From: an uncultured Bacteroidales bacterium
GTDB lineage: Bacteria > Bacteroidota > Bacteroidia > Bacteroidales > Bacteroidaceae
Direction: 5' to 3'
NCBI GenBank assembly: GCA_947303715.1
Contig: CAMYYY010000020.1
Coordinates: 1-46,182, forward strand
DNA length: 46,182 bases
The translations under genes and the position numbers were made by a program. The notes under the pieces were generated by a model. The model was not told the origin of the DNA. It searched no databases and saw only the letters and a program-made list of their open reading frames with translations. Shown one piece after another: positions 1 through 46,182 of the stretch; within the stretch, counting starts at the first letter, position 1, and each line of letters opens with the position of its first letter.

Positions 1-66
1 CATTGCAAACTCGCTTCCTTGACACATTTGTTGCATTATCAATTTGAATTCAAGGAGTTCACTGTT

Positions 67-148
67 GGCTACGCCTTCGTCCGTCGCGACTCGACCATTT
101 GTAGAGACGCGACATGTCGCGTCTCCCCCTTGGTTCTCGCTGCTCCGT
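67..148 (-). repeat. Interspersed element, copy 1
   Basis: Read on the minus strand it has the left flank ACGGAGCAGCGAG and the right flank CGAGTCGCGACGGACGAAG, as in the copies at 9450 and 12656. Its centre differs from both and contains a perfect 22-bp palindrome at 104-125 with half-site GAGACGCGACA. Confidence 0.75.
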
Positions 149-281
149 CCGTTCACTAATCACTGTTCACTGTTCTGCCCCCGCTTCACAGCGAGGGCAG
201 ACCGAAGCAACTATCTAAAACTACTATGCAAACAACGAGAAACACGGGGAATTTCTTTAGAGTGATTAAGAAAAAGGGTGT

Positions 282-452
282 GGTAAAAAAGTAAAAAAGT
301 AAAAACACTATCGTGCGCGCGGTATTTATCCAGTATATATATGGAAATATATATATATTTAATATTATATAATATATAATCTAATTGTCTTTCCAATATA
401 TATACTGCGCGCGCACGCAGGAAGCCCCTTTTTACTTTTTTACTTTTTTACC
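282..452. repeat. Large inverted repeat with octad arms
   Basis: The arms 282-305 and 429-452 are perfect 24-bp complements built from GTAAAAAA octads. Inside them are GCGCGC tracts on both sides and a second near-complementary pair, CAGTATATATATGG (about 331-344) and its partner at 393-407. The very AT-rich loop is about 50 nt. The transcript could fold into one long hairpin, but no gene adjoins it directly. Confidence 0.8.
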
Positions 453-465
453 GTCCCCGCGAGCC

Positions 466-521
466 TGCGATTTATCGCATGGGCTGTCCGATTTATCCAA
501 GGGGCTGCGTAGTTTGATGAA
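466..521 (+). repeat. Short 21-bp tandem repeat, 14+7 layout
   Basis: Three 14-nt cores start at 466, 487 and 508. The first, TGCGATTTATCGCA, is a hairpin with 6-bp arms; the second, TCCGATTTATCCAA, is a decayed form; the third is weak. The 7-nt spacers are TGGGCTG and GGGGCTG. The period is an exact 21 bp but there are few copies. Confidence 0.45.
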
Positions 522-869
522 GCCTAAAATCGTTAATTCTGCAAAGTGGGCCTTTAAAAAAATATAAACGGCTGCGTTTTTCCTGTATCAAGTGCGATTT
601 CTGAGGCATCAATAGGCAAAAAAAACACACAATCCGTCTTGTTTTTCGAGGCATCAAGCGCGATTTTGACATCAAATGCGGCATGATTGTCGTGCAAAAC
701 GGCGAGCGTTTTGCCGCGCTGCTGACTATGGGGGAATGGCCGGCTGCGTCATGTACGAGCAGATGAAAATGCAGCCCATCCATCAAGACACTTATATACA
801 GAACATTTTCCATCTGCAGGCATCCGCCCCCCCCTGTCTTCCCATCCCTTTTCGTCGCATCAACAAATG

Positions 870-911
870 TTAAACGGTAAAAAAGTAAAAAAGTAAAAAA
901 GTAAAAAAAGG
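870..911 (+). repeat. GTAAAAAA octad array
   Basis: About four tandem GTAAAAAA units lie downstream of the dipeptidyl peptidase gene. The same unit makes up the arms of the inverted repeat at 282-452. Confidence 0.7.
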
Positions 912-993
912 GAAAGAAAGCCCGCGCCCGTTTGAACGCTCAGCCCATCCTCCGGCGAACGGCTGTGCGGACAGGATAATCCGAAGGGCTCTC

Positions 994-3219
994 CTACTGC
1001 AGCAACTGCTGCTGCCAGAAGGAGAGCATGCGGTTGAAGAGGTGGCGGCGGGTGTTGCCACCGTAGATGGAGTGATTGCGGTTGGTGTAGATCTGCATGT
1101 CGAACTGCTTGCCTGCCTGGACGAGGGCCTCGCTGTATTCGGCGGTATTGCGGAAGTGGACGTTGTCGTCGGCCATGCCGTGGACGAGCAGCAGGCGTCC
1201 CTCAAGCTTGGGGGCACGGAGCAGGGCGGAGGCGGCATCGTAGCCGGCGCCGTTCTCCTGGGGCGTCTGCATGAAGCGCGCGGTATAGACGCTGTCGTAG
1301 AAACGCCAGTCGGTGGGGGGCGCGACGGCGATGCCGGCACAGAAGGGCACGGGGGTCTCGGAGAGTGCCATGAGTGTCATGTAGCCGCCATAGCTCCACC
1401 CCCAGATGGCGATGTGACTGCCATCGACATAGGGCTGACGGGCGAGCCAGCGGGCGGTCTCGGCCTGATCGCGCGCCTCGAGGGTGCCGATATGGCGGTA
1501 GGTGCATTTCTTGAAATCGACGCCTCGTCCGCCGGTGCCACGGCTATCGACACAGACGCTGATGATGCCCTGCTGGGCGAGGAGGCACTCCCACGTCATG
1601 CCGGGGTAGAAGCCGGAGCCCCACTCGTCCTTGACTTCCTGCGATCCCGGGCCGCTGTACTGATACATGACGACGGGGAAGCCTCCCCCGGCCCCTCCTG
1701 AAGGAGGGGTGACGGGCTTCACCATCCAGCCGTGGAGCTCGACGCCGTCGGCGGTGGTGAGGGTGAAGAACTCGCGGGTGGGCATGCCGGGGGCGCAGAG
1801 GCGCTCGGAGAGGGCGCTGTTGTCGATGAGGGTGGCGAGGGTCTTGCCGCCCACAGCCTCAAGGGTGGTGACGGGCGCCTGGGTGAGCGACGAGGCGGTG
1901 TGGATGAAGTACTTGAGGGTGCGGGAGAAGGTGGCACTGTGGGTGCCGGTCTCGGCCGTGAGGGCGGTGACGCGGCCCTTCTTGTCAGCACGATAGACGG
2001 CGCGGCGCAGGGGCGAGGGCTGGTTGCTCTGGTAGAAGACGTCGCCGGTGCGCTCGTCGTAGCCATAGAAGGCGGTGACCTCGTAGGGGCCGGCGGTGAG
2101 GGGACGGACGAGGGTGCCGTTGAGGTTATAGAGGTAGAGGTGGTTGTAGCCGGTGCGCTCGCTCTGGAGGACGAAGCAGGTGGGATAGAAGCGGATGGCC
2201 TCGTAGGTGGGCTCGGCGAGCCAGGTGTCGCACTCCTCACGCAGGGCGAGGCGACAGACGGTGCTGCGCGCATTGGCCATGTAGAGGTCCATGCGGCTCT
2301 GGTGGCGGTTGAGGGTGACGACGGCGAGCTGGTTCTGATTGCCGTCGGCATCGGTCTGCTCGGTGAAGCGGATGCGGGGGATGTAGCCGTCGGCATCGAG
2401 GGGGAGGGCGATCTGACGGGTGACGCTGGACTTGATGTCGAACGAGTGGACGGTGACGGTGCTGTTCGCCACACCCGGGACGGGGTATTTATAGGTGTAG
2501 GCACCCGGGTAGAGGGCGTACTGGTCGTGCCGCGGGGCAGCGCCGGCAAACAGGGGGAAGGAGTACTGGGGGACGTCGCGCTCGACACTCTTCATGTAGG
2601 CCAGCATACGGCTGTCGGCGCTGAAGGCATAGTACTTCGTCTCGCCGAACTCCTCCTCGTACACCCAGTCGGCATGGCCGTTGATGACCTCGTTACGCAC
2701 GCCGTCGGTGGTGACCTGCACCTCGGCGTTGTTGAACATGAGCTTGACGAGGTAGAGATTGCCCTCGCGGACGTAGGCAATCATCTTTCCGTCAGGCGAG
2801 AAGGAGGGTATCTGCTGGGGGCCGCCGTCGGAGAGGGGCGTCATGCGGCGGTTGGCGACGTTGTAGATATAGTACTGCGCGGTGAACGAGCGGCGGTAGA
2901 TGGGGGTGGTCTCCGTCTGGATGAGGATGCGGTCCTCGGCGGGGCTGAGGATGTAGCCGTCGAAGCGCTTGAAGGTGCAGCCGCGGCATGTGGCGACGCT
3001 GAAGAGGGTGTCAACGACCTCGCCGGTACGGAAGGAGTAGCGGAGGATGGCGTCGGCGTCGGGGCTCGTCTGGGCATAGTGCTCGCCGTCGGCCAGGGGG
3101 GTGACACGCCCCAGCGAACGGACGCTATAGGTGCCGTCGACAAGCTGGTCGACACTGAGGTTCTCGGCCCATACCGAGACACAGCAGAACGTGAGCAGTA
3201 AGAAGACAATCTTTTTCAT
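994..3219 (-). CDS. Dipeptidyl peptidase IV family serine peptidase (S9B)
   Basis: This 741-residue secreted prolyl peptidase should release X-Pro dipeptides from peptide N-termini in the periplasm or at the cell surface. Residues 1-18 are a signal peptide (MKKIVFLLLTFCCVSVWA). A beta-propeller with the substrate-binding DWVYEEEF motif (184-191) comes first, then the alpha/beta-hydrolase domain with nucleophile S609 in GWSYGG, D684 in HGMADDNVHF and H716 in NHSIYGG. The catalytic set is complete and the length is normal for bacterial DPP4. Residues about 503-513 (TPPSGGAGGG) come from a CCCCTCCT/AGGAGGGG palindromic element that replaces an ordinary loop just before YQYSGPGSQ. It is transcribed alone, with repeats on its 3' side. 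Confidence 0.95.
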   Translation of the reverse strand: MKKIVFLLLTFCCVSVWAENLSVDQLVDGTYSVRSLGRVTPLADGEHYAQTSPDADAILRYSFRTGEVVDTLFSVATCRGCTFKRFDGYILSPAEDRILIQTETTPIYRRSFTAQYYIYNVANRRMTPLSDGGPQQIPSFSPDGKMIAYVREGNLYLVKLMFNNAEVQVTTDGVRNEVINGHADWVYEEEFGETKYYAFSADSRMLAYMKSVERDVPQYSFPLFAGAAPRHDQYALYPGAYTYKYPVPGVANSTVTVHSFDIKSSVTRQIALPLDADGYIPRIRFTEQTDADGNQNQLAVVTLNRHQSRMDLYMANARSTVCRLALREECDTWLAEPTYEAIRFYPTCFVLQSERTGYNHLYLYNLNGTLVRPLTAGPYEVTAFYGYDERTGDVFYQSNQPSPLRRAVYRADKKGRVTALTAETGTHSATFSRTLKYFIHTASSLTQAPVTTLEAVGGKTLATLIDNSALSERLCAPGMPTREFFTLTTADGVELHGWMVKPVTPPSGGAGGGFPVVMYQYSGPGSQEVKDEWGSGFYPGMTWECLLAQQGIISVCVDSRGTGGRGVDFKKCTYRHIGTLEARDQAETARWLARQPYVDGSHIAIWGWSYGGYMTLMALSETPVPFCAGIAVAPPTDWRFYDSVYTARFMQTPQENGAGYDAASALLRAPKLEGRLLLVHGMADDNVHFRNTAEYSEALVQAGKQFDMQIYTNRNHSIYGGNTRRHLFNRMLSFWQQQLLQ
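1681..1709 (-). repeat. CCTCC palindromic element inside the DPP4 gene
   Basis: In the gene sense this reads CCCCTCCTTCAGGAGGGG followed by CCGGGGGAGGCT. The same stretch, with one mismatch by eye, occurs in the YiiX-like gene at 43729-43758 in another reading frame. It encodes PPSGGAGGG here. Confidence 0.75.
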
Positions 3220-3524
3220 TTTGTGTGGTGTTTTTTCTTTCGCGCGGCGAAGTTAGCGAATAATTCCTAATTTCTTCGTCCCAAGTCCCATTTTTTATTT
3301 TCCGATTCCCATTTTTTATGAATCAAACGTGGCGCTCGTAACGTCTTACGTCGTTTTTCCAGCGTACTATTCCGATGCAAACGCGGCACGATTCACATCG
3401 CGCCGCATCCTAAAAAATTAACTAACCTTTTTAACCTGTCAACTAAAAAATTATTTTAGTCGATAATGTGACTACAGGAAAAAAGAAAGGTTTAAAGAAA
3501 AAATACTAATTTTAGAAAAAATTT
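3220..3524. other. Intergenic region between the DPP4 and RsmI-like genes
   Basis: No gene is visible. It carries a direct repeat of ATTCCCATTTTTTAT (around 3284-3318) and a repeated CTAAAAAATTA motif (around 3411-3455). A possible weak -7 box for the DPP4 gene, TAACTTCG on the minus strand, lies at 3248-3255 without a clear -33 partner. Confidence 0.5.
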
Positions 3525-4229
3525 CTAACCCCTATAGAGCAAAAAAATGCAAGGGACTTTGTCGATGGGTGGTGGAGGAGTATGATGCCACTCCGCAACG
3601 GTTCGTGTGACGGCATACGCGTCGGGACAAGTAAGGCCGGCAGCAACGCAGAGACGGGTTCCCGGGCGGCAAGCGGAGAGGATATCGGACAACATGCGGA
3701 TGTTACGATAGGGGGTTTCGATGAATAGTTGCGTCTGATCATCGGCATATGCATGGCTTTCCAGTTCACGCAACCGAGCGCGGCGGGCATGGGCATCGGT
3801 GGGCAGATAGCCGTGAAAGGCAAAACGCTGGCCATTGAAGCCGCTGGCCATAAGGGCGAGCACCATGCTGCAAGGCCCTACGAGGGGCACAACCTCGATG
3901 CCGCGACGCTGGGCAAGGGCAACGACATCGGCACCCGGATCAGCAACAGCAGGACAGCCTGCTTCGGAGATGACGCCCATGGAGTGACCCTCCATCAAAG
4001 GCTGCAAAAAACCTTCAACAGCCGAGGAGGGGGTATGTTCATTAAGTTCGTAGAAAGTGAGGGCATCGATGTCAATAGAGGGCTCAACCTTCTTCAGAAA
4101 CCGACGGGCAGAGCGCACGTTCTCAACAATAAAATGACGGAGCGAGAGGATGACTTCGCGGTTGTATGGGGGGAGGACATGGTCTATAGGCGTATCACCC
4201 AGCGGAACAGGAATGAGGTAGAGGGACAT
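3525..4229 (-). CDS. RsmI-like SAM-dependent methyltransferase (tetrapyrrole methylase fold)
   Basis: This 234-residue protein belongs to the tetrapyrrole (corrin/porphyrin) methylase superfamily, in the branch that includes RsmI, the 16S rRNA C1402 2'-O-methyltransferase. Supporting motifs are MSLYLIPVPLGD at the N-terminus, GVISEAGCPAVADPGADVV, and VPLVGPCSMVLALMASGFNG followed by FHGYLP. I chose the ATG at 4229 because the in-frame extension to 4265 (MSLFQSSIFIKT) is encoded by TTGAAGA-type heptads and the family starts at the L-Y-L-I-P strand. It is shorter than classical RsmI, so the exact rRNA target is inferred only. The gene is divergent from the DUF4861 gene. Confidence 0.85.
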   Translation of the reverse strand: MSLYLIPVPLGDTPIDHVLPPYNREVILSLRHFIVENVRSARRFLKKVEPSIDIDALTFYELNEHTPSSAVEGFLQPLMEGHSMGVISEAGCPAVADPGADVVALAQRRGIEVVPLVGPCSMVLALMASGFNGQRFAFHGYLPTDAHARRARLRELESHAYADDQTQLFIETPYRNIRMLSDILSACRPGTRLCVAAGLTCPDAYAVTRTVAEWHHTPPPPIDKVPCIFLLYRG

Positions 4230-4302
4230 GGTTTTAATGAAGATTGAAGATTGAAAAAGGGACAATGAAAATAGAATTGGAATGCAAAAGTAAGGATTTT
4301 TC

Positions 4303-4333
4303 TTGAATAATAGGCAGGAATGAATTACTTTTG
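4303..4333 (+). promoter_or_regulatory. Bacteroidota promoter for the DUF4861-HAD operon
   Basis: TTG at 4303-4305, a 20-nt gap, then TACTTTTG at 4326-4333 match the TTG / TAnnTTTG consensus. The -7 box overlaps the upstream in-frame TTG, so translation must start further down, at 4343 or 4355. Confidence 0.7.
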
Positions 4334-4342
4334 CAAAAACAA

Positions 4343-5347
4343 ATGAAAAAAACGATGAGAAAAGTTGTCATTGCACTTTTACTGACGTTAGGAATAACGC
4401 CGTTACTGCGAGCGCAAGTGTATGCTGAGATGTTGCTGGCTGGCAAGGAACGGGCTGAGCGCAAAGAGATACAATCGCTGACTGTGCCTGGGCATGTGGA
4501 TGTCTATAACCAACTACACCATCACGGCCCTGCCTTCGAAAGCGAACTGGTAGGCTATCGTGTCTATTTCGACCATCGCCAGACGGTGGATATCTACGGA
4601 AAGCGACACAAAGGACTGGAACTGAATCACACACAGTTTTACCCGACAGATGAGGACATCCGCCACGGCTATGGCGACGATGTATTGTGGGCGGGAACGA
4701 CGGTATCCGTGGGCTCGCTCAGAGGGTTCATCGACGGAATGCCTACCTTCATTGAGCCCGTGGAACGGCGCACAGAGAGCATCCTTGACTACGGGCCAGA
4801 CAAGGCAGTCGTCGAAGTGAAGGTTGAGGGTTGGCAGTATCAGGGCAAGCGCATCAACATGACGCAACGTTTCACGCTCTATGCCGAACATCGTGACGTG
4901 CGTGTGGATGTCACCTTCGAGGGGCTCAGCGAAATGCCGGCTCCGTTCTGCACGGGAGTACTGAAATTCCCCAGCGGCCTGGAGTATTCAGACCACAACG
5001 GCCTCTGCGCCACATGGGGATCGAACTGGGCTTACGGTCCGAAGGATACGCTGGATGCCCGTAAAAAGGCAACTGTAGGGGTAGCCGTCTGTATCCCGCC
5101 ACGCTATGTAGTAGGTGAGCCGGACAACAAAGAGAACAAGCTTTTCCTCATCAAACCCGCCCCTCCTGTGACAACAGGAAACTCAAAGACAAAGAAGGCC
5201 TATACTGAAGCCCCCTCTCTAGATGAGTATAGCATCACGTACTATCTGGCCTTCTGCTCGGCTGCCGAGGGATGGGCAGGCTCGTTCCACAGCGCCGATG
5301 AGTGGTTCACATGGGTGAAGGAGTGGAAAAAAGAGATTTGCCAATGA
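4343..5347 (+). CDS. DUF4861 family secreted protein
   Basis: This is a 334-residue exported protein with signal peptide VVIALLLTLGITPLLRAQ, after which the mature protein begins at VYAEM. Recognisable features of DUF4861 are HHHGPAFESELVGYRVYFD, the DIYGK motif, and C-terminal YYLAFCSAAEGW. Family members often sit near plant-polysaccharide utilisation genes; no reaction is established that I can state. The start is ATG 4343, or ATG 4355 (MRKVV), since the promoter -7 box overlaps the upstream TTG. Its stop overlaps the start of the HAD gene (ATGA at 5344-5347), so the two are probably translationally coupled. Confidence 0.75.
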   Translation: MKKTMRKVVIALLLTLGITPLLRAQVYAEMLLAGKERAERKEIQSLTVPGHVDVYNQLHHHGPAFESELVGYRVYFDHRQTVDIYGKRHKGLELNHTQFYPTDEDIRHGYGDDVLWAGTTVSVGSLRGFIDGMPTFIEPVERRTESILDYGPDKAVVEVKVEGWQYQGKRINMTQRFTLYAEHRDVRVDVTFEGLSEMPAPFCTGVLKFPSGLEYSDHNGLCATWGSNWAYGPKDTLDARKKATVGVAVCIPPRYVVGEPDNKENKLFLIKPAPPVTTGNSKTKKAYTEAPSLDEYSITYYLAFCSAAEGWAGSFHSADEWFTWVKEWKKEICQ

Positions 5348-5991
5348 AGAAGCTCGTCATCTTTGACCTCGACGGCACGCTGCTGGATACCGTGATGGAT
5401 CTTGCGGCTGCCACCAACCACGCGTTGGAAAAATGCGGCTTTGCGACACATCCTGCCGAAGCCTACTACAACTTCGTGGGAAGGGGTATCAACAACCTAT
5501 TCCGCGCCGCGCTGCCCGAGCAGGAATGTACGGACGAGAACGTCAGCCGGATGCGCAGCTTCTTCATACCTTATTATAACAACCATAACACCGACAGGAG
5601 CCACCCCTATATAGGCATCTACGAGCTACTGAGTACGCTGACGGAAAAGGGTGTCTGCCTTGCCGTTGCTTCCAACAAATACCAGCAGGCTACGGAAAAG
5701 CTCATTCTCCATTTCTTCCCTACGATACCTTTTGCCGTTGTCCTCGGCCAGCGCGACGGTTTTCCGCTGAAACCCGATCCTGCTATCGTCGGCCTCATCT
5801 GCAAAAAAACAGGAGTGCAAACGAACGAGGTACTCTATGTGGGCGATTCGGGCATCGACATGCAAACGGCTGCCAATGCCTGCGTAGAGTCCGTAGGCGT
5901 CACTTGGGGTTTCCGCCCAGTTAGTGAGCTGACAGCGAGTGGCGCCAATCATCTGGCCGAAGTCCCTAACGACATCCTTTTATACCTGTAA
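5344..5991 (+). CDS. HAD-superfamily hydrolase, phosphoglycolate phosphatase-like
   Basis: This 215-residue cytoplasmic phosphatase has all four HAD motifs: FDLDGTLLD (nucleophile D8, acid D10), VASNK (motif II Ser/Thr), the lysine in LKPDP (motif III), and YVGDSGIDMQTA (motif IV acids). The alpha-helical cap between motifs I and II fits the Gph/PGMB-like subfamily. The substrate cannot be assigned; phosphoglycolate is the usual annotation. The ATG at 5344 is chosen because MKKLVIFDLDGT is the canonical start and upstream sequence belongs to the preceding gene. Confidence 0.9.
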   Translation: MKKLVIFDLDGTLLDTVMDLAAATNHALEKCGFATHPAEAYYNFVGRGINNLFRAALPEQECTDENVSRMRSFFIPYYNNHNTDRSHPYIGIYELLSTLTEKGVCLAVASNKYQQATEKLILHFFPTIPFAVVLGQRDGFPLKPDPAIVGLICKKTGVQTNEVLYVGDSGIDMQTAANACVESVGVTWGFRPVSELTASGANHLAEVPNDILLYL

Positions 5992-6003
5992 TCCATACCC
6001 ACT

Positions 6004-6948
6004 ATGCACAACTACCTCCCCACCGACAAAATGGCAGAGCTCATTAGCCAAGACTATAGCCTCTTGCAGGTGATGAGCCGTTTCAACATCCCCCTCGGTG
6101 TCAAGGAAAAGAGCGTCGATGAAGTGTGCCGTACGAACGGCGTCGACACGGACACTTTCCTCGCCGTGCTCAACTTCATAGGCAATGCATGTAACCATAA
6201 GTACATCGCTGACCCTGCCACCCTCTCACTCCCCTCGCTGATGAGCTATCTGCGCCAAGCACACAACTACTTCCTCGATTTCAGTTTCCCCGCCATCCGC
6301 CGCAAGCTCATCGGCGCCGTCAATGGTGGTGGCGACAACGAGAGCGCCCTGCTCATTCTTCAGTACTTCGACAACTATGTCCGTGAGGTACGTGACCACT
6401 TCGAGTACGAGAACGCCATCGTATTCCCCTACATCGACTCCCTCATCGCCAACACCCCCACGGCATTCAACATCGACACCTTCTCAGCCCAACACGACTC
6501 CGCCGCCAAAAAGCTCACGGAACTGAAAAACATTATCATCCGCTACTACGATGCCCCTGCCGGCAGCTATGCCCTGCACGACGCGCTGCTCGACATCTTT
6601 GGCTGTGAGGAGGAGTTGAAAGCACACGGACTGGTAGAGGAACACCTGCTCGTCCCTGCCGTCAAGTTGCTGGAGCAGGAAACGTCTGCTCAAAAGGAAA
6701 AAGCAGAACAAGAGAGCGACGACGAGGAATCATCATCCACCTTGACGCAGCGCGAAAAGGAGGTTATCATCCACGTCGTCAAGGGGCTTACCAACAAGGA
6801 GATTGCCGACAAGCTCTATATCAGCCTCAATACCGTGCTCACCCACCGACGTAACATTGCCCGAAAACTTGAAATCCACTCCCCCGCCGGACTCACCATT
6901 TATGCCATTATAAACGGCCTTGTTGAGCTGAAAGACGTTTCCTTGTAA
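6004..6948 (+). CDS. Hemerythrin-like sensor fused to a LuxR-type HTH
   Basis: This 314-residue protein looks like a single-component transcription regulator. Residues about 8-60 resemble the ScdA_N/DUF542 domain of RIC (YtfE) iron-sulfur repair proteins, but the usual Cys-Cys pair is absent and only C42 remains. Residues about 75-215 form a hemerythrin-like four-helix bundle with candidate di-iron ligands H87, H122, E126, H164 and H204. An acidic linker (EQESDDEESSS) leads to a LuxR HTH at about 247-300 (LTQREKEVIIHVVKGLTNKE, IADKLYISLNTVLTHRRNIA). The fusion suggests DNA binding gated by oxygen, NO or redox state; the ligand is inferred. It follows the HAD gene by 12 nt and may share its transcript. 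Confidence 0.85.
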   Translation: MHNYLPTDKMAELISQDYSLLQVMSRFNIPLGVKEKSVDEVCRTNGVDTDTFLAVLNFIGNACNHKYIADPATLSLPSLMSYLRQAHNYFLDFSFPAIRRKLIGAVNGGGDNESALLILQYFDNYVREVRDHFEYENAIVFPYIDSLIANTPTAFNIDTFSAQHDSAAKKLTELKNIIIRYYDAPAGSYALHDALLDIFGCEEELKAHGLVEEHLLVPAVKLLEQETSAQKEKAEQESDDEESSSTLTQREKEVIIHVVKGLTNKEIADKLYISLNTVLTHRRNIARKLEIHSPAGLTIYAIINGLVELKDVSL

Positions 6949-6962
6949 AGATTGGCCCAAAA

Positions 6963-6983
6963 TAGCGAAAAATTATTTCGCTA
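6963..6983 (+). terminator. Stem-loop after the hemerythrin-LuxR gene
   Basis: The 8-bp stem TAGCGAAA/TTTCGCTA has a 5-nt loop and lies just after the stop codon. A T-run follows only about 28 nt later, so intrinsic termination is uncertain. Confidence 0.4.
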
Positions 6984-7029
6984 CAAATGAGCGTTTTAAG
7001 TTTTTTTGTGAGAAAAAAACGTCGGGCAG

Positions 7030-7063
7030 TTTGCTTTTTTGACACAGATTTTTTATATCTTTG
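7030..7063 (+). promoter_or_regulatory. Promoter for the glycogen synthase-like gene
   Basis: TATCTTTG at 7056-7063 is a perfect -7 box; a TTTG at 7030-7033 is 22 nt upstream. Because the -7 box lies inside the longest open frame, the in-frame ATG at 7039 cannot be the start and 7087 is preferred. Confidence 0.6.
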
Positions 7064-7086
7064 CATCAAATTTGCAAAAGAACACA

Positions 7087-7959
7087 ATGAAGGCCAACAG
7101 AATTTTGTACGTTGCGAAGGAAGTCGTACCCTTTACCTCCAGTACCGCGATGAGCGAGAACTGTCGCTACTTGCCTCAGGCCATCCAAGAAATGGGGCAT
7201 GAAATCCGCACCTTTATGCCCAAATGGGGAAGTATCAACGAACGGCGCAACCAGCTGCACGAAGTCATCCGACTGTCGGGCATGAATCTAATTATCGACG
7301 ACACCGACCACCCCCTCATCATCAAGGTTGCTTCGCTGCAGATGGCCCGAATGCAGGTTTATTTCATTGACAACGATGACTATTTCAGCCGCACCCGCCT
7401 CGACGACCCGGCCCTGCGCAGTGCGACTTTCAAGGACAATGACGAACGCACCATTTTCTTTGCCCGCGGCGTATTGGAGACTGTCAAGAAACTCCGTTGG
7501 TATCCTGATGTCATTCATTTGCACGGATGGGTGGGTGCCCTTGTCGGACTTTACGTCAAAGTGCTCTACAAGGAGGAGCCAGCTTACCGGAACTCCCGCA
7601 TCGTGGTCTCGCTTTATGCTGACGACGACTTCGATGCACTCTTCTGCGATGACTTCTTCGAACGGCTGCGCACAAAGGCCATGTCGGAATTCGATACCGA
7701 AGGCATCAACACCCCTGTGAACAGCACCGAGTTGTTCAAACTTGCCGTCAAGTACTCCGACGGCGTCATCATCAATTCCCCTACTGGCATCGACGAAACA
7801 GTCGTAGCATATGCCCATGAAATCGAAAAGCCCGTTCTTGACTATCCTGGTGAGGAGGACTACTACCGCGCCTGCCACGACTTTTACGAACTCATCTGCG
7901 GTGGCGGTGAGGAGGAAGAGGAAGAAGAGAGTTTCATTATACCGAAGAATAAAGGTTAA
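7087..7959 (+). CDS. Glycogen/starch synthase-like protein, GT5 N-terminal domain only
   Basis: This 290-residue protein matches the N-terminal Rossmann domain of GT5 glycogen synthases in the short form common in Bacteroidota. Key stretches are ILYVAKEVVPF, EMGHEIRTFMPKWGSINERR, the VIHLHGWVGAL loop and SDGVIINSPTG. The ADP-glucose-binding KTGGL motif expected after the first strand is replaced (STAMSE), and the whole C-terminal GT-B domain is missing (full enzymes have about 480 residues). It ends in an acidic tail (GGGEEEEEEESF). It is therefore unlikely to be a complete synthase on its own; a regulatory or partner role is inference. The DUF4270 lipoprotein gene follows, an association I recall from other Bacteroidales. 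Confidence 0.8.
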   Translation: MKANRILYVAKEVVPFTSSTAMSENCRYLPQAIQEMGHEIRTFMPKWGSINERRNQLHEVIRLSGMNLIIDDTDHPLIIKVASLQMARMQVYFIDNDDYFSRTRLDDPALRSATFKDNDERTIFFARGVLETVKKLRWYPDVIHLHGWVGALVGLYVKVLYKEEPAYRNSRIVVSLYADDDFDALFCDDFFERLRTKAMSEFDTEGINTPVNSTELFKLAVKYSDGVIINSPTGIDETVVAYAHEIEKPVLDYPGEEDYYRACHDFYELICGGGEEEEEEESFIIPKNKG

Positions 7960-8003
7960 AGAAAAGCGGCATGCCGCGCCTATATTGTTTAGAGCTAAGG
8001 ATT

Positions 8004-9410
8004 ATGAAAATCAAGGATATCTTTTTTTCATTTTTCATCTTATTTGTTTCATTATTAGGATTGGCATCGTGCGATAGCGATACCGGCTCAATGGGTATCA
8101 GCACGACTCCCACCAGCGACTCGCTGACCATACGTACCGCCATCTATCAGGCTACCTCACGCTCGGTGCTGGTTGATTCCGTACTGGGTAAGACGGGCAC
8201 CGTCTATTTTGGCCGATACACCGACCCAGAAACAAAAAGCCTCTTCACCTCGGACTTTATCACCCAGTTCAACTGCGTGGAAGGCGGAAGCGTATTCCCC
8301 CCCGCCGACAGCATCAAGGGTGACTCTGCCCAGCGTCTGGAGCTCCGCCTCTTCTTCACCAGCCACTATGGTGCTGACGACAACGCCATGCAATTGGAGG
8401 TCTATCCACTGGAACGTACGCTCATCGAAGGTACGCCTTACTATACCAACCTCAACCCTGCAGACTACCTTGCTGACGGCGCTGAACCCATTGCCCGAAA
8501 AGCCTATACCGCCCTCGACTATGCCCTTGACGATGATGTGCTTTCTGACGAAGACCACTACCACAACGTCTGCATCCCCCTCCCCACGCAGATGGGCACG
8601 GACATCATCCGCGACTACCGCCTTCATCCTGAGCATTTCTCCGGTGCCACCAGCTTTATTGAAAATGTCTGCAAGGGTTTCTATATTAAGTGTACAGCTG
8701 GCGACGGCACCGTGCTCTGTATCGACCATGTCAGTCTGAACGTCAGCTTCAATATGGCGCGAACAGACAGCACTTACACTACCCAGTTCATGGGCTCGCA
8801 GGAGGTGCTTCAGGTAAACAGTTTCGATAATCAGGGCCTCGAACCGCTCGTGGGCGACAACACCTGCTCGTGGCTGAAGACACCCGCAGGCATATTCACC
8901 GAGGTCACCCTACCTATCGACGAGATCACCCGCGCCGAGCAGGACACCATCAATTCAGCCCGTATCATTTTCCAGAAATACAACTCCGATGACACCGACG
9001 GCACCCCCTTCGGCGCCCCCACCAACCTGCTACTTATCCGCAAGAGCGAGGCACATGCCTTCTTTGAGCAGAACCACATCCCCGATGGCGTTACCTCCTT
9101 CCTTCACACAAGGAAGAAAGAAAACGGCTATGACGACATCTATCTTACAAAATACAATCAATACCTTTTCGACAACATAGCCCGTCTCATCATTACCTGC
9201 CGAAACGAACGCGATGCCTGGACGGGCAACGACGACTTTGAGGCCACCCACCCCGACTGGAACAAGGTGCTGCTCATTCCCGTCACCGTCACCACGGACA
9301 ACGCTGGCAGCATTATCACGTTGCGTCACGATTTCAGCCTCTCGTCTGCACGCCTGCGTGGCGGCACCGACCCAATCGAGATCCGCATCATCACCAGCGC
9401 ATTTAAATAA
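8004..9410 (+). CDS. DUF4270 family lipoprotein
   Basis: This 468-residue protein begins MKIKDIFFSFFILFVSLLG and has a lipobox ending LASC, so it is a predicted surface or periplasmic lipoprotein. The beta-rich body, with repeated domains ending in strand-like runs such as LLIPVTVTTDNAGSI, fits DUF4270, a Bacteroidota-specific family of unknown biochemical role. I chose ATG 8004 because the signal peptide starts there; the frame is open further up to 7971 but that stretch is not signal-like. It lies 44 nt after the glycogen synthase-like gene, and its TAA shares one base with the ATG of the arabinofuranosidase gene (9410). Confidence 0.8.
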   Translation: MKIKDIFFSFFILFVSLLGLASCDSDTGSMGISTTPTSDSLTIRTAIYQATSRSVLVDSVLGKTGTVYFGRYTDPETKSLFTSDFITQFNCVEGGSVFPPADSIKGDSAQRLELRLFFTSHYGADDNAMQLEVYPLERTLIEGTPYYTNLNPADYLADGAEPIARKAYTALDYALDDDVLSDEDHYHNVCIPLPTQMGTDIIRDYRLHPEHFSGATSFIENVCKGFYIKCTAGDGTVLCIDHVSLNVSFNMARTDSTYTTQFMGSQEVLQVNSFDNQGLEPLVGDNTCSWLKTPAGIFTEVTLPIDEITRAEQDTINSARIIFQKYNSDDTDGTPFGAPTNLLLIRKSEAHAFFEQNHIPDGVTSFLHTRKKENGYDDIYLTKYNQYLFDNIARLIITCRNERDAWTGNDDFEATHPDWNKVLLIPVTVTTDNAGSIITLRHDFSLSSARLRGGTDPIEIRIITSAFK

Positions 9411-11971
9411 TGAAGAACATGAGGGCTCATAGGCTGTGCAGGAACGTACGGAGCAGCGAGAGCAAAGATGTGCGTGCACAGTCTCTGCCGAGTCGCGACG
9501 GACGAAGAGCGAAGCTCAACGCGGTATGCCGTATCTCTACTATTCCCTGCATAGCTACTTTTTTTTCGCTTGTATTCCTATTCCCTACCCTTTCCCTTGC
9601 AGATAACGTAACGGAAGGCTGGCTGAAGCCCTACGTCAACGGACGTGGACTTGCCTTTGAATACAGCAGCGACAGCATCCATTGGCAGATTCTGGGACAT
9701 GGACGCACCTTTGTCGATAGCGATTTCGGTACTTGGGGCGCTGAGAAGAAAATGTCCGACCCTTGCCTTTTCCAGAACGACGATGGCCTTTGGACGCTGA
9801 TGTGGATACCGAACAAGCGATACAACCAATACGCCATCTGCACCAGTCCCGACCTAATTCATTGGAAGCCGCAGGACTACCCTACACTTACACCCGCCAT
9901 TGAGCAGACCATGCAAGAATACCGAAGCACCGCCATTCGTGTTCCATGGAGCCTCATCGAACAGCTCCACCTGCGCTGCGAACACCTTGATGCACGCGAC
10001 AAACGCCACTCCGAAAGCCTCCTGCAAGACGAAAGGCTCTTCCCCGACCTTCAGCCCTTCGGTATCCAGCTAACCTTCGACACAAACGACGCCAAAGCCA
10101 TTTCAGACGAACTTATCGGCGTCTTTTTCGAAGACATCAGCTACGGTGCCGACGGAGGACTCTATGCTGAGCTAATCCAGAATCGCGATTTTGAATACAC
10201 CCCCGGTGAGAATCGCTCTCGTCGGGATTGGGGGCCTCTCACAGCATGGGAGATACGTGGGGAAGACGCCTCTGCCCTCTCCGTCACCATAGGGACAGAA
10301 GACCCTATCCATCCCAACAACCCACACTATGCTATCTTGAATAAGATCGCCTCTGCCTCAGCCCTGTTTGCCAACACGGGCTACGATGGCATAAGCATAC
10401 GCGAAGGTGAGATGTACGATCTCTCCCTCTTCACCCGCAAAGCCCCCAACCAACGGGGCACCGTACAGCTGATAATATCTCTCCTCGGCTCTCATGGAAA
10501 TACCCTCGGCACGACAACTCTCAAGGTGAGCCACACCGCATGGAAAAAGCAAAAGGCTGTCATCCGCGGGGCGGATACCGACCCTGCTGCCAGCCTTGTC
10601 ATTGAACCGATGGAGCTGGGAAGTATCCACCTCGACATGGTGTCGCTATTCCCCCGCAACACCTTCAAGGGGCGGAAGAACGGCCTCCGTGCCGACCTTG
10701 CCCAAGCTATTGCAGATATCCATCCGAAGTTCGTCCGCTTCCCAGGCGGTTGCGTGGCCCATGGCGACGGACTCCACAACATGTATCTCTGGAAGAATAC
10801 CATCGGTCCCCTCGAAGCCCGCAAGCCCATGCGAAACATCTGGAACTACCACCAGACGTTTGGTCTCGGCTACTACGAGTACTTCCTGTTCTGCGAGGAC
10901 ATCGGTGCCGAGCCACTTCCCGTTATCCCTGCTGGAGTACCCTGCCAAAACAGCAGCGACGGTGGTCCCGGGCAACAGGGAGGCGTTCCCATGGAAGATA
11001 TGGAAGCCTTCACGCAAGACATCCTCGACCTCATTGAGTGGGCAAATGGTGATGCACGCACTACTTATTGGGGGCGCATCCGTGCACAAAGCGGACATCC
11101 CAAGCCCTTTAACCTGAAGCATATCGGTATCGGCAACGAGGACCTTATCTCCGACGTCTTCACCGAACGATTCACCTACATATATAATAAGGTACATGAA
11201 CGCTACCCCGAAATTGAGATTTGCGGAACAGTAGGTCCTTTCTACGAAGGCAGCGACTATGAATGGGGATGGAAGTTAGCTACTGAGCTGGGTGTCCCAA
11301 TGGTCGATGAACACTACTACGTCAGCCCAGGCTGGATGATTCATAATCAATACTACTATGATCATTACGACCGCTCACGTCCTCACGTCTATCTGGGCGA
11401 ATACGCCGCCCATGCCCGCGGAAGGAGGAACTGCATGGAGAGCGCACTCTGTGAAGCCCTTTATCTGACAAACGTCGAACGCAATGCCGATGTCGTCCGA
11501 ATGACCAGTTATGCCCCCCTGCTCAGTCGCGAAGGACACTCCAACTGGGACCCCGACATGATCTATTTCAACGGCACCGGCGTCCGCCTCACCCCAGGAT
11601 ATTACGTGCAGAAACTATTTGGCACCAATAGCGGCGACCACTATTTCAGCGGCACACTCACCTCTGAGAATAATCGCGAGGATGTCCGTCGCCGCATCAG
11701 CTACAGCTGTGTTACCGACAGCCATACGGGTGACATCATCGTCAAAATAGCCAGCCTGCTTCCCGTAGAGGTTAGTGCCGACGTCGACTTCACGCCCTTC
11801 GGCAAAATTTATTCTCATGCCACCGTCACCACGCTGAGCGGTGCACCTGCCGACACGAAGGCCGAGCCTATCGCATCCTATGTTACGACTTCAGACCATC
11901 ACGCACGGCTTACACTTCCTTCATACTCCTTCACCGTCATCCGCACGAAAGGGACGCTAACACCCTACTAA
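9410..11971 (+). CDS. Secreted GH51 alpha-L-arabinofuranosidase with GH43-like N-terminal piece
   Basis: This 853-residue exported enzyme is predicted to release arabinofuranosyl side chains from arabinan or arabinoxylan. Residues 14-37 are encoded by an interspersed repeat; the real signal peptide appears only after it (STIPCIATFFSLVFLFPTLS, about 43-62). Residues about 65-160 resemble a fragment of a GH43-type propeller (GRGLAFEYSSDSIHW, SDPCLFQNDDGLW, SPDLIHW). The GH51 part follows: GVFFEDISYGADGGLYAEL, RFPGGCVAHGDGL, acid/base E577 in GIGNED and nucleophile E664 in VYLGEYAA, then a beta-sandwich. The MFS transporter and DUF5107 genes follow. The start is uncertain because the repeat separates the only nearby ATG from the signal peptide. 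Confidence 0.85.
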   Translation: MKNMRAHRLCRNVRSSESKDVRAQSLPSRDGRRAKLNAVCRISTIPCIATFFSLVFLFPTLSLADNVTEGWLKPYVNGRGLAFEYSSDSIHWQILGHGRTFVDSDFGTWGAEKKMSDPCLFQNDDGLWTLMWIPNKRYNQYAICTSPDLIHWKPQDYPTLTPAIEQTMQEYRSTAIRVPWSLIEQLHLRCEHLDARDKRHSESLLQDERLFPDLQPFGIQLTFDTNDAKAISDELIGVFFEDISYGADGGLYAELIQNRDFEYTPGENRSRRDWGPLTAWEIRGEDASALSVTIGTEDPIHPNNPHYAILNKIASASALFANTGYDGISIREGEMYDLSLFTRKAPNQRGTVQLIISLLGSHGNTLGTTTLKVSHTAWKKQKAVIRGADTDPAASLVIEPMELGSIHLDMVSLFPRNTFKGRKNGLRADLAQAIADIHPKFVRFPGGCVAHGDGLHNMYLWKNTIGPLEARKPMRNIWNYHQTFGLGYYEYFLFCEDIGAEPLPVIPAGVPCQNSSDGGPGQQGGVPMEDMEAFTQDILDLIEWANGDARTTYWGRIRAQSGHPKPFNLKHIGIGNEDLISDVFTERFTYIYNKVHERYPEIEICGTVGPFYEGSDYEWGWKLATELGVPMVDEHYYVSPGWMIHNQYYYDHYDRSRPHVYLGEYAAHARGRRNCMESALCEALYLTNVERNADVVRMTSYAPLLSREGHSNWDPDMIYFNGTGVRLTPGYYVQKLFGTNSGDHYFSGTLTSENNREDVRRRISYSCVTDSHTGDIIVKIASLLPVEVSADVDFTPFGKIYSHATVTTLSGAPADTKAEPIASYVTTSDHHARLTLPSYSFTVIRTKGTLTPY
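9450..9520 (+). repeat. Interspersed 71-bp element, copy 2
   Basis: Left flank GGAGCAGCGAGAGCA and right flank TCTGCCGAGTCGCGACGGAC through GAAGCTCAAC match the copy at 12656-12726, which is also exactly 71 bp. The core differs: here a TGTGC/GCACA hairpin (9469-9480). It is translated as part of the arabinofuranosidase N-terminus. Confidence 0.85.
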
Positions 11972-11978
11972 TGGACTC

Positions 11979-13373
11979 ATGAACGCCCACCGTAAATCCT
12001 TCCTTTATTTCATCTGCGCCGTGTCAGCCATGGGCGGCCTACTCTTTGGCTATGACTGGGTGGTAATTGGTGGTGCAAAGCCGTTCTACGAATTCTACTT
12101 CGGCATTGCAGATAATCCTTTGTTGCAAGGTGTTGCCATGTCTACTGCCTTGATAGGCTGTCTGGTTGGAGCCATGATTGCCGGCGCATTGGCAGACCGT
12201 TTCGGACGAAAGCCTTTGCTGACAACGGCAGCCGTTTTATTCACGGTATCGGCTATCGGAACGGGAGCCTTCGATGACTTCACCCTATTCAACCTTGCCC
12301 GCTTTGTGGGAGGCATCGGCATTGGCGTAGCGTCGGCACTATCACCCATGTACATTGCCGAAGTCAGCCCTGCGGAGATACGTGGACGTATGGTCTCGCT
12401 GAACCAGATGACTATCGTTTTAGGCATCCTGGCGGCACAGATTGTGAACATGCTGTTAGCACGCGACACGTCGATAGCCGAATGTCAGACATGGAACGTG
12501 GCATGGGGTTGGCGATGGATGTTTTGGGCAGAGACACTTCCTGCGGCCCTGTTCCTTGTCATGAGCTTTATCATCCCTGAGAGCCCAGTGTTCCTCCGCC
12601 TGAAGGCGGAAAGGTTAATTAGTCGACGGGTCAACGGGTCAACAAGTCAACCGATGGAGCAGCGAGAGCAGAATCAAACACGTTTGAACTCTGCCGAGTC
12701 GCGACAGAGGAAAAGCGAAGCTCAACAGGTCAACAAGTCAACAAACGGACAAGCAGAGGCAGGGCTGAAAGAGTTGTTCAGCCACAAGTATGCAAAGGTG
12801 CTGCTACTGGGTATTGTCATAGCGGTATTCCAGCAATGGTGCGGCACGAACGTCATCTTCAATTATGCCGAGGAGATTTTTGTGGGAGCAGGCTTCGACG
12901 TCGATGCTATGTTCATCAACATTGTTATTACAGGCATCGCTAATGTGGTGTTCACCATCGTAGCCCTCTATACGATTGAGAAGTGGGGGCGCCGCAAACT
13001 CATGTTGTTAGGTGCAAGCGGTCTGGGGCTTATCTATCTGACCCTCGGCACCTGCTATTTCTTCGAAGTAAAAGGGTTGATGATGGTAGTTCTTGTAGTA
13101 GCAGCCATCTCCGTTTATGCCATGACCCTCGGACCTGTCACTTGGACATTACTGGCAGAGATTTTCCCAGGCAGGGTACGCGGCATCGCCATGGGTACCT
13201 GCACCTTTGCCCTCTGGGTGGGGTGCTGCACACTCACATTCTCGTTCCCCTCAATGAATGCTGCCTTAGGCTCAAGTGGCACATTCTGGATTTATAGCGG
13301 CATCTGCCTCTGTGCCTTTATCTTTCTATTCCGCCACCTGCCTGAAACAAAGGGAAAGAAGCTGGAGAATTAA
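11979..13373 (+). CDS. MFS sugar:H+ symporter (XylE/AraE-like)
   Basis: This 464-residue 12-TM transporter belongs to the sugar porter family. It has the first helix AMGGLLFGYDWVVIGG, the loop 2-3 signature GALADRFGRKP, RFVGGIGIGVASALSPMYIAE, PESP before the central loop, QQWCGTNVIFNYAEEIF in TM7, and WTLLAEIFPGRVRG near the end with terminal PETKGKKLE. With the upstream arabinofuranosidase, arabinose or another pentose is the likely substrate (inference). The central cytoplasmic loop (about residues 215-255) is encoded almost wholly by repeats: GTCAACAA-type octads around a 71-bp interspersed element. The start lies 7 nt after the previous stop. Confidence 0.9.
   Translation: MNAHRKSFLYFICAVSAMGGLLFGYDWVVIGGAKPFYEFYFGIADNPLLQGVAMSTALIGCLVGAMIAGALADRFGRKPLLTTAAVLFTVSAIGTGAFDDFTLFNLARFVGGIGIGVASALSPMYIAEVSPAEIRGRMVSLNQMTIVLGILAAQIVNMLLARDTSIAECQTWNVAWGWRWMFWAETLPAALFLVMSFIIPESPVFLRLKAERLISRRVNGSTSQPMEQREQNQTRLNSAESRQRKSEAQQVNKSTNGQAEAGLKELFSHKYAKVLLLGIVIAVFQQWCGTNVIFNYAEEIFVGAGFDVDAMFINIVITGIANVVFTIVALYTIEKWGRRKLMLLGASGLGLIYLTLGTCYFFEVKGLMMVVLVVAAISVYAMTLGPVTWTLLAEIFPGRVRGIAMGTCTFALWVGCCTLTFSFPSMNAALGSSGTFWIYSGICLCAFIFLFRHLPETKGKKLEN
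12622..12744 (+). repeat. GTCAACAA octads flanking the interspersed element in the MFS gene
   Basis: Octads at 12622-12653 (GTCGACGG, GTCAACGG, GTCAACAA, GTCAACCG) and 12729-12744 (two GTCAACAA) run in the same direction on both sides of the 71-bp element. Together they encode the central loop of the transporter. Confidence 0.8.
12656..12726 (+). repeat. Interspersed 71-bp element, copy 3
   Basis: It has the same flanks and exactly the same length as the copy at 9450-9520. The core is a different palindrome, TCAAAC/GTTTGA around AC (12674-12687). It is read through within the MFS gene. Confidence 0.85.
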
Positions 13374-13383
13374 GGGTGCATGG

Positions 13384-13412
13384 TTAAGGGTTAAGGATTA
13401 AGGGTTAAAGGT
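13384..13412 (+). repeat. GGTTAAG heptads before the DUF5107 gene
   Basis: Tandem 7-nt units GGTTAAG, GATTAAG and GGTTAAA fill the gap right up to the ATG at 13413. They take the place of a recognisable ribosome-binding site. Confidence 0.65.
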
Positions 13413-16400
13413 ATGGTAAGGGCTTGGAGAGAAACAACGGTTATCCCGACGTACGGTATTGGGAAGGCAGAGAAAAATCCCATCTTTCTGGAAGGAAGAG
13501 TCTATCAAGGTTCGAGCGGAGCCGTCTATCCCTACCCTGTGGTTGAGAGCGTGGCTGACGTGAAGACGGACGTTGCCTACGAGGCCGTATGGATAGAGAA
13601 CGAATACCTGAAGGTAATGATACTGCCTGAGCTGGGCGGACGCATCCAGATGGCCTACGACAAAATCAAGCATCGTCACTTCATCTACTACAACCACGTC
13701 ATCAAGCCCGCACTTGTAGGGCTAACAGGGCCATGGATAAGCGGCGGCATTGAGTTCAACTGGCCTCAGCATCACCGTCCCTCGACATTCCTGCCTGTCG
13801 ACTGTACCATCGAAGAACATGCCGATGGGGCTGTGACGGTATGGGTGAACGAAATGGAGCGTATGACGCACCAGAAGGGGCGGGCGGGCTTCACCCTACG
13901 ACCTGGATGCGCTTTCCTGGAGGTCAGAGGAGCCGTCTATAACCGCACGCCGCTGGCGCAGACATTCCTCTGGTGGGCGAACCCTGCCGTGGAGGTAAAC
14001 GACGATTATCAGACTGTTTTTCCCCCTGACGTGAATGCGGTGTTCGACCACGGCAAACGTGCTGTAGCCTCGTTCCCCGTTGCAACAGGCACCTATTACA
14101 AGATGGATTACTCAGCGGGAGTGGATATTTCAAACTACCGCAACATCAAAGTCCCCACCAGCTACATGGCAGCAGGCTCGAAATATGATTTCGAAGGAGG
14201 CTACGAGAACGACACGCGAGGCGGAATGCTCCACGTGGCCTCGCACCACTTTGCCCCAGGTAAGAAACAATGGACATGGGGCAACGGAGACTTCGGGCGT
14301 GCCTGGGATCGTAATCTCACGGATGCCCCTTCTCAGGAAGAGGCCAGCGTGTGGGGCATCACCCGCGAGGGCTTTCGCCCCTACATCGAGTTGATGGCTG
14401 GCGTCTATACCGAAAACCAGCCCGACTTCGCCTGGCTGATGCCCTATGAAGAGAAGCAGTTCACGCAATATTTCATGCCCTACCGCGAGCTGGGCATTGT
14501 GAAGCAAGCCACACGCGATTTCATCTTCAATATTGAAGAGGTGAAAGATGCAGGGACGTCAGAAGTAAAGGTCATGCTGCTTGCTACGTCGCGGAAGACC
14601 GTACGCATCGTGCTTCTTGGCAAGAATGGCGAGGAATATGTAAATAAGACTGTAACGCTCTCGTCCGAGGAAGTCTTTGAGCAGACGATTGATGTGAAGG
14701 GAGCCAAGTTTAATGAGCTGGTTTTTCACATTCTGCGACCCGAAGAATCTCCCATCCTCAATTTTGAATCTTCAATTTTCAATCTCCCATCCGCCCTCCT
14801 CTCCTGGCAGGCCGAGCCAGACGAAATCCGCCCCATCCCTGATGCTGCCGAGGCTGCGCTGCCTCCATCGGAAACCAAGACGAACGACCAACTCTACCTG
14901 ACAGGCTTGCATCTGGAGCAGTACCGTCATGCCACATGGAGCGCCCTTGACTATTACGAGGAAGCCTTACGCCGCAACCCCAACGATGTGCGCTGCCTGA
15001 ACCAAATGGGACTCTGGTATCTGCGGCGAGGACGTTTAGACAAGGCCGAGACGTACCTGAGAAAAGCCGTGCGCATCTGGCAGAAGCGCAATCCCAATCC
15101 CTACGACGGGGAGGCCATCTTCTATCTCGCCCTCACCCTCAGGTACCAAGGCCGCATAAACGAAGCATATGAGCTCTTCTGGAAATCGACATGGAACAAG
15201 GCATGGGCCGATGCCGGCTACTTCGAAGCGGCTTGCATCAGCACGGCACAGGGACGCTACGAAGATGCCCTCGACGAACTGGACCGTTGTCTTATTTTCA
15301 ATAGCTGCAACCACAAGGCCCGTGCCCTGAAGGCTGCCGTACTGCGCAATCTTGACCTTCAGTCTTCCTCTGTTACGACTCGGCATAGTTTCATCGACGA
15401 ATCGCTTCGGCTAGACTTGTTCAACTACGGCATCTTCTTTGAAAAATATCTGCTCACACGCGACGAGGACGTGCTACGAAAAATCGTGGAACTGATGCAC
15501 GGGAATGTCTATAACTACCATGCACTGGCGCTTGACTACGCCCAAGCGGGATTCTTGCAAGAGGCGCAGCAGGTGCTTACTATCCCTTCCGTAGCCGATG
15601 AACTAAAGGGCAAATCGCCTTTGACCTCCTATTACTTAGGATATTTCAACCTATGCCAAGGAAAGACTAATGAGGCTGCAGCCTGCTTCCGTCAGGCCGA
15701 ACAAACAGACAGCTACTGCTGCTTCCCCAACCGCCTGGAGGATGTCATCGTCCTTAACGCGGCTAAATGCGTCAATCCCCAGGGTGCCCGTGCACCCTAC
15801 TACCTCGGTTGTCTCTACTACGACAAGCGTCAGTACGACCTCGCTATCGAAAACTGGGAACTCTCTGCCCGCCTTGACCCCACGTTCCCCACAGTCTGGC
15901 GTTGCCTCGCCCTTGCCCGCTTTAATAAACAGAACATGCCTGACGAGGCCCTCGAATACATGGAGCGCGCCTTCCATCTCGACGAGACCGACGCCCGCAT
16001 GCTCATGGAGCTTGACCAGATCTACAAACGCCTGCATCGCCCGCATAAGGAACGGCTTGAATTCCTGCAGCAGCACCCCGTGCTCATCCAGCAGCGCGAC
16101 GACCTAGTGCTGGAGGAAATCACCCTGCTGAATCAGACAGGGCATTACGAGGAGGCCATGAGAAAACTCGATGCCCACACATTCCACCCCTGGGAAGGCG
16201 GCGAGGGTAAGGTCTCGGCACAATATCAGATTTGCCGCATTGAGATGGCGAAGCAACTGATTGCTAAGGGCGGAGTCCACTATCAAAAGGCCAAAAGCCT
16301 CTTGGAGGAGTGCCTCACCTATCCCCCTCATTTGGGCGAAGGAAAGCTCTACGGCGCTCAGGAGAACGACATCTACTACCTGCTGGGCATCACCTGCAAG

Positions 16401-16850
16401 GCCCTCGGCCTGAAAGACGACGCCACAAGGTGCTGGGAACTCGGCACCGTAGGCCCTACCGAACCCGCTGCCGCCATGTACTACAACGACGCGAAGCCCG
16501 ACAAAATCTTCTACGCGGGACTCTGCTATCGTGCCCTCGGACAGGAGGACAAGGCTCGTGGTCTCTTCCACCGCCTTACGGACTACGGCAGGCAGCACAT
16601 CTTTGAGCATCAGACGATGGACTACTTCGCTGTCTCGCTTCCCGACCTGCTCATCTGGGATGACTCGCTCGACAGCAAGAATCAGATTCACTGCCGCTAT
16701 ATGCTCGCCCTGGGCTATTTTGGCTTGGGCGACGATGCCCACGCCCAGCGCTACCTCGCTGAAGCAGAGACTCTCGACCCCAACCATCAGGGCTTGCAGG
16801 GACTCCGCTCCTTGATGCAATTGTATACCGCATGCGAATTGACGAACTAA
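13413..16850 (+). CDS. DUF5107 / tetratricopeptide-repeat protein
   Basis: This 1145-residue protein has no signal peptide and is probably cytoplasmic. The N-terminal ~430 residues are the DUF5107 domain, a galactose-mutarotase-like beta-sandwich (YEAVWIENEYLKVMILPELG, GGIEFNWPQHHRP, LWWANPAVEVND, WGNGDFGRAWDRN). From about 490 on it is a long array of TPR units (for example PNDVRCLNQMGLWYLRRGRL and YYLGCLYYDKRQYDLAIENW). Its place after an arabinofuranosidase and a sugar porter suggests a carbohydrate-related role; no reaction is established. Residues about 448-460 come from TTGAATC-type heptads. It overlaps mfd by 19 nt. Confidence 0.85.
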   Translation: MVRAWRETTVIPTYGIGKAEKNPIFLEGRVYQGSSGAVYPYPVVESVADVKTDVAYEAVWIENEYLKVMILPELGGRIQMAYDKIKHRHFIYYNHVIKPALVGLTGPWISGGIEFNWPQHHRPSTFLPVDCTIEEHADGAVTVWVNEMERMTHQKGRAGFTLRPGCAFLEVRGAVYNRTPLAQTFLWWANPAVEVNDDYQTVFPPDVNAVFDHGKRAVASFPVATGTYYKMDYSAGVDISNYRNIKVPTSYMAAGSKYDFEGGYENDTRGGMLHVASHHFAPGKKQWTWGNGDFGRAWDRNLTDAPSQEEASVWGITREGFRPYIELMAGVYTENQPDFAWLMPYEEKQFTQYFMPYRELGIVKQATRDFIFNIEEVKDAGTSEVKVMLLATSRKTVRIVLLGKNGEEYVNKTVTLSSEEVFEQTIDVKGAKFNELVFHILRPEESPILNFESSIFNLPSALLSWQAEPDEIRPIPDAAEAALPPSETKTNDQLYLTGLHLEQYRHATWSALDYYEEALRRNPNDVRCLNQMGLWYLRRGRLDKAETYLRKAVRIWQKRNPNPYDGEAIFYLALTLRYQGRINEAYELFWKSTWNKAWADAGYFEAACISTAQGRYEDALDELDRCLIFNSCNHKARALKAAVLRNLDLQSSSVTTRHSFIDESLRLDLFNYGIFFEKYLLTRDEDVLRKIVELMHGNVYNYHALALDYAQAGFLQEAQQVLTIPSVADELKGKSPLTSYYLGYFNLCQGKTNEAAACFRQAEQTDSYCCFPNRLEDVIVLNAAKCVNPQGARAPYYLGCLYYDKRQYDLAIENWELSARLDPTFPTVWRCLALARFNKQNMPDEALEYMERAFHLDETDARMLMELDQIYKRLHRPHKERLEFLQQHPVLIQQRDDLVLEEITLLNQTGHYEEAMRKLDAHTFHPWEGGEGKVSAQYQICRIEMAKQLIAKGGVHYQKAKSLLEECLTYPPHLGEGKLYGAQENDIYYLLGITCKALGLKDDATRCWELGTVGPTEPAAAMYYNDAKPDKIFYAGLCYRALGQEDKARGLFHRLTDYGRQHIFEHQTMDYFAVSLPDLLIWDDSLDSKNQIHCRYMLALGYFGLGDDAHAQRYLAEAETLDPNHQGLQGLRSLMQLYTACELTN
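14756..14786 (+). repeat. Heptad insert in the DUF5107 gene
   Basis: TCAATTT/TGAATCT-type 7-nt units encode the peptide LNFESSIFNL between the DUF5107 and TPR parts. The same unit family occurs at 44365-44465 and 4231-4256. Confidence 0.6.
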
Positions 16851-19800
16851 CCCAGCTTTACGCCCGGCATAAGGGCACAGAGGCATTTCTGAAGGTATGG
16901 GAGAGCGGAGCGAAAACCGTTTTCCTGCAGGGTTTAACAGGCTCTGCCGCACCCGTTCTATTTGCAGGGTTGTTGACATCAGAGTCCTTAAAGTCATTAA
17001 AGTCAATAACGATAGTTGCTGTGATGAACGATGCTGAGGAAGCGGGATACTTCTACCACGACCTCACACAGCTGACCGACGGCAAGCAGTCCCTCTTCTT
17101 CCCCTCTTCCTTCAAACGTGCCATCAAGTACGGGCAGCGCGATGATGCTGCCGAAGTGCTGCGAACTGAGGTGCTGACAAGACTGAGACCCAACCCCTCC
17201 CATGAAGGAGGAGAAGGTCCTCGTTTCATCATTACCTATCCCGACGCCATTGCCGAAGGGGTAGCATCGCAGGAACGGCTGGAAAAGAACACATTGTCGC
17301 TGCGCGTAGGGCAGCAGACCGACATTGGCGTGCTGGCCACAGGACTGGGCGAAGCAGGGTTCCACCGCACCGATTACGTCTATGAGCCTGGTCAATATGC
17401 CGTGCGCGGCAGCATCATCGACGTCTTCTCGTTTTCGTCGGAATACCCTTACCGCATCGACTTCTTCGGCGACGACATCGATAGCATCCGTACCTTCGAG
17501 GTAGAGAGCCAGCTAAGCCGCGAGCGCGTCGACGAGGTGTTCATTACCCCCGAGCAGAGCTGCGCAGGACAGTCATCGCTGCTTGACTATCTGCCGGAGG
17601 GCAGCACGCTGTTGTTCCACGATTTTCTGTGGGTGTGCGAGCGGCTTGATAGTATTCACAAGTCAACAAGTCAACAAGTCAACAAGTCAACAAGCGTACA
17701 AGCAGAGACAGACCATTCAAAGCCTGTTGACCCGTTGACCTATAGACCTGTTGACTTCATCTCAAAGGAGGATTTCATGCGGAAGTGCGCGGGACTGCGG
17801 CGTGTGGAGTTCGGCGCACGGCCTACTGGCACTCCTGAGGCCATCATACGCTTCGATACCTCGCCCCAGCCGCTATTCCATAAGAATTTCGACTTCGTCA
17901 CCTCCACGCTTAACGACTACATCCACAAAGGCTACCACCTTTACATCCTCGCCGATAACAAGGGGCAGACCGACCGTCTGCGCACCATCTTCGACGAGCG
18001 AGGCAACGACATCCCCTTCACCCCCGTCGACCACACCCTCCACGAAGGATTTGCCGACCATACCCTCCACACCTGCTTCTTCACCGACCATCAGATTTTC
18101 GGGCGCTTCCACAAGTACAGCCTGCGCAGCGACAAGGCGCGTCAGGGCAAGGTGTCCGTGGCGCTGAAGGAGCTGGCGCAGTTTGAGTTGGGCGACTACG
18201 TCGTCCACATCGACCACGGCATCGGGCGCTTCGCCGGGCTAGTTCGTATCCCCAACGGCAACACCACGCAGGAGGCCATCAAGCTGCTCTACGAGGGCAA
18301 GGCTGGCAGTCAGGACGTGCTGCTCGTCAGCATCCACTCCCTCCATAAGATATCGAAGTACAAGGGCAAGGACGGCGAGCCCCCACGCGTCAGTCACCTC
18401 GGCACAGGCGCCTGGGAGAAGATGAAGCAGCGCACGAAGACCAAGATCAAGGACATTGCCCGCGACCTCATCCTACTCTATTCCAAGCGCATGCAGGAAC
18501 AGGGCTTCGCTTACAGCCCCGACTCGTTCATGCAGCACGAGCTGGAAGCCTCGTTCATCTACGAAGACACCCCCGACCAGCTGAAGGCTACGCAGGACGT
18601 GAAGGCCGACATGGAGCGTCGCCGCCCGATGGACCGCCTCATCTGCGGCGACGTAGGCTTCGGAAAGACCGAGGTGGCCATACGCGCAGCCTTCAAGGCC
18701 TGTGCCGACAACAAGCAGGTAGCCGTCCTCGTGCCCACCACCGTGCTCGCCTACCAGCACTTCCAGACCTTCACAGACCGTCTGCGCGACTTCCCCGTCA
18801 AGGTGGAGTACCTCTCGCGTGCCCGCAACACCGCCGATATCAACCGCATCCTCTCCGAGCTGGCTGACGGCACCATCAACATCATCATCGGTACCCACAA
18901 GCTCATCGGCAAGCGCGTCCGTTTCAAGGACCTTGGCCTGCTCATCATCGACGAAGAACAAAAGTTCGGCGTCAGCGTCAAGGAGCGGCTCAAGCAGCTG
19001 AAGGTCAACGTCGATACGCTGACGTTGACGGCTACGCCCATTCCACGCACGCTGCAGTTCTCGCTCATGGGCGCCCGCGACCTTTCCATCATCCAGACAC
19101 CTCCGCCCAACCGCTACCCCATCCAGACGGAAGTACACCCCTTCAACGAGGACATTATCCGCGACGCCATCAACTTCGAGATGGCCCGCGGGGGACAGAC
19201 CTTCTTCATCAACAACCGCGTACAGAACCTGCCCGAGCTGGCCTCGCTCGTCACCCGTCTCGTGCCCGATGCCCGCGTTGCCATCGGCCACGGGCAGATG
19301 GATCCCGAGAGCCTCGAGCGCGTCATCCTCGGCTTCATCAACTACGACTACGACGTACTCATCTGCACCAGCATCATGGAGAACGGCATCGACATCCCCA
19401 ACGCCAACACCATCCTCATCAACCAAGCCCACATGTTCGGCCTGAGCGACCTGCACCAAATGCGTGGGCGCGTAGGACGGACGAACAAGCGCGCTTTCTG
19501 CTATCTGCTGGCGCCACCCCTGGGCACCCTCACCGACGAAGCCCGCCGCCGCCTCACAGCCATCGAGAACTTCACCGACCTCGGCAGCGGCATCCACATC
19601 GCCATGCAGGACCTCGACATCCGCGGCGCAGGCAACCTGCTGGGCGCCGAGCAGAGCGGCTTCATCGCCGACCTCGGCTACGAGACCTATCAGAAGATTC
19701 TGAACGAAGCCGTCCACGAACTGCGCACCGAGGAATTCTCCGACCTCATGGCCCAGCAGAACGCCGACTCCTCCGCCCCAGCAGGCGACTGGAGCTATGT

Positions 19801-20245
19801 GGGCGAGTGCGCCTTCGACAGCGACCTCGAGCTGCTCTTCCCCGACGAGTACATCGCCGGCAGCAGCGAGCGCATCCTACTCTACCGCGAACTCGACAGC
19901 CTCGAGACCGACGACCAACTCGCCGCCTTCCAGAGCCGCCTGGAAGACCGTTTCGGCCCCATCCCCGAGGAGGGACAGGAACTACTGCACGTCGTTCCCC
20001 TGCGCCGCATCGGCAAGGAGTTGGGCATCGAGAAGATCGTCCTCAAGGCTGGACGCATGGTACTCTACTTCGTCAGCGACACCGAGAGCCCTTATTACCA
20101 GAGCGACACCTTCGACCGCATCCTACGCTACCCTGCCCTCTGCTCCCACGAATGCCAATTCCGCGAATCGGGCGGACGCCAGAATCTCCTCATCGCCGAT
20201 GTCCATTCCGTCGGCGAAGCCCTCGACATCCTCAAAGCCATCTGA
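16832..20245 (+). CDS. mfd: Transcription-repair coupling factor Mfd
   Basis: Mfd (1137 residues) removes RNA polymerase stalled at DNA lesions and recruits UvrA. The order is an N-terminal UvrB-like region, the RNA polymerase-interacting domain (LAQFELGDYVVHIDHGIGRF), the RecG-like translocase with Walker A GDVGFGKTE (from residue 606) and DEEQ box (from 707), the helicase C-lobe with GRVGRTNKRAFCYLL, and a TRCF C-terminal domain. Two stretches are repeat-derived: about residues 276-308 (octads facing each other) and RPNPSHEGGEGP near 125, which resembles the CCTCC element. Both lie in surface loops of the UvrB-like part. The gene overlaps the DUF5107 gene by 19 nt, so it appears coupled to a sugar-use operon. 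Confidence 0.97.
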   Translation: MRIDELTQLYARHKGTEAFLKVWESGAKTVFLQGLTGSAAPVLFAGLLTSESLKSLKSITIVAVMNDAEEAGYFYHDLTQLTDGKQSLFFPSSFKRAIKYGQRDDAAEVLRTEVLTRLRPNPSHEGGEGPRFIITYPDAIAEGVASQERLEKNTLSLRVGQQTDIGVLATGLGEAGFHRTDYVYEPGQYAVRGSIIDVFSFSSEYPYRIDFFGDDIDSIRTFEVESQLSRERVDEVFITPEQSCAGQSSLLDYLPEGSTLLFHDFLWVCERLDSIHKSTSQQVNKSTSVQAETDHSKPVDPLTYRPVDFISKEDFMRKCAGLRRVEFGARPTGTPEAIIRFDTSPQPLFHKNFDFVTSTLNDYIHKGYHLYILADNKGQTDRLRTIFDERGNDIPFTPVDHTLHEGFADHTLHTCFFTDHQIFGRFHKYSLRSDKARQGKVSVALKELAQFELGDYVVHIDHGIGRFAGLVRIPNGNTTQEAIKLLYEGKAGSQDVLLVSIHSLHKISKYKGKDGEPPRVSHLGTGAWEKMKQRTKTKIKDIARDLILLYSKRMQEQGFAYSPDSFMQHELEASFIYEDTPDQLKATQDVKADMERRRPMDRLICGDVGFGKTEVAIRAAFKACADNKQVAVLVPTTVLAYQHFQTFTDRLRDFPVKVEYLSRARNTADINRILSELADGTINIIIGTHKLIGKRVRFKDLGLLIIDEEQKFGVSVKERLKQLKVNVDTLTLTATPIPRTLQFSLMGARDLSIIQTPPPNRYPIQTEVHPFNEDIIRDAINFEMARGGQTFFINNRVQNLPELASLVTRLVPDARVAIGHGQMDPESLERVILGFINYDYDVLICTSIMENGIDIPNANTILINQAHMFGLSDLHQMRGRVGRTNKRAFCYLLAPPLGTLTDEARRRLTAIENFTDLGSGIHIAMQDLDIRGAGNLLGAEQSGFIADLGYETYQKILNEAVHELRTEEFSDLMAQQNADSSAPAGDWSYVGECAFDSDLELLFPDEYIAGSSERILLYRELDSLETDDQLAAFQSRLEDRFGPIPEEGQELLHVVPLRRIGKELGIEKIVLKAGRMVLYFVSDTESPYYQSDTFDRILRYPALCSHECQFRESGGRQNLLIADVHSVGEALDILKAI
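17662..17757 (+). repeat. Facing octad element inside mfd
   Basis: Four GTCAACAA units (17662-17693) are followed by about 32 nt of unique sequence and then by inverted units GTTGACCC, GTTGACCT, ATAGACCT and GTTGACTT (17726-17757). It stays in frame. The layout matches the element in tatD. Confidence 0.85.
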
Positions 20246-20314
20246 CTCTCCCCCGTCAGACAGCCTATCCGCCTGAACGGACTCCCCCACTACTCATCAC
20301 GAGCAGCGGGGGAG
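20242..20314 (+). terminator. Two stem-loops after mfd
   Basis: CTGAC/GTCAG at 20242-20259 overlaps the mfd stop. CTCCCCC/GGGGGAG at 20282-20314 has extra CT/AG and CTC/GAG pairs inside. No T-tract follows either stem, so an intrinsic terminator is possible rather than certain. Confidence 0.45.
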
Positions 20315-20321
20315 CTGATAA

Positions 20322-20398
20322 ATGCATCGTATAGAAAAAAAGTAAGCTTATTTATTCTGTTTACTAAGATGCATCTATGTTAAAAAGTAAGCTTTTAT
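20322..20398. repeat. Direct repeat around AAAAAGTAAGCTT
   Basis: ATGCATC followed by AAAAAGTAAGCTT occurs twice, about 47 bp apart, in the gap between mfd and the secreted hypothetical gene. The AAAAAGTAAGCTTTT core recurs inverted at 35649-35664, again beyond the stop of a minus-strand gene. Confidence 0.55.
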
Positions 20399-20408
20399 CT
20401 ATGTGCGG

Positions 20409-21257
20409 TTACTTCAGCAGCACCTTTTTCCCGTCCTTGATGTAGATTCCCTTCTGTGTCCCATTCCCAGGACGGCCGTCTAAGGTATAGGTTCCATCGG
20501 CTTGCGCATTGGTTTCCATTATTAGAGTTTGCACACCCGCAACCCCACTGAAGTACGACTTTGGAATGGTATACATCGTGTGTGTGTCGTCAGACCAGAT
20601 ATAGAACACATCTCCCACTAAAGCCAGCCCGACAACCGCTTTCAGGCCAAAGAGATCTTGAAGGTTTGATTCCCAGTCCCATCCCCTTTCATTATTAAAG
20701 AAAAGGCTATAAACGGCACCGTCTTCTACGTTGAACGTACACAGCACCCTATTATTATCCATCACCACCAGACCAACGCATTGGCTTAAACAAGTCATAG
20801 TATAAGATGGCATTTCTTTATCCTTATTGAAAGAATAGAATCCGGTTGATTTGGAGCTAATTCCAGCCCAACTCCACCAGTAAAAAACACCATCTTTGTA
20901 GCACATCGGTTTAGCCACCGTTAAATAATAAGCAGATCTAGCATTTTCAATGTTAACAATGGTGTCTCCTTTTTGATTAAGGATACATGGATCTCCTTCT
21001 ACATGGGCGTACATCGTGCCGTTTTCCCAGCACGCCCATATCGGTTTGCTCGGCTCTTCAAAGAGGACTTCACCCTCTTTTGATACGGTGTACTTTGTGC
21101 TTTCGGTATGCAGGTAGAAGGTTTCGGCATTTTCGTCGCAATACATGCTGACGACGTCCTTCACATTAGCAGAGAATAGTGGCGTTGCCACCTCGGTAGT
21201 CTGCGCGTTCATGGCAGCAGAAAAAGTGGCTGCCAACACTAATAATAGCTTTTTCAT
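20409..21257 (-). CDS. Secreted hypothetical protein (cassette A target)
   Basis: I do not recognise this 282-residue protein. It has a signal peptide (MKKLLLVLAATFSAAMNAQ) and a body of short beta-strand-like segments with many aromatic residues, possibly a propeller (FYLHTESTKYTVSKEG, CWENGTMYAHVEGD). The C-terminus (YTLDGRPGNGTQKGIYIKDG followed by KKVLLK) resembles the short C-terminal module common on secreted Prevotella-type proteins (Y-LDGR ... KGIYI-GKKVL-K). It stands 121 nt downstream of TPR/HTH regulator A, with its own promoter and paired hexamer sites, so it is the likely regulatory target (inference). Confidence 0.7.
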   Translation of the reverse strand: MKKLLLVLAATFSAAMNAQTTEVATPLFSANVKDVVSMYCDENAETFYLHTESTKYTVSKEGEVLFEEPSKPIWACWENGTMYAHVEGDPCILNQKGDTIVNIENARSAYYLTVAKPMCYKDGVFYWWSWAGISSKSTGFYSFNKDKEMPSYTMTCLSQCVGLVVMDNNRVLCTFNVEDGAVYSLFFNNERGWDWESNLQDLFGLKAVVGLALVGDVFYIWSDDTHTMYTIPKSYFSGVAGVQTLIMETNAQADGTYTLDGRPGNGTQKGIYIKDGKKVLLK

Positions 21258-21293
21258 AATTTCGGCTTTTAAGGTTAATACTTATTTCGCCGG

Positions 21294-21349
21294 CAAAGGT
21301 CGGGAATGGGGCGATAACACGCAAGTTTTTTGCGTGGCAAAAACGTGGC
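21294..21349 (-). promoter_or_regulatory. Cassette A promoter with paired GCCACG sites
   Basis: Minus strand: GACCTTTG (21294-21301) is the -7 box, ACTTG ends the -33 element 20 nt upstream, and two direct GCCACG hexamers lie at 21333-21338 and 21344-21349, 11 bp apart (one helical turn). The stretch from the hexamers to the -7 box is nearly the same as at 45911-45966, where both hexamers are GGGACG. Confidence 0.75.
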
Positions 21350-21378
21350 ATTTGCTGCCAAAAAGAATAAGTGGCTGG

Positions 21379-23055
21379 TTATGAAAAGAAAAGGAGATAC
21401 AGGTTTTCGGGCATTTTTTCCTTCAAACGGATTTTCCGCTTGCGCAAGGTGCCATCGGTGTTATTCAAAAGTTCTGCCATTTGGGCGGTTGAGCATTGGA
21501 GGGAGGAGAGGATGGAGTACATCAGCTCCTGATCGTTGACGGCATTCGAGGCGTTCTTCACGTCGAGCATGATATCGACAAACGAGCGGGTGAGGTCGTC
21601 CATGAGCGTCTGCCTCTGCGCGGCTGTCAGCGATGCAGGCGGCACCAGCAGCAGACGGGCCGAAGGTGTTCGGCGGAACAGGTTCTGACAGGCGGCGAGC
21701 TTTTTCCGATAGAGCGCGTCCAGGTCGGCAGGCTGTTCGTCCACCTGTGCCCGCAATACTTCCACATTGGCCTGCCGCAGTTCCTCCTGCGCCTGCAAGT
21801 AACGCTTCTTGCGCTTACGGTCGATGAGCAGGAAGGTGATAAAAAATGCCGATAGCAACAAGACAATAAAAATGCCCACCCCAAGTCGCAATCGCATATT
21901 GCGGGCTCTCATCTGCTGGTCATGAATCTCCACGATATGCTTATCCTTTATCTCGGTAATTTCCCGCTGCTTGTTCATCGTATAGATGGAATCCAAAAGA
22001 CTCTTATATTGATCGATGAAATAACGCGTAGAATCAGGCTTGTTCAGAAGCGGGGCCATGCTGGCAAGCCCTTCATACGACGTACATTGGACATAGACAT
22101 CGGAAGTGTTTCGTAGGGCTTTCATGTAGTATTCGTAAGCCGTTGCGGGCTGCTGCTGTTGGGCGAGAATGTCGGCTCTCAATGTCAGTAAGGCACTATT
22201 ATCTTCTCCGAAACGATTACCTATTTTTTCTAAATAGGCTAAGGCTCCCTCGATGTCGTGCTGATGATAAAACCGAAGTTTAGCTAACTGGAAATAAGTT
22301 GTGAAACGATTATAATTTGTAGTTTTCGTATTATTCAAGACACATTGGAACAAGCTGTCTGTTAATTCGTCATTATCATGATATAAGGCAATAGTCCCCA
22401 TGTAATAGTCGGCATAACTGATGTTTGCTGAATCGGAATTGCAGGATTCTGTCCGGCGGTAGCGTCCGAAAGCCACCCAGGCGCTATCCACCATATAGTG
22501 CTTGTAATATAGGAGTCCTAATTCAAACAGGCTGTTAGCAAAGTATTTGTTTGTGGTGTCGGGAAAGAGTGTAGTGGCGCGAAGCTGGGCCTCTATGGCA
22601 TCCAAGTCGCGATGTATGTCAAGATAAGTGCAGCCGAGATAGTGCTGAGCGAGGGCGGCATGTTGAGTTTTGCGCTTGGTGCCATAGTAGTTCGTAGCAA
22701 GAAGGATGAGGGAATCGGACGTAAGCGCAACATCGCACTTGTAGTCGGCCTGCGTCTTCAACAAAGCAAAAAGGGCGGCCTCCCCCTTAGAAAAGTGATC
22801 AGTGATTAGTGAACCGTGATCAGATGAATGTTCTCCATTCGATTGCTTCGGTATTATCTGTTCTCTGTTCACTGTTCTCTGTTCACTAAAAAGGCTGTCC
22901 AAGATTGCTCGTGCTTCCTGGGGGTCTGTTTCCATGAGGGCTTCGGCACGGAGCAGGGCATCGTGGAACGCGGCATGGCGGCACGACGAAAGACCGACTG
23001 CCACCATCAATAAGAGGGCCGTTTTCAGAAGGAGACTACGCTTACTTCTTTTCAT
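21379..23055 (-). CDS. Membrane TPR/HTH regulator A
   Basis: This 558-residue protein looks like a one-component transmembrane regulator. Residues 1-24 are a signal with lipobox-like VGLSSC. An extracytoplasmic TPR domain follows (FHDALLRAEALMETDPQEAR onward), then a single TM helix (GVGIFIVLLLSAFFITFLLI), a basic and coiled-coil stretch (DRKRKKRYLQAQEELRQANV) and a C-terminal HTH (LQCSTAQMAELLNNTDGTLR). Residues about 57-88 are an in-frame heptad insert. Regulator B (44202) has the same architecture and shares a 266-bp identical block. I start at ATG 23055, at the signal peptide and 19 nt below a promoter -7 box; the longer frame to 23127 crosses that promoter. The secreted hypothetical gene follows. 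Confidence 0.8.
   Translation of the reverse strand: MKRSKRSLLLKTALLLMVAVGLSSCRHAAFHDALLRAEALMETDPQEARAILDSLFSEQRTVNREQIIPKQSNGEHSSDHGSLITDHFSKGEAALFALLKTQADYKCDVALTSDSLILLATNYYGTKRKTQHAALAQHYLGCTYLDIHRDLDAIEAQLRATTLFPDTTNKYFANSLFELGLLYYKHYMVDSAWVAFGRYRRTESCNSDSANISYADYYMGTIALYHDNDELTDSLFQCVLNNTKTTNYNRFTTYFQLAKLRFYHQHDIEGALAYLEKIGNRFGEDNSALLTLRADILAQQQQPATAYEYYMKALRNTSDVYVQCTSYEGLASMAPLLNKPDSTRYFIDQYKSLLDSIYTMNKQREITEIKDKHIVEIHDQQMRARNMRLRLGVGIFIVLLLSAFFITFLLIDRKRKKRYLQAQEELRQANVEVLRAQVDEQPADLDALYRKKLAACQNLFRRTPSARLLLVPPASLTAAQRQTLMDDLTRSFVDIMLDVKNASNAVNDQELMYSILSSLQCSTAQMAELLNNTDGTLRKRKIRLKEKMPENLYLLFFS
22794..22887 (-). repeat. Facing heptad element inside regulator A
   Basis: In the gene sense, AGTGAAC/AGAGAAC units lie on one side and inverted GATCACT/AATCACT units on the other, around about 45 nt of unique sequence. 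It is in frame. Regulator B carries an unrelated heptad element at the same protein position. Confidence 0.8.
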
Positions 23056-23073
23056 ATCCTGGCTTTTTCCGTG

Positions 23074-23104
23074 CGAAGATACAACATACTGCGGAAAAAT
23101 GCAA
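23074..23104 (-). promoter_or_regulatory. Promoter of regulator A
   Basis: On the minus strand, TTG (23102-23104), a 20-nt gap, then TATCTTCG (23074-23081) fit the Bacteroidota promoter with one mismatch in the -7 box. It lies just above ATG 23055 and supports that start. Confidence 0.6.
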
Positions 23105-23183
23105 GCATACAGCCGTTTTTTTCTCACCAGCGCACCGAGGGAGGGGCTGGAACGGCATTGCGATGATGAAGCGCCACGCTGCG

Positions 23184-23211
23184 CCGAGTCGTGACGGACG
23201 AAGGCAAAGCC
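23184..23211 (+). repeat. Interspersed element, partial copy 4
   Basis: Only the right flank is clear: CGAGTCGTGACGGACGAAGG then CAAAGCC. The left flank and a core palindrome are not convincing. Confidence 0.55.
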
Positions 23212-23287
23212 AATTAATTATCCGAATTAAACTTTCTTTCATCGTATTATCTGACATCAGAATGACAAAATCAAGGAATACCGTTTT

Positions 23288-23455
23288 TTCATCGCGATGA
23301 AAAGAATTTATCATTGCAGTGAAAATAATTTTTCATCGCAGTGAAAACAATCTTTCATCGCAGTGAAAACAATCTTTCATCGCAGTGAAAATAATCTTTC
23401 ATTGCAGTGAAAAGAATCTTTCATTGCAATGAAAACTTCAAACCATTGCGATAAA
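23288..23455. repeat. 22-bp tandem array, eight units (14-bp palindrome + 8-bp spacer)
   Basis: Cores start at 23288, 23310, 23332, 23354, 23376, 23398, 23420 and 23442, an exact 22-bp period. The first (TTCATCGCGATGAA) and seventh (TTCATTGCAATGAA) cores are perfect palindromes; the central ones (TTCATCGCAGTGAA) have one mismatched pair. Spacers are AT-rich, for example AACAATCT. It lies upstream of the regulator A promoter and beyond the ispH stop. Confidence 0.9.
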
Positions 23456-23594
23456 AAATCCTATCCTTTGATTCCGCACAGAAAAAGAGCCTTTTACGCA
23501 TGGCAGAAAAAGCCTTTCTTCAGATGGAAAAAGGCCGCCACATTCAACACGGAAATCCTCGTCCGAAGGATGGTGGACTTACTCGCTTATGACA

Positions 23595-24455
23595 TCAAAA
23601 GGAAAGAGAGGAGATCTTCTCGCGGCAGGCCTCCATCAGCCAAGCGGGAGTGGAGGTGGCGCCGCAGATGCCTACCGAATGCACGGCGGGAGTGATAAGG
23701 GAGAGGTCAATCTGCGAGGCGTCCTCGACATGATGGGTGTTGGGGTTGGTCTCGCGGCAGGCCTCGAGGAGCACACGGCCGTTGCTGCTCTTGCGCCCAC
23801 ACACAAAGAAGACAAGGTCGTGCGAGGCAGCGAAGCGGCGGATGTTCTCCAGACGGTTGGCCACCTGACGACAGATGGTGTCGGAATAGCGGAACTCCAC
23901 GCCAGGCGCCATGCGCTGCTGGATGACCTCGACGAGGCGGCGGAACTCGGCAAGCGACTTGGTGGTCTGCGAGTAGAGGCGCACGGGGCGAGTGAAGTCG
24001 ATGCGGTCCAACTCGTCGATGCTCTCGATGACGATGGCCTCGCCGCCTGTCTGCCCCATGAGGCCAAGCACCTCGGCGTGGCCCTTCTGCCCGAAAATGA
24101 CAATCTGGGCGCCGTCGCCTGCCCGGGCATCACGGGCGATGCGCTTCTGGATGCTGAGCACCACGGGGCAGGTGGCATCGATGAGCTCGATGTTGTTGGC
24201 GCGGGCAATGGCGTAGGTCTCGGGCGGCTCACCATGGGCACGCAGCAGCACGCGCACGTCGCGCAGATGGCGGAACTGCTCGTGGTCGATGGCAATAAGC
24301 CCCAGCTGGCGCAGGCGTTCGCACTCTTCGCCGTTGTGGACGATGTCGCCCAGCGAATAGAGGGGCACGCCGCGACTCAGTTCTTCCTCGGCCTTGCGGA
24401 TGGCGGTGGTGACGCCGAAGCAGAATCCGCTTCCCTTGTCAATCTCAACGAGCAT
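23595..24455 (-). CDS. ispH: 4-hydroxy-3-methylbut-2-enyl diphosphate reductase
   Basis: IspH (LytB), 286 residues, carries out the last step of the MEP pathway, reducing HMBPP to IPP and DMAPP with a 4Fe-4S cluster. The three cluster cysteines are C12 (SGFCFGV), C96 (DATCPVV) and C195 (SDTIC). The LRAHGEPPE and GATSTP motifs are present, so it looks complete and active. It lies downstream of cmk and porQ on the minus strand, an order I know from other Bacteroidota. An array of GGGAGTAAAAGT repeats fills the cmk-ispH gap instead of a normal leader. Confidence 0.96.
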   Translation of the reverse strand: MLVEIDKGSGFCFGVTTAIRKAEEELSRGVPLYSLGDIVHNGEECERLRQLGLIAIDHEQFRHLRDVRVLLRAHGEPPETYAIARANNIELIDATCPVVLSIQKRIARDARAGDGAQIVIFGQKGHAEVLGLMGQTGGEAIVIESIDELDRIDFTRPVRLYSQTTKSLAEFRRLVEVIQQRMAPGVEFRYSDTICRQVANRLENIRRFAASHDLVFFVCGRKSSNGRVLLEACRETNPNTHHVEDASQIDLSLITPAVHSVGICGATSTPAWLMEACREKISSLSF

Positions 24456-24471
24456 AGAACCTTCTTTAAAT

Positions 24472-24540
24472 GGGAGTAAAAGTGGGAGTAAAAGTGGGAG
24501 TAGAAGTGGAAGTAAAAGTGGGAGTAAAAATGGAAGTAAA
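24472..24540 (+). repeat. 12-bp tandem repeat between cmk and ispH
   Basis: About six units of GGGAGTAAAAGT, slightly varied, fill almost the whole gap between the cmk stop (24543) and the ispH start (24455). Confidence 0.8.
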
Positions 24541-24542
24541 CC

Positions 24543-25235
24543 TTATTCATTTACTACGCGCAGGTACTGCTCCATGAGCCACTCGTTCTGCTGGGGGATG
24601 GTGAGGTTGCTGTTATCGAGCAGAATGGCATCGTCGGCCTGACGAAGGGGGCTGATTTCACGCGAGGAGTCGATACGGTCGCGCTCCTTGACGTTCTCCA
24701 GAATCTCGTCGAATGAGGCGGGCTGCCCCTTAGCCATCAGCTCGTCATAACGGCGCTGGGCACGTACCTCGGCGCTGGCGGTGACGAACACCTTCAGCTC
24801 AGCCTCGGGGAAAACGACGGTGCCGATGTCGCGCCCGTCCATGACAATGCCCTTCGCGCGGCCCATCTCCTGCTGCTGCGCTACCATAGCCTCGCGCACA
24901 AAGCCCACGGTGGCAATGGGGCTGACGTGCGACGACACCTCCATGCCGCGGATGAGGTTCTCGACGTACTCGCCGTTCAGATAAGTGTCAGGACGGCGCG
25001 TCTCCTCGTTGAAGCGGAACGTGATGTGAATGTTGGGCATGGCAGCCTCCAGCTCGTCGAGTTTGATGTTGCCGCAGGGATAGAAAAGGTCGTGCCGCAG
25101 GGCATAGAGGGTGACGGCGCGGTACATGGCGCCCGTGTCGATGTACGTGTAGCCAATCTTCGACGCAAGATCCTTGGCCATCGTGCTCTTGCCGCACGAC
25201 GAATGGCCGTCAATAGCAACAATGATTTTCTTCAT
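24543..25235 (-). CDS. cmk: Cytidylate kinase
   Basis: This 230-residue enzyme phosphorylates CMP and dCMP with ATP. It has the P-loop [15 protein letters not shown] at the N-terminus, the substrate-binding [12 protein letters not shown], the [12 protein letters not shown] motif, and the lid region [13 protein letters not shown]. Length and motifs are those of bacterial Cmk. It sits between porQ and ispH on the minus strand. The upstream gap is filled with AATTCCT heptads. Confidence 0.96.
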
Positions 25236-25254
25236 ATCTATATTTCTTAGTTAT

Positions 25255-25316
25255 TTTTTCTAATTCCTATTTCCTTTTTTCCAATTCCTAATTTCTAATT
25301 CCTAATTTTTTAATTC
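25255..25316 (+). repeat. AATTCCT heptads between porQ and cmk
   Basis: Tandem variants of AATTCCT (CTAATTC, CTATTTC and similar) fill the gap, all in one orientation. The same unit forms both arms of the terminator at 27167-27229. Confidence 0.65.
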
Positions 25317-26294
25317 TCATAGGGAATAGGAAAAGTTCATAGAAAGGGAGTTGGCAACGACGTTGTAGCGCCCGTAAGCCACGCCCACCTTGACACGGCT
25401 GACGTTGATGCCCGCGCCGAGGGAGAAGCCCGCCAACGAGCGTAAGCCCGAGGTAGAGGCAAGCTCGCGGTTGAGTTGCCCATTGAAGCCTACTGCCAGC
25501 CACGTTGTCTCAGTGGGGAACACATCGATGCCCACGATGAGATGGCGCAGCAGCAGCTCCTTCGTCGAGAGGCCCTCGGTACTGTAGAAGTCCTCAGCAC
25601 TCCAGTGGGTGAGGTTGGGTAGCGTCAGCGAGAAGCGCACAGGAGCGTGCGCCAGCCCTTTGCTGAAGCCCGCCACAAGGTTGAAAGGCAGCGGCTCGTG
25701 CGTGCCGTCATACGTCTTCACCTGCCCGCCCAGCTGGCGCGCCACGAGCGAGAAGCTGAAGTCCACATCGGGGTTGAAGTAGTTGAGGCCGAGGTCCACG
25801 CCCAGGGCGAGGGAATAGACGAGGTCGTAGTTGGAATAGATGAAACGCCCTGTGACGCCGCCCGACCACGCATCGCTGAGAGCGTAGCTGTAGGTTGCAG
25901 CCAGCGCCATGTCCTTTGCCGTAAAGGAGCCCGTGTCGGTACCCTCAACATCGGTACGACGCATGGAGCCGAAGCCCAGGTACTCAGCACCGAAAGCCAT
26001 TGCTGAACGGTCGGAAGGAGCGAAGTTGTACGTGGCTCCTGCCAGATTGCTTCCCGTCATATAGCTCATGTACTGCAGGCCCATCGTGCCAGGCGTCATG
26101 CCGATGAGCAATGCCGGATTGTGGAACGCCAGCGTGGGGTCGTCGTCATCGGCACTCACATTGTCGCCACCCAGCGCCGACGCATGGGCCGACACCGGCA
26201 GGCGCAGAAACTGGAAGGCCGAGCTGTTCTGCGCGGCGCCGCCCAACACGAAAAGGACGGACGCAAGGAGGAAAAAGTAACAACGTTTCATCAT
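25317..26294 (-). CDS. porQ: Type IX secretion system protein PorQ
   Basis: This 325-residue outer-membrane beta-barrel protein is predicted to have a signal peptide (CYFFLLASVLFVLGGAAQ). The N-terminal FLRLPVSAHASALGGDNVS and the DPTLAFHNPALL motif are typical of PorQ/PorV-like FadL-fold proteins, and strands continue to the C-terminal SMNFSYSL. In the type IX system PorQ acts with PorU, PorV and PorZ in cell-surface attachment of cargo. The gene precedes cmk and ispH. A second in-frame ATG at 26291 is equally possible as start. Confidence 0.88.
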   Translation of the reverse strand: MMKRCYFFLLASVLFVLGGAAQNSSAFQFLRLPVSAHASALGGDNVSADDDDPTLAFHNPALLIGMTPGTMGLQYMSYMTGSNLAGATYNFAPSDRSAMAFGAEYLGFGSMRRTDVEGTDTGSFTAKDMALAATYSYALSDAWSGGVTGRFIYSNYDLVYSLALGVDLGLNYFNPDVDFSFSLVARQLGGQVKTYDGTHEPLPFNLVAGFSKGLAHAPVRFSLTLPNLTHWSAEDFYSTEGLSTKELLLRHLIVGIDVFPTETTWLAVGFNGQLNRELASTSGLRSLAGFSLGAGINVSRVKVGVAYGRYNVVANSLSMNFSYSL

Positions 26295-26406
26295 ATTTCT
26301 CAGTTTTCGGCCGTAAAGATAGTGCTTTTTTATGCGAAAAAAACAAAAAACGCCCGAATTATGAAAAAAAAACCTTTTTAGTGTGCAACCAACGAAAAAA
26401 AAGTAT

Positions 26407-26414
26407 TACTTTTG
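26407..26414 (+). promoter_or_regulatory. -7 box for tonB
   Basis: TACTTTTG matches TAnnTTTG. The -33 element is weak. The box overlaps the upstream in-frame TTG, so the ATG at 26451 is the real start. Confidence 0.55.
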
Positions 26415-26450
26415 CCACAACGAAAATTAGCTAAAAAGAAAAATACAACT

Positions 26451-27140
26451 ATGGAAGTAAAAAAATCGAAAAGTGCCAATCTTGAAAACAAGAAGGGAAC
26501 ATGGATTCTGATGGGCCTTGTGGCCGTCTTCGCCCTCTTGTATGTGGCGTTCGAATGGACGCAGCATGAGAAGAAGTACGATGGCGACATCCTGGATGCC
26601 GGCGACATCGTGCTCGAAGAGGAAGTCATCCCCATCACGATGCCCGAAAAGAAGACCGTCCCCCCACCCCCACAGGCTGTCACGCAGGCTGAGGTGCTCA
26701 ACATCGTAGAAGACGATGCCGAAATCGAGGAAACCACCATCGCCTCTACCGACGACCAGGCAGAGTTCGTCGAAATCTCGGACGACGTGCCCATCGTAGT
26801 CGAAGAGCCCGAGGAGGAACAGCAGATCTTCCAGGTCGTAGAGAACATGCCTGAGTTCCCGGGCGGCACACAGGCGCTGCTGCAGTACCTGAAGAAGAAC
26901 ATCAAGTATCCCACCATCTGCCAGGAGCAGGGTATCCAGGGCCGCGTCGTCGTGCAGTTCGTCGTGAATAAGGACGGCTCCATCGTCGATCCCGAAGTCA
27001 TCAAGCCCATCAACCCCTATCTTGATAAGGAGGCCCTTCGCGTCGTCTCCACCATGCCGAAGTGGAAACCCGGTGAGCAGCGCGGCAAACCCGTTCGCGT
27101 GAAGTTCACGCTCCCCGTACAGTTCAAACTGAGCAACTAA
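26451..27140 (+). CDS. TonB-family energy transducer
   Basis: This 229-residue inner-membrane protein spans the periplasm and transmits energy to outer-membrane TonB-dependent transporters. A cytoplasmic start (MEVKKSKSANLENKKG) precedes one TM helix (TWILMGLVAVFALLYVAF). A proline- and acid-rich spacer with PPPPQ follows, then a C-terminal TonB domain of about 95 residues (ENMPEFPGGTQALLQYLKKN, IKYP, GRVVVQFVVNKDGSI, MPKWKPGEQRGKPV). That domain arrangement is usual for Bacteroidota TonB paralogues. A hairpin made of heptad repeats follows it. Confidence 0.9.
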   Translation: MEVKKSKSANLENKKGTWILMGLVAVFALLYVAFEWTQHEKKYDGDILDAGDIVLEEEVIPITMPEKKTVPPPPQAVTQAEVLNIVEDDAEIEETTIASTDDQAEFVEISDDVPIVVEEPEEEQQIFQVVENMPEFPGGTQALLQYLKKNIKYPTICQEQGIQGRVVVQFVVNKDGSIVDPEVIKPINPYLDKEALRVVSTMPKWKPGEQRGKPVRVKFTLPVQFKLSN

Positions 27141-27166
27141 GCCAACTGCATAAGTTAGAAATCTAG

Positions 27167-27229
27167 GAATTAGGAATTAGGAACTGACTCTGCGGCATGT
27201 AGCAAGTTCCTAATTCCTAATTCTTTTTT
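27167..27229 (+). terminator. Heptad-built terminator after tonB
   Basis: GAATTAGGAATTAGGAAC (27167-27184) pairs perfectly over 18 bp with 27206-27223, and TTTTTT follows (27224-27229). The arms are tandem AATTAGG heptads, so a repeat element here also forms a good intrinsic terminator. Confidence 0.75.
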
Positions 27230-27300
27230 CCACTTCAAACATTCCTCATTTCTATTTTTTCAATTTATAATTTATAATTCTTAATTCTATAATTCACAAA

Positions 27301-28284
27301 ATGTTTTCTCCCCAGCAACTGCTTCAGAAAGTCAACACACACCTCGACAGCCTCGGCTATCTGCACGAGCCCGAGAACCTCTACCAACCCGTGCGCTACG
27401 TCCTCTCGATGGGCGGTAAGCGCCTGCGCCCCGTGCTAATGCTGATGGCATACAACCTCTACCGCTCCGACGTCGATGCCATCCTCGATCCCGCCTGCGC
27501 CATCGAAATGTACCACAACTTCACCCTCCTGCACGACGACCTCATGGACCGTGCCGACGTACGACGCGGTAAGCCTACTGTGCATCGCCGCTGGAACGAC
27601 AATACAGCCATCCTCTCAGGCGACGTCATGCTCTCGCTCGCCATGAGCTACATGACGCACGTGGATGACACCCGCCTACGCCCCGTCATGGACACATTCA
27701 TCCGTGCTACCATCGAAATCGACGACGGACAGCAGTTGGACATGGACTTCGAACAACGCGACGATGTCACCCAAGCCGAGTACATCGAGATGATACGCTT
27801 GAAGACCAGCGTGCTGCTCGGCTGCAGTATGAAAATCGGCGCCCTGCTTGCCGGCGCATCTGACGACGATGCCGACAACCTCTACAAGACGGGTGAACAG
27901 ATGGGACTGGCCTTCCAGCTTCACGACGACTACCTCGACGTCTATGGCGACCCTGCCACTTTCGGCAAGAAGGTGGGCGGCGACATCCTCTGTAACAAGA
28001 AGACCTTCCTCTACGTCAAGGCCATGCAGCTTGCCGACGACCTGCAGCGCCGCGACCTGCAGCACTGGTTCGCGACGTCCGACCCCGACCCACTCTTCTC
28101 TGAGACAAAGATTGCTGCCGTCACCCGCATCTACACCGACCTCGACTTGCCCGTTATCTGCCGCACCCACGAGGACGAATTCTACCGTCTCGCGCACGCG
28201 CATCTGAATAAGGTATCTGTCCCTGACGAGGCAAAGAATGTCCTCCGTGCCTATCTGGCCTCGTTGATGGAGCGTACCGTCTGA
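27301..28284 (+). CDS. Polyprenyl diphosphate synthase (trans-isoprenyl)
   Basis: This 327-residue class I enzyme elongates allylic diphosphates with IPP, for menaquinone side chains or a similar product. It has the GGKRLRPVL motif, the first aspartate-rich motif HDDLMDRADVRRGKPTVHRR and the second, FQLHDDYLDVYGDPATFGKK. Chain length cannot be read reliably. It lies 13 nt before tatD. The ~160-nt region before it holds the tonB terminator and AT-rich spacer. Confidence 0.93.
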   Translation: MFSPQQLLQKVNTHLDSLGYLHEPENLYQPVRYVLSMGGKRLRPVLMLMAYNLYRSDVDAILDPACAIEMYHNFTLLHDDLMDRADVRRGKPTVHRRWNDNTAILSGDVMLSLAMSYMTHVDDTRLRPVMDTFIRATIEIDDGQQLDMDFEQRDDVTQAEYIEMIRLKTSVLLGCSMKIGALLAGASDDDADNLYKTGEQMGLAFQLHDDYLDVYGDPATFGKKVGGDILCNKKTFLYVKAMQLADDLQRRDLQHWFATSDPDPLFSETKIAAVTRIYTDLDLPVICRTHEDEFYRLAHAHLNKVSVPDEAKNVLRAYLASLMERTV

Positions 28285-28297
28285 GAGGATTCCACGC

Positions 28298-29128
28298 ATG
28301 ATTATCGACACTCATACGCATATCTACACGGAGGAGTTCGATGCCGACCGTGCTGACGTCGTTGCACGCGCTCTTGAGGCCGGCGTAGGCATCATGCTCC
28401 TGCCAAACATCAACGCCGAGTCCATCGCCCCTCTGCTGGACACCTGCCACAAGTGGCCCGACGTCTGCCACCCCCTCATAGGCCTCCACCCCGAGGACGT
28501 CCGCGAGGACTACGCCGCCGTGCTGGAAGATATGAAAAAGCCCTTTTTAGGTCAACAAGTGGATGCAACCCTTTCACAGCGTGTCGACTCGTTGACTTGT
28601 AGACTTGTCGACTCTTTCATCGGCATTGGCGAAGTGGGGCTGGACTTCTACTGGGACACAACTTACAAGGCAGAACAATTGCGCGCCTTTGAGCAGCAGT
28701 TAGGCTGGGCTACAACGTATCGCCTGCCCGTTGTCATACATCAGCGAGCCGCCTTTGACGAACTCTATTCCCTCATGGAGAAATACCGCAACGAGGCCCT
28801 GAAAGGCATCTTCCATTGCTTCGGCGGCACAGCGGAGGAAGCCGAGAAGCTGCTCTCTTTCCCTGGTTTCATGCTCGGCATAGGCGGTACGGTGACCTAC
28901 AAGAAATCCACACTACCCAACGTACTGCGCCAGTCCGTTCCCCTCAGCCGCATTGTTGTGGAAACCGATGCACCCTATCTGGCTCCCGTTCCGCATCGTG
29001 GGCAGCGCAACGAGCCTTCCTTCATTGCCGACACGGTTCGCCGGCTAGCCGATATCTACAGCACGACTCCCGAAGCCGTTGCCGAGCAGACAGCTGCCAA
29101 TACCCGCACGCTCTTCCCTACCCTATAA
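28298..29128 (+). CDS. TatD-family metal-dependent DNase
   Basis: This 276-residue TIM-barrel hydrolase has the metal-binding set of TatD enzymes: IIDTHTHIY at the start, GIGEVGLDFYWD, VIHQRAAFDE, GIFHCFGGTAEEAE and VETDAPYLAP near the end. TatD proteins are 3'-5' exonucleases linked to DNA repair and turnover. Residues about 85-106 (GQQVDATLSQRVDSLTCRLV) come from an in-frame octad element just before the GIGEVGLD strand, where relatives have only a short loop. Confidence 0.92.
   Translation: MIIDTHTHIYTEEFDADRADVVARALEAGVGIMLLPNINAESIAPLLDTCHKWPDVCHPLIGLHPEDVREDYAAVLEDMKKPFLGQQVDATLSQRVDSLTCRLVDSFIGIGEVGLDFYWDTTYKAEQLRAFEQQLGWATTYRLPVVIHQRAAFDELYSLMEKYRNEALKGIFHCFGGTAEEAEKLLSFPGFMLGIGGTVTYKKSTLPNVLRQSVPLSRIVVETDAPYLAPVPHRGQRNEPSFIADTVRRLADIYSTTPEAVAEQTAANTRTLFPTL
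28550..28614 (+). repeat. Facing octad element inside tatD
   Basis: GGTCAACAAGT (28550-28560) faces inverted units GTCGACTC, GTTGACTT, GTAGACTT and GTCGACTC (28583-28614) across about 22 nt. It is 65 bp long and of the same family as the element in mfd. Confidence 0.8.
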
Positions 29129-29173
29129 CATTTATCTTCAGCATAAAAAGGATATCCGCAACATATCGTTACG

Positions 29174-29216
29174 GACAAAAAACAAAAGAAGGGGATTCAT
29201 CACGAACTCCCTTCTT
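29174..29216 (-). terminator. Intrinsic terminator of tRNA-Asp
   Basis: The stem AAGAAGGG/CCCTTCTT (29186-29193 with 29209-29216) is followed on the minus strand by a T-rich run (TTGTTTTTTG). It begins four bases beyond the tRNA 3' end. Confidence 0.8.
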
Positions 29217-29219
29217 CTG

Positions 29220-29294
29220 CGGTGCGTACGGGACTCGAACCCGTGACCTCCTGCGTGACAGGCAGGCATTCTAACCAGGCTGAACTAACGCACC
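29220..29294 (-). tRNA. tRNA-Asp (GTC)
   Basis: On the minus strand a cloverleaf can be drawn: acceptor GGTGCGT/ACGCACC, a D-arm with GGTTAGAAT, anticodon stem CCTGC/GCAGG around CTGTCAC (anticodon GTC), and T-arm ACGGGTTCGAGTCCCGT. The discriminator base is G (29220) and CCA is not encoded. A promoter lies upstream and a terminator directly downstream, so it is a single-gene unit. Confidence 0.95.
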
Positions 29295-29370
29295 AATCTA
29301 ACTATCTAAAACTATTATGAAAACGCTTTTTACACTTTTCTTTTGCGCTTGTCCTCCCGGATTGCGGTTG

Positions 29371-29400
29371 CAAAGGTACGCACTTTTTTTGTACCTGCAA
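29371..29400 (-). promoter_or_regulatory. Promoter of tRNA-Asp
   Basis: On the minus strand TTG (29398-29400), a 19-nt gap and TACCTTTG (29371-29378) match the Bacteroidota consensus. The expected 5' leader is about 70 nt. Confidence 0.75.
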
Positions 29401-29419
29401 GCGTTTTTCGGTTTTTTTT

Positions 29420-29923
29420 TCAAAAAAAACGCTGCACAACCACCAAATCGTGCTTTTTGCCTTCTGCGACTACCCACTCCGGCAAAACGGCTACTTCTGT
29501 AAAGCCCATCTTTTCAAACAAATGGCGGCAGGCGGCATTGTCGGCAAATATCTGGCAAAAAATCATGCGCAGTCCCAACGTGTGGGCAGCATAGTCACAG
29601 AGCAACGTGAGCGCCTCTTGCCCCACGCCTCGTCCGCGGCAAGTGCTATCAACCAACAGCCCCAGTTCGGCGCGCCCGTCAAGGGGGCTGAAGTTAAACA
29701 AATCGACAATGGCTTCTGCCTCCCCACCCTTGCTGGGCTGCACCATCAGACGCAGTTGCTTCTCGGCAAAGAAATCGTTCTTACACGTGAGTATATACTG
29801 CTTGAGCGCATAGCGCGAATATGGCATGTGGCACGACGACACCGTCCAGACTTCAGGATCGTTTTCCAAGCGAAACAGCAAGTCGAGGTCTTCGGGTTCA
29901 GGAGCGCGGAGGAAATAGGACAT
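29420..29923 (-). CDS. GNAT-family N-acetyltransferase
   Basis: This 167-residue acetyltransferase resembles the RimJ/RimL-type branch. It begins YFLRAPEPEDLDLLFRLEND, has the acetyl-CoA loop CRGRGVGQEAL, and ends with IFADNAACRHLFEKMGFTEV. The substrate (protein N-terminus or small molecule) cannot be told. The stretch QPSKGGEAEA in a loop may be another G-rich element insert but is too diverged to be sure. Heptads of AATTAGG type separate it from the downstream end of the glycosyltransferase gene. Confidence 0.88.
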   Translation of the reverse strand: MSYFLRAPEPEDLDLLFRLENDPEVWTVSSCHMPYSRYALKQYILTCKNDFFAEKQLRLMVQPSKGGEAEAIVDLFNFSPLDGRAELGLLVDSTCRGRGVGQEALTLLCDYAAHTLGLRMIFCQIFADNAACRHLFEKMGFTEVAVLPEWVVAEGKKHDLVVVQRFF

Positions 29924-29937
29924 ATAGAATGATAAAA

Positions 29938-29968
29938 TTAGGAATGAGGAATTAAGAATGAGGAATTA
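29938..29968 (+). repeat. AATTAGG heptads
   Basis: Tandem 7-nt units AATTAGG, AATGAGG, AATTAAG and AATGAGG lie between the GNAT start and the glycosyltransferase stop. Confidence 0.65.
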
Positions 29969-31153
29969 TTGTTTTCCCAATACGAAGCTTTCATGGATAA
30001 GCATTCCCGTACGGGCAGACCAAGTGCCAAGCCGCAAATTACTATCGGCTGTAGCAGCAAGGTTGCGCAGAATAGTACCGTAGCTATAGCTGTCGGTATC
30101 ATAGACTACCATATCATGCGATTCCCAAAGGTCAGGATGCGAGAGATGCCCTTCAGGCAGCATCTCCCCCGTGCCCTGAATACAGGTAAAGGGGACAGAC
30201 GGATAGCGATGCTGATAGAGGGCCGTGGCTTCGCGCAGCATCTCCTCGCTTCCCACGAACAGGGGACGATAGGCCGCAGCCTCATTCCCGGAACGTTTTT
30301 CGCGACGGAACTGATTGCCGATATAGGCGAAGGCCGAGCGAATCCAGATGGCGGCGCTGATTGGCAGCGAAACCAACAAGCCGTAACGATGGAAATGCTT
30401 GTTGAAGAAAAGCTGCATAGCATTGTAGAACGTATAGACGTAGCGGAAGGAGGTCTTCTGGGTACTCTCGCCCTTATAGTGGAGGATAGGCGAAGGGCTG
30501 TAGTAGTTCTTGTAACCCTCCTTCAGCAAGCGATAGGAGAGGTCGATGTCCTCGCCATACATAAAGAAGGTCTCATCGAGCAGTCCGACTTTGTCTAAGG
30601 CTTCGCGGCGCAGCATCATGTAGGCTCCAGAGATAATCTCTATTTCGTTTTCAACATTCTCGTCGAGATAGCGCATATAATATCGCCCGAAGGTGCGACT
30701 GCGGGGGAAGAGCTTCGTCAGGCCAGACATCTTGCAGAACGCCACGAAGGGTGTGGGCAATCCGCGTCGCGACTCCAAGGCAAAACTGCCGTCGGTACGC
30801 AGCATGCGTGTGCCCGAGCCTCCTGCATCGGGGTGGCTATCCATCAGACGCACGCTATCAGCCAGCGTCTGCTCAGCAACGATTGTATCCGGATTCAACA
30901 GCAGCACATAGCGCCCCGTCGATTGACGGATGGCCTGATTGTTGGCACGCGCAAAGCCCACATTCTCCGTATTGCAGATGTAATGGACCTGCGGATAGCG
31001 CTCTTTAAAATAAGGTATGGAGCCGTCGGAAGAGACATTATCAACCACAAACACTTCGTAATCGAAGGGGCACACGGAGCGGAATACCGCATCGAGGCAT
31101 TGCTCCACATAGTACTTGACGTTGTAGTTGACAATGATAATCGAGAGATCCAT
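29966..31153 (-). CDS. Glycosyltransferase family 2 protein
   Basis: This 395-residue enzyme has a GT-A fold at the N-terminus: LSIIIVNYNVKYYVEQCLDA, the nucleotide-binding FVVDNVSSDGS, the LLLNPDT (DXD-like) motif and FFMYGEDIDLSYRL, typical of rhamnosyl- or related transferases that build cell-surface glycans. A hydrophobic stretch at about 255-280 may touch the membrane. The C-terminal ~110 residues (PLFVGSEEMLREATALYQHR onward) form an extra domain I cannot name. Its start shares a base with the stop of the membrane-protein gene, indicating coupling with that gene and recR. Confidence 0.92.
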   Translation of the reverse strand: MDLSIIIVNYNVKYYVEQCLDAVFRSVCPFDYEVFVVDNVSSDGSIPYFKERYPQVHYICNTENVGFARANNQAIRQSTGRYVLLLNPDTIVAEQTLADSVRLMDSHPDAGGSGTRMLRTDGSFALESRRGLPTPFVAFCKMSGLTKLFPRSRTFGRYYMRYLDENVENEIEIISGAYMMLRREALDKVGLLDETFFMYGEDIDLSYRLLKEGYKNYYSPSPILHYKGESTQKTSFRYVYTFYNAMQLFFNKHFHRYGLLVSLPISAAIWIRSAFAYIGNQFRREKRSGNEAAAYRPLFVGSEEMLREATALYQHRYPSVPFTCIQGTGEMLPEGHLSHPDLWESHDMVVYDTDSYSYGTILRNLAATADSNLRLGTWSARTGMLIHESFVLGKQ

Positions 31154-31683
31154 CAGCTTTCCTCTTTCGTTTCCGTTTCCTCGTCTAGCTGAATAACCTC
31201 CTCTGTTTCCTTCGGTTCCGTCACAGGTGATTCAGGCAGAGGCTCCTCCTTCATTGTCAGTTCTGTAGCAACGCCTTCTTTTGTAGGCCAGCAAAACAGC
31301 GAAGCGATAACGCCGATGAGGGCGCAGTAGCCACACATATTGTCAGCCGTCATGTAATAGACCGAGATATTCACCAACACTACTGTCACGAACATGGCCA
31401 GACGAATCTCGCTCCACTTCACATAGCGACGGCGGCGTGCCGTATCATCGTCCATATATACCATACGAATGAGCGCTTTGTGGAAAGACTTCAACGCCAC
31501 AGGCGTAAGGACAACTGCCAGCAGGATGCCAGCACTCTCGGCTATATAAACGGCTGAGACATTGCCTACCAGCTCCCCTTTTACAAAAACATGCGTTTCG
31601 TATAGTACCACCAGCAACACAGCCAACAACACGTAGGCCACGAATTCCCAGCGGAGGCGACGGAGTATTTGTTGATTAGTCAT
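31153..31683 (-). CDS. Four-TM membrane protein in the recR-GT2 operon
   Basis: I do not recognise a named family. The 176-residue protein starts MTNQQILRRLRWEFVAY and has about four TM helices (AYVLLAVLLVVLYE, ESAGILLAVVLTPVAL, LAMFVTVVLVNISVYYM, YCALIGVIASLFCW) and an acidic, Pro/Glu-rich C-terminal tail (TEPKETEEVIQLDEETE). An upstream ATG at 31704, overlapping the recR stop, would add seven residues. Its tight position between recR and the GT2 gene is the only functional hint. Confidence 0.75.
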   Translation of the reverse strand: MTNQQILRRLRWEFVAYVLLAVLLVVLYETHVFVKGELVGNVSAVYIAESAGILLAVVLTPVALKSFHKALIRMVYMDDDTARRRRYVKWSEIRLAMFVTVVLVNISVYYMTADNMCGYCALIGVIASLFCWPTKEGVATELTMKEEPLPESPVTEPKETEEVIQLDEETETKEES

Positions 31684-31700
31684 AGAATTGAGTTTTAATT

Positions 31701-32321
31701 TCATCTTGATGAGCCATCGAAGGGGGTACGGTTGATGAGTGAGCGACCCAGCGTTGCCTCGTCGGTATATTGCAGCTCGTCGCCCACAGAGAGGCCACGC
31801 GAGAGCACAGACAGCCTGACATTAAAGGGTGACAGCTTGCGGTAGAGGTAATAGTTTGTCGTGTCGCCCTCCATCGTAGAGCTAAGGGCAAAAATCACCT
31901 CCTCTACCCCTCCGGCGCGTACCCGCTCCACGAGGCTGTCAATCTCAAGGTCGGCAGGGCCGATACCATCCATAGGCGAGATAACGCCCCCCAGCACGTG
32001 ATAGAGCCCACGATAAATGCCCGTATTCTCAAGGGCGATGACGTCGCGCACGGTTTCCACGACACACACCATCGAGCCGTCGCGACGCGGATTGGCGCAA
32101 ATCTCACAGGTATCCGTGTCCGAAATATTGTGGCAAACATGACAATAACGCACCCCATGCCGCAGTTCCGTTAGAGCCGAGCTCAGCGCATCCGCCTCTG
32201 CCACAGGCTGGCGCAACAGATGGAGTACCAGACGCAACGCCGTCCGTCTTCCAATGCCCGGCAGCTTCGCCAGTTCGCCTACTGCACGCTCCAAAAGTAC
32301 CGATGAATACTGGTCTAACAT
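31701..32321 (-). CDS. recR: Recombination mediator RecR
   Basis: RecR, 206 residues, works with RecF/RecO to load RecA on gapped DNA. It has the helix-hairpin-helix [20 protein letters not shown], a zinc finger with [16 protein letters not shown], the Toprim stretch [14 protein letters not shown], and [16 protein letters not shown] place the start at ATG 32321 ([14 protein letters not shown]), the usual RecR beginning; the longer frame starts within the promoter -7 box. Motif order and length are normal. Confidence 0.95.
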
Positions 32322-32354
32322 CCGATTCTGAAGTCTTTCCTTCGATTTTGCGTG

Positions 32355-32362
32355 CAAAGATA
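32355..32362 (-). promoter_or_regulatory. -7 box for recR
   Basis: The minus-strand TATCTTTG matches TAnnTTTG, about 34 nt above the RecR start. No good -33 was seen. It faces the engB promoter box at 32385. Confidence 0.5.
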
Positions 32363-32384
32363 CGGATAATTCAAAGAAAAACCC

Positions 32385-32392
32385 TACCTTTG
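32385..32392 (+). promoter_or_regulatory. -7 box for engB
   Basis: TACCTTTG matches the consensus. It overlaps the GTG that opens the longest frame, so the ATG at 32422 is the start. The -33 is weak. Confidence 0.55.
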
Positions 32393-32421
32393 TGCCGAAA
32401 ATCTATAGCATCCCCCTGTTC

Positions 32422-33024
32422 ATGGAGATAAAAAGCGCCACCTTCGTCATCAGCAACACCGACATTTCCCGCTGTCCGCAGGACGGACTGCCCGAATACG
32501 CTTTCATAGGCCGTTCGAATGTCGGAAAGTCGAGCCTCATCAACATGCTCACCCGTCGGAACGGGCTGGCCATGACTTCCTCCACCCCAGGCAAGACGAT
32601 GCTCATCAACCATTTCCTCATTAACAACGCTTGGTATATTGTCGATCTCCCAGGCTACGGCTACGCCAGTCGAGGCAAAGCAGAGCGCGAACGACTGCAA
32701 CGCATCATCGAGAGCTACATCCTCGGCCGTATGCAGATGACCAATCTTTTCCTACTCATCGACAGCCGCCATGCACCCTTGCCCATCGACCTTGAATTCA
32801 TCGAATGGCTGGGCGAAAACGAGGTGCCCTTCTCCATTGTCTTCACGAAAGCCGATAAGCTGAGCCGAAGCGGGCTGCAATCGAACGTCAAAGCCTACCT
32901 CGAAAAGCTCTCCGAGCAATGGGAGGAACTGCCGCCCTATTTCGTCACCTCCGCCGAGAAGGGCACGGGACGCGAGGAGCTGCTGGACTATATTGCCCAA
33001 ATCAACGCCTCGCTCAAGGAATAA
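32422..33024 (+). CDS. engB: Ribosome-biogenesis GTPase EngB/YsxC
   Basis: This 200-residue TRAFAC GTPase assists 50S subunit assembly. It shows G1 [14 protein letters not shown], the G2 threonine region [13 protein letters not shown]3 [16 protein letters not shown]4 [10 protein letters not shown] and G5 [12 protein letters not shown]. The upstream in-frame extension ([10 protein letters not shown]) is rejected because it begins in the promoter. It is divergent from recR. Confidence 0.96.
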
Positions 33025-33079
33025 CGCTAAAAAACGTAAAAAAACTCGCTGGGATGCGGATTTTTCAAAACTAAATTCC

Positions 33080-33087
33080 TACCTTTG
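33080..33087 (+). promoter_or_regulatory. -7 box for rho with long leader
   Basis: TACCTTTG matches the consensus; the -33 is not clear. The leader to ATG 33227 is about 130 nt and holds a GC-rich GGGC/GCCC hairpin near 33156-33167. Autoregulation of rho through its leader is known in other bacteria; here it is only a possibility. Confidence 0.5.
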
Positions 33088-33226
33088 CGCATCCAATTTA
33101 GGAAACGGCCTGTAAAGACCAACCAAATCCACAATTAAAAGAAAAAAAATCGGGCTCGGGCTTCGCCCGCCAAACATCTTCCGTAGAGGAGATAGTATGT
33201 AATGCCCTATTCACACATGTATCTTT

Positions 33227-35485
33227 ATGTATAACATTATCCAACTCAACAAGAAAGAAGTACAGGAACTGCAAGAAATTGCCGCAGAATTCAACATCAA
33301 GAACGCCAAATCATTCGAAAAGCGCGACCTTATCTACCAGATTCTCGATGCGCAAGCCATAGCCGGTTCCCAGAAAGCTGCCGAAAAAGAGGCTGCTGCT
33401 GAAAAGAAACAACGCAACCGCATCAACAAGACGGGCACCATCAGCAAAGTCTATTCAGCCAATCAGGACAAAGGCAAGAAATTTGACGAAATTCCCCAAA
33501 CCGTAGCCAAACCCATGGAACAGCAGAAAGCTCAACCCGCAGAGAGCAACAGCAATAAACCTGAAGCGACAACTGAAGGAGCAGCAAAACAAGAGAAGAA
33601 ACAGAATGCCGAACCGCAGAAGAAGAACGACGCTCAGCCGAAGGCTGAAGAGCCCAAGCAGGAGATGAAAACTCCGGAAGGAGCCCCCTCGACTTCTGTC
33701 GATGCAGAGGCGGCCCAGCCCAAGAAACGTCGCGGTCGCAAGCCAAAGGCCCTTGTCGAAGCAGAGAAAGCCGCTGCTGCCGCAAAAGAACAGGCAACGG
33801 CTACTGACACGCCTGTTCACAACGAGGCCGACTTTGTGCCCATCGAGGACATGCCTTCTGAAGCTGCTGCACTTCCTACGGAGCTTATTGACAAGTTTGA
33901 ACAGACCAAGTTAGAAGAGCCGCAAGCCAAATCCGGTCGTGGGAGGAAAAAGAAAAAGGCTGCCCAGCCTGCTGGCAATGCCGGCAATACGGGCAACGTC
34001 CCCACCCTTTTTGGCGACGAAATGACTATGGAGGCTACGGAAGACGAAGAGAATGCCCCCGTTCAGGAAACAGGTGTACCGTCATCTGCCCAGCATGAAA
34101 AACCAGCCAAGCCGGAATCTGGCGAAGCCAACCGTCCGCAGTCCCTCCGCCGCATGGACACGCAACAGCGTATCCTCGAAGCAGAGCGACGCTTGCAGGA
34201 GCGCCAAGGGCGCATCGACGAAGAGGAGCGACGTCTGCAAGAACAGGAGCGACGTGCTCAAGAAAAGGAGGAGCGCCGCCAACAGGAGCAGCAACGCCAG
34301 GAGCAGGAACGTCAGGCCAAGCTGGAAGAGGAGAAGCGCAAGGCTGAGATGGAACGTCTGTACGACTTTGGCGACAGAATCAAGTGTATGGGCGTACTGG
34401 AAATCCTGCCCGACAACTTCGGCCTGCTCCGCTCGTCCGACTACAACTATCTCCCTTCGCCCGACGACGTCTACGTCTCGCAAAACCAAATCAAACACTA
34501 CGGCCTTAAAACAGGCGATGTCGTCGAAGGCGTTATCCGTCCCGCTAAAGAGGGAGAGAAGTACTTCCCGCTATCTTACATTGAAAAGATTAATGGTCTG
34601 GAGCCCGAAATCGTGCGCGACCGTGTTCCCTTCGAGCACCTCACGCCCCTCTTCCCTGATGAGAAGTTCCAGCTCTGCACGGGAAACAACGACAACCTAT
34701 CCGCCCGCGTCGTCGACCTCTTCTCGCCCATCGGCAAGGGCCAGCGCGGCCTTATCGTCGCCCAACCCAAGACGGGTAAGACCATCCTGCTGAAGGACAT
34801 CGCCAACGCTATTGCTGCCAACCATCCTGAGGTTTACATGATGGTGCTGCTTATCGACGAACGTCCTGAGGAAGTAACGGATATGGCGCGAAGCGTCAAT
34901 GCCGAAGTTATTGCCTCCACTTTCGACGAGCCTGCCGAGCGTCACGTGAAGATTGCCGGCATCGTGCTGGAGAAAGCCAAGCGTATGGTGGAGTGCGGAC
35001 ACGACGTCGTCATCTTCCTCGACTCCATCACCCGTCTTGCACGTGCCTACAATACGGTAGCTCCCGCTTCAGGCAAAGTGCTGTCTGGTGGTGTTGATGC
35101 CAATGCCCTCCATAAGCCCAAGCGCTTCTTTGGCGCCGCTCGCAACATCGAGAATGGCGGCTCGCTCACCATCATCGCCACAGCCCTCATCGACACGGGC
35201 AGCAAGATGGACGAGGTTATCTTCGAGGAATTCAAGGGCACGGGCAATATGGAATTGCAGCTCGACCGCACCCTCAGCAACAAGCGCATCTTCCCTGCTG
35301 TCAACATCATGGCCTCCAGTACACGACGCGATGATTTGCTGCACGACCAGGATACGCTCAACCGCATGTGGATTCTGCGCAAATACCTCTCGGACATGAA
35401 TCCCATCGAAGCAATGGACTTCGTCAAAGGCCGTTTGGAGGACACGAAATCCAACGAAGAGTTCCTTTTAAGCATGAATTCCTAA
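33227..35485 (+). CDS. rho: Transcription termination factor Rho with long disordered insert
   Basis: This Rho has 752 residues; the classical form has about 420. Residues 1-45 are the usual N-terminal helical domain ([20 protein letters not shown]). Residues about 46-375 are a low-complexity insert: first A/K/E/P/Q-rich with KKRRGRKPK and [12 protein letters not shown], then a charged coiled coil ([20 protein letters not shown]). The RNA-binding cold-shock domain starts near 378 ([20 protein letters not shown]). The ATPase has Walker [27 protein letters not shown], Walker [16 protein letters not shown] and [11 protein letters not shown]. Long inserts are known in Bacteroidota Rho, and one in B. 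thetaiotaomicron has been reported to drive phase separation; whether this one does is inference. Confidence 0.97.
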
Positions 35486-35498
35486 GCCTTTCATTGTA

Positions 35499-35586
35499 CC
35501 AAACGCGTTAGGACAGCTTACCCAACGGGTTGGGAAACCTTACCTAACGGCTTTGGACGGCTTTCCTAACGGCTTTGGACGATAAG
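35499..35586. repeat. 22-bp tandem array after rho (14-bp near-palindrome + 8-bp spacer)
   Basis: Cores at 35499 (CCAAACGCGTTAGG), 35521 (CCCAACGGGTTGGG), 35543 and 35565 (both CCTAACGGCTTTGG) are exactly 22 bp apart with 8-nt spacers such as ACAGCTTA and AAACCTTA. The sequence is unrelated to the array at 23288-23455 but the dimensions are the same. Confidence 0.85.
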
Positions 35587-35609
35587 AAAAGACTAAAACA
35601 GACAAAAGC

Positions 35610-35641
35610 GAAAGGGCCGCGACTCACGTCGAGGCCCTTTC
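35610..35641 (-). terminator. Bidirectional hairpin between rho and the DUF3127 gene
   Basis: The stem GAAAGGGCC/GGCCCTTTC has a 14-nt loop. On the minus strand a T-rich run follows (GCTTTTGTCTGTTTTAG), so it fits best as the terminator of the DUF3127 gene; it may also serve rho. Confidence 0.65.
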
Positions 35642-35713
35642 CGGTTTCTAAAAGCTTACTTTTTGGGGATGATATAATAAATTGATTACTATATCCGTTT
35701 CAAACGGCCCTTC

Positions 35714-36124
35714 TCAGAAGGGCAGGTCATCAACAGAGCCTTCACCCGGAGCCTGGGGAGCAGGTTCCGTAAAGGCAGGGGCTACAGGTGCAGTAGGAGC
35801 AGGAGCTGCCGGAGCAGCAGCCACGCCTTCAGCAGGCTGAACGGAAGTGATATTACGGTCCACCTTCCATGCACGGATGCGGTTATACCAACGTCCGTTA
35901 TACTCGCTGGCGTCGATATCAAACGAAACGGTCATCGTCTCGCCCGTCTTGATATTGAAGGAGGCTATGCGGTCCGAGCCGAAAACTTCAAAAGCCAGTT
36001 TTCGGGGAAATTGCTCATTGATGGTTTCCAACACATATTCCTGTACTTTCCACTCTGTTCCCGTTCGCTGGCTGACACCGCCGCGTTCAGGCATTACGGC
36101 AATAATTTTTCCTGTTAATTCCAT
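35714..36124 (-). CDS. DUF3127 (OB-fold) protein with SSB-like acidic tail
   Basis: This 136-residue protein matches DUF3127, a Bacteroidota family with a small OB-like fold. It starts MELTGKIIAVMPERGGVSQR and has WKVQEYVLETINEQFPRKLA, GETMTVSFDIDASEYNGRWY and NRIRAWKVDR. A flexible A/P-rich linker leads to the C-terminal GSVDDLPF, which resembles the acidic tip of single-stranded DNA-binding proteins (DDDIPF) that recruits repair partners. The tail likeness suggests ssDNA-associated work; nucleic-acid binding is inference. It faces rho and is divergent from dnaN. Confidence 0.8.
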   Translation of the reverse strand: MELTGKIIAVMPERGGVSQRTGTEWKVQEYVLETINEQFPRKLAFEVFGSDRIASFNIKTGETMTVSFDIDASEYNGRWYNRIRAWKVDRNITSVQPAEGVAAAPAAPAPTAPVAPAFTEPAPQAPGEGSVDDLPF

Positions 36125-36217
36125 ATACTTTGTCTGATTTTCGGGGCGAAATTACTGAATTTTTCTAAACGATGCTATTTTTTTCGCTGTTTTTTTCAGT
36201 TCATCCCTAAAAATGTC

Positions 36218-36225
36218 TATCTTTG
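36218..36225 (+). promoter_or_regulatory. -7 box for dnaN
   Basis: TATCTTTG is a perfect -7 box with a T-run in place of a clear -33 TTTG. The leader to ATG 36276 is about 45 nt and AT-rich. Confidence 0.6.
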
Positions 36226-36275
36226 CCGATAATATTCCTTATTAATATAACAATATTCAAATAAAAAAGCGCATT

Positions 36276-37400
36276 ATGAGATTTGTAGTTACCAGCACAG
36301 AGTTGTGCAACCGCCTTCAGTCCATCGGCCGCGTCATCAACGCCAAGAGTGCCCTGCCCATTCTGGACTGCTTCCTCTTCAACCTTGAGAGCGGCATCCT
36401 CTCCATCACGGCTTCGGACAACGAGACTACCCTTGAGACCTCGCTGCTGGTCGTTGAACACGACGGTGACGGCCGTTTTGCCATCGGGTCAAAGAACATC
36501 CTTGACGCCATTAAGGAGCTGCCCGAGCAGCCCATCGTCTTCAACGTCAACGAGAGCAACGTCGCCGTCACCATCGAATACATGAACGGTAAGTTCAGCA
36601 TGGTAGGCCAGCAGGCCGACGAGTACCCCACGCCCGCTCTGCTGGGCGAGGCTCCCGTTAGCTTCAGCATGCCTGCCGCTACGCTGTTCGACGGCATCAA
36701 CCGTACCATCTTCGCTACAGCCGACGACGAACTGCGCCCCGTGATGAATGGTATCTATTTCGACATCACTACGGAGTACGTCACCCTCGTATCCTCCGAC
36801 GGCCACAAGCTGGTGCGCAACAAACTGCTTGCCGCCAAGGGCGAGGAGAAGGCTGCTTTCATCCTGCCGAAGAAGCCCGCCAACCTGCTGAAGGGTCTGC
36901 TGGGCAAGGAGGCTGACGACATCAACATCTCGTTCGACAGCCGCAACGCCGTATTCACGCTGCCCAACCATCGTCTGGTGTGCCGCCTCATCGAGGGCCG
37001 CTACCCGAACTACAACTCCGTCATCCCCGTGAGCAACCCCTATAAGGTCACCATCAACCGTCAGGCTTTGCTGAGTGCCCTGCGCCGTGTTAGTGTCTGC
37101 TCATCTGCCAGCAGCAGCCTCGTCAAGCTCCGTCTGACGGCAGGCGAGCTTCACATCTCCGCTCAGGACCTCGACTTCGCCTCCTCTGCCGAAGAGCGCA
37201 TCGTCTGCCAGTACGACGGCGAGCCTATGAGCATCGGCTTCAAATCGACCTTCCTCATGGATATCATCAGCAACATCTCCGGCGAGGAAATCAGCGTGGA
37301 GGTCTCCGACCCCTCTCGCGCCGGCGTTATCGTCCCCACCGTACAAGAGGAGAATACCGACCTGCTGATGCTGCTCATGCCCATGATGCTCAACGACTAA
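36276..37400 (+). CDS. dnaN: DNA polymerase III beta subunit (sliding clamp)
   Basis: The 374-residue beta clamp tethers DNA polymerase III to DNA. All three clamp domains are present, beginning MRFVVTSTELCNRLQSIGRV with SALPILDCFLF. Later come GIYFDITTEYVTLVSSDGHK (the usual LVATDGHRL equivalent), RLIEGRYPNYNSVIP and the C-terminal LLMLLMPMMLND (the L-MPM-L end). Length is standard. It opens a run of DNA-metabolism genes: exonuclease, DUF4835, recN and rlmB. Confidence 0.97.
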   Translation: MRFVVTSTELCNRLQSIGRVINAKSALPILDCFLFNLESGILSITASDNETTLETSLLVVEHDGDGRFAIGSKNILDAIKELPEQPIVFNVNESNVAVTIEYMNGKFSMVGQQADEYPTPALLGEAPVSFSMPAATLFDGINRTIFATADDELRPVMNGIYFDITTEYVTLVSSDGHKLVRNKLLAAKGEEKAAFILPKKPANLLKGLLGKEADDINISFDSRNAVFTLPNHRLVCRLIEGRYPNYNSVIPVSNPYKVTINRQALLSALRRVSVCSSASSSLVKLRLTAGELHISAQDLDFASSAEERIVCQYDGEPMSIGFKSTFLMDIISNISGEEISVEVSDPSRAGVIVPTVQEENTDLLMLLMPMMLND

Positions 37401-37417
37401 AACCGTCTGCGCGTCCC

Positions 37418-38191
37418 ATGGAACTGAAACTCACCAAGCCTGTCGTCTTCTTTGACTTGGAGACGACAGGTACTTCCGTCACCAACGACCGCATCGTGGA
37501 AATCTGCCTGCTGAAGGTTTTCCCCGACGGCAAGGAGCAGGAGAAAACCTATCGCGTCAATCCCGGCATGCCCATACCGCCTGCCGCCACAGCCGTCCAC
37601 CACATTACCGACGACGACGTGCGCGACAAGCCCACCTTCGCCCAGATAGCCCGCGAGGTAGAGGCCTTTTTCGAGGGATGCGACATCGCCGGCTTCAACT
37701 CCAACCGTTTCGACGTGCCCATGCTGGCTGAGGAATTCCTGCGCGCTGGTGTCGATATCGACTTCACCCGCCCGCGCTTCATCGACGTGCAGGTCATCTT
37801 CCACAAGATGGAGCAACGCACCCTCTCAGCCGCCTACAAGTTCTACTGCGGCAAGAACCTCGACGATGCCCATTCCGCCACAGGCGACACCCGCGCCACC
37901 TACGAGGTGCTGAAAGCCCAACTCGACCGTTATGCCGACCTGCAGAACGACGTGAAGTGGCTCTCCGAGTTCACCTACTTCACCCGCAACGTCGATTTTT
38001 CCGGTTTCTTCGTCTACAACGACAAGAGTGAGGAGGTCGTCAACTTCGGCAAGTACAAAGGGCGCGTCCTGAGCGAGGTCATCAAGCGCGACCCCAGCTA
38101 CTACGACTGGATTATGAAGAACGACTTCCCCCTCAACACCAAGCAGGTGCTGACGAAAGTACGCCTTCGCGAAATCAACCCCAACAAGTAA
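37418..38191 (+). CDS. DnaQ-like 3'-5' exonuclease with C-terminal GKYKG domain
   Basis: This 257-residue DEDDh exonuclease has Exo I FFDLETTGTS (D13, E15), Exo II AGFNSNRFDVPMLAEEFL and Exo III HSATGDTRATYEVL. After about 190 residues a small C-terminal domain (NFGKYKGRVLSEVIKRDPSY, YDWIMKNDFP) resembles the DUF3820/ExoX-type tail. Such proteins are commonly annotated as polymerase III epsilon-like. It starts 17 nt after dnaN and ends 3 nt before the DUF4835 gene. Confidence 0.92.
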   Translation: MELKLTKPVVFFDLETTGTSVTNDRIVEICLLKVFPDGKEQEKTYRVNPGMPIPPAATAVHHITDDDVRDKPTFAQIAREVEAFFEGCDIAGFNSNRFDVPMLAEEFLRAGVDIDFTRPRFIDVQVIFHKMEQRTLSAAYKFYCGKNLDDAHSATGDTRATYEVLKAQLDRYADLQNDVKWLSEFTYFTRNVDFSGFFVYNDKSEEVVNFGKYKGRVLSEVIKRDPSYYDWIMKNDFPLNTKQVLTKVRLREINPNK

Positions 38192-38194
38192 CCC

Positions 38195-39124
38195 ATGCTA
38201 TTCCGCCGCCTAACCGCTGTTCTCCCCGCCCTGCTGCTGTTTGCCGCAGGGCTGATGGTGGCGTCCCCCGCCTCGTCGCAGGAGCTCGATGCCAAAGTCG
38301 TCATCAACGCATCGAAAATCCAGGGAACAGACAACTCCGTCTTCACTACGTTGGAGACGGCCATCAGCGAATTCCTCAACACGCGCAAATGGTCGAACGC
38401 CCAATACAGCAATAAGGAGAAAATCGCGTGCAGCTTCAACTTCATCGTTAACGAGTACGCCAACGAGGGAGCTTTCGATTGCGAGCTTATGGTGCAAAGC
38501 AACCGCCCCGTTTTCAACACCTCCTACAACACGGTTGTCTTCAACTTCCGCGACCCTGCCGTATCGTTCAACTACGTGGAATTCGACAAACTGGAGTTTG
38601 CCGACGATATCGTCACGAACAACCTGACTGCCGTGCTGGCCTACTACGCCTATCTCATTATCGGGCTCGACCTGGACACCTTTGCCCCCAAGGGTGGTAC
38701 GGACATCCTGCAGAAGGCCGAGAACGTCGTCAATAATGCGCAGATGCTCGATGTGGGTGGTTGGAAGGCCTACGCCGACGACAAGAACCGCCACGCCATC
38801 ATCAACGACTATATGAACGGCTCGATGGAACCCCTTCGCCAGTTGCTCTACGACTATCATCGTGGCGGATTGGACGAAATGGCACAGAACGCCGAGCGCG
38901 GACGAAGCAATATCACCACCTCCCTTGCCCTTCTGCAAAAGGCCAAGGAGAACAAGCCCCTGTCGGCCCTGCCCGGTCTATTCACCGAAATCAAACAGGA
39001 GGAGCTGCTCAACATCTACTCCAAGGGCACATCGAAGGAAAAAGAGGATGTGAGCAAAATCCTCACCAGCGTCAACCCTTCGCTCGCCAACGAGTGGGAG
39101 GAGATAAAGAAGATGAAGAACTGA
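38195..39124 (+). CDS. DUF4835 family secreted protein (PorD-like)
   Basis: This 309-residue exported protein has a signal peptide (LPALLLFAAGLMVASPASSQ). Features of DUF4835 are the start of the mature protein, ELDAKVVINASKIQGTDNSV with FTTLETAISEFLN, the ISFNFIV/ACSFNFIVNEY strand, RDPAVSFNYVEFDKLEFAD and YYAYLIIGLDLDTFAPKGGT. I recall that the family is also annotated PorD and linked to type IX secretion, which would fit porQ in this window, but I cannot confirm that here. The gene lies between the exonuclease and recN, where relatives often also carry coaBC; coaBC is absent. Confidence 0.82.
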   Translation: MLFRRLTAVLPALLLFAAGLMVASPASSQELDAKVVINASKIQGTDNSVFTTLETAISEFLNTRKWSNAQYSNKEKIACSFNFIVNEYANEGAFDCELMVQSNRPVFNTSYNTVVFNFRDPAVSFNYVEFDKLEFADDIVTNNLTAVLAYYAYLIIGLDLDTFAPKGGTDILQKAENVVNNAQMLDVGGWKAYADDKNRHAIINDYMNGSMEPLRQLLYDYHRGGLDEMAQNAERGRSNITTSLALLQKAKENKPLSALPGLFTEIKQEELLNIYSKGTSKEKEDVSKILTSVNPSLANEWEEIKKMKN

Positions 39125-39136
39125 CCCTTCTCCCCC

Positions 39137-40849
39137 ATGCTGACGTCGCTCTCCATACGGAACTACGCACTCATCGAGTCGCTTGAGATTGATTTCGAAA
39201 GCGGCTTTTCTGTTATCACAGGCGAGACCGGCGCCGGAAAATCCATCCTCCTTGGCGCCATCGGCCTGCTCTTGGGCAACCGAGCCGACAGCAGTACCGT
39301 CCGCGAAGGAGCGACAAAATGTACCATCGAGGGTTGTTTCGACCTGACGGCCTGCGACCTGCGACCCTTCTTCGACGAGAACGACATGGAGTACGACGAC
39401 GAGTGCATCATCCGCCGCGAACTCCTCTCCAGCGGCAAGAGCCGTGCCTTCGTCAACGATTCGCCTGCCTCCCTCAGCCAGCTGAAGGCGCTGGGCAGCA
39501 AGCTCATCGATATCCATTCGCAGCATCAGAACCTGCTGCTCAATTCCGAGAGTTTCCAGAGGGAAGTCCTCGACACGCTGGCGGCCAACGCAGCCGAGCG
39601 AGCCGCCTACCTCTCAGCCTATCAGGCTTTCGGCTCTGCCCAGCAGGCGCTCCGAAAAGCCGAGGCCGAACGGGAAAAGAATCGTGCCGACGAGGATTTC
39701 ATCCGTTTCCAGCTTCAGCAGTTCGACGAAGCCTGCCTGAAGGAGGGCGAGGACGAGGAACTGGAGGCCGAGCATAGCGTGCTGGAGCATGCCGAGGAGA
39801 TAAAGACCGACCTCTACGCTACCGTCGACCTGCTGACGGGCAACGAGAACAACCTTTTGGGCAACCTGAAAACCCACCTGAATACGCTCCGTAGTCTTGC
39901 AAGGAACTACGTCAAGGCTGCCGAATGGGTCGAGCGCATGGAGAGCACCTACATCGAACTGAAGGATATTGCCGAGGAGGTGGAGAGCGCTGCCGAGCGC
40001 ATTTCCTTCGACCCTGAGCGACTCACCGAGGTTGAGGAGCGGCTGAACCTTCTCTACACCCTCCAGCAGAAGCACCACGTGAAAGACCTGACAGCCCTGC
40101 TTGCCGTTGAAGCCGAACTGCGCGAGCGCATGGCCTCTATCGACAACAGCGACGACCGGATAGCCGAGCTTGCTCAAGCCCTTGCCCAAGCACAGGAAGC
40201 CCTTACCGCGACAGCAAAGGCGCTCACGGATTCACGCAAGAAAGCCGCCAAGACGGCCGAGAAGGGCATCATCGAACGCCTCCAAAGCCTGGGCATGCCC
40301 AACATCCGTTTCCAGATTGATGTTTCTCCTCGCACCACCCCCGACAGCAGCGGCATGGATGCCATCACCTTCCGCTTCTCCGCCAACAAAGGCACAGCCC
40401 TTCAGGACATCAGCGACGTGGCATCAGGCGGCGAAATCTCGCGCGTCATGCTCGCCATCAAGGCCTTGACAGCGGCTTCGCGCGGACTCCCCACCCTTAT
40501 CTTCGACGAGATTGATACGGGTATCTCCGGCCAGATTGCCGACCGCATGGGCAGCATCATGCAGGAGATGAGCGCACCAGGCCGCCAGATTATCAGCATC
40601 ACCCATCTGCCGCAAATAGCCGCCCGTGGAGCCGTCCACTACAAAGTCTGCAAGACGGAGACGGCCACAGGCACCCTTACAGCCATCAGCCGTCTGTCGG
40701 CCGACGAGCGCGTCAACGAGATTGCCTCCATGATTAGCGGCGCAACCCTTACCGAAGCCGCCATCGCCAACGCCCGCTCGCTACTGCAATTAAGTCAAAG
40801 TGCCGAAGAGACGAAAGGTCAAAAAGTTTTTCGCCCCTCAGACTCTTAA
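39137..40849 (+). CDS. recN: DNA repair protein RecN
   Basis: RecN, 570 residues, is an SMC-like ATPase that acts on double-strand breaks. It begins MLTSLSIRNYALIESLEIDF with Walker A GETGAGKSILLGA. Two coiled-coil arms (about 150-380) follow. The C-terminal half-ATPase has the signature DVASGGEISRVMLAI, Walker B LIFDEIDTGISGQIAD and the THLPQIAARG H-loop. Length is normal. The last residues (SQSAEETKGQKVFRPSDS) run into TTAGACC-type octads that fill the gap before rlmB. Confidence 0.96.
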   Translation: MLTSLSIRNYALIESLEIDFESGFSVITGETGAGKSILLGAIGLLLGNRADSSTVREGATKCTIEGCFDLTACDLRPFFDENDMEYDDECIIRRELLSSGKSRAFVNDSPASLSQLKALGSKLIDIHSQHQNLLLNSESFQREVLDTLAANAAERAAYLSAYQAFGSAQQALRKAEAEREKNRADEDFIRFQLQQFDEACLKEGEDEELEAEHSVLEHAEEIKTDLYATVDLLTGNENNLLGNLKTHLNTLRSLARNYVKAAEWVERMESTYIELKDIAEEVESAAERISFDPERLTEVEERLNLLYTLQQKHHVKDLTALLAVEAELRERMASIDNSDDRIAELAQALAQAQEALTATAKALTDSRKKAAKTAEKGIIERLQSLGMPNIRFQIDVSPRTTPDSSGMDAITFRFSANKGTALQDISDVASGGEISRVMLAIKALTAASRGLPTLIFDEIDTGISGQIADRMGSIMQEMSAPGRQIISITHLPQIAARGAVHYKVCKTETATGTLTAISRLSADERVNEIASMISGATLTEAAIANARSLLQLSQSAEETKGQKVFRPSDS

Positions 40850-40886
40850 TCCCTTCGACGCTTAGACCTTTTAGACACTTAGACCC

Positions 40887-41642
40887 ATGAATAAATCAGA
40901 CTTTATCTTTGGCATCCGCGCAGTCATCGAAGCCATTGAAGCCGGCAAGGACATCGACCGCGTACTGGTCAAAAGAGATATGCAAGGCGACCTCGCCCGA
41001 GAGTTGTTTGGCGCCCTGCGGGGAACGCAGATTCCCGTCCAGCGCGTGCCCGTCGAGAAGCTCAACCGCATCACCACCAAGAACCATCAGGGCGTAGTGG
41101 CATTCATCGCCTCCGTCACCTACCAGCACGTCGAGGACCTTGTCCCCACGCTGTTCGAGGAGGGGAAGACCCCGCTTTTCGTCATGCTCGATGGCGTGAC
41201 GGATGTGCGCAACTTCGGCGCCATCGCCCGCACGTGCGACTGCGCCTGTGCCGATGCCATCATCATCCCCACCCACGATAGCGTCAGCGCGGGAGCCGAT
41301 GCCATGAAGACCTCCGCCGGAGCACTCCACACGTTGCCCGTCTGCCGCGAGGCGAACCTTGCCACAGCCATAAAGTACCTGAAGCAATGCGGCTTCCGCA
41401 TCATCGGCGCTACGGAGAAGGGTAACCGCAACTATACCGAAGCCCACTATACCGACCCCGTCTGCCTCATCATGGGCGCCGAGGATACGGGCATCCCCAC
41501 AGAACACCTCGCCCTTTGCGACGACTGGGTAGCCATTCCCCAATACGGCCACATCGGCTCACTCAACGTCTCCGTTGCTGCCGGCATACTCATCTATGAA
41601 GCCGTCCGTCAACGGACGGAGGCTTTCTCCAAATCACTCTGA
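40887..41642 (+). CDS. rlmB: SPOUT rRNA 2'-O-methyltransferase, RlmB/TrmH family
   Basis: This 251-residue enzyme should methylate a ribose in 23S rRNA (G2251 in E. coli RlmB). It has the N-terminal substrate-binding domain (FIFGIRAVIEAIEAGKDIDR) and a SPOUT domain with motif 1 DGVTDVRNFGAIART, motif 2 IMGAEDTGIP and motif 3 IPQYGHIGSLNVSVAAGILI. It is the last of the dnaN-recN run. The exact target nucleotide is inferred from family resemblance. Confidence 0.92.
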   Translation: MNKSDFIFGIRAVIEAIEAGKDIDRVLVKRDMQGDLARELFGALRGTQIPVQRVPVEKLNRITTKNHQGVVAFIASVTYQHVEDLVPTLFEEGKTPLFVMLDGVTDVRNFGAIARTCDCACADAIIIPTHDSVSAGADAMKTSAGALHTLPVCREANLATAIKYLKQCGFRIIGATEKGNRNYTEAHYTDPVCLIMGAEDTGIPTEHLALCDDWVAIPQYGHIGSLNVSVAAGILIYEAVRQRTEAFSKSL

Positions 41643-41682
41643 CCTCTTTAATTAGTCAACGAGTCAACAAGTATTCTCCATT

Positions 41683-43410
41683 ATGCGAAGCATTAAATTA
41701 CTCATTCTTTCATTTTCATTCTTCTTTCTATTTCTCCTGCCCGTATCAGCCGCAGGCAAAATCAGCAAAACGCTCAAGAAAGCCCACGATGCCACTTGCT
41801 CCGTCATGACCTACGACGCTGACGGCAATCTCATCGGCACCGGCCAAGGCTTTTTCATTGGCGAGCGCGGCGAGCTGCTGGCTCCCTACACGCTGTTCCT
41901 CGGCGCGCGCTCGGCCGTAACTACCGATGCCGCAGGCACGACGCGCCAGGTACTGAAGGTCAAGGGAGCCGACGAGCTCTACGACGTCATCCGCCTCAGC
42001 GTCGAGACGGACAAGAAGCAGAAGTCACTTGCGGCCGACTCCATCGCGCTGAGCATTGGCCAACGGCTTTATATGCCCCCCGTCTCTACCGCCAGGAAAG
42101 AAGTCGGCGACTGGTTTACCGTCCGCAAGGTAGAGGATGTGAGCAACGGACACAGCTACTACACGCTGCTGGGCCCCTCTGCCTCAGCCAGTCTGGCGGG
42201 CCGCCCGCTGCTGACCGAGGAGGGCCAGCTGGCTGCCGTCATGCAGCCGTCGAGCGAGAGCGACACCCTCTTCTACGCCCTCGATGCCCGCTTCGGCACA
42301 AAACTTGAGATCAAGGCGCTGACGCTCAACGAGACCTCCTACCGCAACCTCGTCTTCCCGAAATCGTTGCCCGAGGATGCTGAGCAGGCGCAAGTCTATC
42401 TCTTCATCGCGGCAAGCCAGAACGATACGGATTACTATAGCGAAATCATCGAGAGCTTCATCAGTCAGTTCCCCGATAACGCCGAGGGCTACATCCGTCG
42501 GGCGGCGTTCCAGGTGGCCAAGGGCGATTCCATCCATCTTGAGCAAGCGGAGGCCGACCAGGCGAAGGCGCTTGAGCTCTCCCCTGACAAGGATGCCATC
42601 CACTACCAGATCGGCTGCCAGATGGTCGATGCCATAAGCAGCGACTCGGCCTTCCACTACAAGGACTGGACATTGGAACGTGCCGCCGCCGAGATGGAGC
42701 AGGCCATCGCCACCAACCCGCTGGCTATTTACTATCAGCATCTGGGCGACATCCGCCTCGCCCTTAACGACGACGAGGGTGCCGTGGAGGCCTACCTCGC
42801 CATCTGCCAGATGCCCGATGCCACCTCCGACAACTACTACAACGCCGCCATCGCCTGCGAACAGCTCCCCGACGGCTACGAGCGTGCCGTGGCCCTCATG
42901 GACAGCGCTGTCGTCAAGGCCTCGCCTGCCGGAGCCACGCCCGATGCCAATCTGGCGTACCAGAGCGCCCCGTTCGTCCTTGAGCGTGCGCTCATGAAAG
43001 CCCGCCACGAGAAGTACCGTCCTGCCGTTGCCGACTTCAACCTCTACGAGCAGCTGGCAGGCACCTCCGTCAACGACCGTTTCTACTACCTCCGCGAGCA
43101 GGCCGAAGCGAGTGCCCGCATGTTCCAGCAGGCACTCGACGACATCGACCTCGCCTACAGCATCAATCCGCTCGCAGCCTATCTGCTGGAGAAGGCCACG
43201 CTGAACATCCGCGTCGGCCGCAACGACGAGGCCCTGCCCATCTTGGAAAGTCTCATCGCCAGCTACCCCAACGACATGGACTGCAACCGTCTGCTGGGCT
43301 ACTGCTACGCCGTGAAGGGCGACACCCGTCGTGCCCGTCCGCTGCTGGAGCGCGCCATCAGCCTGGGCGATGCCACCGCCTCCACCCTCCTCGAACGCTA
43401 TTGCAAATGA
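41683..43410 (+). CDS. Secreted trypsin-like pseudoprotease with TPR repeats
   Basis: This 575-residue exported protein has a signal peptide (LLILSFSFFFLFLLPVSAAG). Residues about 30-210 follow the trypsin/HtrA-like pattern (GTGQGFFIGERGELLAPYTL), but the histidine expected in a TNYHV-type motif is replaced (APYTLF, about 67-72) and the serine site reads LAGRPLL where GSPLL is usual. D101 (LYDVIRL) could be the retained acid. It is thus probably a non-catalytic binding domain. Residues about 230-575 are TPR units ending VGRNDEALPILESLIASYPN and so on. It heads the group with the YiiX-like and TPR/HTH genes. GTCAACAA-type octads precede it. Confidence 0.82.
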   Translation: MRSIKLLILSFSFFFLFLLPVSAAGKISKTLKKAHDATCSVMTYDADGNLIGTGQGFFIGERGELLAPYTLFLGARSAVTTDAAGTTRQVLKVKGADELYDVIRLSVETDKKQKSLAADSIALSIGQRLYMPPVSTARKEVGDWFTVRKVEDVSNGHSYYTLLGPSASASLAGRPLLTEEGQLAAVMQPSSESDTLFYALDARFGTKLEIKALTLNETSYRNLVFPKSLPEDAEQAQVYLFIAASQNDTDYYSEIIESFISQFPDNAEGYIRRAAFQVAKGDSIHLEQAEADQAKALELSPDKDAIHYQIGCQMVDAISSDSAFHYKDWTLERAAAEMEQAIATNPLAIYYQHLGDIRLALNDDEGAVEAYLAICQMPDATSDNYYNAAIACEQLPDGYERAVALMDSAVVKASPAGATPDANLAYQSAPFVLERALMKARHEKYRPAVADFNLYEQLAGTSVNDRFYYLREQAEASARMFQQALDDIDLAYSINPLAAYLLEKATLNIRVGRNDEALPILESLIASYPNDMDCNRLLGYCYAVKGDTRRARPLLERAISLGDATASTLLERYCK

Positions 43411-43423
43411 GATGCTTCGCATA

Positions 43424-43516
43424 ATGAAAAATTAAAAAAGAAAAATGAAAAATAGTATGTACTCCTCTCGCAAGGCTATTTATTCTTCATTTTTCATTCT
43501 TCATTTTTCATTCTTA
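43424..43516 (+). repeat. Facing heptads around the YiiX-like start codon
   Basis: A-rich units (GAAAAAT/TAAAAAA, 43424-43453) face T-rich units CATTTTT and CATTCTT (43488-43516). The start codon lies in the left arm and the right arm encodes the signal-peptide core (SSFFILHFSFLLFF). Confidence 0.75.
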
Positions 43517-44200
43517 TTATTCTTCCTCAGTTGCGGCAGCCCCGCTCCTGAGCAGCCGAAGCTGGAGAACGGCGACCTACTCTTCACCCTCTCCGAAGCC
43601 GATGCCAGCACCCTCTCGGGCGCCATCGTCGGCGCTACCAGCCACGACAACCCTCTTATAGCAGGGGATGGCTCCGCCTTCCCCATCGACCACGTTGCCA
43701 TCGTCTGCACCCGCAACCATTATCTTCCCCCCTCCTTCAGGAGGGGACGGGGGAGGCTCTTCGTCTTGGAGGCTACCACCCGCCATGGCGTCCGCCTCTG
43801 CCCCCTCGACACCTTCCTCGTCCATGCCGACCATAATGCCGCAGGGCAGCCCCTCGTGATGGTAGGGCGCATCAAGGGCGACTTCGACTGCGACGCCTCG
43901 CTCCGTAACGCCATGTCCTACCTTGGCCGGCACTACGACGACGTCTATAGTCCTACCGACGACGACATCTATTGCTCCGAGCTGGTGCAGAAGTCCTACG
44001 TCGACCACGAAGGCCAGCTCATCTTCACGCCCGAGCCCATGTCGTTCCACGATGCCGACGGCAACATCCTCCCCTACTGGGCGGAGTTCTACGCCAGCCT
44101 CGGCCTCCCTGTGCCCGAAGGCGAGCCCGGCTCCAATCCCGTCGCCATCGCCACCCATCCCTCCGTCCAGATTATCGGCAGCTTCTTCACACCTGAATAA
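43445..44200 (+). CDS. YiiX-like permuted papain-fold lipoprotein
   Basis: This 251-residue lipoprotein belongs to the permuted NlpC/P60 (YiiX/YebB, DUF830) family, thiol amidases acting on peptidoglycan or lipids. A hydrophobic signal ends in the lipobox LSC (C30). ENGDLLFTL opens the domain, DHVAIV supplies H83, and DDDIYCSELV supplies C177, so the catalytic pair is present. Residues about 93-105 (YLPPSFRRGRGRL) come from a CCCCTCCT/AGGAGGGG element also found in the DPP4 gene. The signal core is encoded by heptads. Regulator B starts 1 nt after the stop codon. Confidence 0.85.
   Translation: MKNSMYSSRKAIYSSFFILHFSFLLFFLSCGSPAPEQPKLENGDLLFTLSEADASTLSGAIVGATSHDNPLIAGDGSAFPIDHVAIVCTRNHYLPPSFRRGRGRLFVLEATTRHGVRLCPLDTFLVHADHNAAGQPLVMVGRIKGDFDCDASLRNAMSYLGRHYDDVYSPTDDDIYCSELVQKSYVDHEGQLIFTPEPMSFHDADGNILPYWAEFYASLGLPVPEGEPGSNPVAIATHPSVQIIGSFFTPE
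43729..43758 (+). repeat. CCTCC palindromic element inside the YiiX-like gene
   Basis: CCCCTCCTTCAGGAGGGG then ACGGGGGAGGCT match the DPP4 insert (sense strand) with one mismatch by eye. It is translated PPSFRRGRGR, a different frame from the DPP4 copy. Confidence 0.75.
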
Positions 44201-44201
44201 T

Positions 44202-45881
44202 ATGAATCGCCCTCGCCACCTATACCCCATCGTTCTATTCCTGCTCCTTTTGCTGACAGCCTCCGTCACCTCCTGCCGCAGGGATGCCGCTTTTCACGAT
44301 GCCCTGCTTCGTGCCGAAGCCCTCATGGAGACAGACCCCCAGCAAGCACGCGCGGTGCTTGCTGAGATTGAAGATTCAATATTGAAGATTGAAGATTATC
44401 CTGCGGAAGAGGCAGGCCAGAAGGCGAGAAAAAATTTTCAATCTTCAATCTTCAATTTTCAATCTAAGTCGGAGGCCGCTCTTTACGCCCTCCTTCGCAC
44501 CCAGGCTGACTACAAATGCCGTGTCCGGCTTACTTCCGATTCCCTCCCCCTTATCGCTACGAACTATTACGGCACCAAGCGCAAAACCCAACATGCCGCC
44601 CTCGCCCAGTACTATCTTGGCTGCACCTATAAAGATATGCGCCGCGACCTTGACGCCATCGATGCCCTCCTTCGTGCTACAACCCTTTTCCCAGATACAA
44701 CAAACAAATATTATGCGTATAGTTTGTTTGAGTTGGGTAAGGAGTATCTAAAGAATCACATGAATGAGAATGCCATAGCTGCATTTAAGCGTTATCGAGT
44801 CTCAAATATATGTAATTCTGACTCATTAAATATTTCCTATGCAGATTACTATTTAGGGGAATCGGCAATGTACATTGGTGATGATTTATTAGCTGATAGT
44901 CTATATAAATGTGTTATTCAAAACACAAAAACACAGGAAAGTGTTCGATACGACTCTTATTATGAATTAGCAAAGTTATATTATTATCATTGGCATGATA
45001 GTAAAAAAGCTGCCACCTTTCTCGATGATTATTTGGTTTTTTTCGATAATGAAAAAGGAAAAGGGGCATCATTGTTACTAAAAGCAGAAATTCTTTTTGA
45101 ACAAAAAGATTTATATTCAGCTCTCACCTTTTACAAGAAAGCACTTGAAAACAGTAATGATTTATATACAAATTGTATGGCAAATAAGGGCTTGGCAAAT
45201 GTCATGTCCTTGTTGAATAAACCAGATTCAACGCAGTATTGCATCAATCAATATACACTTTTGCTGGATTCCATTTACTCCATAAACAAGCAAATGGAGA
45301 TTACAGAAATACAAGACAAACATATCGTAGAAGTTCACGACCAGCAGTTGAAAGCGCGGCATGCGCGGTTTATGTTCTGGATGGGGATTTTGGCTGTTGT
45401 GCTCCTTTCAGGGACGGCCATCACCTTTCTGCTTATCGACCGTAAGCGCAAGAAGCGTTACTTGCAGGCGCAGGAGGAACTGCGGCAGGCCAATGTGGAA
45501 GTATTGCGGGCACAGGTGGACGAACAGCCTGCCGACCTGGACGCGCTCTATCGGAAAAAGCTCGCCGCCTGTCAGAACCTGTTCCGCCGAACACCTTCGG
45601 CCCGTCTGCTGCTGGTGCCGCCTGCATCGCTGACAGCCGCGCAGAGGCAGACGCTCATGGACGACCTCACCCGCTCGTTTGTCGATATCATGCTCGACGT
45701 AAAGAACGCCTCGAATGCCGTCAACGACCAGGAGCTGATGTACTGCATCCTCTCCTCCCTCCAATGCTCAACCGCCCAAATGGCGGAACTTTTGAATACC
45801 ACAGAATCTACTTTGCGCTCTCGGAAAGCCCGTTTGAAGGAAAAAATGCCTGACAACCTCCATTCGCTTTTCCTTTCATAA
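44202..45881 (+). CDS. Membrane TPR/HTH regulator B
   Basis: This 559-residue paralogue of regulator A has a signal peptide with lipobox-like VTSC (about residue 25). An extracytoplasmic TPR domain follows, then a TM helix near 389-410 (WMGILAVVLLSGTAITFLLI), a linker (DRKRKKRYLQAQEELRQANV) and a C-terminal HTH (LQCSTAQMAELLNTTESTLR). The N-terminal ~55 residues after the signal and the C-terminal part match A closely. The middle (44700-45380) is visibly AT-rich and much diverged, so the gene is a mosaic. Residues about 55-88 are an in-frame heptad element. The start follows the YiiX stop; the open frame further up is a shadow of that gene. The likely target is the lipoprotein at 45993. Confidence 0.82.
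   Translation: MNRPRHLYPIVLFLLLLLTASVTSCRRDAAFHDALLRAEALMETDPQQARAVLAEIEDSILKIEDYPAEEAGQKARKNFQSSIFNFQSKSEAALYALLRTQADYKCRVRLTSDSLPLIATNYYGTKRKTQHAALAQYYLGCTYKDMRRDLDAIDALLRATTLFPDTTNKYYAYSLFELGKEYLKNHMNENAIAAFKRYRVSNICNSDSLNISYADYYLGESAMYIGDDLLADSLYKCVIQNTKTQESVRYDSYYELAKLYYYHWHDSKKAATFLDDYLVFFDNEKGKGASLLLKAEILFEQKDLYSALTFYKKALENSNDLYTNCMANKGLANVMSLLNKPDSTQYCINQYTLLLDSIYSINKQMEITEIQDKHIVEVHDQQLKARHARFMFWMGILAVVLLSGTAITFLLIDRKRKKRYLQAQEELRQANVEVLRAQVDEQPADLDALYRKKLAACQNLFRRTPSARLLLVPPASLTAAQRQTLMDDLTRSFVDIMLDVKNASNAVNDQELMYCILSSLQCSTAQMAELLNTTESTLRSRKARLKEKMPDNLHSLFLS
44365..44465 (+). repeat. Facing heptad element inside regulator B
   Basis: TTGAAGA-type units and their inverse face each other around about 42 nt; ATTGAAGATTGAAGATT (44381-44397) pairs perfectly with 44440-44456. 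It is in frame and at the same protein position as the unrelated insert in regulator A. Confidence 0.85.
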
Positions 45882-45910
45882 TCATTTACTTATTTCGCCC
45901 CAATAAAAAT

Positions 45911-45966
45911 GGGACGTTTTTGGGACGCAAAAAATTTGCATGTTTTCGCCCCATTCCCGACCTTTG
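45911..45966 (+). promoter_or_regulatory. Cassette B promoter with paired GGGACG sites
   Basis: Two direct GGGACG hexamers (45911-45916, 45922-45927) lie 11 bp apart, then TTTG (45935-45938), a 20-nt gap and GACCTTTG (45959-45966). The layout and most bases equal the cassette A promoter, where both hexamers are GCCACG. The placement suggests an activator bound just upstream of -33. Confidence 0.75.
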
Positions 45967-45992
45967 CAGCGAAAATGAAAAAATGTACCACT

Positions 45993-46182
45993 ATGAAAAC
46001 TTTACGAACTATCTCGCGTTTGGTTGCCATTGTATGTTTAGTAGTTATGTGCAGCTGTTCCACCATAACCTACTACGCCAACGGCAAAAGCGGCATGCCC
46101 TGTCCAGGCATCCCCGTGATAGAGCCATATACTGACATTGAGTCTTTCAAAACGCGCTACTTCGAACGCGAACACGATGATT
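45993..46182 (+). CDS. Lipoprotein, partial (cassette B target), runs off the window
   Basis: Sixty-three codons are visible. A signal peptide (TISRLVAIVCLVVMCSC) with lipobox-like MCSC precedes STITYYANGKSGMPCPGIPV. I do not recognise the family. ATG 45993 is preferred over the in-frame ATG at 45975 because the latter lies at the expected transcription start. It sits 111 nt after regulator B, in the same position as the secreted gene after regulator A. Confidence 0.7.
   Translation, partial: MKTLRTISRLVAIVCLVVMCSCSTITYYANGKSGMPCPGIPVIEPYTDIESFKTRYFEREHDD

Follow-up and report, generated by a model that had tools for sequence, protein, structure and literature searches.

Two predicted regulator-target loci on one contig

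The stretch of DNA analysed here (the window) comprises 46,182 nucleotides of an uncultured Bacteroidales bacterium whose nearest named relatives are rumen Bacteroidaceae MAGs. It carries two loci, A and B, in each of which a predicted membrane regulator is followed by a gene for a putative exported protein. Regulator A (21379..23055, minus strand, 558 amino acids) presents a lipoprotein-type signal sequence, TPR-like repeats, a transmembrane (TM) helix and a C-terminal helix-turn-helix (HTH) domain. This architecture was assigned from the AlphaFold2 model (mean pLDDT 87.2) of its paralogue, regulator B (44202..45881, plus strand, 559 amino acids), which is built in the same way: helices 46-337 are arranged as repeats and are followed by a long helix (341-440) with a hydrophobic stretch and by a terminal helical domain. 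The predicted TM helix of A is encoded at 21820..21890 (minus) and is followed by DRKRKKR, whose positive charges would place the HTH in the cytoplasm according to the positive-inside rule. The predicted recognition helix of A, DGTLRKRKIRLKEK (21415..21456, minus; R at -4, K at -3, I at 0), matches helix 101-114 in the model of the C-terminal domain of B, and that of B, ESTLRSRKARLKEK (45804..45845, plus; R at -4, S at -3, A at 0), corresponds to helix 535-548 of the full model.

Behind each regulator lies a promoter with a doubled sequence tag. At locus A, all on the minus strand, reading the sequence and a pattern search give the tandem tag TGCCACG-TTTT-TGCCACG with a period of 11 (21333..21350), followed by TTGC (21321..21324) and by TTTG (21294..21297), the latter lying 42 nt 3' of where the proximal copy starts; we take these to be the -33 and -7 promoter elements. 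Target A (20409..21257) is a secreted-type protein of 282 amino acids. At locus B, on the plus strand, the tag located in the same way reads TGGGACG-TTTT-TGGGACG, also with period 11 (45910..45927), the -33 element is TTG (45936..45938) and the -7 element TTTG (45963..45966) again lies 42 nt from the start of the proximal copy. Target B (45975..46182) has a lipoprotein-type start, with a possible second start at 45993, and is truncated by the contig end. The positions and letters of both repeats and promoters given in the preliminary description were right on re-reading; the unit that it wrote as a hexamer is indeed doubled at 11 bp, and is better written as a 7-mer, TGNNNNN.

The same description held that the two C-termini are nearly identical except in the recognition helix, and this is borne out. 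The 125-residue C-terminal domains are 92% identical. Counting the DNA from the end of the TM stretch, only 4 of 360 positions differ before the helix (none in the first 263), whereas 12 of the 32 directly following positions do so; change is thus concentrated in the predicted recognition helix. Furthermore, the tandem TGGGACG tag of B recurs identically elsewhere (G000:C2:109639-109656), in front of another secreted-type gene (L303) that has no regulator within 1.5 kb upstream.

Taken from sequence and model, these proteins are of the membrane-spanning one-component type, a single chain combining a predicted sensor with a TM helix and a DNA-binding domain, and a hydrophobic 19-mer lies 90-260 residues before the end in 142 of the 143 regulators with an open frame of at least 500 amino acids. 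A Pfam profile search of A and B returned no kinase or receiver family and no AraC-type HTH; a hybrid two-component system is ruled out, since neither protein has histidine kinase and receiver domains. Membership of GerE (PF00196) was rejected as well, with no match up to E 1 for either protein, and DUF6377 (PF19904) reaches 12.3 and 12.2 bits in A and B against a curated cut-off of 36.7. A sigma factor reading was discarded, sigma-region-4 falling below its cut-off in B. Structural matches of the C-terminal domain to LuxR/NarL HTHs are modest, other HTHs, including archaeal ones, tying with them in the fold list, and in a profile search unrelated proteins score as well or better (colony-stimulating factor, E 0.07). 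Named homologues are few among the best 120 of 229, their names being hypothetical or TPR repeat proteins.

The doubled tag across the regulator family

The genome of the window encodes more than a dozen paralogues of this regulator, and behind many members of the family a promoter of the same -33/-7 type is preceded by a tandem direct repeat of TGNNNNN, its copies usually 11 bp apart and the proximal one mostly 42-43 nt 5' of TTTG. Tags were called in 241 regulators by a rule that looks at DNA only and awards extra points to a lag of 11 and to distances of 41-43 nt. It yields a callable site for 91 of them, against 0.7 expected from shuffling, none of 241 on the reverse complement and one in 629 windows elsewhere in the loci. 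With letters and promoter unconstrained, exact 7-mer repeats at lag 11 occur in 66 of the 241 downstream stretches (6.3 expected), and 59 of these 66 start with TG. In 80 of the 91 called sites TTTG lies 42 or 43 nt from the proximal copy, under a rule that favours such distances, and the same holds for all seven own-genome matches of a pattern search that carries no such bonus.

That pattern, TGNNNCGTTTTTGNNNCG, has seven matches in the own genome and none for the reversed-pattern control, with NNN equal in both copies in all seven; over 13 genomes of the genus NNN is equal in 20 of 24 matches, the reversed control totalling seven. A doubled TGSSACG had been tried and was dropped in favour of this TTTT-spaced pattern because it was not enriched (3 matches against 4 for its reversed control). 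Among 15 pattern loci that were read, four have no TTTG at 38-48 nt (L309, L312, L313, L315), and TGTCACG-type matches in other orders (L313, L315) were set aside for lacking a promoter at the right distance.

No site could be called for the remaining 150 of the 241, which divide into 54 of the 131 regulators from the own genus and 96 of the 110 from other genera; in the own genome this applies to 3 of 14 (L004, L007, L016). Unequal half-sites, which by the preliminary description would refute operator divergence, are absent from A and B and do exist in part of the family, the two copies differing at one of seven letters in 24 of the 91 called sites.

Covariation between the predicted recognition helix and the tag

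The 7-mer varies among regulators, and it covaries with the predicted recognition helix. In 58 dereplicated regulator-site pairs forming 31 clusters, scored by excess mutual information (MI) over the domain columns, base 4 of the site is tied to residue -3 (MI 1.31 bits; excess 0.90, z 11.2; second-best column 0.47). All 18 cases with K or Q at -3, which come from 11 clusters, have C4, and in disjoint pairs 17 are concordant, none discordant and one neither; K with C4 spans 10 clusters. M at -3 accompanies T4 in five of six cases, spanning two clusters. When each cluster in turn is left out, residue -3 alone gives base 4 correctly in a fraction of 0.74 (baseline 0.46) and ranks first of 99 columns. 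For base 7, residue -4 comes first by excess MI among the domain columns scored, although by raw MI column -25 (1.07) lies slightly above it (1.03). R at -4 is found with G7 in 20 of 24 cases, against 3 of 24 for other residues, and disjoint pairs divide 18 to 1, with five neither.

Distant regulators tell a similar story, their site identity being 0.27, 0.40, 0.54 and 0.51 at zero, one, two and three shared helix residues. A trend as strong appears in 0 of 500 permutations and in 0 of 300 random non-helix column sets, the best of which comes close to the helix (0.340 against 0.354). Within the own genome, with ten regulators set against ten sites, the true pairing is matched by 36 of 20,000 permutations; the contact columns were chosen here after all data had been seen, and L013, a called regulator whose tag equals that of L012, was left out. 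The best assignment is right for two of the ten, and the highest z among 40 random column sets is 2.72, against 2.99.

Altogether, letters of the doubled tag vary with residues -3 and -4 of the predicted recognition helix. For base 4 the residue-to-letter rule appears clear, for base 7 good and for the rest weak, so that sequence gives a partial prediction of which regulator would control which target. No single residue yields more than a weak rule for bases 3, 5 and 6, and under cluster hold-out the helix columns are not singled out for bases 3, 5, 6 and 7, with -4 ranking 17th of 99 for base 7. Columns -24, -25 and -55, outside the helix, also score for bases 6 and 7, which indicates that some shared descent remains. 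Among 36 close homologues of B, column 0 is the most variable of the domain and -3 the eighth, while -5, -4, -2, -1, +1, +3 and +4 are invariant. Column 0 had been suggested as the reader of base 3 by comparing A with L029, and was abandoned for not being among the best columns family-wide.

The operator-specificity divergence between paralogous one-component membrane regulators proposed earlier is therefore supported by a family-wide helix/operator covariation test at bases 4 and 7, the base-4 rule surviving cluster hold-out; tags varying independently of the helix, which would speak against it, are not the rule, with some exceptions. L204 has T at -3 and yet C4, L192 has M at -3 with A4, and L038 has R at -4 without G7. 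L169 (TGAGAAA, helix YRTRK) takes part in both distant pairs that share all four helix residues, with site identity 0.0; by eye, the DNA downstream of it contains, at an earlier position, a TGTAACG copy that conforms to the code, and the promoter with TGAGAAA nearly equals that of L049 in the same genome. L169 was kept in all counts. L173, outside the 58 pairs, has M at -3 and, by eye, TGTGACG. Sites whose copies disagree were set aside, two at base 4 and ten at base 7; six of the latter have R at -4, and one of these six, L119 (TGTCACC/TGTCACT), lacks G7 in both copies.

Predicted exchange of parts and mode of action

Several regulators carry their own tag in their own promoter (11 of 56, against 29 of 647 for the tags of other regulators; three of these 11 are weak copies inside coding sequence), and these copies stand amid other flanks. 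TPR regions and helices also occur in different combinations: P0008 and P0012 differ in their helices yet share a TPR region (identity 1.00 after rounding), and in 13 of 78 same-helix pairs TPR identity is at most 55%. In turn, one linked target group stands behind 17 half-site labels, about 14 when those containing N are merged. As far as sequence comparison can tell, sensors, DNA readers and targets combine variously while reader and tag stay matched, the pattern predicted by coevolving operator specificity.

We therefore propose, with a probability of roughly 0.8, that A and B are members of a large family of predicted membrane-spanning one-component regulators, each likely binding the doubled TGNNNNN tag just upstream of the -33 element and thereby switching on its own target, with tag letters that track residues -3 and -4. 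The TPR domain would be periplasmic and sense something in the envelope; the signal would travel through the TM helix; and two cytoplasmic HTH domains, bound next to each other on the tag with one helical turn between them, would help RNA polymerase at the adjoining -33 element. Residue -3 (K or Q) may recognise base pair 4 (C), and R at -4 the G at 7. With reader and tag changing in step, paralogues would remain insulated from one another, sensors and targets being exchanged by recombination.

Activation is preferred because the tag lies mostly upstream of the core promoter. The same operators could instead be repressive, RNA polymerase being blocked near -33 until an envelope signal frees the regulator. 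The tags are close to the -33 element, some stand in the regulators' own promoters, and in 6 of the 91 calls the -33 region is overlapped by the proximal copy, which begins 32-33 nt 5' of TTTG; but at the 42-43 nt that predominate the tag ends upstream of -33, where activators usually sit, and does not cover the core promoter, which makes repression unlikely. It is considerably less probable that the tags are recognised by some other factor, or belong to the promoter itself, and that the helix match merely reflects shared descent of adjoining DNA. A regulator and its tag mostly lie next to each other, related pairs are co-inherited and some non-helix columns correlate with bases 6 and 7. Against this stand the hold-out rank of residue -3 for base 4, the number of clusters over which K goes with C4 and M with T4, the recurrence of tags in own promoters with other flanks, and the variation of targets and sensors around a matched helix and tag. 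As for a role as terminators of transcription, or as RNA elements belonging to the regulator gene, the distal copy in L169, L171 and L173 lies in a hairpin followed by T residues (a small group, seen by eye); this reading was rejected as scarcely credible, because tags are typically repeated in direct rather than inverted orientation and stand near a promoter, and one also precedes L303.

Among membrane-spanning one-component regulators, ToxR and CadC have an N-terminal winged helix. The proteins described here resemble them, by sequence and model, in that a single polypeptide joins a sensor outside the membrane to a cytoplasmic DNA-binding domain through one TM helix, and differ in having an N-terminal TPR-like sensor and a C-terminal HTH. 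Hybrid two-component systems and SusR-type regulators of Bacteroides are likewise Bacteroidota membrane sensors encoded next to envelope-protein targets; A and B, unlike them, have no histidine kinase, receiver or AraC-type HTH. From NarL/LuxR (GerE-type) and sigma-region-4 HTHs they differ in the fusion of the HTH to a TPR domain through a TM helix, and in tandem direct repeats with period 11. In searches of the open-licence PMC literature we found no description of a TPR-TM-HTH regulator family and no mention of DUF6377.

The insulation of paralogues and their moves to new operators are usually studied with a few hand-picked regulator pairs. The genus studied here contributes natural regulator-tag pairs by the dozen, with a common geometry and some differing in little beyond helix and tag, so that a recognition code becomes directly testable; such a code would also aid the assignment of regulators to targets in Bacteroidota genomes. 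We lean somewhat towards a broader view, in which the genus would hold an expandable set of insulated membrane-to-promoter channels, each made of an exchangeable sensor, a reader with its matching tag and a secreted output, and constituting a natural library for the recognition code of this HTH class. Sensors and outputs would be exchanged by recombination in a homogenised linker, and a two-residue code would hold each reader to its own tag. In the part of the study available, Prot-DNA-Korr has likewise used mutual information between protein and operator columns to mark specificity contacts in the MerR family (PMC5045206), working on five closely related subfamilies whose regulators are known and have solved complexes, whereas the present family has many paralogues per genome and no solved complex.

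Regarding the outputs, 6 of 10 targets chosen from relatives score above the curated cut-off of DUF3244 (PF11589) and one more below it; neither target A nor the available piece of target B matches this family. DUF3244 is mentioned in two papers of the open-licence PMC literature; DUF3244 genes appear in tables of PMC10434189, the available part of which links them to no such regulator. Target A matches no Pfam family above its cut-off, and its relatives also stand behind the tags TGGGACG (L071) and TGAGATA (L076).

Two cassettes and a tandem promoter tag

The two regulator-target cassettes stand as the preliminary description had them: A on the minus strand (regulator 21379-23055, target 20409-21257) and B on the plus strand (regulator 44202-45881, target 45975-46182). 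Their doubled hexamers are also present, although the unit is better written as a 7-mer, TGNNNNN, which occurs twice with a period of 11 in each cassette, as TGCCACG in A and TGGGACG in B. In both, the start of this tag's proximal copy is 42 nt 5' of the TTTG in the -7 element (the promoter element names -33 and -7 come from work on Bacteroides).

The genome to which the window belongs (as contig C20) comprises 3.03 Mb in 91 contigs, and its named near relatives are MAGs labeled Bacteroidaceae bacterium, some of them from rumen, or Bacteroidales bacterium UBA1189. Regulator A has 25 matches in this genome, several of which cover just an intragenic repeat. At the same early place regulator genes A and B carry two different in-frame repeat elements, a gtgaacag-type repeat (22800-22900, minus strand) and a gaagattgaagatt-type repeat (44370-44470, plus strand) respectively. 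Similar elements occur within and between genes at several other loci (L018, L021, L024 and L025), which probably explains several of the short matches. A third near-identical paralogue (L005, at 51509 on contig C16) is cut at the contig end, just within the stretch identical between A and B, and it is at this shared stretch that the assembly probably breaks.

A tag was called in 11 of the 14 own-genome paralogues with downstream DNA, and most differ from each other: TGCCACG, TGGGACG, TGTAAGG, TGTTAGA, TGTCCCG, TGAGATA, TGTGAGG, TGTCACG, TGCAGCG and TGAAACG, the last common to two regulators with near-identical HTH domains. The calling rule found no tag at the own-genome loci L004, L007 and L016. 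More widely, 302 loci gave 257 non-redundant regulators, of which 241 end in an HTH and are followed by 120 nt or more of sequence. In 66 of these 241 downstream stretches a 7-mer is repeated exactly at lag 11, against 6.3 in shuffles, with lesser peaks at lag 22 (21 against 5.8) and lag 12 (20 against 4.2), and about twice the background at lags 30, 31 and 33. A site rule based on DNA only (one or both copies with TG, no more than one mismatch over the 7 letters and TTTG at the right distance, with bonus points for lag 11, a distance of 41-43 nt and TTG) called sites for 91 of the 241 regulators, where 0.7 were expected; the reverse complements of the same stretches gave 0/241, and windows elsewhere in the loci 1/629. 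Both copies are identical at all seven letters in 67 of the 91 sites, which are distributed as 77/131 in the own genus and 14/110 in other genera, genus being assigned by hand from locus numbers.

Some loci depart from this layout. In the TGAAACG group (L012, L013, L047, L048, L067) the proximal copy lies 33 nt from TTTG, not 42, so that the tag is about one helical turn nearer, over the -33 region. At L169, L171 and L173 (downstream 20-110), the distal copy appears by eye to form half of a terminator-like hairpin, with a second copy about 30 nt beyond it. A TTCAGGCGGATTTGCAATCCG-type repeat interrupts or follows target-gene starts in the downstream genes of L006 and L009, and also at L029 and L171.

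Covariation between recognition helix and tag

Helix residues were numbered by taking the x of RK-x-R as 0, and covariation was scored on 58 dereplicated regulator-site pairs (31 clusters when the sequence apart from the helix is grouped at 50% identity), leaving columns with fewer than 30 letters out of the mutual information and dropping a site at any base where its copies disagree (2 at base 4, 10 at base 7). Base 4 shares 1.31 bits with residue -3, an excess of 0.90, the next column reaching 0.47. Lysine at -3 goes with C4 in 14/14 pairs and glutamine in 4/4 (together 11 clusters), methionine with T4 in 5/6, valine, glycine or alanine with A4 in 5/5, and serine or threonine with A4 or G4 in 19/20. 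For base 7, arginine at -4 accompanies G7 in 20/24 pairs, and other residues in 3/24. Among disjoint nearest pairs, K/Q with C4 is concordant in 17 and discordant in 0, and R with G7 in 18 and 1. When whole clusters were left out in turn, residue -3 predicted base 4 correctly at 0.74 against a baseline of 0.46, ranking first of 99 columns and confirming that rule; the residue -4/base 7 rule was not recovered (rank 17 of 99), nor did any helix rule emerge for bases 3, 5 and 6. In an own-genome pairing test, with that genome and the close relatives of each tested regulator excluded from training, 36 of 20,000 permutations did as well as the true pairing, with columns picked after seeing the data; the best assignment placed only 2 of 10 correctly. 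As far as sequence covariation goes, the results support the operator-specificity divergence between paralogues that had been proposed.

Three loci from other genera (L124, L128, L134) have tyrosine at -4 and lysine at -3, and by eye GGTCAGAC stands before their promoters, about 43 nt from TTTG at L124; it matches the code expectation (C4, AGA), but lacks a close tandem copy.

Tags, predicted sensors and targets in differing combinations

The match between reader and tag is very probably more than that of neighbours inherited together, since the tag recurs with other flanks, the parts are shuffled and the targets change hands. For regulator L011, TGTCACG is found in the regulator's own promoter, in its neighbour's and before a third gene on the same contig, and the TGGGACG of B also precedes an outer-membrane-type gene without a regulator within 1.5 kb on either side. 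Regulators have their own tag upstream in 11 of 56 cases with enough upstream DNA (3 of the 11 weak, in coding sequence), against 29/647 for other regulators' tags. In a comparison of 34 proteins, P0008 and P0012 share the same TPR region with different residues at -3, and the TPR region of A is 92% shared with proteins bearing B's helix, against just 55% with B itself. As for the targets, one single-linkage group of 34, DUF3244 and leucine-rich-repeat proteins linked via fusions, lies behind 17 half-site labels (about 14 after merging those with N), and relatives of target A are found behind TGGGACG and TGAGATA. A gene with a TGGGACG promoter at L059 has a counterpart at L003 whose similar promoter core is without the TGGGACG copies; a TGTAAG promoter fitting L003's own regulator stands upstream of it. 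We read this as a putative change of control.

Counted from where the TM stretch ends, A and B have identical DNA for the first 263 nt; of the 360 positions up to the helix they differ at 4, and of the next 32 at 12. Among 36 close homologues (B included), column 0 is the most variable of the domain and -3 the eighth, while columns -5, -4, -2, -1, +1, +3 and +4 are invariant. Taken together, these differences and column variabilities fit an exchange via a homogenized linker, the presumed reading positions being either selected to differ or left different.

Regulator architecture and proposed mechanism

Neither regulator has a Pfam family above the curated cut-off; below it are weak TPR matches and, at the C-terminus of B, weak Xre-like and sigma-region-4 matches. 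Public data hold 229 homologous proteins; among the 120 listed few are named, the names reading hypothetical or TPR repeat protein. In an AlphaFold2 model of B (mean pLDDT 87.2, pTM 0.61, from an alignment of 29 sequences), residues 46-337 form helical repeats, the hydrophobic stretch falls within a long helix at 341-440, and the C-terminal domain is helical. Modelled alone, this domain reaches a mean pLDDT of 89.8, with the variable residues on helix 101-114; among its fold matches are many DNA-binding domains of NarL/LuxR type, at modest scores equalled by other HTHs. A hydrophobic 19-mer lies in the expected region in 142 of the 143 regulators whose open frame reaches 500 aa or more, and by a loose pattern 71 of them show a lipobox-like motif close to their start. 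The related HTH domain at L116, L117 and L177 (genus g25) has over 200 residues behind it and so is not C-terminal.

The TPR domain would lie in the periplasm, because of the N-terminal signal sequence and the basic residues past the TM helix, and would sense some envelope state. Two HTH domains would occupy the two tag copies next to each other, offset by one helical turn, and, adjoining the -33 element, would activate transcription. The target proteins may feed back on the sensor; judged by their starts, they are mostly secreted-type or outer-membrane proteins, and DUF3244 is present in 6 of 10 in a chosen set.
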